The notes under the pieces were generated by a model. That model saw only the letters and a list, made by a program, of their open reading frames with translations, was not told where the DNA came from and did no database searches. Positions 1-64,000 of a stretch of 64,000 nucleotides of DNA are shown piece after piece; the stretch's first letter is position 1; the number at the start of each line of letters is the position of its first letter. This DNA comes from Leptolyngbya sp. 'hensonii' (lineage in GTDB: Bacteria > Cyanobacteriota > Cyanobacteriia > GCF-001939115), in assembly GCF_001939115.1 (NCBI RefSeq), contig NZ_MQTZ01000041.1, forward strand, positions 436,816 to 500,815, given 5' to 3'. The position numbers and the translations under genes are program-made.

Positions 1-1190
1 AAATAACCCCCCAGGCCCCACCAGAACCAGTTTTCCCGGACCTTGAATCGAAACCAGCCTTCTGGCAGCGGTAGGAAGGGTTGTAGAGACCAGTAGAGGA
101 CGGCGATTCCACCTAGAGCCAGCAGGGCATAGCTGAGCAAGATCGAGAAGGCACGGGTCCGCTCATCAAAGGTGGCCGGTTCCAGATTGAGCAATTTCAG
201 TACGATCGGCAGAATGAGATAGGGAACCAGAATTTGCCCGGTCAGGAAGAACCCCACAATGAAAACCTGCCAGATGGTTTCCCCGCTCCAGGGTGTTGTC
301 CAGGGTTGATCCCCATAACGCCCCAACAGAGATTCCTTGCCCTGGGTAACCCATTGGATCAGCAGAAAAATCAACAAGCCTACTCCAATCAGAAATCCCA
401 GAGCTGGGATACTGCCCACGATCGTGAGTTTGGAAATTGCCTGACGGGCCATGACCTGCTCTGTAGCCAGGAGAGTAATCAGGCTATCTTCACGTTGGCT
501 CAAATCATAAAGTCGAAACAGCGCCTTATGGCGAAACCAGCTATCCAAATTCTGTTTTAGCAGGGGTTCTGCATCGGGTAGCAGTTGGGGGGGATTTTGC
601 CAGAGGCCCTTGAGAATTTCTGCGGTATGGGTGAGAGTCAGGAGCTGGGGCTGATTCTGAAAGCGACTGATCACCCCATCCCAGGTTTTTAAAGCTGCTG
701 CCACCTGTTTCTGCTCAATCTGCAAAAGACCCAGGCGCAGGTCCAGTTCCGCAATTAGCTTTTCCAGGCGGTTCAGGGTCTGCTGTAATTCCTGAAGTTC
801 GGTTTTGACCTGACGATCGGGCGCAATGGAAGGTGCTGTTTGGCTGGTGGCCTGCTGGTGTAATTTTTCCAGACGGACCTCTGTTTTCGCCAGATTTTTC
901 TGGGCTGATGCCCGCACCTCCTGATATTCCTCCAGCCCATTTTTAATGGGATCAGAGCCCAGAAGTGCAGTACGCAGGGGATTCACAACGGTTGTTTCAG
1001 AGGTCTGGGGAGATCGGGAAATCTCAACTTCCTCACCCCGCCATTCCGAGGCTTGGAGCAGTAAATTGGTCTGATAGAGTTCCAGGCGGCTTTGAATCTG
1101 GGGTTGATTCCAACTCTCAGCCAGGGAGAGTGCAAGAATGGCAATGGCTACGATCGTTAAAAATCCCAGAAAAATCCGCTTTGGCGTCAT
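1..1190 (-). CDS. CPBP-family intramembrane metalloprotease-like protein, C-terminus cut by window edge
   Basis: The reading frame is open from ATG at 1190 to the left edge (about 396 residues seen), so the C-terminus is missing. It starts with a short membrane segment (MTPKRIFLGFLTIVAIAIL), followed by a long extracytoplasmic coiled region rich in Leu, Gln and Glu (about residues 60-220). Several hydrophobic segments then begin near residue 265. The N-terminal SRLELYQTNLLLQA stretch and this layout are what I recall from cyanobacterial CPBP (Abi/Rce1) proteases. The catalytic EExxxR and His motifs would lie beyond the edge, so protease activity is not shown. It is divergent from the phosphatase gene at 1300, with a 109-bp shared upstream region. 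Confidence 0.6.
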   Translation of the reverse strand, partial: MTPKRIFLGFLTIVAIAILALSLAESWNQPQIQSRLELYQTNLLLQASEWRGEEVEISRSPQTSETTVVNPLRTALLGSDPIKNGLEEYQEVRASAQKNLAKTEVRLEKLHQQATSQTAPSIAPDRQVKTELQELQQTLNRLEKLIAELDLRLGLLQIEQKQVAAALKTWDGVISRFQNQPQLLTLTHTAEILKGLWQNPPQLLPDAEPLLKQNLDSWFRHKALFRLYDLSQREDSLITLLATEQVMARQAISKLTIVGSIPALGFLIGVGLLIFLLIQWVTQGKESLLGRYGDQPWTTPWSGETIWQVFIVGFFLTGQILVPYLILPIVLKLLNLEPATFDERTRAFSILLSYALLALGGIAVLYWSLQPFLPLPEGWFRFKVRENWFWWGLGGY

Positions 1191-1299
1191 GACCCCCCCA
1201 AAAAATATGGCCTGAATCGCATTATCGCACTGCTGTTCAGTTCATTTGACTCCAAGGTAGAATGCTTCTGCCAGGTTTGTGTAAAAGGAGGACAAGACC

Positions 1300-2676
1300 C
1301 TGACTACCCGTGTAATTCTCGTACGCCACGGCCAGAGCAGCTACAACGTTGAACGTCGTGTCCAGGGCCACTGTGACGAATCGACCCTGACGGAAGCAGG
1401 GCAGAAAACAGCGCGGCAGGTGGGTGAAGCGCTGCGGGGTCTTCCCTTTGATGCGATGTATTCCAGTCCCTTGCAACGGGCCAAAGATACGGCAGAGTTG
1501 ATTCGCGCTTGCCTGCTAGCAGAGCATGTGCCGGAACTGCAATTTACAGATAATCTCAAAGAAATCAACCTGGTGACCTGGGAAGGGGTGCTGTTTAGCG
1601 AGGTGGAAGCCACCGATCCGGAAGGATTCCAGGCATGGCAGCGACGGCCCCATGAATTGAAGATGATGGTTTCAAATCCCGATGGGACTGTGACCGAATA
1701 CTATCCGGTGCCAGCCTTATACGAGCAGGCAACCCAGCTCTGGCAGGATATTCTGCCCCGTCATATCGGTCAGACCATTTTGCTGGTTGCCCACAGTGGG
1801 ATTAATCGAGCCCTGATTGGCACTGCGATCGGCCTCACTCCGGCGGATTATCAGAATGTCCACCAGTCCAACTGTGGTATCAGTGTGCTCAACTTCCCGG
1901 ATGATTGGAGTCTGGCAGACCGTAACCGATCGCCAGTTCAGGTAGAATCCACCAATCAGACGGCCCATCTGGGCAAGCCCTTACCCGAGATCCGCAATCA
2001 TCATCGGGGGCCTCGGTTTCTGCTGGTTCGCCATGGGGAGACAGACTGGAATCGAGACAAGCGCTTCCAGGGGCAGATCGATGTGCCCCTCAACGATCGG
2101 GGGCGGGAACAGTCTCAGTTGGCGGCTGAGTTTCTTCAAGCGATCCAGATGGATTTTGCTTTCAGCAGTCCCATGCTGCGTCCCAAGGAAACAGCGGAGA
2201 TTATTCTGCAGTTTCACCCAGGCGTTCGATTGGAGTTGGAAGATAACCTGCAGGAGATCAGCCATGGTCACTGGGAAGGCAAGCTAGAAGAGGAAATCCG
2301 ACAGGAGTATCCGGGGATATTGGAGCAGTGGCAGGAGGCTCCAGCAACTGTACAGATGCCAGAAGGGGAAAATCTTCAGGATGTTTGGCAACGGGCGATC
2401 GTCGGTTGGCAGACCATTCTGAAGTCGGTTTGGGCGCGGGCTGGCGATCGACCCGTCACCGTTCTGGTGGTGGCCCATGATGCCGTCAACAAAGCACTCC
2501 TTTGCCATTTGCTTAATCTGGGGCCAGAGCACTTCTGGAACTTCAAACAGGGCAATGGTGCGGTTACGGTGATTGACTATCCTCTAGGACCGGAGGAACG
2601 GGCTGTCCTGCAGGCCGTAAACATTACCTCCCATCAAGGCAGTGTTCTCGATCGAACGGCAGCCGGAGCTCTATAG
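1300..2676 (+). CDS. Two-domain histidine phosphatase (phosphoglycerate mutase-like)
   Basis: The protein holds two histidine-phosphatase domains. The first has the RHG motif near residues 9-11 (RVILVRHGQSSYN) and the second near 244-246 (FLLVRHGETDWN). Each ends with a second catalytic His (LVAHSG, VVAHDA). Such tandem proteins are common in cyanobacteria and include metal-independent phosphoserine phosphatases; the substrate here is not known. The first ATG/GTG/TTG in frame is GTG at 1420, which would delete the first RHG motif. The frame upstream is open back to a TAA, and a strong AGGAGG lies 8 nt before an in-frame CTG at 1300. I therefore place the start at CTG, giving 458 residues. Confidence 0.82.
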   Translation: MTTRVILVRHGQSSYNVERRVQGHCDESTLTEAGQKTARQVGEALRGLPFDAMYSSPLQRAKDTAELIRACLLAEHVPELQFTDNLKEINLVTWEGVLFSEVEATDPEGFQAWQRRPHELKMMVSNPDGTVTEYYPVPALYEQATQLWQDILPRHIGQTILLVAHSGINRALIGTAIGLTPADYQNVHQSNCGISVLNFPDDWSLADRNRSPVQVESTNQTAHLGKPLPEIRNHHRGPRFLLVRHGETDWNRDKRFQGQIDVPLNDRGREQSQLAAEFLQAIQMDFAFSSPMLRPKETAEIILQFHPGVRLELEDNLQEISHGHWEGKLEEEIRQEYPGILEQWQEAPATVQMPEGENLQDVWQRAIVGWQTILKSVWARAGDRPVTVLVVAHDAVNKALLCHLLNLGPEHFWNFKQGNGAVTVIDYPLGPEERAVLQAVNITSHQGSVLDRTAAGAL

Positions 2677-2764
2677 TTCATCTCGATACCTGCTTGGGTT
2701 AATGACAAACTCAACAACTCCAACACTGACCCATCCAGTTCTATCCTGCCCTGGATTCCATGCT

Positions 2765-5353
2765 CTACTGCGCCTCCCCAATCAGCTCGAACGGTGCCCA
2801 AGCGATCGGGTCGGGATACTTCTGTTTCGTGTCCAGCATCGCCTGTCGTAATGCCGTCGCCTTGTCCTGGCCCTGGTTCAGATAGCGATAGAAGCTCGTC
2901 ATCAACTCAGCCGTCGGCGCATCCGGCACCTTCCAGAGTGAGACAATGACACTGGGCACGCCTGCTGTGATCAGGGCACGGGATAACCCGATGACTCCAT
3001 CCCCTGTGATCTTGCCCCGACCCGTATCACAGGCACTTAGCACCACCAGTTCTGCTTTCAGCTTCAGGTCTAGCAGTTCGTTCGCACTCAACAACCCGTC
3101 ATTGGGCTGGGAACTGCTCGGACCCAGGGCGATCGCTCCGGGGACGCCTCCCTCCCCAATATCATCCAACAGCCCATGGGTGGCCAGGTGAATAATCCGG
3201 GCTTTGGGCATCCGGTTTATCACGACGGTTTTGGTCGCCGCTCTGCCAATCAAGGCAGGCACCTGCAGCAGTTGGGAAATGGCCCTGACTTCCTGCTCAG
3301 CTCCCGCAAGGGCGGTGAGGGGTTGAGGGGGCTCACCGATTTTGAAGACCACCCTGGGCATGGTGGGATTGCCCACCAGCAGGATATCTCCGGTCCGGGT
3401 GGCCGATCGCTGCTGGCGGGTCAACTGCAACACCTGAATCGAAGGCGCAATCCCGATCGTATGCTTCTCCAACAAATACTGTCCCTGGTCATCCTGCAAG
3501 GCTGCAAAGGGCAGCAGGAACAGGGAGCCCTGGGGCACGAAGATCACCCGGTCGTTCGGATTTTTGGGCAGCAGGTCGGCGATCGGGTCAATCAGGAGCT
3601 TGTGCAACTGTTGCAGGTATTCATTCTTGATCGTGGTAATCGGGGGTTGGCCAAACTGGCGATCGCCCTGGGCCAGATTGAAGGTCACGGGTTGACTGCC
3701 CCTGGATAGGACAGACTCCTCACAGCCCACTGCCCCCAGGCAGCGGGCTGTCGTCACCAGATTGGCCAGGGAAGTTTTCTGCTGCTGCAGGGGTTTGAGG
3801 TCCACCTGACGAAAAGCCACCTCCCCCGTAGGCTTGACCACCCAGATGAAGAGTTGCTCATCGTAGAGATTGGCATACTCCACCAGGGTTGCCTTTTGGG
3901 TTCTGGCCACCTGCTGGATAGTAGCGATCTGGATGGGTTGAATTGTAAGTGCCGCTTGCCCCTGGGTGCGCTGGGCTAATAGCTCGGCAAAGGCCCTGGC
4001 CCGTCCCCGTTCGGCAATCTCCAGGGCGGGTTCCACCTTATTCTGGGCAATCAGAACTTCCTGTAGGGTGTCATAGGGGTTGCGCTGGATATCCGCGATC
4101 GAAATTTTCTGAGCATCTTGCAACTTCTCCCTCAGAGATTCAAAGATTTGAATGGATTGTATGAGTTGGGATTCTGCTTCAGCTAACCGTCCTGCCTGGA
4201 ATGAAGCCGCTCCCAGATTACTAAGGGCCTTACCCTCTCCCAATCGATCTTTAATTTCTCTGGCAATGGCTAACCGCTGCTGCAAATAGTCAATGGCTTT
4301 GCCATGATTCCCCAGAGCATGATAAGCCGCCCCGAGATTGCCCAGGGTAACTCCTTCCCCCCGACGATCGCGGATGGCCCTGGTAATCACCAACCGTTGT
4401 TGCTGGTAGTCAATTGCCTTGGCGTAATCTCCCAGGGCATAGTAGGCAACCCCCAGATTGCCCAGGGCATTGCCCTCCCCCAATCGGTCTTTGATTTGTC
4501 TGGCAATGGTTAAAAGCTGTTGAGAGGAGTCAATCGCTCTGGTGTAGTCTCCCATCGCTTGGTAGGTAATCCCCAGATTGCCCAGGGCATTGGCTTCGCC
4601 TGCCCGGTTTTTGATTGCTCTCGAAATGCTTAAAAGCTGTTGATAGTAGTTATGGGCTTTGGCATAGTCTCCCAGGATATAGTAAATATTCCCCAGGTTA
4701 CCTAGGGATTGTCCCTCGCCCAATCGGTCCTTAGTCTCCCTGTCGATGGCTAAACCTTGTTGCTGATAGTCGATGGCTGTGGCATATTCCCCCAGTGCAT
4801 AGTAGGTATTGCCTAGATTGCCCAGAATGGCCCCTTCACTCCGGCGATCGTTGAATTTCCTGGCGATGACTAAACTCTGTTGATAGTAGCCAAGGGCTTT
4901 GGCATAGTCTCCCAGAGAATGGTAAGCAAGGCCCAGATTACCCAGGGCAATGCCTTCGCCCTGACGATTGTTGCTAGCCCTGGCAACGGCTAGCCGTTGT
5001 TGCTGGTAATCAATGGCCCTGGCATAGTTGCCCATGGCATCGTAGACAATCCCCAGGTTACCCAAGGCTGCCTCCTCTCCCCGCCGATCCTGGATGACCC
5101 GATACAGACTTAGGGCCTGCTGCCAGGAACGGAGGGCTGGTTCAAACTGGCTCCTATGGAATTGCTCAATTCCCTGCTCCAGTAGTCGGTCTGCTTCGAC
5201 TTTGCGGGGGTCTTGCGCCTGGGCCAATTGTAGGGGTGAGCCGGGGCGAAGCTGGTCTGTCGAGACAGCAATAGCGAGGGCGGGGCTGAGGCCCAGCAAC
5301 AGGGCCAGCAGGGAAGCGGAACATCGGGCCAGACCCGAAATCTGCAGGGACAT
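2765..5353 (-). CDS. Secreted TPR-repeat protein with C-terminal CHAT (caspase-like) domain
   Basis: This 862-residue protein begins with a Sec-type signal peptide (LLALLLGLSPALAIA). About nine TPR units of 40 residues follow (roughly 60-390), with the recurring pattern LGNLGxxYxxLGDYAKAIDYQQQ. The C-terminal third is a CHAT domain with the expected dyad: His near 726 in LATHGLL and Cys near 773 in LSACDTGRG. CHAT domains are clan CD peptidase relatives, and many cyanobacterial genomes carry secreted TPR-CHAT proteins of unknown target. The TPR units are similar at DNA level with a 120-bp period, suggesting recent duplication or gene conversion. Protease activity is inferred from the dyad only. 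Confidence 0.9.
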   Translation of the reverse strand: MSLQISGLARCSASLLALLLGLSPALAIAVSTDQLRPGSPLQLAQAQDPRKVEADRLLEQGIEQFHRSQFEPALRSWQQALSLYRVIQDRRGEEAALGNLGIVYDAMGNYARAIDYQQQRLAVARASNNRQGEGIALGNLGLAYHSLGDYAKALGYYQQSLVIARKFNDRRSEGAILGNLGNTYYALGEYATAIDYQQQGLAIDRETKDRLGEGQSLGNLGNIYYILGDYAKAHNYYQQLLSISRAIKNRAGEANALGNLGITYQAMGDYTRAIDSSQQLLTIARQIKDRLGEGNALGNLGVAYYALGDYAKAIDYQQQRLVITRAIRDRRGEGVTLGNLGAAYHALGNHGKAIDYLQQRLAIAREIKDRLGEGKALSNLGAASFQAGRLAEAESQLIQSIQIFESLREKLQDAQKISIADIQRNPYDTLQEVLIAQNKVEPALEIAERGRARAFAELLAQRTQGQAALTIQPIQIATIQQVARTQKATLVEYANLYDEQLFIWVVKPTGEVAFRQVDLKPLQQQKTSLANLVTTARCLGAVGCEESVLSRGSQPVTFNLAQGDRQFGQPPITTIKNEYLQQLHKLLIDPIADLLPKNPNDRVIFVPQGSLFLLPFAALQDDQGQYLLEKHTIGIAPSIQVLQLTRQQRSATRTGDILLVGNPTMPRVVFKIGEPPQPLTALAGAEQEVRAISQLLQVPALIGRAATKTVVINRMPKARIIHLATHGLLDDIGEGGVPGAIALGPSSSQPNDGLLSANELLDLKLKAELVVLSACDTGRGKITGDGVIGLSRALITAGVPSVIVSLWKVPDAPTAELMTSFYRYLNQGQDKATALRQAMLDTKQKYPDPIAWAPFELIGEAQ

Positions 5354-5630
5354 AGGGGCTACTCAATTTATACAACCGGATTATAAATCCACTAACTATC
5401 CGGGTTATTACTGATATCTGCCTGATTGATGAACGAAACTCAAATTGCCTTCACTCCAACCCCTCTCCCGGAGCGGCTACCCTATATACAGATGTCGCAG
5501 GAGGTTGGAATCAGTGAATAGACTCCTGTTCAATGTTGAATCTCTTCTGGGGAGGGGTGGCCGTAGGGCCGGGATAAGTCTGGTAGGCTGAGCGGAGCAG
5601 GGGGAGGTGACCTCGCTCCTACAACTCCAA

Positions 5631-5721
5631 AAGCTTAAAACCCTTGGACCGTAGGCTGTTTGCCACTTAGTACAAGGGTTCTGATCGCGCCTTTGAGGAT
5701 ACCCCCAGGGGAATTCGAATC
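5631..5721. repeat. Left attachment repeat (attL)
   Basis: This matches 21044-21134 over 91 bp. It has 16 identical bp (AAGCTTAAAACCCTTG), a diverged 15-bp loop, then 60 identical bp ending in the tRNA-Glu 3' part (5700-5721). The flanking arms AACCCTTG (5639-5646) and CAAGGGTT (5673-5680) form a hairpin that was probably the original terminator of the tRNA gene before integration displaced it. Confidence 0.9.
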
Positions 5722-5783
5722 ACCTTGATAGAGTCAATTAAACTCTCTTCTAGTAAGAGTTTCAAGGTTCAGGTGTTCCGGTC

Positions 5784-5804
5784 TTGACTAAAGTTTGACT
5801 AAAA
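5784..5804. promoter_or_regulatory. Left arm-type integrase site
   Basis: Two direct copies of TTGACTAAA, 10 bp apart, lie 63 bp inside the left attachment repeat. The same 21-bp sequence occurs in the same orientation at 20965-20985, between the integrase start and the right repeat. Paired short repeats near both ends are typical arm-binding sites for tyrosine recombinases. This is inference from position and identity. Confidence 0.6.
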
Positions 5805-5825
5805 ATCACTGAAACCCCCCCCACT

Positions 5826-6767
5826 TTACACAGTATCTGAAACTAAAAATTCAGCCCCCAGATCTGAATAGCCCAAATCCCCAGGACAGGCTATTTGAAT
5901 TTTCCAAGCTCCCTGCTTTGCTGTCAGAGGGAAGCCATTCAAATCTGACGGATCGCTGTCTGGAAAGGCCTGAATCACTACATAGCTGGGGGTGCTGGTC
6001 AGGTTGACATCCTTATCTGTGTTCCCCAGCTCAATTTTTGCCCATCGTTGGTAGCCGGAATAAAGTCTCCCGTCGATCGTGAAGGTTCCCCCGCTGGAGA
6101 AGTCCCCCAAGTAGTCAGCACTATCCCAGTCCCCAAACTTAACCGACTTCTGGCTTTCTTCCAGTTCTGAACCGGTGTCCAGCGTGGCCAATCCGTTCGG
6201 AGCACCCCGGTAATCTGCCAGGGCATCCCAGATTTCAGAGCCGGTCATGCCCCCCCCACTGCCCCCACCCCCCCCACCGGTCCCAGATGGTAGAAATTCA
6301 TCTGGGACTATGCCATTAATACCCAGTGGGCAAATCCCATCTGGCGCACCTTTTTCTATGGTTCGGATGGCTCCCACCTGAGAAGCCGTTACCCCGTGGG
6401 GGTTGCTACTGTTGCTGGTATGGCTCGATAGGTTGCTACTCGATGCGGCTCCAATGTCCCCCAGGGTTAGGTTATGAACGTTGCCTGTGGCGGTCGTGTG
6501 TTGCGTCAGGTCATACTCGTTAGCCTTTGCCTCTAGTAACGTCAGAACGTTCTCTACCACTGCATCCAATGCCGCTGCTGTGATGCCCATGGGCTGAACG
6601 GCTCCAGCTTCTGTTCCGGTGGCCCGGTAGAGTTGACCTGTCTCACCGAGACAGATTATTTGCCCTGAGAAGTCAGGGGTAATCGATCCGGCTGCCACGC
6701 CAGAAACAAGCTTCAGTTTCGCGTAGTGCAGTTGGTTCGGATTAGTTAAAGTTGCATGATTGCTCAT
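5826..6767 (-). CDS. Tail-fibre-like / receptor-binding protein
   Basis: The protein is 313 residues. The central region holds two short phage tail-fibre-type repeats: HTTATGNVHNLTLGDIGA (about 93-110) and HTSNSSNPHGVTASQVGA (about 116-133). The H...NPHGVTxxQVGA pattern is well known in tail fibres of tailed phages. A glycine-rich linker (about 167-176) separates these from a C-terminal beta-rich domain, as expected for a shaft plus a host-binding tip. It is the last gene of the leftward operon, 5 bp after the 87-residue gene. The C-terminal domain is not recognised. A role in attachment is inferred; non-tailed particles can carry similar spikes. Confidence 0.72.
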   Translation of the reverse strand: MSNHATLTNPNQLHYAKLKLVSGVAAGSITPDFSGQIICLGETGQLYRATGTEAGAVQPMGITAAALDAVVENVLTLLEAKANEYDLTQHTTATGNVHNLTLGDIGAASSSNLSSHTSNSSNPHGVTASQVGAIRTIEKGAPDGICPLGINGIVPDEFLPSGTGGGGGGSGGGMTGSEIWDALADYRGAPNGLATLDTGSELEESQKSVKFGDWDSADYLGDFSSGGTFTIDGRLYSGYQRWAKIELGNTDKDVNLTSTPSYVVIQAFPDSDPSDLNGFPLTAKQGAWKIQIACPGDLGYSDLGAEFLVSDTV

Positions 6768-6772
6768 GATTG

Positions 6773-7036
6773 CTACTCCACATAGAGAACATTGTTGCCG
6801 TCAGTAAGTACCTGGTCATCAGAGACCAGGATCAGATCGAAGTCTGCCCCAGCTCCCCCACCCTGGATCGCCTGCCAGTCTGCCGGGTCGTTGGTGCCGG
6901 TGGCAAGGTAGAGGGTTCTGGTCTGACTGTCAAACCAAAGGCTTTTGATCTGGCCTGGGGCAGAGGTGGGGGGATTGGGGGCAATAGTAAAGTCTGCCTG
7001 TGCCAGGTCTGGGATAAGAGGATTGATGGTGGGCAT
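6773..7036 (-). CDS. Small element protein, probably structural (87 aa)
   Basis: No family is recognised. The sequence contains LWFDSQTRTLYLATGTNDPADWQ, close in style to the QLYRATGTEAGAVQP segment near the N-terminus of the neighbouring fibre-like protein. Such 'what is displayed' beta motifs are common in phage fibre N-termini and fibre-attachment proteins. The ATG follows directly after the TAA of the upstream gene with no gap, so translation is probably coupled. Likely a partner or head domain of the fibre; moderate certainty that it is expressed, low on function. Confidence 0.6.
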   Translation of the reverse strand: MPTINPLIPDLAQADFTIAPNPPTSAPGQIKSLWFDSQTRTLYLATGTNDPADWQAIQGGGAGADFDLILVSDDQVLTDGNNVLYVE

Positions 7037-8929
7037 TTATTTAACCTCTGGGGGTGACAGGTCTGTGACTCTGGGGGTGGGCTTACCTCGGTTGATGCGG
7101 GAATTTGGATCTTCTAGATCCTGTACAAATTGCTCCCACTCATCCCGGTTGTCCCGCCGATCTCCGTCTACCAGTTCAACCAGAGATTTGATAGCACTGC
7201 CAGCCCCATGGGTGCGATCTGTTCTATAAAAGACTGCCTTGATAATCCCGGCTGCAAACAGCAGTTTGGCGACCGCGCCAAACAGGGTATCCTTTTCTTC
7301 GTTCTCCCAGCCCACAATTTTTTGCTTTGACTGTTGCAGCAAATCTTCCAGGGAATCCAGCTTTGTGGGATTGACCGCGTAATCAATCTCTCTGGTTTTG
7401 TGGTTCCCCCGGTATCCCAAAAATTCAGCATTCCCCCTGGCGTAGTCTTGGGTGACGATAGCTGCATTCTTGGTTGCCACAATTTCGGCTAAAACCCTGG
7501 TAAGCATGTTGATGCTCAGGTCGGAGTCGATCGCCCCGTTCAGGGTTAGTCCGTAAATTTCCGCTAAGGCTTCTGAGATGTTTGGCAAGCTAATCCTCTT
7601 GCTCTGATTGCCTGACTTGGTTGGGTCGGTATCTTGAATTTCTACCTCTACGGGGAACTGCCCTACGACGCCATCCATGGAGCCCACAAACCATGCCAGC
7701 CAATCAGCAAGGCTCTCAATTCTGACTGGGCTATCCTTTCCGGTTAGCAGGGTGGCTGGAAGCGTGGCCGGAAGCTGGTCAGAGCCAACTGCTTTATTTA
7801 ATTTCCGCAGTTGAGCCAGTATCTGACGCATCAATTCTTCGTTCTCATTGGAAGTACTACAGCAGCAACTCATGCATACCTCGCAGTCATCTTTTGGTGG
7901 GGGTGGGGGTGGCCCCGCTTTAACAAATACAGGAGTGCAGTTCTCCTGTTTGAACAGGGCAAAGGTTGTTTGCAGGTCCATGATATTGGGGGTCCAATAC
8001 CGCTGTCCCTGGTAGGGATGCAGCCCCTGTCTGTAAGCCCAGATCTCAAAACTGTGGGTCATCTGGCATGACTCAATCAGCTCTTTGACCGAGAATCCCA
8101 CAGCATAGAACGGTAGATCGTATCTAACCCAAACACTGGGCATTTCGGTCGCCAGACACTCTGAGTAATAAAGCGGATCTGGATAGGTGACAAACCGGTA
8201 GAGCCCCTTACACAGAAAAAAGAGTGAAGCCCCTTTATACAGACCGTCTGGGGATTCAGAAGTCTCTAGCCTCACAGCTTCAACAGGTCCGATCAGTCCT
8301 TCATCACCCGAGGGTACAAGGAAGTTACTTAAAAGCTGAAAAACTGACGTGAAATTGCCGTTAGGCCCAGCCCCGTACTGAGCGTACATCCTGAGCACGA
8401 TCTTGTAGATGAAACACTTCTTCTGCCTCTCAGTATTGAATGTGGCCCCAGTCGTAAAATCTCTGGGGTCAAAGAAGTCAGAACTGATTCCCCCGCCCAG
8501 GTCTTTATCTGGGGGTCTGCACTCCGGCCTTCTCCAACAAATCGTATAAGGGGGAAGACTCACGTAGGCGAGACTGGGAGCGATCGTGAGGCAAATTTCA
8601 CAATCACTGGCTGAAATCAGTGGATCTAGACCTACCCTATCCAGACTAATGCCCGACCCCCCGCAGTAGGGAGAGTCAGGCCATCTGTCACAGTCCCTGG
8701 GATCTACTGGCTCCAAAGGAGTTTGATAGAAGCCCGACCCCCCGATCGGTGTAAGCCCACCTGTAACCGGTGGCCCCTGTTGCTGAAAGCGATCAAGATC
8801 ATCTAGTGGCCCAGAGTCATCACTATCTCTAAAATCGGGTTCATCCCGGCTTCTGGGGGTTGTCCGGTTCGGCCCCCGATTCCGTTCTCTCCTAAATGAC
8901 CCCCCTCTTGCCCTGCCACCGGTAGCCAT
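7037..8929 (-). CDS. Large element protein with Arg-rich N-terminus and Cys cluster (630 aa), unknown function
   Basis: No family is recognised. The first 45 residues are rich in Arg and Gly and could bind nucleic acid. Cysteines recur in the first 400 residues (CEICL, CWRRPEC), and a dense CEVCMSCCCS cluster lies near residue 356 after a proline run, suggesting metal binding or disulfides. The C-terminal 230 residues look alpha-helical (MRQILAQLRKLNKAVG onward). An upstream TTG at 8947 is possible, but ATG at 8929 overlaps the previous stop as TGATG, which fits coupled translation. It is the largest protein of the leftward operon and a candidate structural or genome-associated protein by position only. 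Confidence 0.7.
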   Translation of the reverse strand: MATGGRARGGSFRRERNRGPNRTTPRSRDEPDFRDSDDSGPLDDLDRFQQQGPPVTGGLTPIGGSGFYQTPLEPVDPRDCDRWPDSPYCGGSGISLDRVGLDPLISASDCEICLTIAPSLAYVSLPPYTICWRRPECRPPDKDLGGGISSDFFDPRDFTTGATFNTERQKKCFIYKIVLRMYAQYGAGPNGNFTSVFQLLSNFLVPSGDEGLIGPVEAVRLETSESPDGLYKGASLFFLCKGLYRFVTYPDPLYYSECLATEMPSVWVRYDLPFYAVGFSVKELIESCQMTHSFEIWAYRQGLHPYQGQRYWTPNIMDLQTTFALFKQENCTPVFVKAGPPPPPPKDDCEVCMSCCCSTSNENEELMRQILAQLRKLNKAVGSDQLPATLPATLLTGKDSPVRIESLADWLAWFVGSMDGVVGQFPVEVEIQDTDPTKSGNQSKRISLPNISEALAEIYGLTLNGAIDSDLSINMLTRVLAEIVATKNAAIVTQDYARGNAEFLGYRGNHKTREIDYAVNPTKLDSLEDLLQQSKQKIVGWENEEKDTLFGAVAKLLFAAGIIKAVFYRTDRTHGAGSAIKSLVELVDGDRRDNRDEWEQFVQDLEDPNSRINRGKPTPRVTDLSPPEVK

Positions 8930-9105
8930 CAGTTCAACAGGCTCCAATAGTTAGGGCGAAAAATAAATCCGTTGTAGGGCTCCCCAATGCGATTAGCTCT
9001 GATGGATAGGGCCTCATACTCTGCAGGCCCATAGAAGTCATAGGGAATGTGAACGTATTTGCGTCCCCTGCGCTGAATTCTTACCCAGGAATTTAAGTTA
9101 AACAT
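8929..9105 (-). CDS. 58-residue element protein, unknown
   Basis: A short frame of 58 residues begins MFNLNSWVRIQRRGRKYVHI and ends RPNYWSLLN. It exactly fills the gap between its neighbours: its ATG overlaps the preceding stop as TAATG at 9105, and its TGA overlaps the next ATG as TGATG at 8929. Double stop-start overlap on the same strand is strong evidence for a real, translationally coupled gene. It is basic and aromatic, with no recognised domain. It would be missed by a 60-residue cutoff. Confidence 0.7.
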   Translation of the reverse strand: MFNLNSWVRIQRRGRKYVHIPYDFYGPAEYEALSIRANRIGEPYNGFIFRPNYWSLLN

Positions 9106-9908
9106 TAGAACCCTTCCAGCCCGGTCAGGGTGGCAGGTCCATCTGCTACGGCTGCAATAGAACCCCGGTAGAGGTTGGTCAGGTTGATCTCATAAGTGCC
9201 CCCTCCCCTGACCAGGGTGATACCCTTGCCCCGCTCGGCCACCCCCCCATAGGCCAGGTAGGCATCATAGTTCCTGGACGTGTTGATCAATGTCACCTGT
9301 AGCCGGTTGGGATTGGCCGGTAGGATTACCTGGCTGCCGGTGGATAGAACCCAGTTATGGGCTTCCGAGCCGGTGATTTCTTCAGCGTCTGTAGGCAGGC
9401 TAAATGCCTCCTCTTTGACACTTCCGAAAATAGTTACCCGGTCATCCCCTTCCAGGAAGTTGTGCCCTACGTTGACAATCCTGGCCCCGATCGAACAATC
9501 GTTACTGACGTTAAAAAAACCATCGTCAGTAAAGTAGGGCATCAAGGGGATGTGGTAGTAAGGCAGGCGATTGAGCAGGCTAATACTGGCGATCGGCTGC
9601 CAATCAATCCGACTATTCCGCATTAATAGCTGTAATTCCTTCCTTGGCCCCTTCCACTCTGCATCCCTGACAGCAATCAGCCGATCGGTCCTGGATGCTG
9701 TGATATCCAGGTCTGGGATGGCTGACTCTTCAGTGGAGTTGATATCCACCAGCATTCTTAACCCGGTCAGATAGCCGTTATATCGGATGACGTTAGAACG
9801 CTCATAGGGTGATACCCAACCGGGTGAATAAACTTCTATCAGCTCTCCAGTCGTGGCAGCAGTGAAGGTCTTCAATACCGACACGGTTCTTACAAAGGTT
9901 TGTTGCAT
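9105..9908 (-). CDS. Probable structural (beta-rich) element protein, 267 aa
   Basis: First gene of the leftward operon. The C-terminal 70 residues (LQVTLINTSRNYDAYLAYGG ... GGGTYEINLTNLYRGSIAAV) resemble the small beta domain seen in many virion proteins. The preceding part (PYYHIPLMPYFTDDGFFNV ... DDRVTIFG) is also beta-rich and could be a jelly-roll-like fold, which I cannot confirm. I chose ATG at 9908 because an upstream start at 9956 would run into the divergent gene at 9950; that upstream option remains possible. If 9908 is right, both operons share a promoter region of only 41 bp. Candidate capsid or spike protein. Confidence 0.68.
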   Translation of the reverse strand: MQQTFVRTVSVLKTFTAATTGELIEVYSPGWVSPYERSNVIRYNGYLTGLRMLVDINSTEESAIPDLDITASRTDRLIAVRDAEWKGPRKELQLLMRNSRIDWQPIASISLLNRLPYYHIPLMPYFTDDGFFNVSNDCSIGARIVNVGHNFLEGDDRVTIFGSVKEEAFSLPTDAEEITGSEAHNWVLSTGSQVILPANPNRLQVTLINTSRNYDAYLAYGGVAERGKGITLVRGGGTYEINLTNLYRGSIAAVADGPATLTGLEGF

Positions 9909-9949
9909 AGCATAAAATTTGCATAGTACACAATTACTAGCTTCAATAT

Positions 9950-10312
9950 ATGCCAAGCGATTTAACTTTTAGTGATGCTCAAATTGCCTCCGGTGTGTCT
10001 GGAACCTTTACCTATGACGCTGGTAATGACGATGTCCTGATCTCCGTCAAGAAAATCACTGGCGATAGCTATGCAGCCCTTACAGACACAGGGGTAATTG
10101 AATTTGTCTCCAAACTCCTGAACCTGTGCGAAAAGGCTCAAACCTCAGTGAATGCAACGGCTGTGGCAGGCTCCCGGTTGAATGCTTTCCAGTCCCCGGT
10201 CTATGGAGTCCCCAGTCAGGAAGCGAATGGGGACTTTTACGCCAGTGTCACCTACACAATGATTGCCAGGGCTCCATTAAGCCTGAATGATCCGATCGGA
10301 CCTGTTATCTAA
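9950..10312 (+). CDS. Small element protein A (120 aa), paralogue of the protein at 12049
   Basis: First gene of the rightward operon. It is clearly related to the 114-residue product at 12049. Both carry TGD(S/T)xxALTDTGV(I/L)EF, an AQ(T/E)(S/T)VN segment, and end in (P/V)xNxxIGPVI / NTAVIVGPNI. No family is recognised. Small size, duplication within one element and a position heading the operon make these two the best candidates for abundant repeating structural subunits. Its TAA overlaps the next ATG (TAATG at 10310-10314). Confidence 0.7.
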   Translation: MPSDLTFSDAQIASGVSGTFTYDAGNDDVLISVKKITGDSYAALTDTGVIEFVSKLLNLCEKAQTSVNATAVAGSRLNAFQSPVYGVPSQEANGDFYASVTYTMIARAPLSLNDPIGPVI

Positions 10313-11841
10313 TGGGCATCGTAATTTCGGCTAAGAACCTGCTTAGCCGTGCAACACGGCAATCTGCAACCGGAAACTCTTCTGGCCTGCGTAAAATAAA
10401 CCTGTTTTCAGGCGCAATCACCAAAACGGAGAAGGGCGGCCTGATCCAGCAAATATTTAATGCCGGAGGTAAGTTTATCTCCTGGATTGCTGGGGAAGCA
10501 CTTAAATTTCTCTCCTGGTCTATTACTGGGATTTGGGATTGGGTTGTAGAGAAGACAATTGAGCTATCTCAGTTCAATTGGAATGCTTCGGACCAGGAGT
10601 TGCAGGTAAACCTGCAGTCTGTTAATGAGCAGTTGGGTTCGATTTGGGGGGGATTAACGGGCTCAGGGATTGGCTGGCTAGCTGCCATGGGCCTGGGATT
10701 TGGCGTCTCCCTGGTAGTACCGGTGATCGGCGGTCCCATGCTGGCAAGGTCGATCGCTGGAAAGGTCGCTATCGAAGCTGGCCAGGATCTGACTAGTCGG
10801 CTATTTGCCGCCATATTTCAGACTTTTAATGTGGGGGCAACTAATGCAACAGTCAACACCTACATCAATTTCCGTAAATGGCTGAAAGACCCAAATAACA
10901 AGCTATTGGATAGCCTGTTCCCCAAAGAGACTGCCGCAAAGATACGGAAGGATTGGGGTAAGCAGGGTGGCCCCCAGTGGACGATCGCTAAGGCCATTGA
11001 CGATAAGGTCAACTCTATCAAAAACCCCCTACTCAGGGGTTTCGTACAGGGTTTAACCTCTGAGTCCTTTGAAAGTTTCATTGAGGGTGGGTATGTTGTT
11101 GCCTATGAACTTGAGAATGCCTATGAGCAGGCGAAACTAGCTAGGCAGACTTCCCGTGGTGGGGAGAAGGAAATTATTCTGGTTCCTGATCGGGAAGTAC
11201 CAGAAGAGACAATAGTGTTAACCGGCAACAAGGAAACCACAATTCAGGAGGTACAAACCGCCCTCACCTCCCACCGGCTTGTTTATAACCGGGATGTCGG
11301 GATGATTGCCGGGGAAGCCTACCGGGATGACGCCCATGCCCCCGTTGCATCTCTGAGGCAGTTAAAAATAGTCTTCAAGGCAAAGGCTAAACCTCCATAC
11401 CGGGATGCTAAAGGTAATCGCCCCCGTGAAACCTATTGCACCATCTCTGATGTGGATCGCGGGTTGACCTGGGGAAAGGTCAAGTTTGCCGCTAAGCATT
11501 GGACATGGGGCAAGTGCTATGCAGTAGGAAGGTTTGCTAGTCGCCGCAAGATGGTTGTCTACGGTGCAACTGAAACAGAGGCAGAGAGAAAACTTAAGGA
11601 ATTGGCGGTTCTAAGCTCATCCCGGTTGCTTACCGTTCGCACAGGTACAGAGCGGGAAGTTGATGCCAGGAAACGTAAAAAGCCGGTCGAGATGTATCCG
11701 GCCTACGCAATCCTAATCACGCTATCCCCATCCCCTACCGGAAAGGTTGTAACCATTGACGGCAAGCAGTACAAGCGTGAGCAAGTTCGCGTCAACCTGT
11801 ACCCAGATGAAGAACCAAAAGACTCTCCAAAACTGAGCTAG
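10312..11841 (+). CDS. Membrane-associated element protein with glycine-rich hydrophobic hairpin (509 aa)
   Basis: No family is recognised. An amphipathic aromatic stretch (about 50-85, FISWIAGEALKFLSW) is followed by a strongly hydrophobic, glycine-rich pair of segments (about 115-155, GIGWLAAMGLGFGVSLVVPV). The C-terminal half is soluble and basic, with several Lys/Arg-rich blocks and an aromatic core (KHWTWGKCYAVGRFASRRK). No Walker A motif is present. It could insert into the host membrane during entry or particle assembly, or sit in a particle's internal membrane; both are inference. It overlaps the upstream stop by one base and is followed by a terminator. Confidence 0.7.
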   Translation: MGIVISAKNLLSRATRQSATGNSSGLRKINLFSGAITKTEKGGLIQQIFNAGGKFISWIAGEALKFLSWSITGIWDWVVEKTIELSQFNWNASDQELQVNLQSVNEQLGSIWGGLTGSGIGWLAAMGLGFGVSLVVPVIGGPMLARSIAGKVAIEAGQDLTSRLFAAIFQTFNVGATNATVNTYINFRKWLKDPNNKLLDSLFPKETAAKIRKDWGKQGGPQWTIAKAIDDKVNSIKNPLLRGFVQGLTSESFESFIEGGYVVAYELENAYEQAKLARQTSRGGEKEIILVPDREVPEETIVLTGNKETTIQEVQTALTSHRLVYNRDVGMIAGEAYRDDAHAPVASLRQLKIVFKAKAKPPYRDAKGNRPRETYCTISDVDRGLTWGKVKFAAKHWTWGKCYAVGRFASRRKMVVYGATETEAERKLKELAVLSSSRLLTVRTGTEREVDARKRKKPVEMYPAYAILITLSPSPTGKVVTIDGKQYKREQVRVNLYPDEEPKDSPKLS

Positions 11842-11862
11842 AAACCATCAAATTTCCCATGC

Positions 11863-11890
11863 AAAAAGACTGCATAGACAGGCTTTTTCT
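11863..11890 (+). terminator. Probable intrinsic terminator after the 509-aa gene
   Basis: The hairpin AAAAAGACTG / CAGGCTTTTT has one internal mismatch, a 6-nt loop and a run of T on the 3' arm, 22 bp after the stop codon. It separates the first two-gene unit from the second structural unit beginning at 12049. Confidence 0.5.
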
Positions 11891-11957
11891 TATGCTCGAT
11901 TTTGCGGCACATAATATGCCATGCCATGAACTGCAGGCGATTTTCCCGAATGAAAAC

Positions 11958-11969
11958 CGGTGATCACCG
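11958..11969. promoter_or_regulatory. Palindrome CGGTGATCACCG upstream of the second structural unit
   Basis: A perfect 12-bp palindrome lies 80 bp before the start at 12049. Its core GTGATCAC uses the same half-sites (GATCAC / GTGATC) as the repeats in the initiator gene at 18515-18592, in inverted order. It could be an operator read by an element-encoded regulator or by the initiator; this is inference. Confidence 0.35.
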
Positions 11970-12048
11970 ATTAAGTATTAATACAGATGTTCTATCTCTG
12001 CGACTACTTACACAATCGGAGTATCACCCATGAGAGGAAATACTCACT

Positions 12049-12393
12049 ATGGCCGCTAAAACTGATTTGACCTGGCAGGAATTGCAGGATGAGTTACCCG
12101 CCAATTCAATCACCGTGTCCGGTGGAAAGGTTGTGATTGATGTTGGAGTACTGACTGGGGACACCGTTGATGCCTTGACTGACACCGGGGTGTTGGAATT
12201 TCTCTATAAGATCCGGGAAGCTGCAGGTTTAGCCCAGGAAACTGTAAACGAAACTCAGGTAGATGGTGAGAAGCTCGATTCCTTCCCCGGCTTCACCTTC
12301 TCCCCTGTGATCGATGGCTACGTTGAAGTCAGTCAGACCTCATCCTTTAAGCTACCTGTCAACACTGCTGTAATCGTTGGTCCCAATATCTAA
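12049..12393 (+). CDS. Small element protein B (114 aa), paralogue of the protein at 9950
   Basis: Homologous to the 120-residue protein at 9950 across the central and C-terminal region (ALTDTGVLEFLYKI; ending NTAVIVGPNI). The N-terminus differs. A GAGAGGAAA ribosome-binding site lies 8 bp before the ATG. No family is recognised. The pair could be major and minor subunits of the same structure or the product of a duplication with specialisation. The next gene starts 52 bp downstream in the same direction. Confidence 0.7.
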   Translation: MAAKTDLTWQELQDELPANSITVSGGKVVIDVGVLTGDTVDALTDTGVLEFLYKIREAAGLAQETVNETQVDGEKLDSFPGFTFSPVIDGYVEVSQTSSFKLPVNTAVIVGPNI

Positions 12394-12445
12394 TCTGACC
12401 TGACGAATCTTTTATCCAATCTATAAAGCAGTGAGGTAAGCAACT

Positions 12446-13033
12446 ATGGCACGTCGCAGAGGGGAAAGGGTCCCCGTTTTTGTTAATTTGACCAATGGCC
12501 TGAAATACGGTTTCCAGACCCAGAAAACCACCTTTGGTTCCCATGGTAAGGAGTTAGGGCAGACAGCCTACACCACCCAGACCGGAGTGTTCTTTGGTGC
12601 CAATTCACCCAAACCCAATCGGGCGACAAAGATATTCGCTACTGGATCAGAATCAAGTTTTTGCTCTGCAGCCAAAGAAGCTGCCCTGAAAAAAGCCGAA
12701 TGGGTGATCACCAAAAAATCAAGCCGTAGAGGTATCAAATCAGCCGGAATCACCAGAACTGTTTACGTTGATATGCCCGGTGATTACAAGTACGCATGGA
12801 ACCTAACCGCCGCTGAATTTGATTTGGCTCCAATACTGGGATTCCAGCAGGCTACAGGCTCTATGCCTGATTTGGTTTGGGGTAGCTATCCCAAACCCCC
12901 CCGTGCTTCTAAGCAAACCCCCGATGGCAGGGTGAGCACTTTTTGTAAACCACAGGGCACGGTCATTGACAAGGCTGTAGCTGCTGGGTTTTCAGTCAGC
13001 GCGATCGACTATGACCTCATCCCCAACGCCTAA
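12446..13033 (+). CDS. Element protein, unknown (195 aa)
   Basis: No family is recognised. It is basic and rich in Lys, Ser and Thr, begins MARRRGERVPVFVNLTNG, and has little predicted helix, suggesting a beta-rich structural protein. Two cysteines are present (SFCSAAKEAA and STFCKPQG). It is preceded by GAGG 11 bp before the ATG. Its end overlaps the next gene by 23 bp, placing it in the rightward operon of probable particle genes. Confidence 0.62.
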   Translation: MARRRGERVPVFVNLTNGLKYGFQTQKTTFGSHGKELGQTAYTTQTGVFFGANSPKPNRATKIFATGSESSFCSAAKEAALKKAEWVITKKSSRRGIKSAGITRTVYVDMPGDYKYAWNLTAAEFDLAPILGFQQATGSMPDLVWGSYPKPPRASKQTPDGRVSTFCKPQGTVIDKAVAAGFSVSAIDYDLIPNA

Positions 13034-13262
13034 CAGTCCCCTGATTCTGCCTGGACATCCCCTGTTTGACCTGACCCTGGCCAGTCCTCCCCCTAACTGG
13101 GGGGAAGTGGCTGCCAGGGATGGCAACACCTACGCTCTTGTCGCAGAACCCGGGTCGGGTATCATGCGACCGGCAACTCAGGCAGAACTGGAGGATTACC
13201 TCTATGGGGGTGAGTACGACGAACGCATGGACGAAATAGGTGAATGGGATGACCTGGATTAG
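13011..13262 (+). CDS. Small acidic element protein (83 aa)
   Basis: It begins MTSSPTPNSPLILPGHPLFD, and the C-terminus is strongly acidic (LYGGEYDERMDEIGEWDDLD). No domain is recognised. It overlaps the previous gene by 23 bp and is followed 4 bp later by the next start. The pairing of a basic 195-residue protein with this acidic partner could indicate a complex, which is speculation. Confidence 0.58.
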   Translation: MTSSPTPNSPLILPGHPLFDLTLASPPPNWGEVAARDGNTYALVAEPGSGIMRPATQAELEDYLYGGEYDERMDEIGEWDDLD

Positions 13263-13266
13263 CGTC

Positions 13267-13614
13267 ATGTCTCTCTCTGTTAAAAGCAACTGGAGTTTTT
13301 CAGCCCCAGTAGAGGGCAGTTTATTTCGTGTTGCCCATTCCACCGGCCCCGGTGGGGTGTATTGGGGTCGTAGGGGGTTGATTGCTCAAGCCAGGTTCTC
13401 CAGTAGTGGTGACGATCCGGAGCTGATCGACATTAGTCGGGTGTACGCAAAACCAGAGAAGGATCTGTTCATCTTAGTTTCTCCCTTCCCTTCCGGGGAA
13501 AGGAGAATCGCTTTCAGGGGGACAAGGTTTTCAATCCCATGGGATGTCTCAATCCATGTGGACCCTGATTACTTGCCACCAGATTTGAATCTGACTTTTC
13601 TCGTCAATTCCTGA
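13267..13614 (+). CDS. Beta-rich element protein, unknown (115 aa)
   Basis: I chose ATG at 13267, just after the previous TAG; a GTG at 13240 in the same frame would overlap the previous gene. The sequence alternates hydrophobic and polar residues (LFILVSPFPSGERRIAFRG), as in beta-sandwich proteins, and has glycine/proline turns. No family is recognised. It is part of the rightward structural operon; the next ATG begins 6 bp after its stop codon. Confidence 0.6.
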   Translation: MSLSVKSNWSFSAPVEGSLFRVAHSTGPGGVYWGRRGLIAQARFSSSGDDPELIDISRVYAKPEKDLFILVSPFPSGERRIAFRGTRFSIPWDVSIHVDPDYLPPDLNLTFLVNS

Positions 13615-13619
13615 CAATC

Positions 13620-14369
13620 ATGGCAGCTATTAACTTTTACTCGATCGATGATTTGGCATCCCTGTTAGGGGGTGCCATTCCCGCAGTAGGGGTTGACGCA
13701 TACCTGGTTAAGGTGGGAGCTTACTCTGCCCATGCTGGGGATAGGATACTGGCCAGCCTGGGGGCTAATTGGACCCTAACCCTTCCTGCCTCACCAGAGG
13801 AAGGCGATTTTGTGGAAATCGAAACCATGAAATCAAACTTCCTCTTAACAATCGCCCGCAACGGCAATCTCCTGAACGGGCAGTCCCGTGATGGGCTTCT
13901 GCGGGGCGGAAATCACCGGGTGCTGATCTACTCAGGCGCGGTTTCAGGGTGGTACTGTGCGCCCAACGTGATAAACCTGTCCTACCTCAAGACAGTTACC
14001 GCAAGCGGCTGGAGTCCCACACCAGGGCATCTCAGCTACGCAACCGATGGAAACATCGCAACGGCTACCGATCTGGGCTCCCCCCCAAACGACAACGTGA
14101 GATGTCGGTTTGTCGTCGATCTGGGTGTAATTAGTTCCGGGACCTTCACCGCCACGGTTGTAACTGACCAGGGTGGCGGTGGGTTTCAACTGGGAATCGA
14201 GCATTCCCCGAATGGAAGTTCCTGGACCCAGTTAACGGAAGACATAATTGCTGTCACTAAAAATAGCTATGTTTTTTCGGCTGCGGTTAACAACAGGTAC
14301 ATCAGTTTCTATGCTGTGCAACTTAGTGGAGATGCCCGACTGGGTATCCAGGAGTTCGAGCTTTTATGA
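13620..14369 (+). CDS. Adhesin/fibre-like element protein with discoidin-like C-terminus (249 aa)
   Basis: The N-terminal half (about 30-110) resembles fibre tip modules that end virion proteins (GANWTLTLPASPEEGDFVEI, then DGLLRGGNHRVLIYSG). The C-terminal half (about 120-249) has the rhythm of an F5/8-type (discoidin-like) carbohydrate-binding sandwich: a start TASGWSPTPGHLSYATDGN, a middle FVVDLGV and an end YAVQLSGDARLGIQEFEL. I infer binding to a surface sugar. Together with the 313-residue protein it gives the element two candidate receptor-binding proteins. Its stop overlaps the next gene by 4 bp. Confidence 0.6.
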   Translation: MAAINFYSIDDLASLLGGAIPAVGVDAYLVKVGAYSAHAGDRILASLGANWTLTLPASPEEGDFVEIETMKSNFLLTIARNGNLLNGQSRDGLLRGGNHRVLIYSGAVSGWYCAPNVINLSYLKTVTASGWSPTPGHLSYATDGNIATATDLGSPPNDNVRCRFVVDLGVISSGTFTATVVTDQGGGGFQLGIEHSPNGSSWTQLTEDIIAVTKNSYVFSAAVNNRYISFYAVQLSGDARLGIQEFELL

Positions 14370-14941
14370 CACCCTTTGTAACAACGATCGCTCAATCGCC
14401 CCCACCCCCCCAGCTACCCCCGGTATCCCCTGGTCTGGGGGATTTTGCCGCAATCTCCCTGATCGTTGCAGCGATCGGGACAGTGGCAAAACAAGCGTGG
14501 GAGTACTTTGTCCAGAAGGATAAGCAAGAGTCGGGTTTGACTGACACCCTGATCAATGACCTGCGAAACAACCAGGCGAAGATTATCTCCGACGTGACCC
14601 AGGGAATGGATCGGCTGGCTGCAGCCTACAAGGAAACAGCACTGGAGAGTCGCGCTGACTTTAGGTCGGCGATTGAGGAACTAAGAAAGGGGGAAGCCGG
14701 TCTGCAGGGTGCCGTAGTGCACCTGGGGCAGACAATCGGCCAGGATGTTCAGGCAAACCTTAAGACTCAAACACTGTTGTACGAATCCCACCGGAGTGCA
14801 ATGGAGGAATTGAAGTTCAATTTAAGAGCTCTACACGAGAGAGCGGATCGGTGGGAAGTTGTTCTTAAGCAGCTCTGCGAGGGTAATTGCAACTACCCAG
14901 CAGACCGACCAAATCGGAACAGCTCGGACTTTCCAGGTTAA
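14366..14941 (+). CDS. Membrane-anchored coiled-coil element protein (191 aa)
   Basis: A proline-rich N-terminus (PPPPQLPPVSPG) is followed by one hydrophobic segment (about 25-45, FAAISLIVAAIGTVAKQAW). A long helical, probably coiled-coil region runs from about 50 to 175, and a short Cys pair CEGNC lies near the end. A single membrane anchor with a long coiled coil is compatible with a lysis accessory protein or an injection/tethering protein, but no family is recognised. ATGA overlap with the previous gene indicates coupled translation. Confidence 0.62.
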   Translation: MTPFVTTIAQSPPPPQLPPVSPGLGDFAAISLIVAAIGTVAKQAWEYFVQKDKQESGLTDTLINDLRNNQAKIISDVTQGMDRLAAAYKETALESRADFRSAIEELRKGEAGLQGAVVHLGQTIGQDVQANLKTQTLLYESHRSAMEELKFNLRALHERADRWEVVLKQLCEGNCNYPADRPNRNSSDFPG

Positions 14942-14953
14942 AAGGAGGCAATT

Positions 14954-15250
14954 GTGAGAGTACCCCTTGGTTATGTGCAAGCAGTTTCGTTGGCTATTAA
15001 GTGCGAAGCAATTCGCGACATTGTAGAAAAAGCCAAAGCAGACGGAAAAGTATCTACAGAGGAGTGGATATGCATTTGTATTGCTGCCACTCAAACAGTT
15101 TTAGGGATATTCGGTGAACAAATTCCGTCTGAGGTTGTGAGTGATATTCAGGGGATAGGTAAGGCTCTGAATGATATTGGCGATCTCAATGCTGAAGGCT
15201 TAAACCAGACGGTTAAATCCCTTCAGGAGGTGACTTGGAAGGAATCCTAA
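14954..15250 (+). CDS. Small helical element protein (98 aa)
   Basis: A strong AGGAGG lies 6 bp before a GTG start. The sequence is mostly alpha-helical (AIRDIVEKAKADGKVSTEEW) and has a hydrophobic segment with two cysteines (ICICIAATQTVLGIFG). It could be membrane-associated. No family is recognised. It is the last gene of the rightward block; the neighbouring gene on the other strand ends 2 bp beyond it. Confidence 0.6.
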   Translation: MRVPLGYVQAVSLAIKCEAIRDIVEKAKADGKVSTEEWICICIAATQTVLGIFGEQIPSEVVSDIQGIGKALNDIGDLNAEGLNQTVKSLQEVTWKES

Positions 15251-15251
15251 C

Positions 15252-15581
15252 TCACCCGTGACCATTGCCCTGACTGCGAAGCTGGGACTGGAGGTATTCC
15301 CAAATTCGTCTGATCTCTTCCCTGTCTCTGGCCCCTTCTTCGATCGTTTGTACCACCAGACCGGCCAATTGATTGACGTTGGTTGTTAACTGCTCAACGT
15401 TTAACTCAATCCGATCGAGTCGTTCTTCGGCCTGTCGGTATCGTTCTTCGGCCTGTCGGTGTCGTTCTTCAGCCTGTCGGTGTTGTTCTTCAGAACGCTC
15501 ACATTGTCGGGCCACAGTCAGAAGGATTTCCTTGACTGTTTCCAGGTCATTTTCAACATTTTCCAGACGTTCTGCCGTCAT
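15252..15581 (-). CDS. Coiled-coil protein with tandem heptads (109 aa)
   Basis: The protein is almost entirely coiled coil. The middle holds four near-identical heptads (HRQAEER / YRQAEER), encoded by a 21-bp tandem repeat near 15420-15490. Similar short coiled-coil proteins occur widely in cyanobacterial chromosomes, usually of unknown function. It directly follows the 128-residue membrane gene (adjacent, 0 bp between them) and so is probably co-transcribed with it and the repressor. Confidence 0.65.
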   Translation of the reverse strand: MTAERLENVENDLETVKEILLTVARQCERSEEQHRQAEERHRQAEERYRQAEERLDRIELNVEQLTTNVNQLAGLVVQTIEEGARDREEIRRIWEYLQSQLRSQGNGHG

Positions 15582-15968
15582 TTACTTCACCACAGGTTTT
15601 CCATCATCGGGGTTCAATCCAGCCTTGCGCCTCAACTGCCTGACCTCATCCCAGATAGGCCAGCGAACAAATGCGATCATCAAGAAAGCCAGGAAAATTA
15701 CAAACCCAGAGCCACCAGTTACAAAATTAGTGATTTCAGAAGGGTCACCAAACAGGCGAATACTTGCTGGAATCAGGAAAAAAGGTTGAACCGCTGACCC
15801 CCACAGAATCCAGTGAACTCCACCATCAAACCCTGCCTTGCTGATGATGCGATCGCAGGGCAGACCCCAGACCAGGAGAACCACCAGGGTATAGGCTACA
15901 GCCCATACAATCATACCGGTCAAGCTTCCTGTCAACCGCCCAAGTTCAGACGCAAGAGCATCTAGCAT
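15582..15968 (-). CDS. Small membrane protein (128 aa)
   Basis: There are three hydrophobic stretches: about 16-35 (GMIVWAVAYTLVVLLVWGL), 52-70 (around ILWGSAVQPFFLIP) and 85-103 (SGFVIFLAFLMIAFVRW). A basic cytoplasmic-looking tail follows. No family is recognised. It lies between the XRE repressor (its start is 1 bp after that gene's stop) and the coiled-coil gene. A membrane protein expressed with a repressor is often a superinfection-exclusion or defence factor; that is inference from position. Confidence 0.6.
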   Translation of the reverse strand: MLDALASELGRLTGSLTGMIVWAVAYTLVVLLVWGLPCDRIISKAGFDGGVHWILWGSAVQPFFLIPASIRLFGDPSEITNFVTGGSGFVIFLAFLMIAFVRWPIWDEVRQLRRKAGLNPDDGKPVVK

Positions 15969-15969
15969 G

Positions 15970-16344
15970 TTATTTACCTTCAGCTACTGTGGCAAGGCGA
16001 TCTCCTACAGCCCTAACAACTTTAGCGAACTTGTCATCAGGAAGACATTTAATTTGCTCAACCATCTTGTCAATGCCGGACATAGGGGGCAGCTCTCCCC
16101 CGGAAAGATAGGTGATCATCTCATCCAAAGTGTAACCAGCGCTAGCGGCAATCTTTAGGAGGTTCCTAGTATCTGGGACAGTCGATTGATCTTCCCAGTC
16201 ACGCACTGTAGTTCCTGCAACCCCTAATTTCCTTCCGTATGCTCTCTGACTTAACCTTTGCGTAGAGCGAACACCCCTGATCAAATTTGCCAGCCTTTCT
16301 CTGGCTTCAAGGCTTAATTCCACAGTATTGCTGTACACACACAT
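15970..16344 (-). CDS. XRE-type HTH transcriptional repressor
   Basis: A helix-turn-helix of the Cro/CI type occupies about residues 20-65 (SQRAYGRKLGVAGTTVRDWE), followed by a helical region likely used for dimerisation. At 124 residues it is in the range of phage repressors without a self-cleavage domain; I see no Ser-Lys peptidase motif. I chose ATG at 16344; a GTG sits one codon upstream. It is divergent from the RHH gene at 16451, across a 106-bp region with repeated half-sites, the layout of a lysogeny switch. Confidence 0.82.
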   Translation of the reverse strand: MCVYSNTVELSLEARERLANLIRGVRSTQRLSQRAYGRKLGVAGTTVRDWEDQSTVPDTRNLLKIAASAGYTLDEMITYLSGGELPPMSGIDKMVEQIKCLPDDKFAKVVRAVGDRLATVAEGK

Positions 16345-16450
16345 CACTTCCTGCTACTAAGCATAGATTACCCACTGGTGTAAGTAACTCACAGTAGTTG
16401 ATTGCTAAAAACAGCAGTTAACTATATGCTGTGATTGAACAGCATTTTTG
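16345..16450. promoter_or_regulatory. Divergent promoter/operator region of the element switch
   Basis: This region lies between the XRE repressor and the RHH gene. It contains ACAGCA and TGCTGT arms around GTTAACTATA (about 16412-16433), and a third half-site in GAACAGCAT just downstream. Three half-sites near two divergent starts suggest repressor binding. The exact -10/-35 boxes are not clear to me. Confidence 0.45.
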
Positions 16451-16843
16451 ATGTCTATGGAAACCACTCGATTACAGCTTCTTATTCCTGTGGAGATTGA
16501 CATACAACTTAGGGTTGAAGCGGCCAGGAACAGGCAATCAATCAGCCAATTAGCTACTGCCGCATTCATCACCTATCTATCCTTCCTTGAGGAAAGCTCT
16601 AACAAAGAGCCGGAGTGTGATTTACAGCTTCTGGTAGGTGATTATTTTGAGACTCGCAGCAAGTCCATCCTGAAGCTCCAGGGCTTCACAGAATTGGGCG
16701 ATTGCCTGTTCCTGCACGTTGACTCTGGGGTGAAATTGCCACCCATCCCCAGATCTATGGCTAAGTCCCGGTTACGAAATATCTCTGATTGTGCCTGGGA
16801 TAAGCCCATCACAGACCTGACTGTGGAGATTTGCGCGTCATGA
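16451..16843 (+). CDS. Ribbon-helix-helix-like regulator (130 aa)
   Basis: The N-terminus (TTRLQLLIPVEIDIQLRVEA then RQSISQLATAAFITYL) has the strand-helix-helix pattern of CopG/Arc-type DNA-binding proteins. The C-terminal 70 residues are not recognised. ATG at 16451 is preferred over a TTG one codon upstream. As the first gene of the rightward early block, opposite the XRE repressor, it may play the Cro-like or activator role of the switch. Its stop overlaps the next gene by 4 bp. Confidence 0.6.
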   Translation: MSMETTRLQLLIPVEIDIQLRVEAARNRQSISQLATAAFITYLSFLEESSNKEPECDLQLLVGDYFETRSKSILKLQGFTELGDCLFLHVDSGVKLPPIPRSMAKSRLRNISDCAWDKPITDLTVEICAS

Positions 16844-17070
16844 TCGGGAGAGATCTTTGCTTCCCTCAAATCACAGTTGGCGGATTCACAAGTCCAATGA
16901 ATCCAGGTCTGACAAAACGTGAATTTTTCGCCTGCCAAATAATGACTGCCTGGTTAAACGTCATATTACGTGACGGAGGCGTGAGCGATAAGCAGGTGAA
17001 AATCATTGCTCGCGATTCGGTGGCTTATGCCGATTTCCTGCTGGAAGCTATCGAGGAGGCAGATGAGTGA
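16840..17070 (+). CDS. Small early element protein (76 aa)
   Basis: It starts at an ATGA overlap with the previous gene. The motif NPGLTKREFFACQIMTAWL resembles the 'GLTKREYFA' small proteins frequent in early regions of phages and prophages, whose function is unknown. The C-terminal segment is acidic (LLEAIEEADE). Its TGA overlaps the next ATG (TGATG at 17068-17072). Confidence 0.65.
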   Translation: MIGRDLCFPQITVGGFTSPMNPGLTKREFFACQIMTAWLNVILRDGGVSDKQVKIIARDSVAYADFLLEAIEEADE

Positions 17071-17333
17071 TGGCTGCAAATAGGGAAATCAGCGTGTCTG
17101 AGTTGATTGAGGCAACCCCCTTTGGTCAGCCGGTTCAACTTCCTCATGGCAAGCTTTACCCCCTCACGGAGGGAAGTACTGAGGGGGTCTGGACAACCTC
17201 CTCAGGTCGGATCATCCTCACAGAGCATTTGTTCAAGACCATGAACGATCAGGGCCATATCGTTGCCTCTGAGTGCTTCACGTTTGGCCCTGATGGCAAC
17301 CCTTACCTGTATTGCCGGGAGTTAGAGGAATGA
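17070..17333 (+). CDS. Small early element protein (87 aa)
   Basis: No family is recognised. It is a compact mixed protein (MAANREISVSELIEATPFG ... FGPDGNPYLYCRELEE). ATG at 17070 overlaps the preceding TGA; its own TGA overlaps the next ATG. Four successive overlapping genes from 16451 to 17548 form one translationally coupled unit. Confidence 0.6.
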   Translation: MAANREISVSELIEATPFGQPVQLPHGKLYPLTEGSTEGVWTTSSGRIILTEHLFKTMNDQGHIVASECFTFGPDGNPYLYCRELEE

Positions 17334-17548
17334 GGTATTTAGGCTACTTTGAAACCGGAAATTTTCCCCACACGATGCGCCACTGGCTTTATCAGAGATC
17401 CAATGGGGCCATCCAGGTATTGAGCAATTCGGTGATTTTCACGGCTACTTATCCCAGCTGGGAAGAAGCCAAAAAACATATTCCTACGGATGCGCGCATC
17501 AACATGGACAGAAAGCCCCTGGAATCATGGCAGTCCCTAGGTGCATGA
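17330..17548 (+). CDS. Small early element protein (72 aa)
   Basis: The ATG overlaps the previous TGA (ATGA). The sequence MRYLGYFETGNFPHTMRHWL ... YPSWEEAKKHIPTDARI is aromatic-rich and probably a small globular domain of unknown function. It is the last gene of the coupled unit; a HIP1-rich non-coding stretch follows. Confidence 0.58.
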   Translation: MRYLGYFETGNFPHTMRHWLYQRSNGAIQVLSNSVIFTATYPSWEEAKKHIPTDARINMDRKPLESWQSLGA

Positions 17549-17917
17549 ACCGGGACTGCCTTCATGGAGAGGTTAGGTCAGCGATCGTTCTCTAGTCCAG
17601 GCGATCGCATTCCTGGTAACCCGCAGGTGCATGAGCCGGGGTTGCCTCCAGTGATAGCGTCAGCGATCGCCCTTTCCCCTTGTGGGCGATCGCCTTCCTA
17701 AAGTTTGAGGTCATTGGGTCGAAGGACTGGGGCCAGGGCAATACCCCCACCTTCACAGGCGTAACCTAATCGCCGGATGACTAAGACCGTCGCCTGACCA
17801 GGCGATCGCCCTGTTCCCACCAAAGTAAAACCTGTCACCACCACTTCCACCAGGAGTCCAAACACCCGATCGCCTCTGACCAGGCGATCGGCAATTTTCA
17901 AACTATGGAGGCTTGAT
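17549..17917. repeat. HIP1-rich non-coding stretch with a degenerate direct repeat
   Basis: No convincing gene. A unit starting AGGTGCATGA(A/G)CCGGG and ending GTCAGCGATCG occurs at about 17539-17588 and 17625-17670. Four perfect GCGATCGC octamers fall within about 210 bp, and further partial copies (CCGATCGCC, GGCGATCGGC) lie near 17865-17892. The right part is close to inverted symmetry (GGCGATCG arms). It may be a regulatory RNA, a partition or methylation-dependent site, or simply HIP1 drift; the sequence alone does not decide. Confidence 0.45.
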
Positions 17918-18178
17918 GTGCAACAGCAACAGATTTCTCAAGGTGCTTGTCAGATCAGCGTTTTTGACAGCACTCACTATCATTCTGTCCTTCCTTTACC
18001 TGATGGATTTGATTGGGCCATGGCCACAATCAGAGAGTGTGCCCTCATTATTGGCATCTTGTCAGAGGAGCCAAATCTGTCCAGAGAAGCCGTAGCCGAT
18101 CGCCTGTGGGCTCATTCAACCTGGCTGTATAGCCATGAGCCAGCAATCACAGAGAAACCATCAGATTGCCCGTTTTAG
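17918..18178 (+). CDS. Small early element protein (86 aa)
   Basis: A GGAGG at 17907-17911 sits 6 bp before a GTG start, which favours this frame over an overlapping one. The central helices (ATIRECALIIGILSEEPNLS then REAVADRLWAHSTWLYSHEP) suggest a small alpha-helical protein. No family is recognised. An intrinsic terminator begins 5 bp after its stop. Confidence 0.58.
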   Translation: MQQQQISQGACQISVFDSTHYHSVLPLPDGFDWAMATIRECALIIGILSEEPNLSREAVADRLWAHSTWLYSHEPAITEKPSDCPF

Positions 18179-18183
18179 ATGTT

Positions 18184-18219
18184 GGGCTTCCACCAAAGCT
18201 GGTGGAAGCCCTTAGTTTT
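18184..18219 (+). terminator. Intrinsic terminator between the early unit and the initiator gene
   Basis: A perfect 11-bp stem, GGGCTTCCACC / GGTGGAAGCCC, with a 6-nt loop (18184-18211) is followed by TTAGTTTTGTTG. It ends the early transcript just before the initiator start at 18233. Reading the initiator from ATG at 18179 would place this hairpin inside the coding region, a reason to prefer the 18233 start. Confidence 0.75.
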
Positions 18220-18232
18220 GTTGAGCAGGACT

Positions 18233-18757
18233 ATGGAACCATTTATCAAGGTGACCGTTAGGGATTTGACAGTTTTAAACAGCCTGAATCTCAGATACAG
18301 CGAGTATCGGCTGTTCTGGTATTGCAAGGTCTTAGACCCGTTCTGTAATAGGTGGGCTCCTTTCAGCGTTCCAGAGGCTCTTAAAGTTTGCAATTTTCAG
18401 TCCGTTGGCACAGTCTACATGGGCCTTAAGACTCTCAAAACCAAAAAGCTGGTTAACGTGGTTTGGGAAAACGGTAGGGTATCTGTGGAAAACTTTTTCT
18501 CTGGAAGGAGTGTGGATCACTGCAGTGATCCTACGATCACCACAGTGATCGAAGATCACTGCAGTGATCCTACGATCACCACAGTGATCGAACCCCCCCC
18601 AGAAACAGCCAGGGGCGCTGACTTCGAACCCTCTAAGATTAAGAATTTAAAAGATATAAGAAAGAGCGATTTAAAAAGTTTTCCACAGGCCGGTTTTCCA
18701 CAGGCCCCAAAGCCAGGAACTTCAGAATATTGGAAGTGGATAGGGGGTCAGCAATGA
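18233..18757 (+). CDS. Putative replication initiator with internal origin repeats (174 aa)
   Basis: The N-terminal 90 residues (MEPFIKVTVRDLTVLNSLNL ... VWENGRVSVENFF) look like a winged-helix domain of the kind found in phage replisome organisers. Residues 95-120 are two identical 13-residue repeats (DHCSDPTITTVIE), encoded by a perfect 39-bp tandem duplication carrying origin-like repeats. A disordered basic linker and a short tail ending GTSEYWKWIGGQQ follow and may contact a host helicase. Its stop overlaps the next gene (ATGA). The initiator call rests mainly on the embedded origin; no helicase or primase motif is present, so host DnaB would be needed. Confidence 0.65.
   Translation: MEPFIKVTVRDLTVLNSLNLRYSEYRLFWYCKVLDPFCNRWAPFSVPEALKVCNFQSVGTVYMGLKTLKTKKLVNVVWENGRVSVENFFSGRSVDHCSDPTITTVIEDHCSDPTITTVIEPPPETARGADFEPSKIKNLKDIRKSDLKSFPQAGFPQAPKPGTSEYWKWIGGQQ
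18484..18702. other. Candidate replication origin inside the initiator gene
   Basis: A reverse DnaA box TGTGGAAAA lies at 18484-18492. Four inverted-repeat iterons GATCACNNNNGTGATC lie at 18515, 18535, 18554 and 18574 (start-to-start 20, 19 and 20 bp). An A-rich stretch runs from about 18635 to 18678, then two forward DnaA boxes TTTTCCACA at 18679-18687 and 18694-18702. This matches a theta-type origin (iterons, unwinding region, DnaA boxes), with the arrangement inside the initiator gene as in phage lambda O. The iterons contain eight GATC sites in 78 bp. Confidence 0.75.
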
Positions 18758-19035
18758 ACTTCCCTGTCAACAGCAAGTCCCTTGGAGTGGATCAAGGTTC
18801 CGCTGCTGCCGGCAAGGTTGATTTTTTCGACTTGATTTTGACCAGGCAGATTCTGTTTAACCAGTTGACCCACCTGACAGGCGAGCTGTGGAACTGGAAT
18901 CACCCTAGAGTAGTTGCCTGGATGGCGGCGTGTGGGTTCCACAACCCTTACTGCATCCCCTACCATGCCTATGCCGTTCTGGTGAGGCGATTACGAGAGG
19001 AGGTTGAGCGTGTTTCAAATAGAGATCGGAGGTAA
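18754..19035 (+). CDS. Small element protein downstream of the initiator (93 aa)
   Basis: ATG at 18754 overlaps the initiator stop. The sequence MNFPVNSKSLGVDQGSAAAG is followed by a helical region (LILTRQILFNQLTHL ... HAYAVLVRRLREEVERV). It is placed like a helicase loader or accessory replication protein next to an initiator, but no Walker motif or family is recognised. It ends as TAATG with the zinc-ribbon gene. Confidence 0.58.
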   Translation: MNFPVNSKSLGVDQGSAAAGKVDFFDLILTRQILFNQLTHLTGELWNWNHPRVVAWMAACGFHNPYCIPYHAYAVLVRRLREEVERVSNRDRR

Positions 19036-19286
19036 TGATGATATTTGATGAAGGCGTTCAGATCGGGGAACCATGCCCTAATTGTGAAAGCACCAGCACA
19101 GAGCATCGAGGTGGTGGTCTGTGGAAATGCGAGATTTGCTCAACTGCCTGGGGGCAAGAGTCGTTAACTGAATCCCAATCCTGTCCAAAGTGCAATAGCT
19201 CCAATACTGAAGAGTCCTGGTCATTGCCAGATCATTGGAGCTGTGTGAACTGTGGGTATAAGTGGAGATTGAATCATGGGGCGTAA
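19035..19286 (+). CDS. Double zinc-ribbon protein (83 aa)
   Basis: Two CxxC...CxxC knuckle pairs are visible: CPNC with CEIC (about 14-36) and CPKC with CVNC (about 52-75), each expected to bind one zinc. The first unit contains GLWKCEICSTAWGQ and the second HWSCVNCGYKW, typical of small zinc ribbons that bind nucleic acid or RNA polymerase. It starts in a TAATG overlap and overlaps the next gene by 11 bp. A regulatory or replication accessory role is inferred. Confidence 0.7.
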   Translation: MMIFDEGVQIGEPCPNCESTSTEHRGGGLWKCEICSTAWGQESLTESQSCPKCNSSNTEESWSLPDHWSCVNCGYKWRLNHGA

Positions 19287-19497
19287 AGGCAGAAAACCTA
19301 TCGGTGAATGGCTGCCCACCGGGGGAGCTGCAGAGCAATTGGGTATCTCTGCCCGTCGTCTGCGAGACCTGAGAGATGATCTATCCATGGGGAAGCATTA
19401 TCTGATTGTCAGTAAGAGGAATGCCGATCGCCCAACCTACCTGTGGAACATTCATTCAATTCGCAGTTATCTTTCTACTCCACTGGAGGTGAGGTGA
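19276..19497 (+). CDS. Excisionase-like HTH protein (73 aa)
   Basis: A short basic protein with a winged-helix/MerR-like helix-turn-helix (WLPTGGAAEQLGISARRLRDL, about 12-32), then a wing (KHYLIVSKRNADRPTYLWNI). This size and fold match recombination directionality factors (Xis) and small MerR-like regulators. It lies one gene away from the integrase, supporting a role in excision. It overlaps the zinc-ribbon gene by 11 bp. Confidence 0.62.
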   Translation: MGRKGRKPIGEWLPTGGAAEQLGISARRLRDLRDDLSMGKHYLIVSKRNADRPTYLWNIHSIRSYLSTPLEVR

Positions 19498-19866
19498 TTG
19501 ATTTGTGTTACAGAAATCAAACGTGGAGGGGCACGTCAGGGGGCCGGTCGTAAGAGAGCTGATGATCCAACCGTTGTTATTCGTGTCCCCAGCAGTCAAG
19601 AGAAGGCTTGTAAAGAGTTGGTTCAGTTCGGTTTTACTTCTGACCAGGTGAGATTTGCTTACTCTCTAATTATTGTCAAACAAACAGGGCTATCCATTCC
19701 TGGTGTACCGGTTAACCTTAAAGACATCCACGCCTATGGCTTCCAGTGGATAAATTACCAGCATTTTGAATCCGCAGTGATGATGATGGCCGCCAAGAAC
19801 GCCAACAAATCAATGAGAGTCTGTAGGGGCCTTGTCAGTGATTGGGCTCTACAGATTGAGTGGTGA
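19498..19866 (+). CDS. Element protein with GGARxGAGRK motif (122 aa)
   Basis: The start is probably TTG at 19498, directly after the previous stop, with GGAGGTGAGG about 5 bp upstream. The N-terminus RGGARQGAGRKRADDP matches the basic GGARxGAGRK motif seen at the start of many phage and plasmid proteins, including DNA-binding ones, with VVIRVPSSQEKACKELV following. The rest is not recognised. It overlaps the convergent integrase gene by 18 bp. Confidence 0.6.
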   Translation: MICVTEIKRGGARQGAGRKRADDPTVVIRVPSSQEKACKELVQFGFTSDQVRFAYSLIIVKQTGLSIPGVPVNLKDIHAYGFQWINYQHFESAVMMMAAKNANKSMRVCRGLVSDWALQIEW

Positions 19867-20958
19867 TGGAGGTGTGGGGCGATCGCTCCTCATCATCAGA
19901 GTCTCGAAGGCTCTTTGATGATGGCGATCGCTAATCCAATGATGGTATGTCTCTGTATGGACCTGGACAGAGTGCCCCATCTGCTGGGCAGCCAGGGAGA
20001 TATCTAGACCAAATTCCATTGTTCTGATGGCCCAGCAATGACGCAAATCGTAGAGCTTGAAGGGAAGCTTATGATCTGCGAAATATCTTGTTGCAGAGTG
20101 CCCAACCTTGTCATTACTCCGGCTTAGGTCGATAGGGGGAAGGTTCACCTTTGATAAATGGAATTGGTCAAACCATTCCGGGTAACAGGGCCACACCCTT
20201 CGCGTCCCGGTTTTGGTTTTCTCCAACACTGTGATCACCTGGCTACCCTGGCTCAGCTCCTGCAGGTCTAACCGAAAGACCTCATGGGGTCTCAATCCAT
20301 AAGTGGCCAGCATCCCATACACCCATCGCCATGCCTGATTTTTTAGGCGATAGAAGACTTCGGCAATCAGCAGATCGTCAGGCAGGTCTCTGGGGGATAC
20401 GCGCCTGGGCGAGTAGTTGCCCGATAAGCTGGCTGGGTTAAAGTCCAGTCCAGCAAATTTAGCTATTGCTCCGGCTGCCATACAAGCCCGCTTTCTGGTT
20501 TTGGTATTGGGGACTGTCGCCAGAATTAATGCTTGCAGTAGCTCACTGGTGAGCTGTTGATCCTGGGGGAGGTTCTTCAGAGGTTTCCAGTAATCCCCTT
20601 GCCAGGTTGTCTCTGTTCCCCCGGCTGCCAGGTAGTGAGCCTTGAACTCTTCAATCAGAGTTGAGGCTGTACGTGATTTTTCCCGTACCGGTTCCAGATA
20701 GGGAACCCAGGAAAATTCCTTGCAGGCCAGCAGGCCCCCGATCGCCTTGGCCTCTGCTTCTGCTCTTTTTACTCCGGCTGCATTGGCGTAAATCCCCAGG
20801 GTAATCCACTGCTGGTGGGGGTGAAGCTTGCCTGACCCAGGTTTAGGGGGAAAAGTGCCCCTCAGGTAAAGCCGATCGCCTGTTTTGGTGAGACGAACTC
20901 CCACATTGGCACTTTTTAACCGGGTGTTTGCCGCTGCGATCCGTGCGCCTATGTCCAT
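19849..20958 (-). CDS. Tyrosine-family site-specific integrase
   Basis: The protein is 369 residues. The N-terminal region is a DNA-binding arm/core domain. The C-terminal catalytic domain shows the first Arg (TYGLRPHEVFRLDL, about 223), HxxR-like LYDLRHCWAI (about 315), a GHS segment (QQMGHSVQVHTETY) and the nucleophilic Tyr near 342. It lies next to tRNA-Glu and reads away from it. The start codon is 6 bp from an arm-type site, so the integrase may repress its own promoter. This is the enzyme expected to integrate and excise the element. Confidence 0.93.
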   Translation of the reverse strand: MDIGARIAAANTRLKSANVGVRLTKTGDRLYLRGTFPPKPGSGKLHPHQQWITLGIYANAAGVKRAEAEAKAIGGLLACKEFSWVPYLEPVREKSRTASTLIEEFKAHYLAAGGTETTWQGDYWKPLKNLPQDQQLTSELLQALILATVPNTKTRKRACMAAGAIAKFAGLDFNPASLSGNYSPRRVSPRDLPDDLLIAEVFYRLKNQAWRWVYGMLATYGLRPHEVFRLDLQELSQGSQVITVLEKTKTGTRRVWPCYPEWFDQFHLSKVNLPPIDLSRSNDKVGHSATRYFADHKLPFKLYDLRHCWAIRTMEFGLDISLAAQQMGHSVQVHTETYHHWISDRHHQRAFETLMMRSDRPTPPSPLNL

Positions 20959-20964
20959 AAGTGG

Positions 20965-20985
20965 CTTGACTAAAGTTTGACTAAA
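20965..20985. promoter_or_regulatory. Right arm-type integrase site
   Basis: A 21-bp sequence identical to 5784-5804, containing two direct TTGACTAAA copies. It lies between the integrase start codon and the right attachment repeat. Confidence 0.6.
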
Positions 20986-21043
20986 TATCGAGGTATATTC
21001 TCGTATATTTAGGGGTATTTATGTACTATCGCATATTTCCAGA

Positions 21044-21112
21044 AAGCTTAAAACCCTTGCACTGTAGCTTCTTCGCCACTTAGTACAAGGGTTCTGATCG
21101 CGCCTTTGAGGA
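21044..21112 (-). terminator. Element-supplied terminator of tRNA-Glu
   Basis: On the minus strand, downstream of the tRNA, an 8-bp stem (AACCCTTG / CAAGGGTT) with a 26-nt loop is followed by TTTTAAGCTTTC. The stem is identical in the displaced host copy at 5639-5680 while 15 bp of the loop differ, which supports selection on pairing. Confidence 0.5.
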
Positions 21113-21134
21113 TACCCCCAGGGGAATTCGAATC
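21044..21134. repeat. Right attachment repeat (attR)
   Basis: The 91-bp counterpart of 5631-5721. It overlaps the 3' 22 nt of tRNA-Glu (21113-21134). The part from 21044 to 21112 is supplied by the element and carries its own copy of the terminator: arms AACCCTTG (21052-21059) and CAAGGGTT (21086-21093), with a loop diverged from the left copy. Confidence 0.9.
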
Positions 21135-21185
21135 CCCGTCGCCTCCGTGAAAGGGAGGTGTCCTAGGCCTCTAGACGATGGGGGC
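21113..21185 (-). tRNA. tRNA-Glu (anticodon UUC)
   Basis: On the minus strand the 73-nt gene begins GCCCCCATCGTCTAGAGG and contains the anticodon loop CCTTTCACG with TTC. The T arm is GGGGATTCGAATTCCCC and it ends TGGGGGTA; CCA is not encoded. All four arms pair. In cyanobacteria this tRNA also feeds tetrapyrrole synthesis through glutamyl-tRNA reductase. The 3' part is the integration site of the neighbouring element and remains intact. Confidence 0.95.
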
Positions 21186-21691
21186 GCGTTATTGACCTTA
21201 CTTAGGCTAACTAGAATCTTTGGCTTTGTCAACTTTCTTCCACAAATTCCTTTGGCGGGGATCTGTTTACAAAGATCAAAGAGAGATGTCCGTTTCCTTC
21301 TTCCTATAGTTAGTATCGGAAGCAGAGACCTGTTCTAGGATTATACATAGGCTGAGTCATCTTCGTTTCACTTAAAAATTAAGGTTATGGGATGGGAGAA
21401 GACGCGGAGCAAGGAGAATGCCGTAAATCAAGTCAAGTCTCTTGGCAATGTTCCTGAGGTTTAATATCTCCGGGGCTCCATCTCCTGGATACGTCCGAGA
21501 CCAGCTATTAAGGTAGTATCGGTGCTGATAAAATCAAGCCTGATGTAGAAGTGGGGGAATTTTCACCTGGATTCTCGATCCGTAACTGGTATATAGTTTT
21601 GCAACCTGTAATTGACCCGACAGTGCTTCAAGCCAAAGACAGCTTTCAATCGGATCACCTCTGTGATGGAATTCCAGTGGGAGCACGGTGA
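21186..21691. other. Intergenic region upstream of cyaC
   Basis: 506 bp between tRNA-Glu and the adenylate cyclase gene. The left part must hold the tRNA promoter (reading leftward) and the right part that of cyaC. I see no convincing small gene, RNA or repeat here. Confidence 0.5.
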
Positions 21692-24600
21692 ATGAGAGCA
21701 CCAAGCAAAAATAAACCGAAAATTCTGGTTGTAGATGATGAACCAGATAATTTGGATCTGCTCTATCGCACCTTTCATCGAGAGTTCAGGGTGCTGAGGG
21801 CGGAAAGTGCTCCTGTGGCGTTAGAAATTCTGGAAAAAGAAGAGGATATTGCTGTTATCATTTCCGACCAGCGCATGCCGTTGATGAGCGGGACTGAGTT
21901 TCTGAGTCTGACGGCCAGCCGCTACCCGGATATCATTCGGATTATTTTGACAGGCTACACGGATGTGGAAGATCTAGTAGAGGCCATTAACACTGGTCGG
22001 GTTTTTAAATATGTCACCAAGCCCTGGGATGAAAGGGAACTGAGATCAGTGGTGTCCCAGGCGATCGATACCCATAGTCTAATCAAAAACCGCACCCGTG
22101 AGCTCAGTCGAGCTTTGCGACAGGAATCCTTGTTGAATGCGGTCATTAATACTATTCATAGCGCCTCGGATTATCGGCAAATTCCCCAGACGATCGTGAC
22201 GGCGATCGGGCAAATGTTTGAGGTGAGTTATTGTGTCCTGCGATCCTTCCGAGATGAACACCTGGAGGATGAACTGTTTGTCTACCGGGGCAAGAACGGG
22301 GAACCGTTGCCGGAAACCGGGAACGGAACCGAGCCAGCCTGCCCGATTCCTGATTCGGAGCTTTTGAGCCAAACCCTCTGGGAAAGCCGGGATGTGCGGG
22401 TTTTTAATGATGTTATAACGGATGATCCGGACCGGGATAACAGCCCTGAAGCCCGATCACGACATCAGGCTTATCAGCAGTTGGGGATTTGCTCCAGCCT
22501 GGTGGTTCCCCTGCTTAGCCGTCACGAATTGATTGCCGTTCTGGCGTTACACCAGTGCGGTGAACCCCATGCCTGGCAGGGAGAAGAAATCCAGCTCGTG
22601 ATTATGGTGGCGGATCAGGCCGCCCTTTCCCTGTCCCAGGCGATCGCCTATGAACGGGTGCGATCCCTGGCTCAACGGGAAGCCCTGATCAACACCATCA
22701 CCAGTGCGATTCGGTCCAGCCTCGACCCCCAGGAGATCTTTGCGGCCATTACCCAGCAGTTGGGTCAGGCGCTACATGTAGATGGCTGTGCCCTGTCTCT
22801 CTGGACAGAGGATGATGAATTTGTCCAATGTGTTGGCTTGCATGACTCTTCCCAACCCCAGAATTCCATCATTGCCACAGACTTGCCAGATCAGGCCAGT
22901 GGGGTTGCCCGTCAATTACCCCAATCTCTGGTGCCGATTGCGGGTAATCCCGTCCTGCAGCAACTGCTGAGAACTCAGCAGCCGGTTGCGATCGATGACC
23001 TGAGCCAGTACTCGGAAACCAATGAACCGGATTTGCCGGTACGGGCTCCAGCCCGTGCCTTGCTGATGGTGCCCCTCCTGGCAGATGGCAAACTGATTGG
23101 CAGCATTTCCCTGCGTCAGGTGCATCAGTCACGGCAATGGCGTAGCTCCGAGATTGATCTGGCCCAGGCTGTGGCAGCCCAGGCCGCGATCGCCGTGCAG
23201 CAGTCGCGCCTGTTTCAAAAGACCCGGCAACAGGCTGAGCAGTTACTGGAGCTCGATCGGCAAAAAACAGAATTTTTCCAGAATATTTCCCATGAATTCC
23301 GCACTCCCCTCACCCTGATGATTGGGCCTCTGGAGTCGGCGGTTTTTCACCACCAGGGATTGTCTGCTGAACAGGCTGAGATTGCCCTGCGTAATTCCCG
23401 GCGATTGTTGCGCTTGGTGAATCAACTCCTGGATTTACAGCGTCTGGATGCCGGACGGATGCAGCCCAGTTTTCGCCCCTGTCAGTTGGTAGAGTTCGTG
23501 GGCCAGATTGTGGATTCTTTCCGACCCTATTGCGAAAAGAAAGGCTTGGCACTGGTTGCTGATTTCCAGGTCTGTCCAACCCTTTATCTGGATCTGGAAA
23601 AATTTGACAAGGTAATTTACAATCTCCTCTCCAATGCCATGAAGTTTACTCCGTCTGGAGGCAGCATCAGCGTAACACTGGATCAGGCCAGGGACTACTG
23701 TTTGTTGCAGGTCAAAGATACGGGCATTGGTATCCGTACTGATCAGATTCCCCACTTGTTTGAACGGTTTCGACAGGCGGAGGGGTCTGCCAGCCGCAGT
23801 TACGAGGGTAGTGGTTTGGGATTGGCCCTCGTGAAGGAACTGGTGGAACTTCATGGGGGGCAGGTTACTGTGGAATCTGAATATGGTGCAGGCACAACTT
23901 TCATCCTCTGGTTGCGGTTGGGGAACGCCCACCTGCCTCCTCATCAGGTGATTGAGGTGCCGACGGAGGTGCCGACGGAGGTCCAACCGGGTCGGGCCGC
24001 CGTAGAACTGGCTGATCTGGAAACAGATCTGTATGAGCCCAGTCCATTGCCTGCTGAGCCTGTTCCAGTGCTCCCATTGGTGGAGCAGCCACCGGTAAGT
24101 CAGGAACGATCGAAGATCCTGATGGTGGACGACAATGCGGATGTGCGTAGTTACGTGGCTGATGTCTTGCGTCGGGCTGGCTATGAGGTCTGTATGGCCC
24201 GCAATGGGGCGGAAGGGTTTAACGTGGCTCGGGCTGAGACCCCCCATCTGATTGTGACGGATTTGATGATGCCCCTGGTCTCCGGTCTGGACATGATCCA
24301 GATGATTCGGGCCGAGCCTAGTCTGACTGGGGTGCCGATCGTCCTATTGACTGCTAAAGCGGATGCAGATACCCGCATCGAAGGAGTGGAGCGGGGAGCA
24401 GATGCTTATCTGTCGAAGCCGTTTAACGATCGGGAACTGTTAGCTGAGGTTCGCAATTTGCTGGCTCTGAAAGCCAATGAACGACGGATTGCCGAGCTGA
24501 ACAGCTATTTGACCCAGTCGGTGCTGAGTCGGTTTTTGCCGCCTTCTCTGGTGCATAAGGCTGCCCGAGGAGAACTGTCTCTGGATCTGCGACCGGAACC

Positions 24601-25180
24601 CCGGATGATTACCGTTTTGTTCAGCGACATTATTGGGTTTACCCAGCTTTCCAATACCTTGCGATCGCGGCGGGTAGCAGAGTTACTGAATGAATATCTG
24701 GCTGAGATGACCCGGGCTGTTTTTGATAATGGGGGTACGGTAGATAAATTTATGGGAGATGCAATTCTGGCCATTTTTGGAGCCCCAGAAGAACTGACCC
24801 CCAATGAGCAGGTCCACCGATCAATCGCTGCGGCGCGCCAGATGTATCGCTCCCTGGATAAGTTAAATGAGCGCTGGCAGGCTCAGGGGATCAGTCGGGT
24901 CCAGTTCCGCTGTGGTATTCACCAGGGAACGGCGGTGGTCGGGATGTTTGGGAGTTCCGAACGGGCAGACTATACAGCGATCGGCCCCAGCGTCAACATT
25001 GCCGCCCGGATTCAGGAAGTGGCTGAGCCCGATCATATTCTGGTGTCGGCTGCCGTGGCCGATTACCTGGAGCAGGACGAGATCACTAAATTCAGCCCAC
25101 TGAAACTTAAGGGTGTGGACGAAACCGTCCTGACCTTTTCTGTCACCCCCTATCCGACTCTGCCGGGATCACGCCCGTAA
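21692..25180 (+). CDS. cyaC: CyaC-type hybrid sensor kinase / adenylate cyclase
   Basis: The protein has 1162 residues. Domains in order: receiver 1 (about 10-125, phospho-Asp in IISDQRMP), two GAF domains (about 165-330 and 345-520), histidine kinase with His near 533 in NISHEFRTP and an ATPase domain (GTGIG-like DTGIGI, GSGLGLALVKEL), receiver 2 (about 805-925, TDLMMP), and a class III cyclase (about 965-1150). The cyclase has both metal Asp residues (LFSDIIG, FMGDAIL), the ATP-selecting Lys (TVDKFMGD) and Asp (RADYTAIG), and Asn/Arg (NIAAR). This is the architecture of CyaC of Anabaena and Spirulina, which makes cAMP in response to light or other signals. Confidence 0.88.
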   Translation: MRAPSKNKPKILVVDDEPDNLDLLYRTFHREFRVLRAESAPVALEILEKEEDIAVIISDQRMPLMSGTEFLSLTASRYPDIIRIILTGYTDVEDLVEAINTGRVFKYVTKPWDERELRSVVSQAIDTHSLIKNRTRELSRALRQESLLNAVINTIHSASDYRQIPQTIVTAIGQMFEVSYCVLRSFRDEHLEDELFVYRGKNGEPLPETGNGTEPACPIPDSELLSQTLWESRDVRVFNDVITDDPDRDNSPEARSRHQAYQQLGICSSLVVPLLSRHELIAVLALHQCGEPHAWQGEEIQLVIMVADQAALSLSQAIAYERVRSLAQREALINTITSAIRSSLDPQEIFAAITQQLGQALHVDGCALSLWTEDDEFVQCVGLHDSSQPQNSIIATDLPDQASGVARQLPQSLVPIAGNPVLQQLLRTQQPVAIDDLSQYSETNEPDLPVRAPARALLMVPLLADGKLIGSISLRQVHQSRQWRSSEIDLAQAVAAQAAIAVQQSRLFQKTRQQAEQLLELDRQKTEFFQNISHEFRTPLTLMIGPLESAVFHHQGLSAEQAEIALRNSRRLLRLVNQLLDLQRLDAGRMQPSFRPCQLVEFVGQIVDSFRPYCEKKGLALVADFQVCPTLYLDLEKFDKVIYNLLSNAMKFTPSGGSISVTLDQARDYCLLQVKDTGIGIRTDQIPHLFERFRQAEGSASRSYEGSGLGLALVKELVELHGGQVTVESEYGAGTTFILWLRLGNAHLPPHQVIEVPTEVPTEVQPGRAAVELADLETDLYEPSPLPAEPVPVLPLVEQPPVSQERSKILMVDDNADVRSYVADVLRRAGYEVCMARNGAEGFNVARAETPHLIVTDLMMPLVSGLDMIQMIRAEPSLTGVPIVLLTAKADADTRIEGVERGADAYLSKPFNDRELLAEVRNLLALKANERRIAELNSYLTQSVLSRFLPPSLVHKAARGELSLDLRPEPRMITVLFSDIIGFTQLSNTLRSRRVAELLNEYLAEMTRAVFDNGGTVDKFMGDAILAIFGAPEELTPNEQVHRSIAAARQMYRSLDKLNERWQAQGISRVQFRCGIHQGTAVVGMFGSSERADYTAIGPSVNIAARIQEVAEPDHILVSAAVADYLEQDEITKFSPLKLKGVDETVLTFSVTPYPTLPGSRP

Positions 25181-25258
25181 ATCTAGGTAGCTATCTTCCG
25201 TTGGGATCAGTTACTATAGCTAATTGCCGATCCGCTTGGAAATTGGAAATTGAATTCG

Positions 25259-26830
25259 ATGAAAGTTACTCAAGAAAAGCTCCCTGCCAGCCAGATGGGA
25301 TTGGAAATTGAAATCCCTTCCGATGCATCTAAACAGGCTTATGAGAAGGCCGTGCAGGAGTTTATGCGCTCCGTCAATATCCCCGGTTTTCGCAAGGGCA
25401 AGGTTCCCCGTCAGGTTCTGCTGCAGCGGGTGGGCTCCCTTCGTATCAAGGCCGCTGCTCTGGAGGAGTTAATCCAGAAGAGTGTTCAGGATGCGATCGA
25501 GCAAGAAAAAATCCAGGCGATCGGCAATTATCAACTTCGCTCCTCGTTTGAAGAATTGATTACCCAGTTTGAACCGGGCCAGCCGATTACCTTCTCTGCG
25601 GCAGTTGATGTGCAGCCAGAGGTGACTCTCCACAAGTACTCAGGATTGATTGTCAAGGCTGAAGAAATCAAACCTGACCCGGCGCAGGTTGATCAGGTTC
25701 TGGAAGAACAACGTAACCGGCAAGCGACTCTGATTCCTGTGGAGAATCGCCCAGCTCAGATGGGAGATATGGCGATCGTAGACTATAAGGCCAGTTTCCC
25801 TGATTCGGAGGCTGCGGCGGATCAGTCAGATGATGAGGACAAATCCTGGGAGCAGGAGGATTTTCAGGTGGAGCTGGCAGAGGGGCGTTTTGTTCCTGGC
25901 TTCGTAGATGGTCTGATCGGGATGAATCCGGGTGAAACCCGGGAACTCCCGATTGAGTTTCCAGCGGATTATATGATCCAGGAACTGTCAGGAAAAACAG
26001 CCCTGTTTACAGTGACTCTGAAGGAGCTGAAAGAGAAAGAACCTCCTGCCCTGGATGATGATTTTGCCCAGGCTGTCAGCGAGTTTGAAACTCTGGCTGA
26101 ACTGCGAGACTCTCTGGAAACCCGTTACCGGGAAGAAGCCGAGCGTAAAACGAGTTCTAACAAAGAGCGGGCTTTGCTGGAAGAACTCCTGAACCATGTT
26201 GAGGTTGACCTGCCAGAAAGCCTGATTGATCAGGAGATCACCTACATGTTGACCCAAACGGCCATGCAGTTGGAGAACCAGGGGTTTGATTACAAGCAGA
26301 TTTTTACCCGGGAAGCAATTCCTGGTCTGCGGGAACGGTCTCGCCCGGAAGCGATCAAGCGGATCCAGCGATCGCTGGCTTTGGGAGAAATTGCCAAGCG
26401 GGAATCTATCCAGGCTGATCCCGAAGCGGTGAAAGCCAAAGTTAAGGAGATTGTGGCGGAGCTGGAAGATCGGGCTGTGGATCTGGAGCGTATCCAGAGC
26501 GCTGTTGAGGAAGATGTGCTGAAGGCGGCCATCTTTAAGTGGCTGGAAGAAAATTGTACGATCGAGCTACTTCCCGAAGGGTCTCTACAGGAAGCCGCTG
26601 AGGCTGAGGCTGAAGCTGAGGCTGCTATCTCCGAGTCAATTGAATTGATGGCTGAGGCTGCCCCTATTTCTGTGGAGGCTGAGGTTGTTTTGGAGGCCAC
26701 TTCTGAGGCTGAGGCAGGCGAGGAGGCTTCCCCCTCAACGCTGTCTGATTCAGGGGAAGATCCTGAAAATAGATCTCGAACAACCAGTAAAGCATCAAAA
26801 TCTAAAGCTAAATCTACTCAGGATGAATAA
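25259..26830 (+). CDS. tig: Trigger factor, ribosome-bound chaperone and peptidyl-prolyl isomerase
   Basis: The N-terminal ribosome-binding domain carries the signature GFRKGKVPR (about 46-54). An FKBP-like isomerase domain follows (about 160-265, with GDMAIVDYKA and VPGFVDGLIGM), then the helical chaperone arms. The C-terminus has an unusual acidic Ala/Glu-rich tail (about 440-523, repeated EAEAE) before a basic end, longer than in most bacterial trigger factors. ATG at 25259 fits the family; a TTG three codons upstream is less likely. It is followed by clpP and clpX, the common cyanobacterial and bacterial order. Confidence 0.95.
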   Translation: MKVTQEKLPASQMGLEIEIPSDASKQAYEKAVQEFMRSVNIPGFRKGKVPRQVLLQRVGSLRIKAAALEELIQKSVQDAIEQEKIQAIGNYQLRSSFEELITQFEPGQPITFSAAVDVQPEVTLHKYSGLIVKAEEIKPDPAQVDQVLEEQRNRQATLIPVENRPAQMGDMAIVDYKASFPDSEAAADQSDDEDKSWEQEDFQVELAEGRFVPGFVDGLIGMNPGETRELPIEFPADYMIQELSGKTALFTVTLKELKEKEPPALDDDFAQAVSEFETLAELRDSLETRYREEAERKTSSNKERALLEELLNHVEVDLPESLIDQEITYMLTQTAMQLENQGFDYKQIFTREAIPGLRERSRPEAIKRIQRSLALGEIAKRESIQADPEAVKAKVKEIVAELEDRAVDLERIQSAVEEDVLKAAIFKWLEENCTIELLPEGSLQEAAEAEAEAEAAISESIELMAEAAPISVEAEVVLEATSEAEAGEEASPSTLSDSGEDPENRSRTTSKASKSKAKSTQDE

Positions 26831-26948
26831 GAGATTTTACTTAACCTCCAGTTAGTTTCCATAGACTTGAGGCATAATGATCGCTAGGTGACTTGATGTC
26901 AAAATCCTGACTTGAAACCCGGTTTGTGAGTATTATTCTCAAGTCTTT

Positions 26949-27677
26949 ATGTTGAATTCCCGAATCCCCGATTTCTTGCCCATCAGTCTGACTTCCCTGG
27001 ATCTCTATTCCATCAGTGCTTACAACTCGGCTATTGCTGCTATCAAGGCAGGTTCAGTCAATGTGGTGCCGATGGTGGTAGAACAATCCGGTCGTGGTGA
27101 GCGTGCCTTCGATATCTACTCTCGCCTGCTGCGGGAGCGGATCGTTTTTATGGGAACGCCAGTCGATGATGCGGTGGCTGATTCGATCGTGGCTCAATTT
27201 CTTTTTCTGGAGGCGGAGGATCCGGAAAAAGATATTCAGTTCTATATCAACTCTCCGGGGGGGTCTGTCACCGCTGGCATGGCAATCTTTGACACCATGC
27301 AACAAATTCGTCCAAATGTGGCAACCATTTGTTATGGTTTAGCAGCGAGTATGGGTGCCTTTCTACTCTCCGCTGGCGAACCGGGTAAGCGCATGTCTCT
27401 ACCCAGTTCCCGCATCATGATTCATCAACCCTTGGGCGGGGCTCAAGGTCAAGCAGTTGATATTGAGATTCAGGCCAAAGAAATCTTGTACCACAAACGT
27501 AAACTGAATGACTTGCTGGCTCAACATACGAGGCAGCCCTTGGAGAGGATTGAAGCAGATACAGAAAGAGACTTCTTCATGTCTGCTGCTGAAGCGAAAG
27601 AGTATGGTTTAATTGACAGGGTTATTTCTAGCCAGCCACTCTCTACCCCCAATGGGGCCGTCACTGCCAATAAGTAA
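26949..27677 (+). CDS. clpP: ATP-dependent Clp protease proteolytic subunit
   Basis: The protein is 242 residues. It has the ClpP core with catalytic Ser in [10 protein letters not shown], His in [11 protein letters not shown] and Asp in [10 protein letters not shown]. The N-terminus is about 40 residues longer than the mature core (which begins [18 protein letters not shown]). This could be a propeptide, or translation may start later, for example at the downstream MVVEQ methionine. It lies 15 bp before clpX, so the two form an operon; together they make the ClpXP protease. It resembles the cyanobacterial ClpP2-type subunit usually paired with clpX. Confidence 0.95.
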
Positions 27678-27691
27678 CGAGGCATAGAGCT

Positions 27692-29050
27692 ATGTCTAAG
27701 TACGACTCCCATCTGAAATGTTCATTCTGCGGTAAGTCTCAGGAGCAAGTCCGTAAATTGATAGCGGGGCCGGGAGTCTACATTTGTGATGAATGTGTTG
27801 ACCTGTGCAATGAAATCCTGGATGAGGAGTTATTTGATTCAACCTCTACCACACCTCAGCAGGCAACTCGTCCGAATCAACCCTCTGAAAAGCGTAAGCC
27901 GAAGAGTGGTAGTCTTTCCCTGAATCAGATTCCCAAACCCAGAGAAATCAAAAAATATCTGGATGAGCATGTGATTGGCCAGGATGAAGCCAAGAAAGTG
28001 CTTTCAGTGGCAGTTTATAACCATTATAAGCGGCTTAACTTTTTGCAATCTAAAGGCAGTGGTAAAGCCTCAAATGCCGAAGATTCGGTTGAGCTTCAGA
28101 AGTCGAATATCCTGTTAATTGGTCCGACCGGTTGCGGCAAGACCCTTCTGGCCCAGACCCTGGCTGATATTCTGGATGTTCCATTTGCTGTGGCTGATGC
28201 CACCACCCTGACAGAAGCTGGTTATGTTGGAGAGGATGTGGAGAACATTCTCCTGCGGCTGCTTCAGGTGGCTGAGCTGGATGTGGAAGAGGCCCAACGG
28301 GGCATCATCTACATTGACGAAATTGATAAAATTGCTCGCAAGAGCGAAAATCCTTCCATTACAAGGGATGTTTCCGGGGAAGGGGTACAGCAGGCTCTGC
28401 TGAAGATGCTGGAAGGAACCGTGGCCAATGTGCCTCCCCAGGGCGGGCGGAAACATCCTTACCAGGATTGCATCCAGATTGATACCAGTAATATTCTCTT
28501 CATTTGCGGTGGGGCTTTTGTAGGTCTAGAGCGGATTGTAGAGCAACGCATTGGTAAGCGCAGTCCGCTTGGATTTGAAATTGATCCCCTCAGTGATATC
28601 AACCAGCCTCGCGAAAAGCGGACGGCTGATATGCTGAAACATACGGAGCCGGACGACCTGGTGAAATTCGGCATGATTCCAGAATTCATTGGTCGGGTTC
28701 CGGTCATTGCCGTGGTTGATCCGCTGGATGAGGATGCCCTGGTGGCCATCCTGACCGAACCTCGTAATGCTCTGGTGAAGCAATATCAAAAGTTGCTGAA
28801 GATGGATAACGTTCAGCTTGATTTTAAGCCAGAAGCCGTTCGGGCGATCGCTCAGGAAGCCTACCGACGGAAGACAGGCGCAAGAGCTCTAAGGGCGATC
28901 GTGGAAGAGTTGATGCTGGATGTCATGTACGAGTTGCCCTCCCGTAAGGACGTAACCCGTTGTAGCATTACCCAGGAAATGGTTGAGAAACGATCGACGG
29001 CTGAACTCTTACTCCATCCCTCTTCTTTGCCCAAGCCTGAGTCTGCTTAG
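27692..29050 (+). CDS. clpX: Clp protease ATP-binding subunit ClpX
   Basis: The protein is 452 residues. The N-terminal zinc-binding domain has CSFC and CDEC pairs (about 10-37). The AAA+ module has Walker A GPTGCGKT (about 145), Walker [10 protein letters not shown] and the sensor-2 region [12 protein letters not shown]. The pore loop GYVGEDVE is present, as is an IGF-like loop ([11 protein letters not shown]). It unfolds tagged substrates and feeds them to ClpP. Confidence 0.97.
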
Positions 29051-29058
29051 GTTCAGTA

Positions 29059-29925
29059 ATGCCTTACATTGAAGTTCGTGGTGTTGACCACTATTATCAA
29101 TGGATCACGGAATCCGGTGATGAGTGTCCTTCTGGCAAGCCGGTGATGGTCTTTTTGCATGGATGGGCTGGTTCTGCGCGCTATTGGGAAAGTACCGCTC
29201 AGGCTTTGGTGGATTCTTTTGATTGTCTGCTGTACGATCTGCGGGGGTTTGGTCGAACCAGGCTGCCTAAGGTCAGCAGCCTGATCGAACTGACCTACGA
29301 ACTGGAATCCTACGCAGAAGATCTGGATACTTTACTGACCTTACTGAATTTGCAGCGGATTTATTTGAATGCGCACTCGACGGGGGCCTCGATCGCCACT
29401 TTCTTTCTGAATCTTTACCCCCAAAGAGTGGAGCGGGCCATCCTCACCTGCATGGGCATCTTTGAGTACGACGAAAAATCCTTCAAGGCTTTCCACAAGT
29501 TTGGGGGCTATGTGGTCAAGTTTCGACCCACCTGGCTGCTGCATGTTCCCTTCCTGGATCATCTCTTTATGGCCCGGTTTCTCCGGCGCTCTCTGACAGG
29601 GACGTATCGCAATCGAGCTTTCCTGGAAGATTTTTTGATGGCGGATTATGAGGCTGCTTTAGGAACCATTTATACTTCGGTAAGCAAGCGAGCTGCAGAG
29701 GTTTTGCCTCAGGAATTTGTCAAGTTACAGGTGCCTACCCTTTTGATTTCTGGAGAGCATGACAAAATCATTCCACCTGAAATGGGCCGTCAGGCGGCTG
29801 TTTTGAACCCTAAAGTTGAGTTTTGGATGATGCCTGATACGGCGCACTTTCCGATGCTGGAAGATCCAGAAACCTATTTGCAGCAAATCCGGCAGTTTTT
29901 GGGCAAGCTGCAACAGGTTTCCTGA
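29059..29925 (+). CDS. Alpha/beta hydrolase
   Basis: The protein is 288 residues. It shows the oxyanion HGWAGSAR (about 34-41), the nucleophile elbow NAHSTGAS (Ser near 107), an acidic residue in SGEHDKIIP and the catalytic His in DTAHFPMLEDP. This is a complete triad of the alpha/beta hydrolase fold. It begins 8 bp after clpX, so it may be the last gene of the clp operon. The substrate is unknown; esterase- or lipase-like activity is inferred from the family. Confidence 0.85.
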   Translation: MPYIEVRGVDHYYQWITESGDECPSGKPVMVFLHGWAGSARYWESTAQALVDSFDCLLYDLRGFGRTRLPKVSSLIELTYELESYAEDLDTLLTLLNLQRIYLNAHSTGASIATFFLNLYPQRVERAILTCMGIFEYDEKSFKAFHKFGGYVVKFRPTWLLHVPFLDHLFMARFLRRSLTGTYRNRAFLEDFLMADYEAALGTIYTSVSKRAAEVLPQEFVKLQVPTLLISGEHDKIIPPEMGRQAAVLNPKVEFWMMPDTAHFPMLEDPETYLQQIRQFLGKLQQVS

Positions 29926-30037
29926 TCATCTGACGATGCATTGAGCCAAATTGCTTTCATTGATCCCAGTTTTCTCCGTAGATGCTTGAAACCTTAGAAA
30001 TTTGTGTTAGAAAGGTGCCATAGTTAGCCCCATCGGT

Positions 30038-30913
30038 ATGGCCTTTTCTCCCTTGTCAGTTGTTCCCAGGTCTGCGATTCCATCCCCAGTTTCTAATCAG
30101 ATTGCACCACGCCCTTTTTTGAAATGGGCTGGTGGTAAAAGTCGCTTAATTCAGCAGTATTTAGATTTTTTCCCTCAGAACTTTGAGACTTACTTCGAAC
30201 CTTTCCTGGGGGGAGGGGCCATATTTTTCTATCTCTCTTGCCTCTTTCCGGTGCGTGGCGTTTTGATGGATATTAATCCAGAACTGGTGAATGTCTATAC
30301 CTGCGTCAAAGATCAGATAGAGACGTTGATGGATTTACTGGAGCAACATCGACAAAACCATAGTCAGCATTACTATTATCTGATGCGGGCAACTGTGGCG
30401 GAGTCCTCGATCGAGAGAGCGGCTCGCCTAATCTATCTCAACAAAACCTGTTTCAATGGCCTTTATCGAGAGAATTCCAAAGGACAATTTAATGTCCCAA
30501 TGGGCCGATATAAAAACCCCCGCATCTTTGATCCTGAAGTCCTCTGTGCGGCCTCAAAAGCATTGCAGTTGACTCAAATTTACGAAAATCCATTTGAGAC
30601 CGTTCTAAATTTTGCCGCCTCAAAACGGGATTTTGTCTATTTTGATCCGCCCTACTATCCCATCAGTGCCACCAGCAATTTCACAGCCTATAACCGGTAT
30701 TCGTTTCATGCTGAGGATCAGATCAAGCTGCGAAATACTTTTGCAGAGCTGGCCAGTCGAGGGGTGCAGGTGATGCTGTCTAACTCGGATTGTCCGTTTA
30801 TTCGAGAGCTATACCAGGACTTCAAGATTCACCCGATTATTGCCGCTAGGGCCATCAACTCAGATCCCAGTAAGCGCGGTAAGATTTCCGAGGTTTTGAT
30901 TACCTCATACTGA
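30038..30913 (+). CDS. Dam-family DNA adenine methyltransferase (probably GATC)
   Basis: The protein is 291 residues. It has the FLKWAGGKSRL cofactor motif (about 27-37), FxGGG-type YFEPFLGGGAIFF, and the catalytic DPPYYP motif near 204 (RDFVYFDPPYYP). This order is typical of D12-class N6-adenine methylases such as Dam; in Synechocystis the related Slr1803 modifies GATC. No restriction enzyme gene is next to it, so it is probably an orphan methylase. The many GATC sites in the origin of the neighbouring element could be substrates. Confidence 0.85.
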   Translation: MAFSPLSVVPRSAIPSPVSNQIAPRPFLKWAGGKSRLIQQYLDFFPQNFETYFEPFLGGGAIFFYLSCLFPVRGVLMDINPELVNVYTCVKDQIETLMDLLEQHRQNHSQHYYYLMRATVAESSIERAARLIYLNKTCFNGLYRENSKGQFNVPMGRYKNPRIFDPEVLCAASKALQLTQIYENPFETVLNFAASKRDFVYFDPPYYPISATSNFTAYNRYSFHAEDQIKLRNTFAELASRGVQVMLSNSDCPFIRELYQDFKIHPIIAARAINSDPSKRGKISEVLITSY

Positions 30914-30990
30914 AAGTATATTCAGCATGTGGAGGACAATCAAAACGACGAGCAGAGTTAAAGACCAAATCGTGATTCATGGTTATAAAT

Positions 30991-31887
30991 CTACGATCGC
31001 CGGATATTAAAACAACACCAGTCCTGGCGTCGCCAGAGGGTAGCGACCACCCAGCCATTCTGCTCTAAGGTGTCGGCCACAGGTTTAGCCTGCTCCAACA
31101 GCACCCCACTGATAATGCCCCAGGTTGTGGGCTTGGCCAGGGCACCATAGAGGGGAGCCAAGTCGATGATCACTTCCGCCAGGATATTACAGATGAATCC
31201 ATCGAGCGGAACACCGCCTGTCATTTCGATCAACCGTTCCACACTGCCCTGCTCCACCAGAAATCGCTCCGGGGCAATCTGATTCAGCTTCCGGTTACTC
31301 AGGGTAGACCGAACCGCCAAAGGGTCTGTGTCTATGGCGTAAACTTTCTGGGCTCCCAGCAGAATCGCCCCTGTGGCCAGAATTCCTGAACCACACCCGA
31401 TATCAGCAATGACCAGATCGGGCTCCCCGTCGCCCAGGCGCATTTCCAGAGCTTCCAGGCAGAGCTGGGTTGTGGCGTGGGTGCCGGTCCCAAAGGCAAC
31501 CCCAGGGTCCAGGCGAATCACAATCCGATCGGTCTCGGTGGGCACGGTTAACCAGGCTGGATAAATCAGGAAGCGATCGCCAACCTCCTGGGGTTCCCAA
31601 TATTTCTTCCAGCTACTGGACCAGTCTTCCTCATCGATCAGGTTCCATTGCATCACCGGTTGTGGCAGACCCAGGCAAAGCACATCCTGACGTAGGAGGA
31701 GGGACAGGGCCGCCAGATCTAAAACATGGGCCTGCTCCTGGGGCAAATAAGCCCGAATCAAACAGGCGTGCCCCTTAATCTCACTGGCGGTTCCCCGGCA
31801 GCCAAAGTTTTCTAACCGCCAGAAGACTGTATCTTCCAGATGCAGATCACAGAGAATCAGGATTTCCCACCAGCTATTAGCCAACAT
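30991..31887 (-). CDS. prmA: Ribosomal protein L11 methyltransferase
   Basis: The protein is 298 residues from ATG at 31887; cyanobacterial relatives begin MANTWWEI-like, as here MLANSWWEI, and an AAGGAGG sits just upstream. A TTG further upstream at 31923 is less likely. The Rossmann methyltransferase core includes [20 protein letters not shown] and the SAM motif [16 protein letters not shown], then the N-I-L motif in FICNILAEV. It trimethylates ribosomal protein L11. It is transcribed with, or just after, serA on the same strand. Confidence 0.93.
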
Positions 31888-32028
31888 CCCCTCCTTCGTG
31901 GGTAGCTGGGTGGCAGGAAGCAATCCTGTTGTTATGGTTCAACCCAGGGTTGAACGGCTGACGATCGATCGTGGACTGCCCACGGTCTACTGTTACCTGC
32001 CACCCCTCATCTATTCACTTGCCCGCTC

Positions 32029-33609
32029 TTACAGGGTCACCGTGTAGGCATCTCGGATACCCGGAACCTTGGTGATTTCTGCCAGGATGCCATCGGGTAG
32101 GGGATCATCAATACTGAGGACCATAACAGCATCACCCCGTACTATCTTACGACCTACCTGCATACTGGCGATATTGACATTGAAGCTACCCAGAAGGGAA
32201 CCAATTTTGCCAATGATCCCTGGCATATCCCGGTGCAACGTAAATAGCATATAGCGATTGGGCGGTACGTTAATGGGGAATTCATCGACACTGGTAATGC
32301 GGATTTCCCCATCGCCTAGGAGGGCACCCGTAACCGAATGTTCGCCGAGAGTTCCCGTTGCCGACAGGTGCAGGGAGCCCGTGTAATCCTTCACAGACGC
32401 ATCGCGGGTTTCAATCACCCGGATACCCCGTTCTTTGGCTTCAATATTGGCATTAACATAGTTGACCCGTTCCTGCAAAGCATGGGAAAGTAGCCCTTTC
32501 AGCGCAGCTACCACGATCGGTTGGCTTTCGTTATTGGCGATTTCCCCCTGGAGGCGGACAGTCAGAGAATCAATCCGACCACCGGCCAACTGGCCAATTA
32601 AGTTGCCCAGGGTCTCTGCCAGTTGCAGATAGGGTCTGAGCTTCTCCAGCAATTCTGGACGCAACCCCGGAATATTGACAGCGGAGCGGGCGGGTAACCC
32701 CAGCAAGACATCCCGGATTTGCTCGGCCACATCGATCGCCACATTGACCTGGGCTTCTTCAGTGGAAGCGCCCAGATGGGGGGTCAGGATAATTTCCTGA
32801 GCCAGACTTTTCAGGGCAGATTCACCCAGGGGTTCTGCCTCAAACACATCCAGGGCAGCCCCAGCGATCGTTCCCTTTTCCAATGCCTCCGCCAAAGCCG
32901 CTTCATCGATAATCCCTCCCCGGGCACAGTTAATAATGCGGGCGGTGGGTTTCATTTTGGCTAGGGCTTCAGCATTGATCAGATGCAGGGTTTCCGGGGT
33001 TTTGGGCAGGTGGAGCGTAATGTAGTCTGATTCCCGCAGCAGTAGTTCCAGTTCCACAAGACGGCAGCCCAACTGTTCTGCCCGCTCCACAGACACAAAG
33101 GGATCATAGGCCAGCAGTTTCATGCCCATTGCCCGGGCAACGGTAGCCACATGGGCCCCAATTTTCCCCAGGCCAATCACGCCGAGGGTTTTCTTATAAA
33201 CTTCTACCCCAATAAAACTCTTGCGGTCCCACTTGCCAGCCTTGATCGACTGATTGGCATGGGGGATATGGCGAGAGAGGGACAGCATCATGGCCAGAGT
33301 GTGTTCTGCCGCTGCGATCGTATTGCCTTCCGGCGAGTTGACAACCAGAATTCCCCGGCGGGTTGCTGCCGGTACATCCACGTTGTCAACCCCTACACCG
33401 GCTCGCCCGATGATTTTCAACTGCGTCCCAGCTTCAATGATTTCCTGCGTGACCCTGGTGCCTGAGCGAATCATCAGGGCGTCATAGTCAGGAATAATGC
33501 GAATCAGTTCGTCAGGAGAAAGACCGGTCTTGATTTCGACCTGAGCGACCTGAGAGAGAATGTCAATCCCAACCTGATCGATTGGGTCGGAGACGAGAAC
33601 CTTCGGCAT
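32029..33609 (-). CDS. serA: D-3-phosphoglycerate dehydrogenase
   Basis: The protein is 526 residues, the long form. The N-terminal substrate/NAD-binding part has LGVIGLGKIGAHVA (dinucleotide fold) and catalytic Arg, Glu and His (in NCARGGIIDEAAL and TPHLGAST). A middle domain follows, and a C-terminal ACT domain from about 450 (LFTLHRDMPGIIGKIGSLL) gives serine feedback in this family. It performs the first step of phosphorylated serine synthesis. Confidence 0.96.
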   Translation of the reverse strand: MPKVLVSDPIDQVGIDILSQVAQVEIKTGLSPDELIRIIPDYDALMIRSGTRVTQEIIEAGTQLKIIGRAGVGVDNVDVPAATRRGILVVNSPEGNTIAAAEHTLAMMLSLSRHIPHANQSIKAGKWDRKSFIGVEVYKKTLGVIGLGKIGAHVATVARAMGMKLLAYDPFVSVERAEQLGCRLVELELLLRESDYITLHLPKTPETLHLINAEALAKMKPTARIINCARGGIIDEAALAEALEKGTIAGAALDVFEAEPLGESALKSLAQEIILTPHLGASTEEAQVNVAIDVAEQIRDVLLGLPARSAVNIPGLRPELLEKLRPYLQLAETLGNLIGQLAGGRIDSLTVRLQGEIANNESQPIVVAALKGLLSHALQERVNYVNANIEAKERGIRVIETRDASVKDYTGSLHLSATGTLGEHSVTGALLGDGEIRITSVDEFPINVPPNRYMLFTLHRDMPGIIGKIGSLLGSFNVNIASMQVGRKIVRGDAVMVLSIDDPLPDGILAEITKVPGIRDAYTVTL

Positions 33610-33786
33610 AGGGGGTAAGTCAACTTAAAAGAATTGCCACAATAGGCAATTTTATAAGGTAAAGTCACCTGCTACCTTGACTAACTCTATTTTTTTAAGA
33701 CATCAGCCCAATCTCCGCCGAACAGAATCGATCCGAGGGGGATCTGAAAGGACTAAACTTGAGAAAAAGCAAATAAGGACGCCTGT

Positions 33787-34314
33787 ATGGAATTTTTAGG
33801 TCTATTCACTAAAAAGTTCCTCGTCAGACTGGCCATCCTGTTTCTCGTTTTGGGTCTGGCCTGGGGATGGGTTCTCTTTGATGCTAGACCCGCCCTGGCC
33901 CAGATTGACACGGTTAACTATAGCAATGCCAATCTGATCAACCATGATTTTTCCGGGGCTAATCTGACCGGTAAAACCTTTGTCTCATCAGAGATGCGGG
34001 GGGCTAATTTTCAGGGGGCCGATCTGAGCAATGCCATCCTGACCAAAGGGGTGATGATGGGGGCTAATCTGAGAGGGGCCAATTTGACAGGTGCCCTGGT
34101 CGATCGAGTCTTCCTTTATGGAGCCGACCTGACCAACGCCATTCTAATTGAGGCAACCATGACCCGAACTGATTTCGACCAGGTGACCGTAACTGGTGCT
34201 GATTTTACCGATGCCATCCTCGATCGCTACCAGATTGCCCAGTTGTGCAAACGGGTAGAGGGGACGAATCCAGTCACAGGGGTCTTAACTCGCGAGAGCC
34301 TGGGTTGTCCCTAG
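33787..34314 (+). CDS. Lumenal pentapeptide-repeat protein
   Basis: The protein is 175 residues with a signal peptide (FLVLGLAWGWVLF ... ARPALAQ). Pentapeptide repeats A(D/N)Lxx follow (ANLINHDFSGANLTG, GADLSNAIL, GANLRGANLTGAL), folding as a right-handed beta helix. The C-terminus has the conserved LCKRVEGTNPVTGVLTRESL with a Cys pair, as in thylakoid-lumen pentapeptide proteins of plants and cyanobacteria. A lumen or periplasm location is inferred. Its TAG overlaps the convergent gene's stop, sharing CTAG. Confidence 0.88.
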   Translation: MEFLGLFTKKFLVRLAILFLVLGLAWGWVLFDARPALAQIDTVNYSNANLINHDFSGANLTGKTFVSSEMRGANFQGADLSNAILTKGVMMGANLRGANLTGALVDRVFLYGADLTNAILIEATMTRTDFDQVTVTGADFTDAILDRYQIAQLCKRVEGTNPVTGVLTRESLGCP

Positions 34315-34835
34315 TCTGATTGGGAGAGGGGGTGGGCGGCGGCCAGTTCTGCCGGGGTCATCTTTTCATAGTTTTCAAACGGCTGATGAATCCAGGGATT
34401 ATCAGGCAGGTAGTCTACATAGTAGTCGGGTTTGATGATGGAGCAGTCTTTATACCAGAGTACGGCGGTGCGAATCTCATCAATATAAAAACCGTACTGC
34501 CGATCGAGCCAGGTTAGGGTTCGCTTCAAAGTCACCCCAGAATCCACCAAGTCATCCACCAGTAAGACGTGACTCCCCAGATTGGCCGTCGTCATCGTCA
34601 GATCTCGGGCGAAGGTAATGGAGCCGCGCACCTGATTATGGGTTCCTCCGTAGGAGGAGGTGGCCAGAATGGCTAAAGGGACATCATAAATTCGGGACAG
34701 GATATCACCGACCCGCAACCCCCCCTTAGCCAGACAGATAATTTGATTGAAGTCCCAACTGGATTGATAAATGCGAACGGCTAAGGTTTCAACAATTTGG
34801 TGGTACTCTGACCAGGAGATATAGAGGTCTGACAT
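34311..34835 (-). CDS. Phosphoribosyltransferase (purine-type)
   Basis: The protein is 174 residues. The PRPP-binding motif is VLLVDDLVDSGVTL (about 90-103), with a flexible loop (ATSSYGGTHNQVRG) earlier and LAKGGLRVGDIL near 36. Family size and motifs fit xanthine/hypoxanthine-type phosphoribosyltransferases that salvage purines. It is divergent from the transporter at 34913 across a short upstream region. Confidence 0.85.
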   Translation of the reverse strand: MSDLYISWSEYHQIVETLAVRIYQSSWDFNQIICLAKGGLRVGDILSRIYDVPLAILATSSYGGTHNQVRGSITFARDLTMTTANLGSHVLLVDDLVDSGVTLKRTLTWLDRQYGFYIDEIRTAVLWYKDCSIIKPDYYVDYLPDNPWIHQPFENYEKMTPAELAAAHPLSQSD

Positions 34836-34912
34836 GACAGCTTATTGGACGTTGAGATTCAAAGATGTGGAGAATAATACAACGTCAACCTTGAATCCGG
34901 ATTCTTTTTCTC

Positions 34913-36340
34913 ATGAATAATTCCGTTCCAGCAGAGCCCCCTCTCCCTGAACGGGGGCGATTACCCTTCACTGTGAAGCTGGCTTATGGAGCGGGTGACC
35001 TGGGAGCGGCCATTACTGCAAATGTGACCGCGATTTATGCCCTGGTTTTTTTTACCAATGTAGCGGGGCTGAACCCTGGTCTGGCTGGGAGCGTGCTGTT
35101 GCTGGGCAAAATTTGGGATGCGGTGAATGACCCGATCGTGGGGGTTTTGAGCGATCGCACCCAAAGCCGTTGGGGTCGCCGCTATCCCTGGATGATTTTT
35201 GGCGCGATTCCCTTTGGATTGGTGTTTGTCCTGCAATGGATCGTGCCCCAGTTTGATCAGTGGGGGTTGTTCTGGTACTACGTTCTGATTGGAGTTCTGT
35301 TCAATACCTTTTACACTGCGGTCAACCTGCCCTACACCGCCCTGACCCCAGAACTGACCCAGGACTATGATGAGCGCACCAGCCTGAACAGTTTTCGGTT
35401 TACCTTTTCGATCGGCGGTAGCATTCTTTCCCTCATCTTGGCCCTGGGCACCTTTTCCCTGCTCAAAGTCCCACCGGCACAGCAGTATCTAACGCTGGCG
35501 ATCGTTGCTGCCATCATCTCCGTGTTACCCCTTTACTGGTGTTTCTTTGGCACTCGCCGCTACGCAGTTCTCGACTCGAAGTCAGATGACACGGCATCAA
35601 TTCCTTACTTTGAACAGGTGCGGATCGCCTTTACCAATGGCCCATTTCTATTTGTTGTTGGGATTTACCTGTGTTCCTGGCTGGCCCTGCAAAATACCGT
35701 TGCGGTCATTCCCTACTTTGTCAAAGAGTGGATGCAACTGCGCCAGGATCAATGGTTTACTGCTGTGATTGCGATGGTTCAAGTGGTCGCTCTGGCTACC
35801 CTATTTGTCTGGAGTCTGGTCAGTGCCAGGGTCGGCAAAAAGGGGACTTACTTCATGGGTATGGGCTTATGGATTTTGGCCCAGGCAGGGCTATTTTTTC
35901 TGCAACCTGGACAAATTAGCTTGATGTTTCTGCTAGCTGTCATGGCCGGGTTTGGCGTGTCTACAGCATACCTGGTGCCCTGGTCCATGATTCCAGATGT
36001 GATTGAGCTGGATGAACTGAAAACGGGGCAGCGCCGGGAGGGAATTTTCTACGGGTATATGGTACTGCTGCAGAAGATTGGGCTGGCGATCGGGTTGTTT
36101 CTGGTGGGGCAGGCCCTGCAGTGGTCTGGGTTTATCAAACCAACCGCTGAACTACCTGTGCCAGTCCAGCCAGATTCGGCTCTCCTGGCAATTCGCCTAA
36201 TGATTGGTCCGATCCCAACCGTGATTCTGCTGGGAGGGCTGATCCTGGCCTATTTCTACCCCCTCAGTCGGGAGGTCCATGCCGAGATCCTCCTGCAACT
36301 GCAGGCCAGAAAGGAAGCTGAGAGAGGAGGGGCTGAATGA
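34913..36340 (+). CDS. GPH-family sugar:cation symporter (MFS)
   Basis: The protein is 475 residues with about 12 membrane segments. The N-terminal motif YGAGDLGAAITANV and the loop GVLSDRTQSRWGRRYPWM match the MelB-like glycoside-pentoside-hexuronide:cation symporters (MFS_2). The ligand is not known; sugars or sugar derivatives are the family norm. No metabolic partner gene is adjacent. The start ATG at 34913 fits; the first residues are a short cytoplasmic tail. Confidence 0.85.
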   Translation: MNNSVPAEPPLPERGRLPFTVKLAYGAGDLGAAITANVTAIYALVFFTNVAGLNPGLAGSVLLLGKIWDAVNDPIVGVLSDRTQSRWGRRYPWMIFGAIPFGLVFVLQWIVPQFDQWGLFWYYVLIGVLFNTFYTAVNLPYTALTPELTQDYDERTSLNSFRFTFSIGGSILSLILALGTFSLLKVPPAQQYLTLAIVAAIISVLPLYWCFFGTRRYAVLDSKSDDTASIPYFEQVRIAFTNGPFLFVVGIYLCSWLALQNTVAVIPYFVKEWMQLRQDQWFTAVIAMVQVVALATLFVWSLVSARVGKKGTYFMGMGLWILAQAGLFFLQPGQISLMFLLAVMAGFGVSTAYLVPWSMIPDVIELDELKTGQRREGIFYGYMVLLQKIGLAIGLFLVGQALQWSGFIKPTAELPVPVQPDSALLAIRLMIGPIPTVILLGGLILAYFYPLSREVHAEILLQLQARKEAERGGAE

Positions 36341-36394
36341 ATTCTGTAAAGGATGTAACAAAATAAGGGGATGCTTCCGTTAAACTCCCGACTC

Positions 36395-36413
36395 TTTAAC
36401 CTGTTCTTTACTA
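36395..36413 (+). promoter_or_regulatory. Candidate Pho box upstream of pstS
   Basis: TTTAACCT (36395-36402), then a 3-bp spacer and CTTTACTA (36406-36413), resemble the cyanobacterial SphR/PhoB repeats (PyTTAAPyPyT-type units, 3-bp spacing). A related GTTAAACT lies at about 36379 but not in register. It is 52 bp before the pstS start. Phosphate control of the pst operon is expected; the site is a weak match. Confidence 0.4.
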
Positions 36414-36464
36414 TCGGGATATATACTCAGCTTGTTTATCTTGGCGTAGCGCAGACGTATCACA

Positions 36465-37577
36465 ATGTTTTTAAAGAATCGTTCAGCTCGTTGGGCTGCT
36501 GGCCTTTCCACAGCAGCTCTGGCAGTTAGTCTGGCCTCTTGTAATACGACTCCTCCCAGTAGCCCACCTGCAGGGACCGAAACCTCTCCTCAAGCATCTT
36601 CTCCCGCTGCGGGGGGTAAGACGGTTTCCCTCAATGGAGCAGGGGCTTCTTTCCCCGCTCCTCTCTACCAGCGCTGGTTTGCTGAATATAACAAGACCAA
36701 TCCGACTATTCAAATCAGCTATCAATCGGTGGGTAGCGGCGCAGGGGTTAAGCAGTTCATTGCTAAGACTGTGGACTTTGGTGCTACCGATGCTCCCCTG
36801 AAGAAAGAAGAGAAGGCCGAATATCCTGCTGATCTGGGTAAGCCCATTCAAATTCCGATGACGGGCGGTGCCGTTGTATTTGCTTACAATCTGCCGGGTG
36901 TGGATGAGCTGAAATTGTCTCGTGCCACCTACTGTGCCATTGTTGATGGCACAATTAAGAATTGGAACGACCCGAAGATTGTAGCTGATAATAAGGGCGC
37001 GAAACTGCCGGACAAACCCGTTACCTTTGTGCATCGTTCGGATGGTAGTGGCACCACCTTCATTTTCACCAGTCATATTGAAAAAGCCTGCCCCGGATGG
37101 AAGGCAGGGTCTGGTAAGTCTGTGGAATGGCCTACCGGTGTGGGTGCCAAGGGGAATGAAGGGGTAACCGCTCAAGTTCAGCAAACAGAAGGGGCGATCG
37201 GATATACCGAGTATTCCTATGCAAAGGAAAACGGTTTGAAGTCGGCCACCCTGCAGAACAAGAAAGGGGAATTCGTGGCTCCCTCCCCCGAAGCTGCTGC
37301 GAAGTCCTTCTCCGGTGTCGCTGTTCCTGAAGACTTTGCTGTGAGTGTCCCGGATCCAGAACAGGCCGGTGCTTATCCCATTGTGGGTCTGACCTGGTTG
37401 CTGCTGTATGGTCAGTATGGGGATCAGGCCAAGGCAGATGCGCTGAAAGGCATGGTGAAGTGGGCTCTCTCCGATGGTAAGAAGTATGCCGAGGAACTGG
37501 GCTATCTTCCCCTGCCGGAAGATATGACCACCCGGGTATTGGCTGCTCTTGATACGATCAAGGTTGCCTCTAAGTAG
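36465..37577 (+). CDS. pstS: Phosphate ABC transporter, periplasmic binding lipoprotein
   Basis: The protein is 370 residues. The lipoprotein signal ends in the lipobox LASC (about 26) and is followed by a Ser/Pro/Thr linker. The binding fold shows LNGAGASFPAPLYQRW (about 60) and HRSDGSGTTFIFT (about 187), with residues that hold phosphate. It leads the pstSCAB operon. The gene ends 170 bp before pstC; an inverted repeat near 37595-37621 (AGCGTCTGA / TCAGACGCT) might be a partial terminator that makes pstS more abundant than the membrane parts. Confidence 0.95.
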   Translation: MFLKNRSARWAAGLSTAALAVSLASCNTTPPSSPPAGTETSPQASSPAAGGKTVSLNGAGASFPAPLYQRWFAEYNKTNPTIQISYQSVGSGAGVKQFIAKTVDFGATDAPLKKEEKAEYPADLGKPIQIPMTGGAVVFAYNLPGVDELKLSRATYCAIVDGTIKNWNDPKIVADNKGAKLPDKPVTFVHRSDGSGTTFIFTSHIEKACPGWKAGSGKSVEWPTGVGAKGNEGVTAQVQQTEGAIGYTEYSYAKENGLKSATLQNKKGEFVAPSPEAAAKSFSGVAVPEDFAVSVPDPEQAGAYPIVGLTWLLLYGQYGDQAKADALKGMVKWALSDGKKYAEELGYLPLPEDMTTRVLAALDTIKVASK

Positions 37578-37747
37578 TAGAGTTGGGGGTAGCGTCTGAC
37601 TCTAAGAGTTCAGACGCTACTTTGTGGAATGATTGAAGCTTTGTAGTAAAGCAGATCAAGGTTTGGGGCGTTTCAAGTGGCGCTCCCGATCGGAGGATGA
37701 TGGCAGGTGTTTACATAACACCCGATAGAGTTTAGGGGGAAAAGTTC

Positions 37748-38692
37748 TTGCAAGGCACTGATTCACAAGTTGCGATCCAGAGGCAGGCATCTGTTTCAAG
37801 TACGGTTAATGTCGTCTTTATCCGATCGACTCTGGTTCTGGCTGTCGGTTTAGGAGTGTTGCTCTTCTCGATCGCAGCCCTGGTTGCCTATCAAGCGGGT
37901 CCGGCTATCGGTAAATTTGGGCTCAATTTTATTTTCAGCACCACCTGGAATCCTGTAGAAAATTTGTATGGTGCCTGGCCTCACATTTATGGAACGCTAG
38001 TGAGCTCTGCGATCGCTCTGATTATTGCAGTGCCGATCGGAATTGCAGTCGCTCTCTTCCTGAGTGAGGACTTCCTGCCGTCCAGGGTGCAGCAACCGCT
38101 GGCCTTTTTGATTGAGTTGCTGGCTGCTATTCCCAGCGTGGTATATGGCTTATGGGCCATCTTTGTGCTGATTCCGCTGATGACGCCGATGGGGAACTGG
38201 CTGTACGCGAATTTGGGTTGGATTCCTCTGTTTAGTACCCCACCTCGTGGTCCTGGGATGTATGTTGCGGGTGTGGTGCTTTCGATCATGATTCTGCCTA
38301 TTATTGCGGCCATTTCCCGAGATGCTCTGATTTCTGTTTCCCCGGATTTGAGGCAGGCCGCTGTGGGCTTAGGTGCAACCCGGTGGGAAACTATTTTCAA
38401 GGTTATGTTACCCGCTGCTTCTTCAGGTATCGTTGGGGGGATTATGTTGGCTCTGGGACGGGCTCTCGGAGAAACTATGGCAGCAACCATGGTGATTGGT
38501 AACTCGAATAATATCTCTAGTTCTCTTTTTGCCCCGGGGTCCACGATCGCCTCCCTCCTGGCCAATCAATTTGCTGAAGCAGGGGGTCTTCAGGTTTCTG
38601 CTCTGATGTATGCAGCCCTGATTTTGTTTGGCTTAACCTTGCTGGTGAATATCTTTGCTGAATTACTGGTGCGTCGGGTTCGGCAGGTCTGA
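37748..38692 (+). CDS. pstC: Phosphate ABC transporter permease PstC
   Basis: The protein is 314 residues with about six membrane helices. The permease EAA loop is seen in the ALISVSPDLRQAAVGLGATR region. The start is probably TTG at 37748 with GGGGGAAA upstream; no ATG lies nearby in frame before the first helix. It forms the membrane channel with PstA. Confidence 0.93.
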   Translation: MQGTDSQVAIQRQASVSSTVNVVFIRSTLVLAVGLGVLLFSIAALVAYQAGPAIGKFGLNFIFSTTWNPVENLYGAWPHIYGTLVSSAIALIIAVPIGIAVALFLSEDFLPSRVQQPLAFLIELLAAIPSVVYGLWAIFVLIPLMTPMGNWLYANLGWIPLFSTPPRGPGMYVAGVVLSIMILPIIAAISRDALISVSPDLRQAAVGLGATRWETIFKVMLPAASSGIVGGIMLALGRALGETMAATMVIGNSNNISSSLFAPGSTIASLLANQFAEAGGLQVSALMYAALILFGLTLLVNIFAELLVRRVRQV

Positions 38693-38757
38693 GTTTTCTC
38701 ATACCCTGGTTTTCCTGTTTGAGTATCCTTTGATGATTTGTCCAGCATGGAGTTCAG

Positions 38758-39657
38758 ATGACTGAGGCGCTTGGTTCTCAAGGTTCTATTAATTCCGATT
38801 TGGGGCGTTCCTATACCTCGTCCAGAACTTTATTTTCCCTGGGAATGACTGTTCTGACGTTTGTTGCGGCTGGGATTGCTTTGTTGCCCCTGATTGCAGT
38901 TCTCTCCTATGTGTTAATTCAGGGGGCCGGTCGTCTTGGTCCAGCCGTTTTTACAGAGCTACCGCCCCCGCCCCTGGTGAAGGGGGGTGGGTTTGGTAAT
39001 GCATTCATTGGCACTCTCCTGACGGTGGGTATCGCCAGCCTCTTCAGTGTCCCCTTTGGCATTATGGCTGCTGTTTACCTCTCTGAGTTTGCCAGGGAAA
39101 CTAAGATTGCTTCGGTGATCGACTTTCTCACTAACGTTTTGAGTGGTGTGCCCTCGATCGTTATCGGTGTATTCGCCTATGGGATTGTGGTTCTGACCAC
39201 CGGCACCTATTCGGTTCTGGCTGGTGGCGTGGCCCTGGCGGTGTTGATGTTGCCCACGATCGTGCGAACCGCTGCCGAAGCGATGGAATCGGTCTCGAAC
39301 GATATCCGGCAGGCGTCGGTTGGGCTGGGAGCCACTGATTTCCAGACCGTATCCAGGGTAGTGTTGCCCGCAGCCGCACCCTCTATTGTTACGGGTGTGA
39401 TGTTGGCAGTGGCCCGGGCCGCTGGAGAGACCGCACCATTGATTTTCACGGCCCTGTTCAGCCAATTCTGGATCAACTGGTCTCAAAACGGCTTGTTGCA
39501 GCCTACTGCGACCCTGTCGGTGCTGGTCTTTAACTTCGCGATCGTTCCCTACAAAAATCAGCAGCAATTGGCTTGGTCTGGCTCTCTGGTTTTAGTTGCC
39601 TTTGTTTTGATTACCAGTGTCATCTCCCGCCTTGTCGTTCGTCGTAAGAGTCGTTAA
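38758..39657 (+). CDS. pstA: Phosphate ABC transporter permease PstA
   Basis: The protein is 299 residues with six hydrophobic segments. The EAA-type loop SVSNDIRQASVGLGATDFQT (about 178-197) and the end of the permease domain (AVARAAGETAPLIFTALF) are typical. It begins 65 bp after pstC and ends 6 bp before pstB, in the same operon. Confidence 0.95.
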   Translation: MTEALGSQGSINSDLGRSYTSSRTLFSLGMTVLTFVAAGIALLPLIAVLSYVLIQGAGRLGPAVFTELPPPPLVKGGGFGNAFIGTLLTVGIASLFSVPFGIMAAVYLSEFARETKIASVIDFLTNVLSGVPSIVIGVFAYGIVVLTTGTYSVLAGGVALAVLMLPTIVRTAAEAMESVSNDIRQASVGLGATDFQTVSRVVLPAAAPSIVTGVMLAVARAAGETAPLIFTALFSQFWINWSQNGLLQPTATLSVLVFNFAIVPYKNQQQLAWSGSLVLVAFVLITSVISRLVVRRKSR

Positions 39658-39663
39658 CCCTAT

Positions 39664-40470
39664 ATGACTGCAAATATGAATACTGCTGAGCAAACTGAAG
39701 TTGTTCTGCACGCCGAGAATGCTTCCATCTACTATGGGGATTTTCTGGCTGTTCGGGATGTCAATGTAGATATTCCTAAAAATAAGATCACAGCGTTCAT
39801 TGGTCCCTCTGGATGCGGCAAGAGCACATTGCTGCGGTGCTACAACCGTCTGAATGACTTGATTAAAGTCTTTCACCTGAAAGGATTGATCGCGTACCAT
39901 GGGCAGAATCTTTATGCCCCCGAGGTTGATCCTGTGGAAGTTCGCCGTCGAATTGGCATGGTTTTTCAGAAGCCCAATCCTTTCCCGAAGACGATCTACG
40001 ACAATATTGCCTTTGGTCCCCGGCTGACGGGCTTTAAGGGAGACATGGATGAGTTGGTAGAAACCTCTCTGAAACAGGCTGCTCTCTGGGATGAGGTTAA
40101 GGATAAATTGAAGGAAAGTGGTACGGCTCTTTCCGGAGGTCAGCAGCAGCGTCTGTGCATTGCCCGTGCCGTTGCAACCCGGCCAGATGTAATTCTGATG
40201 GATGAACCCTGCTCCGCTCTGGACCCCATTTCCACCCTGCGGATTGAAGACTTGCTGCAGGAATTGAAGCAGACCTACACGATCGTAATTGTGACCCATA
40301 ACATGCAGCAGGCATCCCGTGTCTCGGATAAAACAGCGTTTTTCAACGTTGAGTTAAACGATAAAGGCAAGCGGGTCGGTCAACTGGTGGAATTTGATGA
40401 CACCCAGGTTATTTTCCAGAATCCTCAACAGAAATCTACCCAGGAATATGTGAGTGGTAGATTTGGTTGA
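39664..40470 (+). CDS. pstB: Phosphate ABC transporter ATP-binding protein PstB
   Basis: The protein is 268 residues. It has Walker [10 protein letters not shown] (about 43), signature LSGGQQQRL (about 156), Walker [14 protein letters not shown] and switch His in VTHNMQQA. It powers phosphate import and completes the pstSCAB set; no phoU follows here. A terminator lies 24 bp after the stop. Confidence 0.97.
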
Positions 40471-40493
40471 TTCAGCCACTTTCATTTGAATCA

Positions 40494-40527
40494 AAGGGGG
40501 GCCGGAGATTCCGGCCCTCTTTTTAGT
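40494..40527 (+). terminator. Intrinsic terminator of the pst operon
   Basis: A GC-rich stem around GGCCGGA / TCCGGCC with a 3-nt loop (GAT) is followed by CTCTTTTTAG. It lies immediately after pstB. Confidence 0.85.
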
Positions 40528-40867
40528 TGCCAGGGACTCCCCATAATCTGTCTTTGGATACCTGGTTTTAGGCTCCTCTTTGGCACGAATTCAGGATAGG
40601 ATTTGGTATAGCGATTTGCAAATATAGCTTTGGTCAGAAAGCTGAGGACAATTCCAACGGGTCAAAGGCCGATTCTAGAGAGGCTTTCTGACTTGCCTCT
40701 GCCCAGCTTTGCATAGCTACGGCTATCAGTGAAGCCCAGACAACGGCCCTGAGCATTGAATGGTCCTGACATACTTGGAAAGTCGTTGACTGCTGAATCC
40801 TGACTCCACCTAGATGGAACTTTTTTCAGGCCAGCTATTTTATCCTGTCCCGCTTCTGCTGCAATTT
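40528..40867. other. Intergenic region upstream of psb27
   Basis: 340 bp between the pst terminator and psb27. It must hold the psb27 promoter. I see no small gene, RNA or repeat of note. Confidence 0.45.
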
Positions 40868-41260
40868 ATGAAACGATATCTATCTCGTCTGTTAGCGCTG
40901 GTTCTGGTGGTCGTCGTAGGGCTTATGGGTTGCTCTAGCAGTAGCCTGACTGGGAATTACAGCCAGGATACCCTGGCTGTGATTGAAAGTCTGCGAGCTG
41001 CAATCACCCTTTCCCAAGACGCACCGAATCGGGCAACTGTTCAGGCTGATGCCCGCAACAAGATTAATGAGTTTGCATCCCGGTATCGTCTGGATGATTC
41101 GTTGACCAAGCTCAGTTCCTACACCACCATGCGGACGGCCTTAAATGCGCTGGCTGGTCACTACAGTTCCTATCCCAATCGACCGATTCCTCAGAAATTG
41201 AAGAATCGCCTAGAGCAAGAATTTGACCAAGTTGAACAGGCCCTCAAGCGGGGGAGTTAG
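40868..41260 (+). CDS. psb27: Photosystem II assembly lipoprotein Psb27
   Basis: The protein is 130 residues from ATG at 40868; an upstream ATG in the same frame would add 18 non-typical residues. The lipobox LMGC (about 21) marks a lumenal lipoprotein. The mature part is a four-helix bundle with the conserved LAGHYSSYPNRPIPQKLKNR segment and YRLDDSLTKLSSYTTMRT. It binds CP43 of photosystem II during assembly and repair of the Mn cluster. Confidence 0.92.
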   Translation: MKRYLSRLLALVLVVVVGLMGCSSSSLTGNYSQDTLAVIESLRAAITLSQDAPNRATVQADARNKINEFASRYRLDDSLTKLSSYTTMRTALNALAGHYSSYPNRPIPQKLKNRLEQEFDQVEQALKRGS

Positions 41261-41349
41261 ATTCAGTCCTGCACTGCCGCAGAAAGCCCAGGGAAGCTTC
41301 CCTGCGGCGTTGCTGAATAGAAGTATGATTTTCGTGCTTGAGCCTTATG

Positions 41350-41460
41350 CAGCCCTCACCCTAGCCCTCTCCCAAAGGAGAAAGAACAAGAGTTTTAGCT
41401 CCCTTCTCCTGCGGGAGAAGGGTTGGGGATGAGGGTAATTCATATTTGCATTCAGCAAAG
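41350..41460. repeat. 111-bp interspersed repeat, copy A
   Basis: It matches 53295-53405 over 111 bp with about three mismatches. The ends are imperfect inverted repeats (CCCTCACCCTAGCC... / ...GGTTGGGGATGAGGG), as in a non-autonomous MITE-like element. Copy A has TTGCTGAAT about 30 bp before it and ATTCAGCAA at its end. It lies between psb27 and clpS. Confidence 0.7.
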
Positions 41461-41518
41461 TCGCTTCCCTGCCTCTGCGGTTAGTTTTTGGGTCTGGAAG
41501 AAACGTCCATCTTGACTC

Positions 41519-41572
41519 GTTTCCTTCGATTCGTTCCCTGAGCGAAGTCGAAGGAAACGAATCGAAGGAAAC
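41519..41572. repeat. 17-bp inverted repeat with 20-nt loop
   Basis: The left arm GTTTCCTTCGATTCGTT (41519-41535) pairs perfectly with AACGAATCGAAGGAAAC (41556-41572). The loop contains CCTGAGCGAAGTCGAAGG, a core common in dispersed bacterial palindromes. It could end psb27 transcription or be a REP-type repeat; no T run follows. Confidence 0.6.
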
Positions 41573-41648
41573 ACCAGGGCATCGAACTGGCTTCAACTCC
41601 CTGAGACAGTTTCAGAACAATCTGCCCAGGCAGCAAATGACCTTTGCC

Positions 41649-41945
41649 TCAGGCGGGTTCGATCGGAGCCATGGTCAATCCGGCCCGACTGAGTTGCATC
41701 TGGTAAAGCTCGGCCTGTTCCTGTGGCCCTACCCAGACAATGGCCTGCCCTTCAAAATGAACCTGATTGGTAAGTTCCCAGGCCCGATCGCTGGTCATGT
41801 TAGGAATGTACTTCATCAGGCATTCTGCTACGTGCTGAAATGTATTGAAGTCATCATTCAGCACAATCACTTTGTAATTGGGATAAGGCTTCCGAGTCGT
41901 TTGACTGGAGCGTTCAGGGGCGATCGTGGGCGAAGTCGCAGGCAT
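41649..41945 (-). CDS. clpS: ATP-dependent Clp protease adaptor ClpS
   Basis: The protein is 98 residues with a disordered N-terminus. It has the ClpS fold core PNYKVIVLNDDFNTFQHVAE (about 22-41), with the Asp-Asp/His pocket that recognises N-terminal destabilising residues, and VHFEGQAIVWVGPQEQAELY near the end. It hands N-end-rule substrates to a ClpA/C-type unfoldase. Confidence 0.94.
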   Translation of the reverse strand: MPATSPTIAPERSSQTTRKPYPNYKVIVLNDDFNTFQHVAECLMKYIPNMTSDRAWELTNQVHFEGQAIVWVGPQEQAELYQMQLSRAGLTMAPIEPA

Positions 41946-42144
41946 AAAGGCAGGGATGGCTCAGAACAGCAAGAGAGCAGCCGTAGTTGGATGGAATGAA
42001 TGTAGAACCCAAGGAATTTGGGGTTAGGGTTGGGGTTCATTCCGTTTCACCCAACCTACCCTGGAAATTCTGCCACTTAATCAGGGCATCGCATTTTAAA
42101 ATTGTAAGGGCAACTGCTCTCAACGCTGTGCAACTTTTGCCCAA

Positions 42145-42393
42145 ATGCCCCGTAAAGTTAAATTCCCCTATCTAGTTGGTTCTCGCTGGACAGCTCAGCA
42201 AAAAACGATGGGCTGGCGACACTTCCAGGTCGTGAACCGTAAGAATGAGGGGAGATGGGTTTTTGCGGAGATGGTTGCTGCTTGCGACCCCAATGTGCGC
42301 TTCTGGCTCAATGCCAGTCTGCTGAAGGACCGTTCGGTTTGGCAGGCTGGGTGGCAATCGCTCCAGGAAATGGGGGAACAATCTGAGGAGTGA
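42145..42393 (+). CDS. TIGR02450-type small Trp-rich protein
   Basis: The protein is 82 residues. The motif FPYLVGSRWTAQQKTMGWRH, followed by a basic WVFAEMV and WLNASLLKDRSVWQAGW, has the spaced Trp residues of the TIGR02450 family, whose function is unknown. It is common in cyanobacteria. The convergent gene ends 6 bp away. Confidence 0.75.
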   Translation: MPRKVKFPYLVGSRWTAQQKTMGWRHFQVVNRKNEGRWVFAEMVAACDPNVRFWLNASLLKDRSVWQAGWQSLQEMGEQSEE

Positions 42394-42399
42394 TCGCCC

Positions 42400-43692
42400 C
42401 TATTTTGAATAAAGGGTTGCTCCTGTGACTTGCTTGAGCGTCTGCAGCAGGGTTTTATCTTGATTGAGGAAAACGATGTGGGTTTGATCTGGACAGACCA
42501 GTTCTTTAATCAGCTTTTGGAGTAACTCTCCCCTGGCTGTTTCAGACTCAAATAAACTGGAACGGCGTAGAATGCCAAGAACGTATAAAGGGCGTTCCGG
42601 GAAGTATTGGAGGGTTTTTCGGACCAGGTAGGCTGTTTTAATCTGACGATAGCGTGAGAGTTGCTGAACCAATGCTGCGATCTGAGAAGCATCTAAAGCA
42701 TGGGGTTCGAAGCGATCGTTGCCGGTAACAGAGGAACGTTCCTGCTGGGCCAGACGCATCTGTTCCTGGGAAACGTTCTGATTTGAGTCCTGAGTTTGGG
42801 TCAGTACTTCCGTCATGGCCTCCTGGAATTTGGCGTATTGACTGGAGGAGATTAAGCCCTGGGCCACTTCCTGGAGGCTGATATTGCCCTTGTTGTCTAG
42901 AGATGCGGCACTAACCCGCAGCACTCGATCGCTGAAACTGCAGGTCGGACAATGCTGGAGGTGAACTTCCAAACTGGGTGCGTAAACCCCCGACAGGGGA
43001 TCGACCAGAGCCCCGGCTCGGCTGAATTGATCTTCCTGCAGCAGGTGCAGAAAATTTTCAGCAGTCTGGGGCGGGATGCTGCCGATGCGCTCCTGATTCC
43101 CATACCATTGTTCACAGCTTTCACAGAAAGGCACCCTGGCGCTAGCAAAAGCCATAGCTGCAATGATGGCATCAATGACGACAAACTCAAGGAACCAGTA
43201 GATCCAGGTACCCGTTTCCCCCAGGTTATTTTTCTCACTCCCAACCCGCCCGATGCTGACGCCCTGCTTGGCGCTGTATTTCACATAGCCCCAGAATCCC
43301 TGTGTGCCTGTTTGCTGTTTCAAGTAGGCATCAATCCAGCGATCGACTTCAGTGGGATCAATCTTACCGGCCTCTTGCCTGATGGCCCTGGAGGCTTCCA
43401 GACGAAAGTGGAAATAGCCGCTGCCATGCATGGAACCATAGAGGATGCCCCCGGCCAGAATCCCAAACAGCCCTGCGATCGCTGGATGTCTGACCTTTCC
43501 CCGACGAACCGCATTGCTCATGATGGCTCCTCCAATTCCGCCCATGGCGAGGGGAAACAGGATAATCAGATAGACAGCCAGGGAGATGAGATAGGTCAGG
43601 CCACCAATGGCTGCGCCACCGATCGCGGCGGATAGAATGAGCCACTGATAGCCAGCAGTGCTGACTTGGTTACTGGGGCGATAGGGTTTCAT
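42400..43692 (-). CDS. Membrane protein with Cys pairs, unknown function (430 aa)
   Basis: The N-terminal half has glycine-rich hydrophobic segments (about 15-75, IGGAAIGGLTYLISLAVYLI), a further loop with KAYLKQQTGTQGFWGYVKYS, then a segment (EFVVIDAIIAAMAFA, about 185). Next comes a cytoplasmic part with two Cys pairs, CESCEQWYG (near 206) and CPTC (near 261), that may bind zinc. The C-terminal third is soluble. No family is recognised. It starts with MKPYRPSNQVSTAGY. Confidence 0.65.
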   Translation of the reverse strand: MKPYRPSNQVSTAGYQWLILSAAIGGAAIGGLTYLISLAVYLIILFPLAMGGIGGAIMSNAVRRGKVRHPAIAGLFGILAGGILYGSMHGSGYFHFRLEASRAIRQEAGKIDPTEVDRWIDAYLKQQTGTQGFWGYVKYSAKQGVSIGRVGSEKNNLGETGTWIYWFLEFVVIDAIIAAMAFASARVPFCESCEQWYGNQERIGSIPPQTAENFLHLLQEDQFSRAGALVDPLSGVYAPSLEVHLQHCPTCSFSDRVLRVSAASLDNKGNISLQEVAQGLISSSQYAKFQEAMTEVLTQTQDSNQNVSQEQMRLAQQERSSVTGNDRFEPHALDASQIAALVQQLSRYRQIKTAYLVRKTLQYFPERPLYVLGILRRSSLFESETARGELLQKLIKELVCPDQTHIVFLNQDKTLLQTLKQVTGATLYSK

Positions 43693-43735
43693 GGTCAGTC
43701 CTCATAGCATACGCTCGTCTTCCAGGATAAAGCCC

Positions 43736-43773
43736 CCTAAAAAGAAAAAGCTCAAAACTTTACGTTTGAGCCT
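43736..43773 (-). terminator. Probable terminator of desB
   Basis: On the minus strand the stem GCTCAAA / TTTGAGC (43750-43771) is followed by TTTTTCTTTTT. It lies 140 bp after the desaturase stop and just upstream of the 430-residue membrane protein gene on the same strand. Confidence 0.65.
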
Positions 43774-43907
43774 GGTTAACCTATGCCCACAGTTGAAATC
43801 CACGCCGCTCTGATGGGCTACTCAGACCCACTCTGATCCTCTTTCCCTACCCCTCCAAGGAGAGGTGAGGAGAGAGGAGAGAGGTAAAGACGCGATGAAT
43901 CGCGTCT

Positions 43908-44966
43908 TTACGACGATCGGGACGATCGCTGGGGACCCTGATAGTGAATCTTGCTGCCCCGATCCGAGACAAAATGACAGTTGCGATATCCCTGCCAAAG
44001 AGCTTTCCAGATGGGCTCTTTCGATTCCAGGTAGTATTCTCCTAAAACCGGTTTGATGGCTGCCGTCGCTTCTAGCAGATGGTAGTGGGGGATGGTAATG
44101 AAAATGTGGTGAGCCACATGGGTGCCAATGTTGTGGTGAATCGGGTCAATGAACCCATAGGTTCGATCGACGGTGGAAAGGGCTCCCTTCAGAAAATACC
44201 AGTCCTCTCCCCGGTACCAGGGAACCTCCACATCAGTATGGTGCAGGAAAGTCACCAGATCCAGCCAGACGACAAACACCACATAGGGCATGACATAGTA
44301 GTTCAGCAAGAAACCCAGGCCGTAGTGGAGACCCACACCAGCCAAAACTGCCAACATCAGGGCACAGCAAATGGTGCTGGTGATGACATCCCATTTCTCG
44401 TGGGGCCGAAATAGGGGACTTTCGGGCATGAAATGGGACCCCTGTTTACCGGGCGATCGGCGAAACAGGTATAGCGGGTATGCCACCAGGATGAGATGAA
44501 AGCGGGCCAGCTTTTCGTACCAGGGCATCTGGTTATACTGGCTCTCAGTCACAGGGTACCAACTTTCATCCGTATCGATATTACCTGTGTTGGCATGGTG
44601 GGTGCGATGGCTGATCCGCCAGCCATGATAGGGGACCAGAATGGGGGCATGGCTTAAATGTCCGATCAGGTTATTTAACCAGCGATAGCGGGAAAAAGAC
44701 CCATGACCGCAGTCATGCCCGACTACGAATAAGGCCCAGAAGAGGGTGCCTTGCATCAGCCAGAAGAGGGGGAAAAACCAGGCTTGATCGATCAGGGCAG
44801 TTAGCCAATAGAGGAAGGCAATCACCCCGATATCAAGAAAAAAGTAGGCGAGCGATCGCCACAGACTGGATTGAAAGCAATGGGCTGGGATGGCGAGGCG
44901 CACATCGTGGAGTGTAAAAGGCAAAGACTCACGGGCGAGAGGACGGGTGATGAGATTAGAAGTCAC
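43908..44966 (-). CDS. desB: Omega-3 acyl-lipid desaturase (DesB type)
   Basis: The protein is 352 residues. Three histidine boxes are visible: HDCGH (in VVGHDCGHGSFS, about 88), HRTHH (about 124) and HVAHH (in GTHVAHHIF, about 285). Hydrophobic segments lie between them. The sequence around them (LIGHLSHAPILVPYHGWRIS, TDESWYPVTE) is close to what I recall of Synechocystis DesB. It introduces the omega-3 (delta-15) double bond in membrane lipids, typically at low temperature. It is divergent from the natB gene at 45303. Confidence 0.88.
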   Translation of the reverse strand: MTSNLITRPLARESLPFTLHDVRLAIPAHCFQSSLWRSLAYFFLDIGVIAFLYWLTALIDQAWFFPLFWLMQGTLFWALFVVGHDCGHGSFSRYRWLNNLIGHLSHAPILVPYHGWRISHRTHHANTGNIDTDESWYPVTESQYNQMPWYEKLARFHLILVAYPLYLFRRSPGKQGSHFMPESPLFRPHEKWDVITSTICCALMLAVLAGVGLHYGLGFLLNYYVMPYVVFVVWLDLVTFLHHTDVEVPWYRGEDWYFLKGALSTVDRTYGFIDPIHHNIGTHVAHHIFITIPHYHLLEATAAIKPVLGEYYLESKEPIWKALWQGYRNCHFVSDRGSKIHYQGPQRSSRSS

Positions 44967-45302
44967 GCAGGCTCCGAATAAAAAAACAAAGGCAGGAGCT
45001 ACACGGTGAGCCCACAGTTCGCCTCAACCGTTAACGCCTACTAAGGAAGATATTGTAGTGCTTAACGTAACTTCATGAATGCGAGAAAATCCTGAGCTAG
45101 CTCTGGGGTCTAGCGGCTGTTTCTGCTTCTGGCACTTCTGGGGCCACGGGAGCGGTGTGATGACGATCGCCTGCTTGGGTTGATGGATGGCGACTTTGGC
45201 CAGGGCGAATGGCATCTCCCTATTTCCTGTTCTCCGTCAAAGGCATTAAGCTTATTTAACGAATGTTGGTTCGCGTGGAAAACTGAGGAGAGGATCTCTA
45301 AA
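44967..45302. other. Divergent intergenic region between desB and natB
   Basis: 336 bp holding the promoters of desB (leftward) and natB (rightward). Short open frames here lack ribosome-binding sites and conserved features. A GAGGAGAGGA ribosome-binding site ends it before the ATG at 45303. Confidence 0.45.
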
Positions 45303-46601
45303 ATGAGTAGCCCTGGTTCATCTGGCCCTTTAAACCGGCGATCGCTAATTGCACTGACCTTGACCACCCTCGCGATCGGGGTGCTGGCTTCTGCCTGTCA
45401 GGAAACAACATCATCGGGTCCGGGCAGTAGCCCAACCGGTTCTGCTCCCACCTCAACAACTGCGGGAAACACAGTCAAAATTGTTTCCAGCCTACCGATG
45501 ACAGGGAGTTCCCTGGGTCAGACTCAGACCATTGTGAATGGCATCAAACAGGTTTTAGAGGAGACAAATGCTACTGTTTGCGACGGCAAGCTCAAGATTG
45601 AATTTGAGATTATGGATGATGCGACCGCTGCTGCTGGCAAGTGGGATCCGGCCCAGGTGACCTCGAATGCGAATAAAGCGGTTTCAGACTCTTCTGTTGT
45701 CGCCGTTATTGGGACCTTTAACTCAGGGGCAGCCAAGCTCGCTATCCCAATTTTGAATAGTGCCAATGTGGTGATGGTCAGCCCAGCCAATACCTATCCA
45801 GGCTTAACGAAGCCCGGTAAAGGAGAGGGCAAGGAACCCGATGTCTACTATCCCAATGGCAAGCGGAATTACACGCGGGTGGTTCCAGCAGACGATCTCC
45901 AGGGCGCGGCTGGGGCCAACTGGGCCAAGTCTTTGGGGTTGAAGCGGGTCTTCATCCTGGATGATCAGGAATTGTATGGGAAGGGTATTGCCGATATTTT
46001 CGAGCAAACCGGTAAAAAAATTGGTTTGGAGATCCTCGGGCATGAAGGGATTGACGCGAAGGCCAGCGATTATAAGGCCCTGATGACGAAGATTAAAGCC
46101 CTGAATCCTGATTTGATCTACTTTGGGGGCATTACCCAGAACAATGCCGGACAACTGGTGAAGGATATGCGTAACGTGGGTATGACGCCAGATCAGGTGA
46201 AGTTCATGGGGCCAGATGGGATTTTTGAGCAGGCCCTGATCGATGCCGCCGGGAAGGATGCCGAAGGGGTGCTAGCCACCTTCGGAGGCGTGCCGGGGAG
46301 TCAGCTTCAAGGTGCGGGCAAGACCTGGTATGAGAACTACAAGAAAAAGTTCAATGCTGAACCGGAAGCCTATGCGGCCTATGGCTATGAAGCGGCCAGT
46401 GTGGTGGTGAAGGCGATCGGCAACGTCTGCAAGAACGATCGGGCCGCCATCCGAGATGCGGTTCTGGCCACGAAGGACTTTGATGGGGTGCTGGGGAAAT
46501 GGAGCTTCGATCAGTATGGGGATACTACCCTGAGTACCCTGTCTGGGAATATGGTCAAGAACGGGAAGTATGAGTTCTCCCAGTTACTAAAGGCTGAATA
46601 G
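45303..46601 (+). CDS. natB: Branched-chain/neutral amino-acid ABC transporter, binding lipoprotein
   Basis: The protein is 432 residues from ATG at 45303; an upstream start at 45180 would add 41 residues before the signal. The lipobox LASAC (about 35) is followed by a Ser/Thr/Pro/Gly linker and a periplasmic binding fold with KIVSSLPMTGSSLGQTQTIV (about 60) and VVAVIGTFNSGAAKLAIPIL. It leads the rightward transporter operon natB-natD-natC-natA. Family: HAAT-type, as for the Anabaena/Synechocystis Nat system; the exact substrate is inferred. Confidence 0.85.
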   Translation: MSSPGSSGPLNRRSLIALTLTTLAIGVLASACQETTSSGPGSSPTGSAPTSTTAGNTVKIVSSLPMTGSSLGQTQTIVNGIKQVLEETNATVCDGKLKIEFEIMDDATAAAGKWDPAQVTSNANKAVSDSSVVAVIGTFNSGAAKLAIPILNSANVVMVSPANTYPGLTKPGKGEGKEPDVYYPNGKRNYTRVVPADDLQGAAGANWAKSLGLKRVFILDDQELYGKGIADIFEQTGKKIGLEILGHEGIDAKASDYKALMTKIKALNPDLIYFGGITQNNAGQLVKDMRNVGMTPDQVKFMGPDGIFEQALIDAAGKDAEGVLATFGGVPGSQLQGAGKTWYENYKKKFNAEPEAYAAYGYEAASVVVKAIGNVCKNDRAAIRDAVLATKDFDGVLGKWSFDQYGDTTLSTLSGNMVKNGKYEFSQLLKAE

Positions 46602-46604
46602 ACC

Positions 46605-47681
46605 ATGAAACAATGGCAATCGATCTTGCTATATTGTGGCGCGGCCTATTTGATCTTGCTGCTGGGGCCGATCGCGGGGCTGGATATTCCTCGCATTGTT
46701 GGGGAGATTGCTAAAAGCCCTGAAGTTTTGATCCAGCAATTGCTGGTAGGTCTGGTCAATGGAGCCATCATTGCCATCATTGCCCTGGGCTATACCCTGG
46801 TCTACGGCATCATTGAGCTGATCAATTTTGCCCATGGAGATCTGTATATGTTGGGGGCCTTTGCCTCTTTGTCCATGGTTGGGATGTTTAATGTCCAGGA
46901 TGGAAGCCCCTTACAGGCAGGACTGCTGCCCATGCTGGCTGCTCTGGTGGTGTCCTCAGTCTTCTGTGCTGGACTGAATATGCTGGCCGAACGCTATGCC
47001 TACCGCCCTCTACGGAATGCTCCCCGGCTGGCTCCCCTGATTTCAGCGATCGGCGTTTCTTTTATCTTCATCAATGTGGGATTGTTCTGGGGTGGGTTAC
47101 GCATTCTGTTCCCGATTATGGGAGCCAATGCAGCCGCCCCCAAGAGCTTTCCGGACCTGCTGCCCCGGATCGATATTCTAAAAGCGCTGGGGATTCAAAC
47201 CAGCATTACGTTTACGACCAAGGATTTGATTGTCCTGGTGGTGGCGATCGTGTTGATGGTGGGGCTGAATCTGTTTGTCAACTATACGAAGCCTGGTAAA
47301 GCCATGCGGGCTACGGCCCAAAACCGAGATGCCGCCAGGATCATGGGCATTAATGTGAATCAGATCATTGCCCTCACCTTTTTGATTGGGGGAGCCCTGG
47401 CTGGGGCTGCCGGGTTACTGGTGGGCCTTTACAACAACACGGTGGTATTCACGATGGGGTTCACCGCTGGATTGCGAGCTTTCACGGCTGCTGTCCTGGG
47501 TGGCATTGGCAACATCGTGGGAGCCATGTTGGGGGGGGTGCTGATTGGGGTGCTGTCGGCCCTCAGTGATCAGTACCTTTCCAGCCGCTGGACCAATGCC
47601 TGGGTTTTTGCCGTTCTGGTGATTATCCTGGCGTTTCGTCCCGGTGGCCTGCTGGGTGAAAACGTGCAGGAGAAGGTCTAG
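46605..47681 (+). CDS. natD: Branched-chain/neutral amino-acid ABC transporter permease (LivH/NatD-like)
   Basis: The protein is 358 residues with about eight hydrophobic segments. It has the LivH signature region LVYGIIELINFAHGDLYMLG (about 65-84) and ATAQNRDAARIMGINVNQII (about 237). It starts 3 bp after natB, and the last base of its stop is the first base of the next gene's GTG start. It forms the membrane channel with the LivM-like protein. Confidence 0.85.
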   Translation: MKQWQSILLYCGAAYLILLLGPIAGLDIPRIVGEIAKSPEVLIQQLLVGLVNGAIIAIIALGYTLVYGIIELINFAHGDLYMLGAFASLSMVGMFNVQDGSPLQAGLLPMLAALVVSSVFCAGLNMLAERYAYRPLRNAPRLAPLISAIGVSFIFINVGLFWGGLRILFPIMGANAAAPKSFPDLLPRIDILKALGIQTSITFTTKDLIVLVVAIVLMVGLNLFVNYTKPGKAMRATAQNRDAARIMGINVNQIIALTFLIGGALAGAAGLLVGLYNNTVVFTMGFTAGLRAFTAAVLGGIGNIVGAMLGGVLIGVLSALSDQYLSSRWTNAWVFAVLVIILAFRPGGLLGENVQEKV

Positions 47682-49228
47682 TGCAGATGTTGCAAATGAT
47701 TCGGGTGGGGGGCGGCTTGGGGGTGATTGCGGCCCTCACGGTGCTCATCTTTGGTGGCTGGAGTAGTGCTGTCATTGGCTGGCTTTTGGGTGCTGGAGCC
47801 GGATTGATTGCCTGCCAGGGTAAGCGAGTCTCGACCTTGCTAGGGGGAGCTCTCCTGGGGAGCCGGGTTGGGTTCACCCTGGGGGGCTGGATTTTGGTGG
47901 CGGCATTGCTGGAAGGGTTTTTGCTGCGTCGGATCTCGGGTCAACCTGCGGTACCATTGCTGCAACCCTGGCTGGCGGGATTGCTGGGGCTGGGGCTGGC
48001 CGGATTGTCCGGCACAGTGATGGGGGCGTTACAGAGTCTGGGGCAGCGTATTTGGGCCACCCGAGGGCTGCTGGCGATCGGTCTGCTGCTGTTTCCGCTG
48101 GTCGATCGCTGGGCTGCAACCAAATGGACTGCGGCAGTGATCCAGATGATGATTTTTATCATGCTGGCCTTGGGGCTGAATATCGTGGTGGGCTTTGCTG
48201 GGCTCCTTGATCTGGGGTATGCTGCTTTTTTTGCGATCGGGGCCTATACTACGGGCTTTCTTTCCTCCTCCCAATTGGGGATTCAGGGGAATTTCTGGCT
48301 GGTGATCTGGGCATCAGCAGCGGTAGCAGCTCTCTTTGGGGTGATTCTGGGGGCACCTACCCTGCGATTGCGAGGGGATTACCTGGCCATCGTCACCCTT
48401 GGTTTTGGGGAAATCATTCCGGTTGTCTTCCGCAATCTGACCAGCATCAAAATTTACGAACCCATTTCCAGTCTGGTGGCTACGATCGCCAATCGTCCAG
48501 AACTGGCCCTCTGTCTGGTCGGTTGTGTCAAACCCCTGAATCTGACTGGAGGGGAAGCTGGGATTAACCCGATCGGACGCCCTTACCTGCCGGGGATTGG
48601 GGAATTTCAGCCCACCAATGATCTGCCCTGGTACTATCTCATCCTGGTGTTGCTGGTGCTGGCCTACTTTATCATTGGGCGGTTGCGGGATTCTCGTCTG
48701 GGAAGAGCCTGGACGGCGATCCGGGAAGATGAGCTGGCCGCCAGTGCCATGGGGATTAATCTGGTCAAAACAAAGCTGCTGGCCTTTGCCATGGGAGCAA
48801 CCTTTTCTGGTTTTGCCGGGGCTTTCTATGCAGCCTACATCAGTGCTATCTTCCCCAGTGTGTTTGACTTCTCCGTGTCCGTCATCATTCTCTGTATGGT
48901 CATCCTGGGAGGGTTGGGAAATATGACTGGTGTGATTCTGGGGGGGATTATCATCATGGCTGCCGATCGGCTGTACCTGCCCCAACTGGCTCAGGTTTTG
49001 AAGGGGATTTTGACGACCTCGGTCTTTCCGGGGGTTGCCAATCCACAACTGCGGGATTTTTTGGCCACCAGTGTGGACCCCATTCAAATGCGATTGCTGC
49101 TGTTTGGGCTTACCCTGGTGATCATGATGATTGTTCGCCCGGAAGGGCTGGTTCCTGATGCGGTGCATCAGGCAGAATTACATCAGGTTGAAGCAGAGTT
49201 GCTTCCCCAGGAGGTTAAGAGCGTCTGA
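47681..49228 (+). CDS. natC: Branched-chain/neutral amino-acid ABC transporter permease (LivM/NatC-like)
   Basis: The protein is 515 residues, longer than E. coli LivM because of extra N-terminal membrane helices. The conserved LivM part begins near 150 (LNIVVGFAGLLDLGYAAFFA) and includes IREDELAASAMGINLVKTKL (about 347). It starts at a GTG that overlaps the previous TAG by one base; the stop overlaps the next ATG by one base. Confidence 0.85.
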   Translation: MQMLQMIRVGGGLGVIAALTVLIFGGWSSAVIGWLLGAGAGLIACQGKRVSTLLGGALLGSRVGFTLGGWILVAALLEGFLLRRISGQPAVPLLQPWLAGLLGLGLAGLSGTVMGALQSLGQRIWATRGLLAIGLLLFPLVDRWAATKWTAAVIQMMIFIMLALGLNIVVGFAGLLDLGYAAFFAIGAYTTGFLSSSQLGIQGNFWLVIWASAAVAALFGVILGAPTLRLRGDYLAIVTLGFGEIIPVVFRNLTSIKIYEPISSLVATIANRPELALCLVGCVKPLNLTGGEAGINPIGRPYLPGIGEFQPTNDLPWYYLILVLLVLAYFIIGRLRDSRLGRAWTAIREDELAASAMGINLVKTKLLAFAMGATFSGFAGAFYAAYISAIFPSVFDFSVSVIILCMVILGGLGNMTGVILGGIIIMAADRLYLPQLAQVLKGILTTSVFPGVANPQLRDFLATSVDPIQMRLLLFGLTLVIMMIVRPEGLVPDAVHQAELHQVEAELLPQEVKSV

Positions 49229-49998
49229 TGCCATTGCTGGAAGCCGAACAATTAACCATGCGGTTTGGGGGTCTGGTGGCCGTGAATCAGGTGAACCTGA
49301 GCCTGGAAGCTGGGATGATTGCCAGCCTGATCGGTCCCAATGGAGCTGGCAAGACCACGTTCTTCAATATGTTGACGGGGATTTACAAACCGACCCTGGG
49401 CCGTCTACGCCTGAGCGATCGGGAGATTACGGGTCTGTCGCCCGATCGGCTAACTTCCCTGGGCATTTCCCGCACTTTCCAGAACATTCGTCTGTTCAAC
49501 AATATGTCCGTTCTGGATAATGTGCTGGTGGGTCGCCATAGTCGCCTGAAGACAGGGCTGCTCGGAGCCGTGTTACGTCCCCAGCGAGTGCGGAATGAGG
49601 AGGAGCAGGCCAGACAGCGAGCCCTGTACCTGCTTGATTTTGTTGGGCTGGGAGCTGAAAAGGCCAAAGAGAAAGCCAAAAATCTATCCTACGGGGATCA
49701 GCGTCGTCTGGAAATTGCCCGAGCTCTGGCTTCCGATCCTCAAATTCTGTTGCTGGATGAACCTACCGCCGGGATGAATCCAAATGAGACGGCAGATCTG
49801 ACTCGTTTTATCAAGCAGATCCGGGATGAACTGGGGCTGACGATTCTGCTGATTGAACACGATATGAAAGTGGTGATGGGCATCTCCGATCGGGTCAGTG
49901 TGATGGAGTATGGCTGCAAGATTGCCGAAGGGACGCCCACCGAGATTCAGCGCGACCCTCGTGTGATCGAAGCTTACCTGGGCAAAGAGGAAGCTTAG
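49228..49998 (+). CDS. natA: Branched-chain/neutral amino-acid ABC transporter ATPase (LivG/NatA-like)
   Basis: The protein is 256 residues. It has Walker [10 protein letters not shown] (about 36), a LivG-type signature [15 protein letters not shown], Walker [14 protein letters not shown] and His in [10 protein letters not shown]. It ends the four-gene cluster. Its usual partner, the LivF-like ATPase, is at 54401. Confidence 0.9.
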
Positions 49999-50066
49999 GG
50001 CGTACCTGCTGGCTGAGTGGCTTGGCCTGAGCTGGTCACAGGGAGGGATCGGACCCTAGCAGTGAA

Positions 50067-50417
50067 CTAGCTTGGCTGACGATCGCTGGCTGGAGGCACA
50101 GGGTTGAGCTGACTTCCTGTAGCACATTTCATCGCTCTGCAATTGCGTCGGAATTTTGAAACGGGAGGAGGTGGGGGCAGGGTGCCGCATAGTTTCTGGA
50201 GATTCACGACTCGACCATCTGACATCTGGATAAAGCAGAAGGGTTCATCCAGGAGAGGATTTTGGGGACTTGCCCCCTGAGGCGCTGTTGTTTGCACCTG
50301 GGCGTTATTAGATCCAGACTGAGCATTGCTGGTCCTGGATTGGGTTAGCGCAGTTTCGGAGCATAGAACCAGAAGCAGACTGGAAATTAAAACAATTCGA
50401 TATCGATATTTCCACAT
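50067..50417 (-). CDS. Small secreted protein with SDGR motif, unknown (116 aa)
   Basis: A signal peptide (IVLISSLLLVLCSETALTQ) is followed by a low-complexity Ser/Asn/Gln stretch. The short conserved-looking segment FCFIQMSDGRVVNLQKLCG, with two Cys, is a motif I have seen in small exported cyanobacterial proteins; it may form a disulfide. The C-terminal tail is proline-rich and polar. Function unknown. Confidence 0.6.
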   Translation of the reverse strand: MWKYRYRIVLISSLLLVLCSETALTQSRTSNAQSGSNNAQVQTTAPQGASPQNPLLDEPFCFIQMSDGRVVNLQKLCGTLPPPPPVSKFRRNCRAMKCATGSQLNPVPPASDRQPS

Positions 50418-50517
50418 GCGAGTTATGTTCCCACAATTTTATTGGCATCAGTAGCGGATGGTGGAACCCCCATACAGGTCCCTGCTGGCCTTTAATAGAG
50501 GGCCTCTACTGAATCTA

Positions 50518-50560
50518 AAGGGGCGAAGCAGACCCCATTGGAGGAAATCCTTCGCCCCTT
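50518..50560 (-). terminator. Inverted repeat after the alkaline-phosphatase-family gene
   Basis: A perfect 11-bp stem AAGGGGCGAAG / CTTCGCCCCTT encloses a 21-nt loop, 70 bp after the stop of the gene at 50630. On the minus strand it is followed by only a short T run, so a terminator role is probable but not certain. Confidence 0.45.
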
Positions 50561-50629
50561 CAGAACATTAGACCTGATGATGGACTGTTGCCGTGGCTTT
50601 ACCCAACGGTATCGCCTTCAGGTTGATCG

Positions 50630-52894
50630 TTAGTCGTCATCATTGTCTTTACGACCTTTGGGGCCAAGGTCGATCGCCTGACCTTGAACCGTTGCCGCTG
50701 ACGGAACCCCCAGCAATTTATTAATCGTGGGAGCCACATCAATGTTGCGAATGGTGCCAATGTTACCCTTCCGCTTGATGTCTGGACCGGCTGCGTAGAA
50801 CACAGAACTCAGTTTGAGAATGGTCGGGTCATACCCATGGGCCCCATAGAAGTTAGGAACGGATAAGACGACTGGGGTGGTCGCTGAATCTCCTTTCCGC
50901 AACATTACTGGGTTCTGCGTGCCATCAAAGTTATACCCATCGCTCATAATTGCGAAGACATCTCCCGTGTCCTGGCCGACAAACTCGCCGGTTCCCAGAC
51001 CAAAGGTGGGGTCATTGATGTCGGCAGGCAAAGGCCGGGGATAAATCTTATCGAATACCTTCTGGCTGCCGTTAGGCGCATAGTTCGGGTTCGTATCCAC
51101 CAGCTCGTTAAGGGCCTGGACAATTTGCTGCTGCAGGGTAATGTAGTCAGTTCTGGAAACTGTACCGTTAGGCTCCCGGCCCTGCAGGTTGATGTAAACG
51201 TTGACCGCCGGACCAGAGGTCACAGCCCGTACCTGGCTGGTATTGAAGCCTTTGCTGGCCAGGTAGTTATTCAGGTTGACGGCGGTGTGGAACGTGGAAA
51301 AACCGTGGTCAGATACCACGATGATGTTGCTCTTGGGCACCCCCCGTCTGGTGGTACCCACTGCATTGATAATGCGCTGAACCGCATTGTCAGCAACTTG
51401 ATACGCCGTCTCCAGGTAGCTAAAATAGCGAGCGATCTTAGCCTTATCCTGGCCAGCCCCAATAGAGTTGGGATCTAAAAAGTTAGTGGCTTGACGGGAA
51501 TCACCAATCAGGAACTGGTGCTCAGAACCATCTGGCTGCTCAATGTAGAGCATGACCAGATCGGCATCAGGATTCTTCTCCAGTGCGCGTAAAGCGATCT
51601 GGGTTTGATAATCAACAAAGAGTCGCACCTGGTCCTCGTAGATAGCTTCCAGTTCCAGATCTGGGAAGTTCGTAAATCCAGGACTCAGCCTCTCCGGAAT
51701 CCGGAAGTCAGGCTGGGGTGCCCAGAATCCGACGTTATTGTTGATATCATCCACATCTGCCAGAACTGCTGCGTTGCGAGGAATTGCATTGGCGGAATAG
51801 CGAGCAATCCGCACGGTGCTCAGATCAGGAGCCAGATTGCTAACATAGAAGGCATTTCCAGCCTTGGTGGTGCTTCCCTCCAGATAGAACAGGGCAGACT
51901 TCTGCGCCTTTGCTTTCACATAGGCAGGGCCAGTGGATGGCAAGCTAAAGGGACCGGGCTTGATGCCCTGGGTCGCATCAAAAAACACCAGGGTATCGTA
52001 GTTGACTTTGTTATCCTTCGTGGTGTCTAGGGCCGCAACGTTAAAAGAGTAGGTCACCCCCCCTACCACATAGGCGGGCGTATCAGCAAGAGTGGCTTGT
52101 TGAATCGGGCTGAAGGAAAACTTACCAGCCGCTTTGAGCTGGTCGATCGTTTGCGCTGGAGCCGGACTGAAGTCAGCGGCAGTCAGGCTAAATCCCTTCG
52201 CCCCCTGACCGGCAAATGCTCCAAAGGGTACCGTGTAGGCAACAGTTCTTTCAGCGGCAGGTTGGATGATCGGACTGTTGGTTAAACCAGGCACCCGCAC
52301 ATCCACCCCATCGCCACCGGGGAAGGTAGCCGTCACAACCTTTTTCCCACGCTCCTGCAGATTAATCCACAGGGGCTCAGCGGTGGGGCTGGCCAGTGGT
52401 GCCGGGCCATTGATGGAATAACCTCCGATCGGAGCCCCAAACCCACTGATATTGCTGGTGAATGGGCTGGCTACCAGATGGAAGGTGTTGGCGTTAATGT
52501 CATTTTTAGCCGCCGAGGAACCGGTGGCGATCGCCACATGACAGGCAGCGGTGAGGGAGGCACTGCAGGTGATGTTACGCTCGGCGTAGACTCCCTTACC
52601 CTTGAGCAGTCCGAGTCCACGCTGGGAACTGAGGACGTTCTGATCCAGGTACCGGTCGATCAGAAATGGCGATGCCCCATCCAGGGAAATCAACACTACT
52701 TTGGGATGAGGTTTGGCGGAATTAGCCGCTACCTGGTAATTGATTCCGATCGTGAGAAAAAAGGCCAGCAGAATCAACGCGGTGATCTGTCTGAGGGGAT
52801 GCTTGAAAAATCTCTGAATAATTTGAAAAGTTCTAAGTAAATTTTCGGCAATAGAGCGCCTGAGCCTGGATCCAAACTCGATTAGATTACCCAC
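50630..52894 (-). CDS. Alkaline phosphatase superfamily enzyme (phosphodiesterase/nucleotide pyrophosphatase type)
   Basis: The protein is 754 residues. A short cytoplasmic start is followed by a membrane or signal segment (ITALILLAFFLTIGINYQVA, about 37-56). The catalytic fold opens with VVLISLDGASPFLIDRYL (metal Asp), and a second metal site is in NIIVVSDHGFSTFH (about 540). This pattern fits the type I phosphodiesterase family; the nucleophile would be a Thr or Ser in the early TGSSAAKNDINAN stretch. The substrate is unknown. It may help release phosphate in the periplasm alongside PhoX. Confidence 0.8.
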   Translation of the reverse strand: MGNLIEFGSRLRRSIAENLLRTFQIIQRFFKHPLRQITALILLAFFLTIGINYQVAANSAKPHPKVVLISLDGASPFLIDRYLDQNVLSSQRGLGLLKGKGVYAERNITCSASLTAACHVAIATGSSAAKNDINANTFHLVASPFTSNISGFGAPIGGYSINGPAPLASPTAEPLWINLQERGKKVVTATFPGGDGVDVRVPGLTNSPIIQPAAERTVAYTVPFGAFAGQGAKGFSLTAADFSPAPAQTIDQLKAAGKFSFSPIQQATLADTPAYVVGGVTYSFNVAALDTTKDNKVNYDTLVFFDATQGIKPGPFSLPSTGPAYVKAKAQKSALFYLEGSTTKAGNAFYVSNLAPDLSTVRIARYSANAIPRNAAVLADVDDINNNVGFWAPQPDFRIPERLSPGFTNFPDLELEAIYEDQVRLFVDYQTQIALRALEKNPDADLVMLYIEQPDGSEHQFLIGDSRQATNFLDPNSIGAGQDKAKIARYFSYLETAYQVADNAVQRIINAVGTTRRGVPKSNIIVVSDHGFSTFHTAVNLNNYLASKGFNTSQVRAVTSGPAVNVYINLQGREPNGTVSRTDYITLQQQIVQALNELVDTNPNYAPNGSQKVFDKIYPRPLPADINDPTFGLGTGEFVGQDTGDVFAIMSDGYNFDGTQNPVMLRKGDSATTPVVLSVPNFYGAHGYDPTILKLSSVFYAAGPDIKRKGNIGTIRNIDVAPTINKLLGVPSAATVQGQAIDLGPKGRKDNDDD

Positions 52895-53507
52895 TTAATC
52901 CTTCCTTGATGTCCGCAACTTTACTGAGAAATTGTCAAGTAATTTATCAATGGGGCATTAAGCAGAAGCTATGGGAGGCTTAAGGGGATAATTTTTCATA
53001 GAAACTTTACATAATGGGAGAGATAACACAAAACCCATGAGAACCAGCCAAATGAGACCCTTTGGATTTCAGGCAGACTTGACTTGAATCTCTATGAAGT
53101 TTTTGTCAATATGCCAGCTATTAACCTCTCGTTAAATTTCGCTTATCATATCTTCTCCCTTCTTCCTGATAGCATCTCTAACTTGAAGCCACTTTTTTCC
53201 CTCACCTCCGGCAAGGGATGGGAGTAAAACCCCCTTTTCCAGGGAACTCTCTCAAATGTCCCATCAGTCTCTTAGGATCGTGGATTTAATAACTCAGCCC
53301 TCACCCTAGCCCTCTCCCAAAGGAGAGGGAACAAGAGTTTTAGCTCCCTTCTCTTGCGGGAGAAGGGTTGGGGATGAGGGTAATTCATATTTGCATTCAG
53401 CAAAGCCTTATTTAATTCTCATTCCTGAGTCGGAAACTCTTGGTCGGAAAACTGTTGTGCCCAGATGTGCAAATTTTTGCAAAACTGTTTATCTACCCCC
53501 AGCCTGA
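52895..53507. other. Intergenic region with 111-bp repeat copy B
   Basis: 613 bp between the phosphatase-family gene (leftward) and the CDF exporter (rightward). It holds promoters for both and repeat copy B (53295-53405). The AT-rich part from 52900 to 53150 has no recognised gene or RNA. Confidence 0.5.
53295..53405. repeat. 111-bp interspersed repeat, copy B
   Basis: Same length as copy A at 41350-41460, differing at about three positions. Imperfect terminal inverted repeats and AGCTCCCTTCTC(C/T)TGCGGG in the middle suggest a foldback element that spreads without its own transposase. Confidence 0.7.
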
Positions 53508-54302
53508 ATGATGCAAAACCTCTGCTCATCTGATCCAACTTTTGGATTCTCCGCTTGCGACACATTGCATCTGACGGAGAAGGGAGCCGATCAGACCCAG
53601 AAGATTCGATCCCTGCGTCATGTGCTGGTTTTGCTCAGCCTGTTTTTTTGTGTAGAACTGGGTGCAGGCATCTGGAGTCACAGCCTATCGCTTCTGGCTG
53701 ATGCTGAACATCTGCTGTCTGACCTGGCAGCTCTGGGCATAGCGCTGGGAGCTGCCTGGCTCTCCCGTTTTGCTAGTCGCTGGCAGGTATTGCACCGCTT
53801 ACGCCTGGAAACTATGGCAGCATTGATCAATGGGATGAGTCTGGCTGGGGTTGCCTTCTGGATCGTGCAGGAGGCTATGGCCCGGTTTCAGACGCCGTCT
53901 CCTGAAATTCTGGGGTTGCCTATGCTGGTGACTGCCCTGGTGGGACTGCTGATCAACAGCATCAACGTGGCCTGCTTACATGGGTGCAGTCATCAAGATC
54001 TGAGTACCAAGGGAGCTTTTTTTCATGTCCTGTCCGATGTGATCAGTTCCGTCGGAACCGTTCTGGCCGCGATCGCAGTCATCTGGTTGGATTGGTCTTG
54101 GGCAGATGGGGTGATCAGTTTAATGGTTGCCGGATTGATTGCCCTGTTTTCTGCGTACCTGGTGGTTCAATGCGTCAGTTGCTTACTGGGCTATCGTTCA
54201 GATACCTCCGTCTCTCTCTGCCACTGTCCGACTGGGACTGCAGCCTACGATCGGCAGCAGGCCGAGAAACTCCTGTTTCCCTCTTTGACGGACATTGTTT
54301 GA
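53508..54302 (+). CDS. Cation diffusion facilitator (metal exporter), short form
   Basis: The protein is 264 residues with six hydrophobic segments. The two metal-binding HxxxD motifs are present: AEHLLSD in TM2 (about 73) and HVLSD in TM5 (about 175). Family members export Zn, Co or Fe by proton exchange. The usual cytoplasmic domain after TM6 is missing (about 45 residues remain, with a CHC motif), so this is a truncated or minimal CDF. It sits between the Nat transporter genes without a clear link. Confidence 0.8.
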   Translation: MMQNLCSSDPTFGFSACDTLHLTEKGADQTQKIRSLRHVLVLLSLFFCVELGAGIWSHSLSLLADAEHLLSDLAALGIALGAAWLSRFASRWQVLHRLRLETMAALINGMSLAGVAFWIVQEAMARFQTPSPEILGLPMLVTALVGLLINSINVACLHGCSHQDLSTKGAFFHVLSDVISSVGTVLAAIAVIWLDWSWADGVISLMVAGLIALFSAYLVVQCVSCLLGYRSDTSVSLCHCPTGTAAYDRQQAEKLLFPSLTDIV

Positions 54303-54400
54303 TAAGGGCAGTGGCATGTTTATAGCATCTGGGTAGCTCCAGTTACCCAGGGGGAAGACACGGTAAGGTAAAATAGTCCGTCAGATCCAAACCATGCTCC

Positions 54401-55108
54401 ATGCTAGAAGTTCAGGACATTCACACCTATTACGGCAACATCCATGCCCTCAAAGGCACTTCCCTGTACGTTGAAGAGGGAGAGATCGTCACCTTGATCG
54501 GGAGCAATGGAGCCGGAAAAACCACCACGCTGCGAACGATTCAGGGATTGTTGCGTCCCAGTCAGGGCACGATTCGCTTTAACGGACAGGCACTGGAGGT
54601 TCTCTCTGCCGAGGCGATCGTTCGGTTGGGCATCTCCCAGAGTCCGGAAGGCCGACTGGTGTTTCCCCGCATGACGGTGCTGGAGAACCTGGAGATGGGA
54701 GCCTTTTCCCGGAATGACAGATTGGGCATCAAATCAGATCTGGAACGGGCTATGGTGTTGTTTCCCCGGCTGAAAGAACGGGTGAATCAGAAAGCGGGCA
54801 CCCTCTCCGGCGGGGAACAACAGATGCTGGCGATCGCCCGGGCCTTGATGGCCCGCCCCCGCTTGCTGCTGCTGGATGAACCCAGTATGGGTCTGGCTCC
54901 CCTGCTAGTGAGTCAAATCTTTTCCATCATCAAAGATATCAACAGCCAGGGAATGACTATTTTACTGGTGGAACAAAACGCTCGCATGGCCCTCAGCGTG
55001 GCCCATCGAGGCTATGTCCTGCAAACAGGCCAGATTGTGTTGACAGGCACGGCTAAAGAATTACAGGTGAATGAGACGGTGCGGAAGGCTTATCTGGGGG
55101 AGAACTAG
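54401..55108 (+). CDS. natE: Branched-chain/neutral amino-acid ABC transporter ATPase (LivF/NatE-like)
   Basis: The protein is 235 residues. It has Walker [10 protein letters not shown] (about 36), signature [15 protein letters not shown], Walker [14 protein letters not shown] and the switch VEQNARMAL. LivF-type ATPases have the [20 protein letters not shown] stretch seen here. It would complete the natB-D-C-A cluster at 45.3-50 kb, although four other features intervene. In Anabaena natE is also encoded away from the rest of the system. Confidence 0.85.
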
Positions 55109-55358
55109 GGCTGTCTTCCTGCTGCCAGGCCAGTAACTCAAGGGGCTGCTGACCCAGAACGGACACCACAACTGGATCTCGACTGAGCAAACAGGCTGTT
55201 TCCCCTGGGGTTAAAACCAGATCGCTGCCCTCGATCGTGAGCCAGGCAATGCCTGCGACAACCTGCACTTTGTGATATTCCGGCGGAATTCGAAAGGTTT
55301 CGTTTCGATTCAAGGTCAGGTAGGCGGTAACAACAAATTTGGGTGTGCTGTCTAGCAT
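55053..55358 (-). CDS. Small cupin-like/DUF2917-like protein (101 aa)
   Basis: ATG at 55358 gives MLDSTPKFVVTAYLTLNRNE; a longer reading from 55448 is less convincing. The central beta-rich part (VVAGIAWLTIEGSDLVLTPGETACLL) looks like a short single-strand barrel of the DUF2917 type, whose function is unknown. The C-terminal tail is Ser/Pro-rich. Its 3' end overlaps the end of natE by 56 bp on the opposite strand. Confidence 0.55.
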   Translation of the reverse strand: MLDSTPKFVVTAYLTLNRNETFRIPPEYHKVQVVAGIAWLTIEGSDLVLTPGETACLLSRDPVVVSVLGQQPLELLAWQQEDSPSSPPDKPSAPSHSPVIL

Positions 55359-55655
55359 AGGTGCGACAGTCCTCTGACTGGGGGAGTGAAGGATTGAAGG
55401 AGAGTTTCCTCTACTCTTAACCTTAGAGAAGTGGGTAAACCCTGACATCGTCCAGCCGACTCACCCAGTCAGGTGAGAGCCTGGTACAGCCGGATCTTGG
55501 GTTTACGGAAAAATACTGGCTTTTTCTATGAAGATTCTGCAAAGTCTCAGGGCAGTGTTTGCTAGAAAACACGGGCTTCGATCGCGCAATCAGTAGGATG
55601 ACTTCGGTATCACATTTCACTCCTCTCAATCTAAATCTGGAAGCCAGTTTCGTCC

Positions 55656-56141
55656 ATGAGTTTGTCAACTATAGTTTATCGACTTCGTCTGACACCCATG
55701 ATCGCAGGGGTCAGTTGTCTGATTGGGTTTGCGATCGTGCTTGGCTCTGGAACGCTTCAGCCTGTTCAGGCTGAGACCCGGCAAGTTAACCTGACCCTAA
55801 CCTCTGGGGGATATGCCAACTTTGCTGATCTGCGGCAGCAAGCAGAAGCCATGGCTGCCGACTCCATCCAGCAATTTTTCCTCCAGAATCCTGCTGCAGA
55901 TGAGGTCTCAGTCAAGATTACGGGTGAGCACAATGGAACGGAAGTTCCGCTTTTGTTCTTAACCGTTTCCCGGAGCAACTGGAAGCAGACCCCCAGCATT
56001 CAAGCCTGGGCCAGGTATTTCAGTAGTTCTGAGAAATTGTTGGGATTCATCAAGCCTCAACCAGTTGGCCTCTCGATCGCCCTCATCGATACGCAATATC
56101 GACAGGCTCTGAAGGAACAGGCTGCCTATCGAGATGATTGA
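55656..56141 (+). CDS. Exported small protein, unknown (161 aa)
   Basis: A signal peptide (MIAGVSCLIGFAIVLGSGT ... VQA) precedes the mature part, beginning ETRQVNLTLTSGGYANFADL. It is a mixed alpha/beta protein with an amphipathic helix (LRQQAEAMAADSIQQFFLQ) and a strand VSVKITGEHNG. I recall similar exported proteins in cyanobacteria but not a function. The frame is well separated and has no overlap with its neighbours. Confidence 0.65.
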   Translation: MSLSTIVYRLRLTPMIAGVSCLIGFAIVLGSGTLQPVQAETRQVNLTLTSGGYANFADLRQQAEAMAADSIQQFFLQNPAADEVSVKITGEHNGTEVPLLFLTVSRSNWKQTPSIQAWARYFSSSEKLLGFIKPQPVGLSIALIDTQYRQALKEQAAYRDD

Positions 56142-56423
56142 GGGGACTGTCTCCCCTTATGTGAAGAGACAGTCAATTAACTCTGGCTTGACCTGGTCTT
56201 AATTTTCTAGCCTTATATTTTCTTTGGCTTAGTAGCAAAACCTACCATTTTTGCCCCTATAGACCTGAGCTTTTCTGCCTTAACCTGTGGCGATGAGATT
56301 TTACTGAGGTCTGACCAGGAATTCTTTCAGGTTCAGATAGTCTGCCATTCCATCTAAAGTTTGCCTACTTGAAGTTGTTTTTCTCCGTCCAAGTTCTATT
56401 TACTGATCACCAGAGAGAGTTCT

Positions 56424-58874
56424 ATGTCTAATTTAAGCCGTCGGCAACTGCTGATGTTTTTTGGAGCCAGTGCGGGTGCTGCTGCTATTGCTCCCGAAGT
56501 AGGCGAAGCCCTGCTGGGTCTGGGGTCCACTGCTGCTGAAGCTGCTGCGCCGCTCGCCTTCACTGCCCTATATCTGCCCAGCCCGCTGCCCATCCACAAG
56601 GTTCTGAGAAGCTATCAGCCCACGGGTGGTTTTAATACGGATGGCAGCCCCAAGTTTGCCCTCAAAACCCCTTCTGCCAATCCCAAGCCAGCATCCTATG
56701 CGGTAGTGGATGATGTGGTTGTGCCTCCCGAATACGATCGCTATGTGATCGTAGGCTGGGGTGACAAGGTGTTTGCCAACACCCCCTACGCCAAAGCCTC
56801 TGACTACTTCGGTTACAACTGCGATTACACCGGCTACGTTCCGGTAGCAAGCAGTGCAGATGACGTGTACCTCTGGGTCAACCATGAATACGTCTCCTTC
56901 CCCATCGCAGGTAGCGCTCCTGGCGCAGTTGCCTCTGTACAGACTCTGCCCGGCACCTATGAGCCTGTGATCGGTAAGCCCCTGCCTGCGACCAGAAACA
57001 CGGAACTGGATGGGGAATTCCTCTACAACACCGGCGGTTCCATTGTTCGGATCACCCGCACCGCTGCCAACGGACGCTTCGTTGTGAACGGGAATAAGGC
57101 TGGCAACTGGCGCGTCCATGGCCTCTCCGGTTTGGGTCTGAATGCTACCCGGCCCGGTGGCTTCCCCAGCAACTGGGGTGCTGCGGACTATCAGCAGGGG
57201 GATGACCGTTACCTGATTGGTACCGGACCAGCGGTTAAGGATGTGTTCGAGAAGGTCAACACCGATAGCCTGGGCAACAAGATCATCGGCACCAGCTTCA
57301 ACTGTTCCGGTGGCACGACCCCCTGGTATACCATCATGTCTGCTGAAGAAAACTTCCAGGGTGGCGGTGCCTTCTTCTCTGGCGTGACCGAAGGGATCAA
57401 GAAGGATGGAAGCCAGGCTGGTTACACCGCAGGCACCACCGGTGAGCGGTTCGGTCAGGTGGGCGAGAAGTACGGCTGGATGGTCGAAATCGACCCAGCC
57501 AACCCAAGCTGGAGAGTCCGGAAGCACAGCGCTCTGGGTCGTTTCCGCCACGAAAATATCACCATGCGGGTGGAAGCTGGCAAGAAGCTGGTGGCCTACA
57601 TGGGTGACGATCGTCGGGGTGGTCACACCTGGAAGTACGTCAGTAAAGGGGTTGTGGCTGATCCCACCAGCAAAGCCAACAGCGCATTGCTGGAAGACGG
57701 TACCCTCTACGTGGCCAAGTTTAATGAGAATGGTACCGGTGAGTGGATTCCACTCACCCTGGACACGCCGACCAACCCCGTTTCCCCCGGTGTGATCTCT
57801 CAGATCGCCTACGATGCTTTCCCCCAATTCCGCACGGGGGCGGTGCCAGCAGCTTCTAGCGCTCAACAGCGTCTGGTCAATGGCCTGGTCAACCTGCCCC
57901 GACGGGCTGGTGTTGCCGGTCAAACTGCTGAGGGTGGGTTCCTGGCGGTTACCCGCCTGAACGAAGCTACGATTCTGCCTGCTTACCAGGGCAAGAAACT
58001 GAGTGACTTCTACGATAACCTGGGCGCAATCCTCTGTGATGCCTATCCGGCAGCGAACCTGGTGGGTGGTACTCCTACGGCTCGTCCAGAAGATCTGGAA
58101 GTCAGCCCCCTCGACCCCCGTCAGGTCTTCATCGCCTACACCGATGGCGCTCCTGGTAGCGATGGTTATCCCGATGCCCGCATTTTCCAGGTGGCTAAGT
58201 TCAGTGCATCTGTGAACGCAACCCAGCAGCCCGGTGGTCTCTACCGGATTACGGAAGACAGTGCCGACAGCACGGGTACAACCTTCCAGTGGATCAAGTA
58301 CAACCAGGGTGGAGAAGCAGGTTCTCAGGGTGCTTCTGGTTTTGCCGCTGTGGATAACCTGGCTTTCGACCCCCTGGGTAACATCTGGGGTGTCACGGAC
58401 ATGTCCACCGGTTTGCACAACGGTTTCCAGGAGGGAACCAGCGGCACTCCCCTGACGATCAACCACACGGCGATTGGCGATGTCTCCAACTTCGTCGGGG
58501 TATTTGGCAACAACTGGATGTTCTATGTCCCCACCAGCGGCCCCAATGCGGGTCAGGTGACTCCCTTTGCCTACGGCCCAGTTCGCTGTGAGATGACAGG
58601 CCCAACCTTTGTGGGTAACACCCTGATTGTCTCCGTGCAGCACCCTGGTGAAGATTGCCCGATCGACGATGGCACCGTCCTCACCCGGACGACCGAAATG
58701 CTGGCCCTGGATGGTACCCTGTTCAACCAGACCCGCAGCGTAAATCGGGGCAGCTCCTGGCCCGGCAACCTGCCTGATGCGGCCTTCAGCGCTGGTACGA
58801 ACAACTTCAAGGGTGCCCTCCCCCGTCCGACCGTGATCGGGATCCGTCGCAAGACTGGCAACCGCTTCATCTAA
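56424..58874 (+). CDS. phoX: PhoX-family alkaline phosphatase (Tat-exported)
   Basis: The protein is 816 residues. A twin-arginine signal SRRQLLMFFGASAGAAAIA (5-23) fits PhoX, which is folded with Ca/Fe before export. Candidate metal ligands are visible: ...WVNHEY, CSGGTTPWYTIMSAEENF, GRFRHENITMRVE and YMGDDRRGGHTWKY. The enzyme releases phosphate from organic esters outside the cell. The upstream region has a CTTAACCT box at about 56279, a possible single Pho-type repeat. The gene ends with a strong terminator. Confidence 0.85.
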   Translation: MSNLSRRQLLMFFGASAGAAAIAPEVGEALLGLGSTAAEAAAPLAFTALYLPSPLPIHKVLRSYQPTGGFNTDGSPKFALKTPSANPKPASYAVVDDVVVPPEYDRYVIVGWGDKVFANTPYAKASDYFGYNCDYTGYVPVASSADDVYLWVNHEYVSFPIAGSAPGAVASVQTLPGTYEPVIGKPLPATRNTELDGEFLYNTGGSIVRITRTAANGRFVVNGNKAGNWRVHGLSGLGLNATRPGGFPSNWGAADYQQGDDRYLIGTGPAVKDVFEKVNTDSLGNKIIGTSFNCSGGTTPWYTIMSAEENFQGGGAFFSGVTEGIKKDGSQAGYTAGTTGERFGQVGEKYGWMVEIDPANPSWRVRKHSALGRFRHENITMRVEAGKKLVAYMGDDRRGGHTWKYVSKGVVADPTSKANSALLEDGTLYVAKFNENGTGEWIPLTLDTPTNPVSPGVISQIAYDAFPQFRTGAVPAASSAQQRLVNGLVNLPRRAGVAGQTAEGGFLAVTRLNEATILPAYQGKKLSDFYDNLGAILCDAYPAANLVGGTPTARPEDLEVSPLDPRQVFIAYTDGAPGSDGYPDARIFQVAKFSASVNATQQPGGLYRITEDSADSTGTTFQWIKYNQGGEAGSQGASGFAAVDNLAFDPLGNIWGVTDMSTGLHNGFQEGTSGTPLTINHTAIGDVSNFVGVFGNNWMFYVPTSGPNAGQVTPFAYGPVRCEMTGPTFVGNTLIVSVQHPGEDCPIDDGTVLTRTTEMLALDGTLFNQTRSVNRGSSWPGNLPDAAFSAGTNNFKGALPRPTVIGIRRKTGNRFI

Positions 58875-58902
58875 GTTCTGTTAACCTGAGTTCTGTTTAA
58901 CC

Positions 58903-58928
58903 AAAGGGGACGCGATCGCGTCCCCTTT
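58903..58928 (+). terminator. Bidirectional terminator formed by a HIP1-containing palindrome
   Basis: A 26-nt perfect palindrome with core GGGGACGCGATCGCGTCCCC has AAA on the left and TTTTTT on the right. It lies between two convergent genes (phoX and the gene ending at 58931) and would stop both. Confidence 0.85.
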
Positions 58929-58930
58929 TT

Positions 58931-59992
58931 TCAGGGATTGGCCAGGATTGCATCCAGCAATAGCTCAACCCCATAGCGGATTGGATCCGTACAGGGCAAG
59001 CCAGTTTCAGCCTGAGTCTGGTCGATCGCCGCCCTGGCCGCTGTCTCATCCAGATGGGCTGTATTGAGGGCGATCGCGGCCACCTTGGCTGGGGTAAAGG
59101 CTCCGCCAGCAGCGGCCACCGTCTGATAGAGGTGAATCACCTCTGGCAACGGCGGAATGGCTACGTCCGGAAAGGTACGAATATGGGTCTGGCCAAAGCG
59201 ATGGGCCAGAATCAGGTGGGTGGGTTGGGCTCCGCGCAACAGAGGCAATGTGGCGGTGGAAGCTGGATTTAGCAAAGACCCCTGCCCTTCAACATGCACA
59301 ATGTCTTGCCCTGGTCCCACCCGCATCAGCCATTCTTCTACTGCACCGGAAGCAAAATCCACCCGCACTGCATCCAGGGGTACCCCCACTTCTCCCAGCA
59401 TGAGGGCAGTCTGTCCCGTGCCAATGAAACGGGAGCGCAGGCCCTGTCGCAGAGAAGCCCGATGCAGTTCTAGTCCTGTGGTCATTTTGCCGATCGACAT
59501 ATCGGTGCCCACCGCCAGCACCCGCCGACAGGTGAGTTGTCGCGCCCGTCCACTGCCCACCGTCAGACCCGTAGGCTCCTGACGCACATCCCAGATCCAT
59601 TGCCCTTGGCGCAATTCTTTCTGAAAGGTCGGTAGCATCGGGGTATGCAGGCCATTAACGATCGACAATCCCGCATCGATCGCCCGCTCAATCTCATGCA
59701 TCCAGACTGCTGGTAAGGCTCCTCCGGATGGGGCAATGCCAATCGCCAGCACCTGGGGCTGAAAGGCCAGGGCTTCCACCACAGAAGCCACGATCGGAAC
59801 CTGTCGCGGTATCCCTGTTAGCTCTGGCAGGGATGCTCCAGCGGTGTCCGCGTCGATCACGGCGACGATCGTGGTTGGACTGTAGCGCAACAGGGACAGT
59901 CCTGTTTTCCCCTGGACGCCCCGCACGCCATCATGGAGCAAAATTGCCATGCGGGTTTCAGGGTTGCGAATAATTTCACTGGGATTTCTCAT
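58931..59992 (-). CDS. DUF1611 / DgcN-type protein
   Basis: The protein is 353 residues. It has the DUF1611 pattern: an N-terminal Rossmann-like part (AVIDADTAGASLPELTG, IGIAPSGGALPAVW) and a second nucleotide-binding-like part with the P-loop-like GTDMSIGKMTTGLEL (about 176). In Pseudoalteromonas the DUF1611 protein DgcN works with a DgcA epimerase-fold partner in D-glutamate use. The same gene pair is here, with the epimerase-like gene 66 bp upstream on the same strand. The acting substrate in this organism is inferred. Confidence 0.75.
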   Translation of the reverse strand: MRNPSEIIRNPETRMAILLHDGVRGVQGKTGLSLLRYSPTTIVAVIDADTAGASLPELTGIPRQVPIVASVVEALAFQPQVLAIGIAPSGGALPAVWMHEIERAIDAGLSIVNGLHTPMLPTFQKELRQGQWIWDVRQEPTGLTVGSGRARQLTCRRVLAVGTDMSIGKMTTGLELHRASLRQGLRSRFIGTGQTALMLGEVGVPLDAVRVDFASGAVEEWLMRVGPGQDIVHVEGQGSLLNPASTATLPLLRGAQPTHLILAHRFGQTHIRTFPDVAIPPLPEVIHLYQTVAAAGGAFTPAKVAAIALNTAHLDETAARAAIDQTQAETGLPCTDPIRYGVELLLDAILANP

Positions 59993-60058
59993 TTGTCATT
60001 TGCCATTGGATTGATCCCCACCTGGGAGGGGTGGCCCGCAGGGCCGGGTTGGGTTGGG

Positions 60059-61102
60059 TCATTGGCGATCGGCTTTGATGCCCAGGCCAGGGAGGTCTGG
60101 AGGAATCAGGCATCCATTCTGAAGGTAGGCTCCGGTAAAGGGATCATCCAGCAGGTTGAGGTGGCTGTCCAGATCCAGGTGATCGGCTAAGGGAGAGAGA
60201 TGGGCCATGGCGGTGTTCGCCAGAGTACTGTCAGAGTAACATCCAAACATGACCTGCAGCTCGCAGGCTCGGGCGGTATGGATCATCCGCAGGGCTTCTG
60301 ATAACCCTCCAGATTTCATCAGTTTAATGTTGATGCCATGGATCCGATCGGCCAGCAAGGGAATGTCCCGACTGGTAAAGCAACTCTCATCCACAAAGAT
60401 GGGTAGGGGAGACTGGCGGTATAGCTTGACTAGTTGACATTCCTGGCCTCTGGTCATGGGTTGCTCAATATAGGTAACCCCCTGTTCCGCCAGCCAGTGA
60501 CTCATTTGGATGGCTTCATCCAGAGTCCAGCCACCATTGGCATCTACACTTAGTTTTGTACCTGCTGGGACTTCTGCCAGCACTGCTGTCAGCATGGCTC
60601 GATCTGCCTCCACCCCTGCCGGACTGCCCAGTTTGACTTTCACAGCCTGGGCCTGAGTTAACTGCAGCCAGTCTCGCACGCGCTGCTGAGCAATATTGGG
60701 GGGATTAATGCCGATCGTGACTGAAGTGGGGCCAATTTTTTCCCGATCCAGCCCCCACAGTTGCCAGAGGGGCAGGCCCACAGACTTTCCCAACCAGTCC
60801 AGCAGGGCTGTGTCGATCGCGGCCTGGGCTGCCGAAGGGAGGGACTGGAGTAGGGGAGCGATCGCCTGTTGCTCCAGGGGACTGTAGGAGGCCAGCAACG
60901 GGATAGCCTGCTGCAGGGCATGGACGATCGCCTCGGTGGTTTGGGGGCAGTCCCCGATCGAGAACGGAGATCCCTCTCCCCAGCCTTCGATGCCCTCGTG
61001 CTGCACTCTGACCCAGACATTTGTGCTCTGCGCCGTTGTTCCCCGACTGATCGTCAGAGGAAACCGCTTATGCACCGTGAAGGCCTCAACCTGGATTTTC
61101 AT
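60059..61102 (-). CDS. Enolase-superfamily dipeptide epimerase / DgcA-like
   Basis: The protein is 347 residues of the muconate-lactonizing-enzyme subgroup. Catalytic residues can be placed: KVKLG with the Lys base (about 158), then metal ligands in LSVDANGGWTLDEA (Asp about 186), YIEQPM (Glu about 213) and FVDESC (Asp about 238), and the second Lys in NIKLMKSGG. Family members epimerise Ala-Glu-type dipeptides from peptidoglycan. The pairing with the DUF1611 gene points to D-amino-acid or murein-peptide use. Confidence 0.85.
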   Translation of the reverse strand: MKIQVEAFTVHKRFPLTISRGTTAQSTNVWVRVQHEGIEGWGEGSPFSIGDCPQTTEAIVHALQQAIPLLASYSPLEQQAIAPLLQSLPSAAQAAIDTALLDWLGKSVGLPLWQLWGLDREKIGPTSVTIGINPPNIAQQRVRDWLQLTQAQAVKVKLGSPAGVEADRAMLTAVLAEVPAGTKLSVDANGGWTLDEAIQMSHWLAEQGVTYIEQPMTRGQECQLVKLYRQSPLPIFVDESCFTSRDIPLLADRIHGINIKLMKSGGLSEALRMIHTARACELQVMFGCYSDSTLANTAMAHLSPLADHLDLDSHLNLLDDPFTGAYLQNGCLIPPDLPGLGIKADRQ

Positions 61103-61214
61103 GGTTGGTCATTAGTCACTGGTCACTTGTTGAATTGCACATTCTTGATTTCAAGTGATCCATCAGGAAGGTTTCGCCATCCATCCCGGAGGCCAATTGT
61201 TCCACGGTCAATAA

Positions 61215-62177
61215 CTAAGTAAAATGCCACATCAGCGGATCGTCATCCAGGTAATCCGTAACCAGGCGACCGATCGCGTCAATTTCCTGTAACTCGCTGT
61301 CGGAGAGGATAATTTCAACCGCACCCGCATTTTCATTGGCCTGTTCGGCATGCCGTGCCCCAACGATCGCGCTGGTCTGGGGTTGGGCAATTAACCAGGC
61401 CAGGGCCAGATTGCCCAGGCTCACCTGTTTGCGCTCGGCGATCGGGCGCAGTTGATCCAGGGCTTGCTGGGCTCGCTGGTAGTTGTCTGATTCAAACAGG
61501 CGGTTCTTGGAGCGATGATCGCCGGGTTCAAACTGATGGCTCAGGTCAAATCTGCCGGTTAACAGTCCCTGGGCCAGGGAAGAATAGGCCAGGATGGAGA
61601 TGTTGTGGGCCGTGCAGTAGGGCATGGCGTCTTTTTCCACCTGCCGCCAGAACAGGGAATAGGGGGGTTGCAGACTATCAATCCGGCCATACTGGGCGGC
61701 CTCTTCAATTTGAGCTTTGGAAAAATTGGAAACCCCGATCGCCCGAATCTTGCCTTGCTGCTGGAGATCGGTCATGGCCCGCATCGTTTCTGAGATCGGC
61801 ACCACTTCGCTGGCAAAAGATCCAGAGGGCCAGTGAATCTGGTACAGGTCAATGTAGTCTGTTTTCAGGTTCTTCAGCGACCGATCGCAGGCTTCGATCA
61901 CCTGATCGTACTTGAGGTGATTGGCAAATACTTTCGTAGCCAGAACGGCCTGATCCCGCACATCGCCAATAGCCCGACTGACAATCTGTTCCGAGTGGCC
62001 TTCCCCATAGACTTCGGCGGTGTCGATCGTAGTGATACCCGCCTCAAACGCCGCCCGAATGGCTCGCGTCGTCTCTGCATCATCGATGCCCACCCACATG
62101 CGTTTGCCCGCCTGCCAGGTCCCCATAATCAGGGGTGTAATCTGGATATCTGTGTTGCCCAATTGCCGAGTTTTCAT
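61215..62177 (-). CDS. Aldo/keto reductase
   Basis: The protein is 320 residues from ATG at 62177 (MKTRQLGNTDIQITPL); a TTG upstream at 62198 is unlikely. The AKR (beta/alpha)8 barrel shows Asp and Tyr of the tetrad (TIDTAEVYGEGHSE), Lys in LATKVF and His in YQIHWP. NADPH binding is expected from the SSLAQGLLTGRF/GARHAEQANEN region. The substrate is unknown. It lies 3 bp after the end of the P450 region on the same strand, so the two may be co-transcribed. Confidence 0.9.
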   Translation of the reverse strand: MKTRQLGNTDIQITPLIMGTWQAGKRMWVGIDDAETTRAIRAAFEAGITTIDTAEVYGEGHSEQIVSRAIGDVRDQAVLATKVFANHLKYDQVIEACDRSLKNLKTDYIDLYQIHWPSGSFASEVVPISETMRAMTDLQQQGKIRAIGVSNFSKAQIEEAAQYGRIDSLQPPYSLFWRQVEKDAMPYCTAHNISILAYSSLAQGLLTGRFDLSHQFEPGDHRSKNRLFESDNYQRAQQALDQLRPIAERKQVSLGNLALAWLIAQPQTSAIVGARHAEQANENAGAVEIILSDSELQEIDAIGRLVTDYLDDDPLMWHFT

Positions 62178-62201
62178 CCGCGATTTTACTCCTTGCAAAC
62201 C

Positions 62202-63593
62202 TTATGCCTGCTTGCGATCGGCTGTGACGACCAATCGGGTTCCCCCAGCCGGAGCAAAGGTCAACCCTCGACGAGCCGCTTGGGGCGGCTTTTTCTCAAC
62301 CGATTTCAAAGAATAACGGGAGAGAATTTTGGCCAGGGCCAGTTTCATTTCAAACAGGGCAAAGGCCATCCCGATACAGCGCCGACTACTACCGCCGAAG
62401 GGTAAAAACTCATAGGGGGAAAACTGCCGCTCCAGAAACCGTTCTGGCCGGAACTGGTTGGGTTCTGGATACAGATCCGGACGATGATGGGTGAGATAGA
62501 TGCAAACGGACAGAACAGTTCCTGCTGGCAAGTCATAGTCCAGCAGTTGCATCGGGACCTGCAACACCCGTGAGAAGGTGAAGAAGGCGATCGGCACAAT
62601 TCGCAGAGTTTCCTGGCAGACCGCACTCAGATAGGGGAGCTGGGCAATGTCCATCGGTTCTGCCTGGTCCAGATCGATCGTAGCCAGTTCCTGCATCAGC
62701 CGCTCTCTCACGTCCGGCAGATAGTGAATCCAGCCCAAGGCCCAGGTGAGGGAATTGGCTGTGGTCTCTTGCCCCGCAATCAGCAACGTCATCAACTCAT
62801 CCCGCAGTTCCTTATCGGTCATCCCCTGACCCGCTTCATCCTGGACCGCCATCATCAGGCTGAGGATATCGTCTCCGGGGGGAATAGTGCCCTGGCGGCG
62901 ATCGTGGATTTCCTGGTATAGGAGCCGATCCAGTTGTTCCCGTTGCCGTAAGAACCGGCCCCAGGGACTCCAGGCCCCCCAATCCTGCTGCAAGCCTCGG
63001 AAGAACAGGGCACTGGTGGTCACGGGTGAGGTAAAGGCATTCATCATGGCCGAGAGAATGGCGCTGATTTGCTCAAATCGCTCCCCTTCCTGCAGCCCAA
63101 AAACTGCTCTGAGGATCACTCGCAGGGAAATCGCCTGCATACTGCTGTGGACGGCAAAGGGGTGCTTTAAGGACCACTTGTCAATCACTTGGTCTGTAAT
63201 CTGGCCAATCAGTTGACCATAGGCCCGCATCCGTTCCCCATGAAAGGGTGGGGTCAGTAATTTGCGCCGTTGCAGATGCCGATCGCCATCCAGCAAAAAC
63301 AGGGAGTCTGTGCCGACAAAGGGCAGCAGCACTTGATTGGCAGAACCCGATTCAAATTTTTTGGGATCAGCCGTAAAAATTTCCTGAATGGCTTTGGGAT
63401 TGCTGATCACGACCAGCGGGGGAAACCCATGAAACTCATCTACAAAAATATCCCCATACTGGTGAGCCAGGGCTTCCAGCCGTTTCACCGGCCATAAAAT
63501 AATGCCCAACGTTTTCAACAACTTCGAACCATCGGCAGCACGGGGCAAAGGCTTGCGGATTGGCGTTGGAGGAGTTTCTGTCTGGCTGCTCAT
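62202..63593 (-). CDS. Cytochrome P450 (CYP110-like)
   Basis: The protein is 463 residues. The haem-binding Cys sits in PFGGSSRRCIGMAFAL (about 407). The oxygen-binding I helix has AGQETTANSL, and the K helix ETLR is followed by the aromatic region PERFLE. Overall similarity recalls cyanobacterial CYP110, proposed to oxidise fatty acids or terpenoids, but the substrate is not shown. The ATG overlaps the stop of the TPR gene by 4 bp (ATGA). Confidence 0.9.
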   Translation of the reverse strand: MSSQTETPPTPIRKPLPRAADGSKLLKTLGIILWPVKRLEALAHQYGDIFVDEFHGFPPLVVISNPKAIQEIFTADPKKFESGSANQVLLPFVGTDSLFLLDGDRHLQRRKLLTPPFHGERMRAYGQLIGQITDQVIDKWSLKHPFAVHSSMQAISLRVILRAVFGLQEGERFEQISAILSAMMNAFTSPVTTSALFFRGLQQDWGAWSPWGRFLRQREQLDRLLYQEIHDRRQGTIPPGDDILSLMMAVQDEAGQGMTDKELRDELMTLLIAGQETTANSLTWALGWIHYLPDVRERLMQELATIDLDQAEPMDIAQLPYLSAVCQETLRIVPIAFFTFSRVLQVPMQLLDYDLPAGTVLSVCIYLTHHRPDLYPEPNQFRPERFLERQFSPYEFLPFGGSSRRCIGMAFALFEMKLALAKILSRYSLKSVEKKPPQAARRGLTFAPAGGTRLVVTADRKQA

Positions 63594-64000
63594 GATGAAT
63601 GCTCCTCTGACTCGTTGACCAGATCCAGCACAGCCTCAGTGCGTTGAATCTGGTCAGAACTGAACCCGGCCTGTTTTAAGTCTTCGGCGAGAAACGCCCG
63701 ATCGCGATACCGGCTCTCCAGGGCGATCGCCTGCCGGTAAGATTCCCGTGCTGCTGCCCGATCGCCAGAACCCAGATGAGCAATAGCTGCTGCCACCAGA
63801 GGGTGGGGATTGCTCGGTTCCAGTTTGGCAGCCTTCTGGGCCATGTCGATCGCTACCTTGTAGGACTTCAAGCGCTCATAGGCCAGACTTAGATTGTAAT
63901 AGGCAATTTCATTATCGTCTTGCAGGAGCAAAGCCCAGCGATGGGTGAATAGGGTCCAGTTCAAATCTCCCTGGACCAGATAAACAATGCCCAGGGCATT
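63590..64000 (-). CDS. TPR-repeat protein, N-terminus beyond window edge
   Basis: The frame is open from the right edge to the stop at 63590, about 136 residues. It contains TPR-type helices (NEIAYYNLSLAYERLKSYKV, PLVAAAIAHLGSGDRAAARE), a DNALGIVYLVQGDL-like repeat near the edge, and an acidic tail. Its function and full length cannot be told. It overlaps the P450 gene start, so the two are probably in one operon. Confidence 0.75.
   Translation of the reverse strand, partial: NALGIVYLVQGDLNWTLFTHRWALLLQDDNEIAYYNLSLAYERLKSYKVAIDMAQKAAKLEPSNPHPLVAAAIAHLGSGDRAAARESYRQAIALESRYRDRAFLAEDLKQAGFSSDQIQRTEAVLDLVNESEEHSS

Follow-up and report, generated by a model that had tools for sequence, protein, structure and literature searches.

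A small tRNA-Glu-integrated element of Leptolyngbya sp. 'hensonii', probably a member of a virus-like lineage of cyanobacteria without recognisable tailed-phage packaging

Fuselloviruses such as SSV1 have archaeal hosts and combine a circular genome of about 15 kb with a tyrosine integrase acting at a tRNA gene and with structural proteins that lack relatives. Corticovirus PM2 (Varidnaviria), a membrane-containing virus of the double jelly-roll type, also has a circular genome, of a size class similar to that of the element studied here. This element resembles the fuselloviruses in its size (~15 kb), in its integrase at a tRNA gene and in its orphan structural proteins, no shared gene being claimed. 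With PM2 and Varidnaviria it has in common a predicted jelly-roll protein, g05, whose C-terminal barrel superposes on chain 2w0c_L; in the window element we found no double jelly-roll coat, no FtsK-type packaging ATPase and no sequence relative of PM2.

In cyanobacteria, tyrosine-recombinase elements near tRNA genes are described as integrase elements of marine picocyanobacteria (PMC10187409) and as tycheposons (Hackl et al. 2023). The islands in PMC10187409 are described as varying in their genes, with restriction and nutrient genes among the cargo, whereas the present family keeps its structural-type module constant. Vibrio has tailless and filamentous prophages below 16 kb that standard surveys missed, according to PMC11630473, and these are likewise small, non-tailed and overlooked; they derive from described tailless and filamentous phages, whereas no functionally assigned family in the searched libraries is matched by the core proteins reported here. 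For Nostoc punctiforme, PMC12691664 describes a chromosomal prophage of ~37 kb with tail genes.

Here we analyse an element within a 64-kb stretch of DNA (the window). It belongs to a widespread family of small integrating or circular cyanobacterial elements that is apparently undescribed; no description turned up in the open-access library searched. We interpret it as probably an integrated member of a small temperate virus-like lineage of cyanobacteria, without recognisable tailed-phage packaging.

Insertion site, integration and replication control

The element comprises 15,413 bp between two copies of the 3' end of tRNA-Glu.

5630..5724, no strand: attL, tRNA-Glu 3'-end copy plus downstream bases
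5783..5807, no strand: left copy of an inner 25-nt direct repeat (partner 20965-20989; 96% identical)
19276..19497, plus strand: g26, 73 aa, xis-like
19849..20958, minus strand: g28, 369 aa, tyrosine integrase (PF00589, E 2e-7; phrog_1, E 3e-20)
21043..21137, no strand: attR, repeat partner of attL
21113..21185, minus strand: tRNA-Glu (TTC), intact, the integration target (ARAGORN)

The direct repeat is 93% identical over 95 nt with a longest exact run of 60 nt (5662-5721 and 21075-21134), far above chance, and its attR copy holds the 3' end of the intact tRNA-Glu. The earlier note had read this region as a 15.4-kb tRNA-Glu-integrated element with an integrase, and both points are borne out. 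The inner 25-nt pair is a possible integrase arm site. The note's xis-like gene stands by size and position: relatives of g26 adjoin the integrase in one related locus (L071) and lie one ORF away in another (L086), as in the window; neither Pfam nor PHROGs gave a match. The site-specific integration and excision genes of a temperate virus are represented by att repeats, an integrase and a xis-like ORF. The relaxase or coupling protein of an integrative conjugative or mobilizable element was not found: Pfam scans of the window's genes revealed no relaxase family, and two circular relatives from plasmid records are non-mobilizable in PLSDB typing. A search of the element's own genome gave no convincing CRISPR-type match to it.

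15970..16347, minus strand: g17, XRE-type regulator (HTH_3, E 1e-4)
16448..17548, plus strand: g18-g21, putative early or control genes (g19 matches phrog_2201, E 1e-7, without assigned function)
18179..18757, plus strand: g23, 192 aa, putative initiator-like gene with internal repeats
18484..18702, no strand: likely replication origin inside g23

The control region proposed in the note is supported by g17, whose HTH_3 match falls just short of the Pfam cut-off. The likely origin has four iterons, each palindromic (18515-18589), together with three DnaA-type TTTTCCACA boxes, the only copies of that sequence in the 64-kb window. The iteron pattern, picked post hoc, has 8 matches over both strands against 0.17 expected. 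The repeats within g23 also occur in a relative (L065); g23 itself matched nothing in Pfam, PHROGs or PDB.

Candidate structural genes

Genes g01-g05 lie on the minus strand and g06-g14 on the plus strand.

5826..6767, minus strand: g01, 313 aa, protein with tail-fibre repeats (PHROGs: tail collar fibre at E 9e-6; further tail families)
6773..7036, minus strand: g02, 87 aa, adjoining the fibre gene (phrog_9464, E 5e-4, a family without assigned function)
7037..8947, minus strand: g03, 636 aa, core protein
8929..9105, minus strand: g04, 58 aa, ORF only
9105..9956, minus strand: g05, 283 aa, predicted jelly-roll-like domain (17-187) and second beta-barrel (190-283) (AF2, fold search)
9950..10312, plus strand: g06, 120 aa, paralogue of g08 (family in 27 loci)
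10312..11841, plus strand: g07, 509 aa, the most constant protein
12049..12393, plus strand: g08, 114 aa, paralogue of g06 (family comparison across loci)
12446..13033, plus strand: g09, 195 aa, basic, two tandem ~90-aa repeats (hhalign, AF2)
13011..13262, plus strand: g10, 83 aa, acidic (pI 4.1), adjoining g09 (42 loci)
13240..13614, plus strand: g11, 124 aa, H04-family relative (14 loci; hhalign to H04 96.7%)
13620..14369, plus strand: g12, 249 aa, weak F5/8 type C carbohydrate-binding domain (PF00754, E 0.002, below cut-off)
14366..14941, plus strand: g13, 191 aa, one hydrophobic segment (20-43; hydropathy)
14954..15250, plus strand: g14, 98 aa, with a relative in the locus L043

The tail-fibre-repeat protein announced in the note is real, and g01 may serve host recognition; neither g01 nor g04 has relatives in the family loci. 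The note also counted about 12 further probable structural genes. Eight of these (g03, g05-g11) are supported as real genes, since they have relatives; clear family matches did not follow, weak ones being confined to g02, g12 and g13. g13 is holin-like in layout only; its hhalign score to H08 is just 31% and its TPR_21 match (E 7e-4) is below cut-off.

The 267- and 630-aa proteins of the note are presumed to correspond to g05 and g03, here 283 and 636 aa from upstream TTG starts. In g03 the N- and C-terminal parts are conserved and the middle is variable; among ten long variants, collagen repeats occur in one and an Ala-zipper in one, and a stalk- or vertex-like role appears plausible. A match to Inovirus Coat protein B in the long variant L049 (E 1e-5, 26 residues, just past the Pfam cut-off) was taken as low-complexity. 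Two PHROGs families, tape-measure or internal-virion, are each weakly matched by one of 32 g03 members.

g05, with an AF2 model of pLDDT 85.4, may be a spike, penton or coat protein. Its jelly-roll matches (Z 6.5-8.5) are level with nucleoplasmin and BcsB, and may therefore reflect a mere common arrangement; Ena-fibre and cement-protein structures are matched too. The C-terminal barrel superposes on 2w0c_L of the PM2 entry, a chain which we take to be the P1 spike, with Z 9.4 and rmsd 2.3 over 85 residues, a score that the unrelated 1yll equals and a gamma-carboxylase nearly reaches. A tail-fibre family of PHROGs is matched by 1/21 g05 members; other weak matches, the best at E 4e-6 in 1/21, lack assigned function.

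g07 has a hydrophobic N-terminal part (stretch 118-147) and a separate C-terminal domain; in some relatives the protein is split over two genes. Pfam gave no match to any of 35 members, and 4/35 weakly match a PHROGs tape-measure family (best E 8e-4). The internal duplication of g09 is supported by hhalign (98.1%), and its AF2 model is confident (pLDDT 87.8, pTM 0.79). No fold match was obtained for this model among PDB and BFVD structures, nor did any chain reach Z >=2 among 397 aligned by VIA-align, which is no proof of a new fold. We infer that g09 is a candidate coat protein. As regards the double jelly-roll of Varidnaviria, the two modelled proteins gave one jelly-roll-like domain plus another barrel in g05 and no fold match for g09. 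Visual inspection had suggested links between g08 and H23 or H05, which found no support; an hhalign link of g09 to g07 (98.9%) was rejected, as it stems from one fused ORF (L080, 785 aa) among the g07 sequences.

In the fold check proposed in the note, its 267-residue protein is predicted to be jelly-roll-like; PDB-sequence profile searches with g03, g05, g07 and g09 gave only E 0.05 or worse.

The family in cyanobacteria and its complete relatives

The module g05-g03-g07-g09-g10 was found in 25-28 of 386 sampled cyanobacterial genomes (g07 in 25, including one marginal case, G087; g03 in 28) and at 44 named loci. These loci are the confirmed ones among 81 pattern stretches, and all 44 come from records with cyanobacterial names. 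Among the 40 distinct loci with long flanks, on which per-locus presence was counted, g03 is present in 39 and g05 in 31; the g09/H09/H34 slot is empty in eight. The absence of g05 from nine loci and of the g09 slot from eight is odd for a coat protein.

The five proteins are inherited together: pairwise distances of g03, g07, g05, g09 and g10 correlate with Mantel r 0.54-0.78 (a level reached in 0 of 2000 permutations), and less with those of the integrase (r 0.39-0.58). In close pairs dN is well under dS (g07, 0.036/0.534; g09, 0.023/0.26), and the conserved module is under purifying selection.

A tblastn search of 50,697 phage records with g03, g05, g07 and g09 found nothing. Among 72,556 plasmid records, g07 and g03 matched the same two cyanobacterial plasmids, and g05 one of those. 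Pattern scans of IMG/VR contigs, a method that can miss relatives, gave no confirmed relative for g05 or for g07, the latter used both as single proteins and as alignments; the alignment behind the 44 genome loci, with a slightly different pattern set, yielded 43 stretches, none confirmed.

Complete relatives measure 12.5-20.8 kb and are circles or integrated at tRNA genes. Circular ones are of 12,548 bp (127-nt end overlap), 20,757 bp and 20,803 bp. One of 12,576 bp is integrated at tRNA-Met, tandem units of 20,327 bp begin inside tRNA-Phe, and other tandem units are of 18,006 bp. At G005:C62 the 3' half of a tRNA-Phe gene recurs at a distance of 18,039 bp, and a second repeat pair is 18,589 bp apart; the left copy of this pair lies outside the tRNA-Phe span, so that the element ends are uncertain there. 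A reading of the pair as inner arm sites was dropped. Searches for att repeats at the tRNAs of L048/L090, L053 and L111 found none. The note had suggested looking for the same gene order at tRNA-Glu in other cyanobacteria. The module does recur, and the family is not bound to tRNA-Glu: relatives occupy tRNA-Met (L071) and tRNA-Phe (L096) or exist as free circles.

Some relatives have lysis genes. One H41 member is an endolysin by phrog_435 (E 4e-55) and Amidase_3, one H27 member by phrog_33083 (E 9e-15), and a small hydrophobic ORF lies within 1.5 kb upstream of 13 of 14 distinct H41, H27 or H25 genes. H41 or H27 occurs in 8/40 distinct long-flank loci, 11 when H25, lysin-like by eye only, is counted. 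The window copy has no recognised endolysin. Some relatives encode primase-helicases (H14, H15), and some carry H20, with a sub-threshold FtsK match confined to the P-loop.

Packaging genes and competing explanations

The note had found no terminase, HK97 capsid or Walker A motif, and the searches made here found none in the element's genes either. Pfam was run on all 28 element genes and PHROGs on 20; neither gave a sequence match to terminase, portal or HK97 capsid among the genes searched. The Walker A pattern [AG]x4GK[ST] occurs once in six frames of the element; this single match lies in an overlapping frame, and no gene of the 28 encodes it. The large terminase of Caudoviricetes and the FtsK/HerA-type packaging ATPase of Varidnaviria are accordingly not seen in the window element. 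Two complete circular relatives lack Terminase_6N and PF05065 (HK97 capsid). A match to a known capsid or terminase family, named by the note as grounds for refutation, did not emerge from Pfam, PHROGs or PDB searches, and no element protein matches a known capsid by sequence.

The note had left three readings open, a new non-tailed virus lineage, a satellite and a non-virion structure. What favours the first is the occurrence of both circular and integrated relatives, the endolysins with small membrane proteins beside them, the presence of genes for replication, purifying selection on the conserved module and the jelly-roll-like prediction for g05.

A non-virion reading, in which an integrative plasmid moved by other means encodes an injection machine or a fibre that is secreted or sits on the cell surface, would agree with a stalk-like g03 with its collagen and Ala-zipper variants, with the Ena-fibre and cement-protein matches of g05, and with the absence of a packaging ATPase and of a coat gene common to all loci. 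It is unlikely in view of the relatives' cassettes of endolysin and small membrane protein, the family's own replication genes and likely origin, the two plasmids typed as non-mobilizable, and the window's genes, among which no tube, sheath or baseplate family is named.

A phage satellite, which excises and replicates and whose DNA is packed in the capsid of a resident or incoming tailed phage, its own structural genes modifying the particle, is improbable. Small size, the tRNA site, the fibre repeats of g01, the unrecognised terminase, portal and HK97 capsid and the weak tape-measure or internal-virion matches of some g07 and g03 members speak for it. Known satellites usually borrow replication and lysis functions, whereas this element has its own likely origin and some relatives their own primase-helicases and lysins. 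Moreover, phrog_2, presumably a terminase family, matched in 21 of the 25 genomes taken as element-bearing (G087 being doubtful), strongly (E <1e-10) in only 4, and its control matched in 11 of 14 genomes; Terminase_6N occurs in 3/25. The scarcity of clear resident terminases makes a satellite less likely. The window's own genome is in neither terminase set. A satellite's helper phage need not be resident.

A tailed-phage lineage diverged until terminase, portal and capsid became unrecognisable, to which the weak tape-measure and tail-fibre matches of g07, g03 and g05 members and the g01 repeats might point, is very improbable, given a window element without a Walker A gene, relatives whose P-loop proteins are replication-type or not shared, and no HK97 capsid among the listed fold matches of the g05 and g09 models.

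For the favoured non-tailed virus lineage, the following life cycle may be proposed. The integrase and the xis-like protein would excise the element as a circle, to be replicated by the host replisome from the origin inside g23. Late genes would then build a non-tailed particle with the g09/H09/H34-slot protein as candidate coat, g05 as jelly-roll spike, penton or coat, g03 as stalk and g07 as a membrane-inserting or vertex protein; g01 and g12 could serve adsorption. Uptake of DNA into the particle would use a borrowed terminase or FtsK-type motor, or no dedicated one. Release of the particles would, in relatives, fall to the small membrane protein and the endolysin.

More tentatively, the family might be a high-ranking virus lineage, so far from cyanobacteria only, with a coat of a duplicated ~90-aa alpha/beta fold (g09) unmatched in solved or viral structures, jelly-roll or barrel spikes and motor-free genome uptake; we regard this wider proposal as possible and rather doubtful. 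If the virus reading is confirmed, ~7% of the cyanobacterial species genomes sampled contain proviruses unseen in the searched phage records, viral contigs and protein-family libraries, and a temperate non-tailed virus group, possibly with a new capsid fold, is added for oxygenic photosynthetic bacteria. Carriers include two strains from culture collections, Tolypothrix sp. PCC 7601, which has a 20.8-kb circle, and Allocoleopsis franciscana PCC 7113.

Besides the gaps in the g05 and g09 slots and the window copy's lack of a recognised endolysin, further points run against a virus. IMG/VR contigs, in which one would look for a released virus, yielded no confirmed relative, and the weak matches to tail or tape-measure families of PHROGs occur in a few members each of g07, g03 and g05. 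The genome that carries the window element has a second element, L043, and it is there that the relative of g14, 60% identical, is encoded.

Element ends, gene content and distribution

A temperate virus-like lineage, known here from its genes alone, is probably the best fit to the element and its relatives. The element extends from 5630 to 21137 in the window and is bounded by a 95-nt direct repeat (93% identity, 60 nt being the longest exact stretch), the right copy of which takes in the 3' end of an intact tRNA-Glu gene on the minus strand. The tyrosine integrase gene adjoins this tRNA at the right end, and an XRE-type regulator (Pfam match below cut-off) lies in the control region; together these features bear out the integrative element at tRNA-Glu proposed in the earlier note. 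A further repeat of 25 nt, with one copy inside each end, possibly serves as the arm site for the integrase. Base composition shows no clear difference between element and flanks.

Pfam was run on all 28 genes (g01-g28) and one extra ORF, PHROGs on 20 of the 28. They name the integrase and, as had been claimed, a tail-fibre-repeat protein; a zinc-ribbon protein matches below cut-off and the remaining matches are weak or of coiled-coil type. No terminase, portal, capsid, tape measure, ATPase or lysin is named by Pfam (28/28 genes) or PHROGs (20/28), in agreement with the claimed absence of packaging machinery. The proteins also lack Walker A as stated, the sole occurrence of the pattern in six frames of the element falling outside all 28 genes. 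The gene g15 contains a 21-nt tandem repeat (15419-15491) encoding a seven-residue coiled-coil-like repeat, and g19 (16831-17070) matches the C-terminal part of phrog_2201, a virus family of unassigned function (E 1e-7). The left element end is flanked by a gene at 2765-5353 which we take from its sequence to be TPR-CHAT-like; similar genes (family F20) lie near elements in loci L043 and L054, which may be chance.

The element is a member of a family, not a single case. Among 386 cyanobacterial genomes, the window's own included, 25 carry relatives of g07 (509 aa) and 28 relatives of g03 (636 aa, stalk-like); the g07 match in one genome, G087, is borderline (E 9e-4), that genome is missing from the g03 list, and a profile finds no g07 at its locus L070. 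The window's genome carries a second, divergent element (L043, on the 14,636-bp contig G000:C10) with relatives of g03, g07, g09, g10, g13 and g14 at 29-60% identity. Scanning 84,980 species genomes by sequence pattern returned 81 stretches and 44 confirmed loci, several sharing one genome and all in records with cyanobacterial names; since the pattern was derived from cyanobacterial sequences, a wider occurrence is possible. The family's gene module is also found on two annotated circular plasmids, one of 20,757 bp in Tolypothrix sp. PCC 7601 and one of 20,803 bp in Allocoleopsis franciscana PCC 7113. Against a virus-like reading, no relative was confirmed among the viral contigs searched.

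The sequence shared by loci L041 and L072 begins and ends with the same 127 nt and is therefore read as a 12,548-bp circle. The Pantanalinema element (L071; 12,576 bp) uses tRNA-Met as its integration site and has a repeat of 48 nt. Calothrix sp. HK-06 (L096/L097) has 20,327-bp tandem units, 99.99% identical over 17.6 kb, the unit beginning within a tRNA-Phe gene, and Goleter (L081/L082) has repeated 18,006-bp units, identical where compared; the tandem copies in both may be real or the assembly of a circle. At a tRNA-Phe element on contig G005:C62 (L125/L069), whose ends are uncertain, a copy of the 3' half of tRNA-Phe lies 18,039 bp away; two overlapping repeat pairs there, 18,039 and 18,589 bp apart, are possibly remnants of two insertions. 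Repeats sought at three further tRNA-adjacent elements were not found. Of the gene order at tRNA-Glu that the earlier note would look for in other cyanobacteria, the module recurs without being tied to that site, the relatives in L071 and L096 lying at tRNA-Met and tRNA-Phe.

The conserved module and its predicted structures

The order g05, g03, g07 is broadly kept among relatives, together with a cassette of three proteins (one basic and about 200 aa long, one small and acidic, one of 120-165 aa) sited before or after g07. The gene g07 is present at 76 loci, 44 of them flanked by 4.5 kb or more in each direction; removal of identical-g07 records leaves 40. Counting genes anywhere in these 40 loci, inside a proven element or not, g03 is present in 39, g05 in 31, a protein of g09, H09 or H34 type in 32, a protein of H02, H04 or g11 type in 35, an integrase family in 17, a primase-helicase (H14/H15/H59) in 17 and a holin-like family (H08/H10/H16) in 18; a lysin of family H41 or H27 occurs in 8, or 11 with H25. 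Pairwise distances of g03, g07, g05, g09 and g10 correlate (Mantel r 0.54-0.78, 0 of 2000 permutations as high; 8 identical-g07 loci dropped, host kinship ignored), and integrase distances correlate less with module proteins (r 0.39-0.58). Moreover, dN is far below dS in most close pairs (0.036 vs 0.534 for g07, 0.023 vs 0.26 for g09), with looser constraint in the g03 pair L044/L067 (0.278 vs 0.462). These data show the module to be functional and, for the most part, co-inherited.

In L064, L060 and L063, g07 is present as two genes on opposite strands, the break falling near residue 300; the two parts are separate proteins at these loci. In 31 loci the opposite strand carries a small basic HTH-like ORF of 67-100 aa (H01), in most cases immediately ahead of the g09 cassette; it is possibly a late-gene regulator, and the window has no member of its family. 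Examples are:

L089, 11532-11747, minus strand, H01 ORF
L081, 8206-8451, minus strand, H01 ORF

The model of g05 (283 aa; pLDDT 85.4, pTM 0.60) predicts a jelly-roll-like sandwich at residues 17-187 and a barrel at 190-283. The sandwich matches satellite panicum mosaic virus 1stm (Z 7.5, rmsd 4.0, 130 aligned), STNV (6.8), FBNSV (7.0), IBDV VP2 (6.8) and the cement protein of phage KHP40 (8.5), and also nucleoplasmin-type NO38 (7.0) and BcsB (7.1), best Z scores of 7-8 being usual without true relatives according to the comparison tool's own caution. The barrel matches 1yll (9.8), PM2 chain 2w0c_L (9.4), gamma-carboxylase (8.7) and cupins (about 7). For this protein, taken to be the 267-residue one that the earlier note would compare with virus capsid folds, viral jelly-roll matches were obtained, but non-viral folds score alike and TM-scores in Foldseek's own list are low throughout; the predicted fold is supported, viral descent is not proven.

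The coat candidate g09 (195 aa; pLDDT 87.8, pTM 0.79) is modelled as two repeats with the same strand/helix order, in agreement with profile self-comparison (98.1%). Searches with the model gave no Foldseek match in PDB or BFVD at E 0.001 and no Z of at least 2 among 397 chains. The protein is basic (pI 9.8), and the gene after it encodes an acidic partner (pI 4.1). Proteins in this position split by sequence into three or more groups, g09, H09 (joining L061/L111 proteins at 73-78%) and H34 (joining L042/L071 proteins at 96-97%), and this variation of the candidate coat protein between loci speaks against a virus-like lineage. The middle part of g03 is variable; among ten long variants, one each matches collagen repeats (E 3e-14), Ala-zipper (E 2e-20) and, over a short stretch, Inovirus coat-B (E 1e-5), and seven lack any match. 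Among 35 g07 members, 4 weakly match a tape measure family in PHROGs (best E 8e-4). Of 32 g03 members, 1 weakly matches an internal virion protein there (E 5e-5) and single ones a tape measure, and of 21 g05 members 1 weakly matches a tail fibre (E 0.001).

Lysis, packaging and the question of a helper

One H41 member matches Amidase_3 (E 2e-30) and the endolysin family phrog_435 (E 4e-55), and one H27 member the endolysin family phrog_33083 (E 9e-15) with no Pfam match; H25 is lysin-like by eye, likewise with no Pfam match. Upstream of 13 of 14 distinct H41/H27/H25 genes (8 of 9 for H41 and H27 alone), no more than 1.5 kb away and in the same orientation, lies a small ORF with a hydrophobic segment, counting ORFs of at least 55 aa, some of which may be spurious. 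The window's g13 contains a hydrophobic segment but has only weak profile similarity to H08 (31%); no lysin was recognised in this copy, a further point against the virus-like reading.

P-loop proteins of the relatives are mostly of replication type (H14, AAA_25/DnaB; H15, D5_N and DUF3854). H20 (7 loci), with a sub-threshold FtsK/HerA match at its P-loop, or H67 (4 loci), which carries a P-loop, may act as a motor in part of the family. When ORFs of at least 180 aa are considered, H14 is the sole P-loop protein of the L041 circle, and in L071 and the L040 circle the sole Walker-A pattern is in g07, at positions without the pattern in the window's g07. Because these proteins are mostly replication-type or not shared, the survey yields no packaging ATPase common to the family.

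A satellite might borrow its packaging. Of the two terminase families searched, phrog_2 (which we take to be one) matches in 21 of the 25 genomes with g07, strongly (E < 1e-10) in only 4, and the control of this search gives matches in 11 of 14 genomes; Terminase_6N occurs in 3 of the 25, and the window's own genome has no strong terminase match. With so few strong matches a resident helper is not the rule; a satellite served by an incoming helper is possible.

A likely replication origin in g23

Beyond the features of the earlier note, a replication origin likely lies inside an initiator-like gene (192 aa):

18179-18757, g23, holding four copies of a 16-nt palindromic iteron

The iteron, its pattern taken from the same sequence, has 8 matches on both strands with at most 2 mismatches, vs 0.17 expected. 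All three sites of TTTTCCACA, presumably the cyanobacterial DnaA-box sequence, that the 64-kb window contains are clustered in 219 bp around these iterons; three per window are mildly unusual by count (3 of 100 shuffles), and the clustering is the signal. The g23 protein has no family match in Pfam or PHROGs and no match in PDB. Its relative in L065 lacks the TTTTCCACA box and also contains repeated palindrome-like sequences inside the gene. The arrangement resembles that of lambda O, an initiator gene containing its own origin, and suggests that the window copy would be able to replicate after excision.

Follow-up and report, generated by a model that had tools for sequence, protein, structure and literature searches.

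What are two small, related proteins doing at the heads of two rightward gene blocks in the genome of the cyanobacterium Leptolyngbya sp. 'hensonii'? Within the window analysed here, a stretch of 64,000 nucleotides of contig NZ_MQTZ01000041.1, these proteins, P120 (120 residues, positions 9950-10312, + strand) and P114 (114 residues, 12049-12393, +), had been described in the initial annotation as paralogs and proposed as major and minor subunits of a shell, tube or pilus. The explanation that we favour, with about even confidence, is that they are paralogous small structural subunits of a cyanobacterial integrative element that is temperate and virus-like. This 15-kb element may represent a type of cyanobacterial virus that has so far escaped recognition.

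Two paralogous proteins at the heads of gene blocks

The proposed paralogy is borne out by a single BLASTP comparison of P120 with P114 (38% identity over 96 residues, E=2e-14), and a search of the whole host genome with P114 recovers P120 (E=1.4e-9), the two being the only matches there. The TGDxxxALTDTGVxEF pattern is indeed shared (TGDSYAALTDTGVIEF and TGDTVDALTDTGVLEF are both found in the pair) and forms part of a family core in which TGD-xxx-ALTDTGV-x-EF precedes a helix that closes with AQ-xxx-N, the N being invariant in 24 sequences. The ends of the proteins had been characterized less accurately: the N-termini do not simply differ, since both sequences start with DLT[F/W], a feature conserved throughout the family, and the supposed common C-terminus amounts to little beyond GPxI, the strong similarity lying in the centre (approximately residues 29-80 of P120).

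Each paralog does head a rightward block. The P120 gene overlaps the P509 gene by 1 bp and opens one of them, and the P114 gene, preceded by a gap of approximately 207 bp, leads the genes encoding proteins of 195, 83, 124, 249, 191 and 98 residues; in most relatives, the position directly upstream of the P195 gene is held by a family member, as it is here by P114. Promoter-like sites upstream of the P120 and P114 genes show no excess over chance.

A prophage-like element at a tRNA gene

A 60-bp direct repeat, identical in its left (5662-5721) and right (21075-21134) copies, flanks the window element and defines a unit of 15,413 bp. The right repeat overlaps the 3' part of a tRNA-Glu gene (21113-21185), adjoined by a tyrosine integrase gene (19849-20958, -; Phage_integrase, E=2e-7) whose full-length relatives are 51-54% identical. 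With an integrase and attachment repeats at a tRNA gene, this is a prophage-like integrative element.

Its two gene blocks run outward. The leftward one comprises a tail-fibre-like protein of 313 residues (P313, 5826-6767, -; PHROG tail fibre matches), the core protein P636 (7037-8929, -) and P283 (9105-9908, -), the divergent neighbour of P120, the starts of the latter two having been corrected by comparison of relatives to the ATG at 8929 and 9908, respectively. The rightward order is P120-P509, then P114-P195-P83-P124 and the 249-, 191- and 98-residue proteins. The core protein P509 (10312-11841, +) has a hydrophobic N-terminal half and is a possible membrane or DNA-delivery protein; P195 (12446-13033, +), also core, is a tandem duplication of a domain of about 90 residues and a candidate main coat protein. 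It is adjoined by a small acidic core protein, P83 (13011-13262, +), which in several relatives is also followed by P124 (13240-13614, +). Further downstream, the 249-residue protein (P249, 13620-14369, +), whose faint resemblance to discoidin (F5/8 type C) stays below the cut-off, might act in attachment; the 191-residue protein (14366-14941, +), with a hydrophobic segment and a coiled coil, is holin-like by position, has a homolog in the relative L025 and a positional counterpart in L026 with a holin-like PHROG match; and the 98-residue protein (14954-15250, +), with a homolog in L074, closes the block. A helix-turn-helix regulator (15970-16347, -) is matched weakly (E=1e-4) and has related ORFs in 15 loci.

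The window P195 is closest to that of elements with two P120-type copies (54-58%) and the window P509 to that of single-copy ones (36-40%), so that, their nearest relatives belonging to different element types, the window element looks recombinant. Just outside it lies a CHAT-TPR gene (2765-5353); a TPR gene is likewise found outside L074 (12505-14636) and a weak TPR relative flanks L024, although such genes are common and this flanking may be due to chance.

Distribution and mobility of the relatives

A search for ALTDTGV-type proteins in cyanobacteria, which had been suggested as a check, does uncover a family: within the class, 15 of 194 genomes, the window genome among them, have relatives of P114, and those of P509 occur in 57 of 390 cyanobacterial genomes and 39 of 160 genera. 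When the phylum is sampled evenly, 27 of 386 genomes, in 21 of 143 genera, are matched by the P509 profile, and 14 of 386 by that of P120. The matches are all cyanobacterial, other phyla having been covered via public phage, plasmid, viral and genome collections only. Among the hosts with names are Pseudanabaena, Tolypothrix and Allocoleopsis, and in Tolypothrix sp. PCC 7601 and Allocoleopsis franciscana PCC 7113 the related elements are plasmids.

Several of these elements are caught in mobile states. The ends of contig G031:C15 overlap by 127 bp and a core gene reads through the join undisrupted, which makes the contig a circle of 12,548 bp; two complete plasmids of approximately 20.8 kb both encode P636 and P509, and one of them P195 as well; and in genome G172 two identical tandem copies (L078/L079, unit of 15,374 bp) share attachment sites. 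In other relatives, the element has tRNA-Thr, -Leu and -Met genes as neighbours. The closed circle, the plasmids and the tandem insertions show that elements of this group are mobile between chromosome and plasmid and replicate extrachromosomally. Regarding the definition of a phage-plasmid, circles and plasmids are thus at hand, and the virion genes are putative.

A conserved module with variable small proteins

The families P636, P509, P195 and P83 form the core across loci, and the module P636-P509-[small subunit]-P195-P83 is kept in dozens of genera. At least one of the small families (P120, S125, S167 and S101/S272) is present in 33 of the 36 loci having both P509 and P195, usually one per element, P120 being the commonest (18 of 36); L036, L086 and L110 are otherwise complete elements devoid of all of them. 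Profile comparison lends no support to S125, S167 and S101 as remote P120 homologs and, lacking such detectable homology, they may be functional alternatives to it. Pairs of small paralogs recur (S125 in L026, L074 and L109; a 195-residue protein in L110 and L114), which fits subunits with divided roles. The host genome itself contains a second, diverged element, the aforementioned L074 (G000:C10, a 14.6-kb contig), with an S125 pair and S167 and without P120. A conserved basic protein of 65-100 residues, S67, is encoded near P509, P195 or P283 in 22 loci (e.g., L031, 10910-11113), with no homolog found in the window.

In a sister group (L025, L026 and L157-L164), which includes plasmids of 15.6 and 37 kb, P120 and/or S125 appear in the same gene layout, and a long tape-measure-like protein replaces P509 and P636. 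Adjacent proteins of 122 and 125 residues in L157 (11516-12265) are possibly paralogs again.

Among the core neighbours, P195 gives a confident model (pLDDT 90.9, pTM 0.84) with two copies of one alpha/beta domain, its halves matching each other with 98% probability; there is a single-domain version in L144, and no match in the PDB was found by Foldseek. In L033, a 12.5-kb circle, the 195-residue gene is read in two overlapping frames (11183-11778), by either a frameshift or a sequencing error. P509 is split between its two halves into separate genes, sometimes on opposite strands, in L117, L118, L120-L124, L126 and L037. P636 is conserved over its C-terminal ~270 residues, its N-terminus being very variable and fibre-like.

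Fold, selection and history of the P120 family

Monomer structure prediction, the other check proposed for the pair, was carried out with AlphaFold2 for P120 and resulted in a confident fold (pLDDT 88.7, pTM 0.77), which runs from a short helix through a beta hairpin and a helix of 25 residues to extended hairpins at the C-terminus. No significant match was found by Foldseek among BFVD viral models or in the PDB; faint matches (probability 0.13) to the stalks of trimeric autotransporters were discounted as evidence. The earlier statement that no known family could be recognised holds for Pfam, PHROGs and PDB sequence profiles, in which P120/P114, P509, P195, P636 and P283 show only coiled-coil or fibre similarity. 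A match to a regulatory or enzymatic family, which would have spoken against structural subunits, was looked for and not found either.

P120 is under purifying selection (dN/dS ~0.12 at dS 0.83 in the closest pair). In the family tree, P114 groups with copies in L118 and L022 (support 93/85), not with P120, which argues against a recent duplication inside the window element and indicates a duplication older than it; a history of two clean ancient clades, one per copy, is possible (AU p-values of 0.29 and 0.06). In the two-copy elements (the window element and L021-L024), copy 1 precedes P509 and copy 2 precedes P195, and these fixed places suggest separate roles.

Is either of them the main coat protein? 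Strong ribosome-binding sites precede only 5 of 35 family members (the start codons being partly unsure) and the family is absent from several elements, for which reasons a universal main coat protein is unlikely to be found in P120/P114. An accessory or alternative subunit role is probable for both and, given that P195 is kept more widely, minor, vertex or adaptor subunits are more likely than a sole shell protein; the near-universal P195 would be the better candidate for the main coat.

Searches for virus hallmarks

The 147 proteins of seven delimited elements include matched integrases, primase/helicases, RepA-type ATPases, regulators, fibres and endolysins, and a phage lysozyme (E=6e-49) is encoded just downstream of the core in L022. 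No terminase appears in any of the 15 Pfam families matched by these proteins, nor among the listed 25 of the 50 PHROG families that they match. Portal and HK97-fold major capsid proteins gave no sequence match, and the folds of P120 and P195 (the two modelled) are unmatched and are not jelly rolls. Neither a packaging ATPase nor a known capsid fold was found; no P-loop protein is encoded in the window element, and the ATPases of other elements are of the replication type. Six proteins searched against INPHARED phages had no match, nor did IMG/VR yield any, the latter scans relying on short exact peptide patterns that are insensitive and may miss relatives. No description of these elements was found in the literature searched, to which bioRxiv preprints did not belong and few subscription papers did.

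What the pair and its element may be

The evidence counted in favour of structural subunits of a virus-like element is the attachment repeat with its integrase, the circle, the plasmids, the tandem pair, the conservation of the core, the fibre-like and endolysin genes, the purifying selection on P120, the confident but matchless folds of P120 and P195 and the recurrence of paralogous or internally duplicated small proteins at the same places. Against it count the lack of terminase, portal, packaging ATPase and known capsid fold, the fact that some otherwise complete elements have no P120, and the absence from the phage and IMG/VR collections, although the IMG/VR scans are insensitive. In the proposed mechanism, the conserved module would be expressed late and build an extracellular particle, with P195 as main coat or tube subunit and P120/P114 co-assembling as small subunits in separate positions, P114 alongside P195, and P120 alongside P509, the latter two at a vertex, neck or entry apparatus. 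P636, P313 and P249 would be host-binding fibres, the hydrophobic P509 might help DNA to cross the membrane, and cells would be opened by element-coded lysis proteins, where present. The initial proposal is supported in part, by the paralogy, the missing match by family or fold, the virus-like setting (fibre-like and holin-like proteins, an integrase, endolysins in relatives) and the recurring small pairs. The pilus finds no support: no pilin family (Pfam) or assembly ATPase was seen, and both sequences start with DLT[F/W].

Could the element be a phage satellite instead, which integrates and replicates by itself and has its DNA packaged by a helper cyanophage, the module (P120/P114 included) altering or replacing parts of the helper particle? 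The size of 7-21 kb, the integration at tRNA genes, the fibres and the lack of terminase and known capsid would agree with this, and the tycheposons of Prochlorococcus provide a precedent in the phylum. However, Terminase_6N and Terminase_3 are unmatched in 14 of the 16 element-bearing genomes and lie far from the element in the remaining two, so that by these families no helper is resident (an external one is possible); the relatives encode their own endolysins and fibres, and no small terminase or known capsid-redirecting satellite gene was seen. We therefore consider a satellite unlikely. A headless tail- or tube-like particle, i.e., a bacteriocin or delivery device borne by a mobile element, with P120/P114 as tube or adaptor subunits, would account for the abundant fibres, the missing head gene and the tape-measure-like protein that the sister group combines with the same layout and with P120 and/or S125. 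Nevertheless, that likeness was judged by eye (coiled coil, hydrophobic stretches) on an 844-residue protein with no PHROG match, tail tube, sheath and baseplate are unmatched, and the module is accompanied by integrases and replication genes that headless tailocins do not need, all of which makes such a particle distinctly improbable.

The pair might also be non-structural, i.e., accessory proteins (a chaperone, a superinfection or anti-defence factor, or a regulator) that stand at block starts by chance. Their position, small size, usually weak ribosome-binding sites and absence from some elements are compatible with it, but type-A elements carry the family inside the conserved module, normally adjoining P195 or P283, other small families replace P120 near-exclusively, no regulator or enzyme family is matched, and the predicted P120 fold mixes a long helix with extended hairpins; we regard this possibility as slight. 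Beyond the preferred reading of P120/P114 as structural subunits, the wider claim that they constitute a lineage of cyanobacterial viruses which is widespread and so far undescribed, with virion folds not seen before now (P120, P195) and a genome loaded without a recognised packaging motor, is put forward only tentatively.

If the module does make virus particles, a cyanobacterial virus group present in about one seventh of the relatives' genomes searched has been overlooked, because terminase, portal and capsid markers are what detection depends on. Such a group would contribute coat proteins whose fold is unknown and raise the question of how, with no known motor, DNA of 12-20 kb enters a particle. 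A satellite, on the other hand, would be an unusually rich one. Either way, testable strains exist in Tolypothrix sp. PCC 7601 and Allocoleopsis franciscana PCC 7113.

Comparison with known systems

With the temperate phages and prophages of the Caudoviricetes the element shares the tyrosine integrase at a tRNA gene, fibres, holin-like and endolysin genes, a regulator and a putative late-gene block; unlike in them, a terminase, a portal, an HK97 capsid and a recognised tail core are all missing, and its core proteins lack PHROG, Pfam and PDB relatives save for fibre or coiled-coil similarity. Phage satellites (of the PICI type, and tycheposons) are equally small, tRNA-integrated and devoid of a packaging motor, whereas this element has its own fibres, lysis genes and a large, unmatched putative structural module, recognised redirecting genes are not seen and most hosts lack a terminase. 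The small non-tailed Corticoviridae, Tectiviridae, Plasmaviridae and Pleolipoviridae resemble it in genome size (approximately 10-15 kb), circular forms, the integration of some members and a hydrophobic, here putatively structural, protein, but it shows neither an A32/FtsK-type packaging ATPase nor any sequence match to their proteins, and the P195 and P120 models fit no solved capsid fold. Cyanobacterial tailocins and contractile injection systems, such as the thylakoid-anchored one of Anabaena (PMC8894136), also bear fibres, in contrast to which the present system is element-borne and has no sheath, tube, baseplate or AAA+ loading match. Phage-plasmids come close in that relatives exist as circular replicons of 12.5-37 kb as well as in integrated forms, although no capsid or packaging gene is recognised in the element; a phage-like Microcystis plasmid has been so named for its tail-tip and minor-capsid similarity (PMC12510456). 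The putative structural module went unrecognised by every library searched, and the element that carries it, integrating, plasmid-like and phage-type, is of a known kind.
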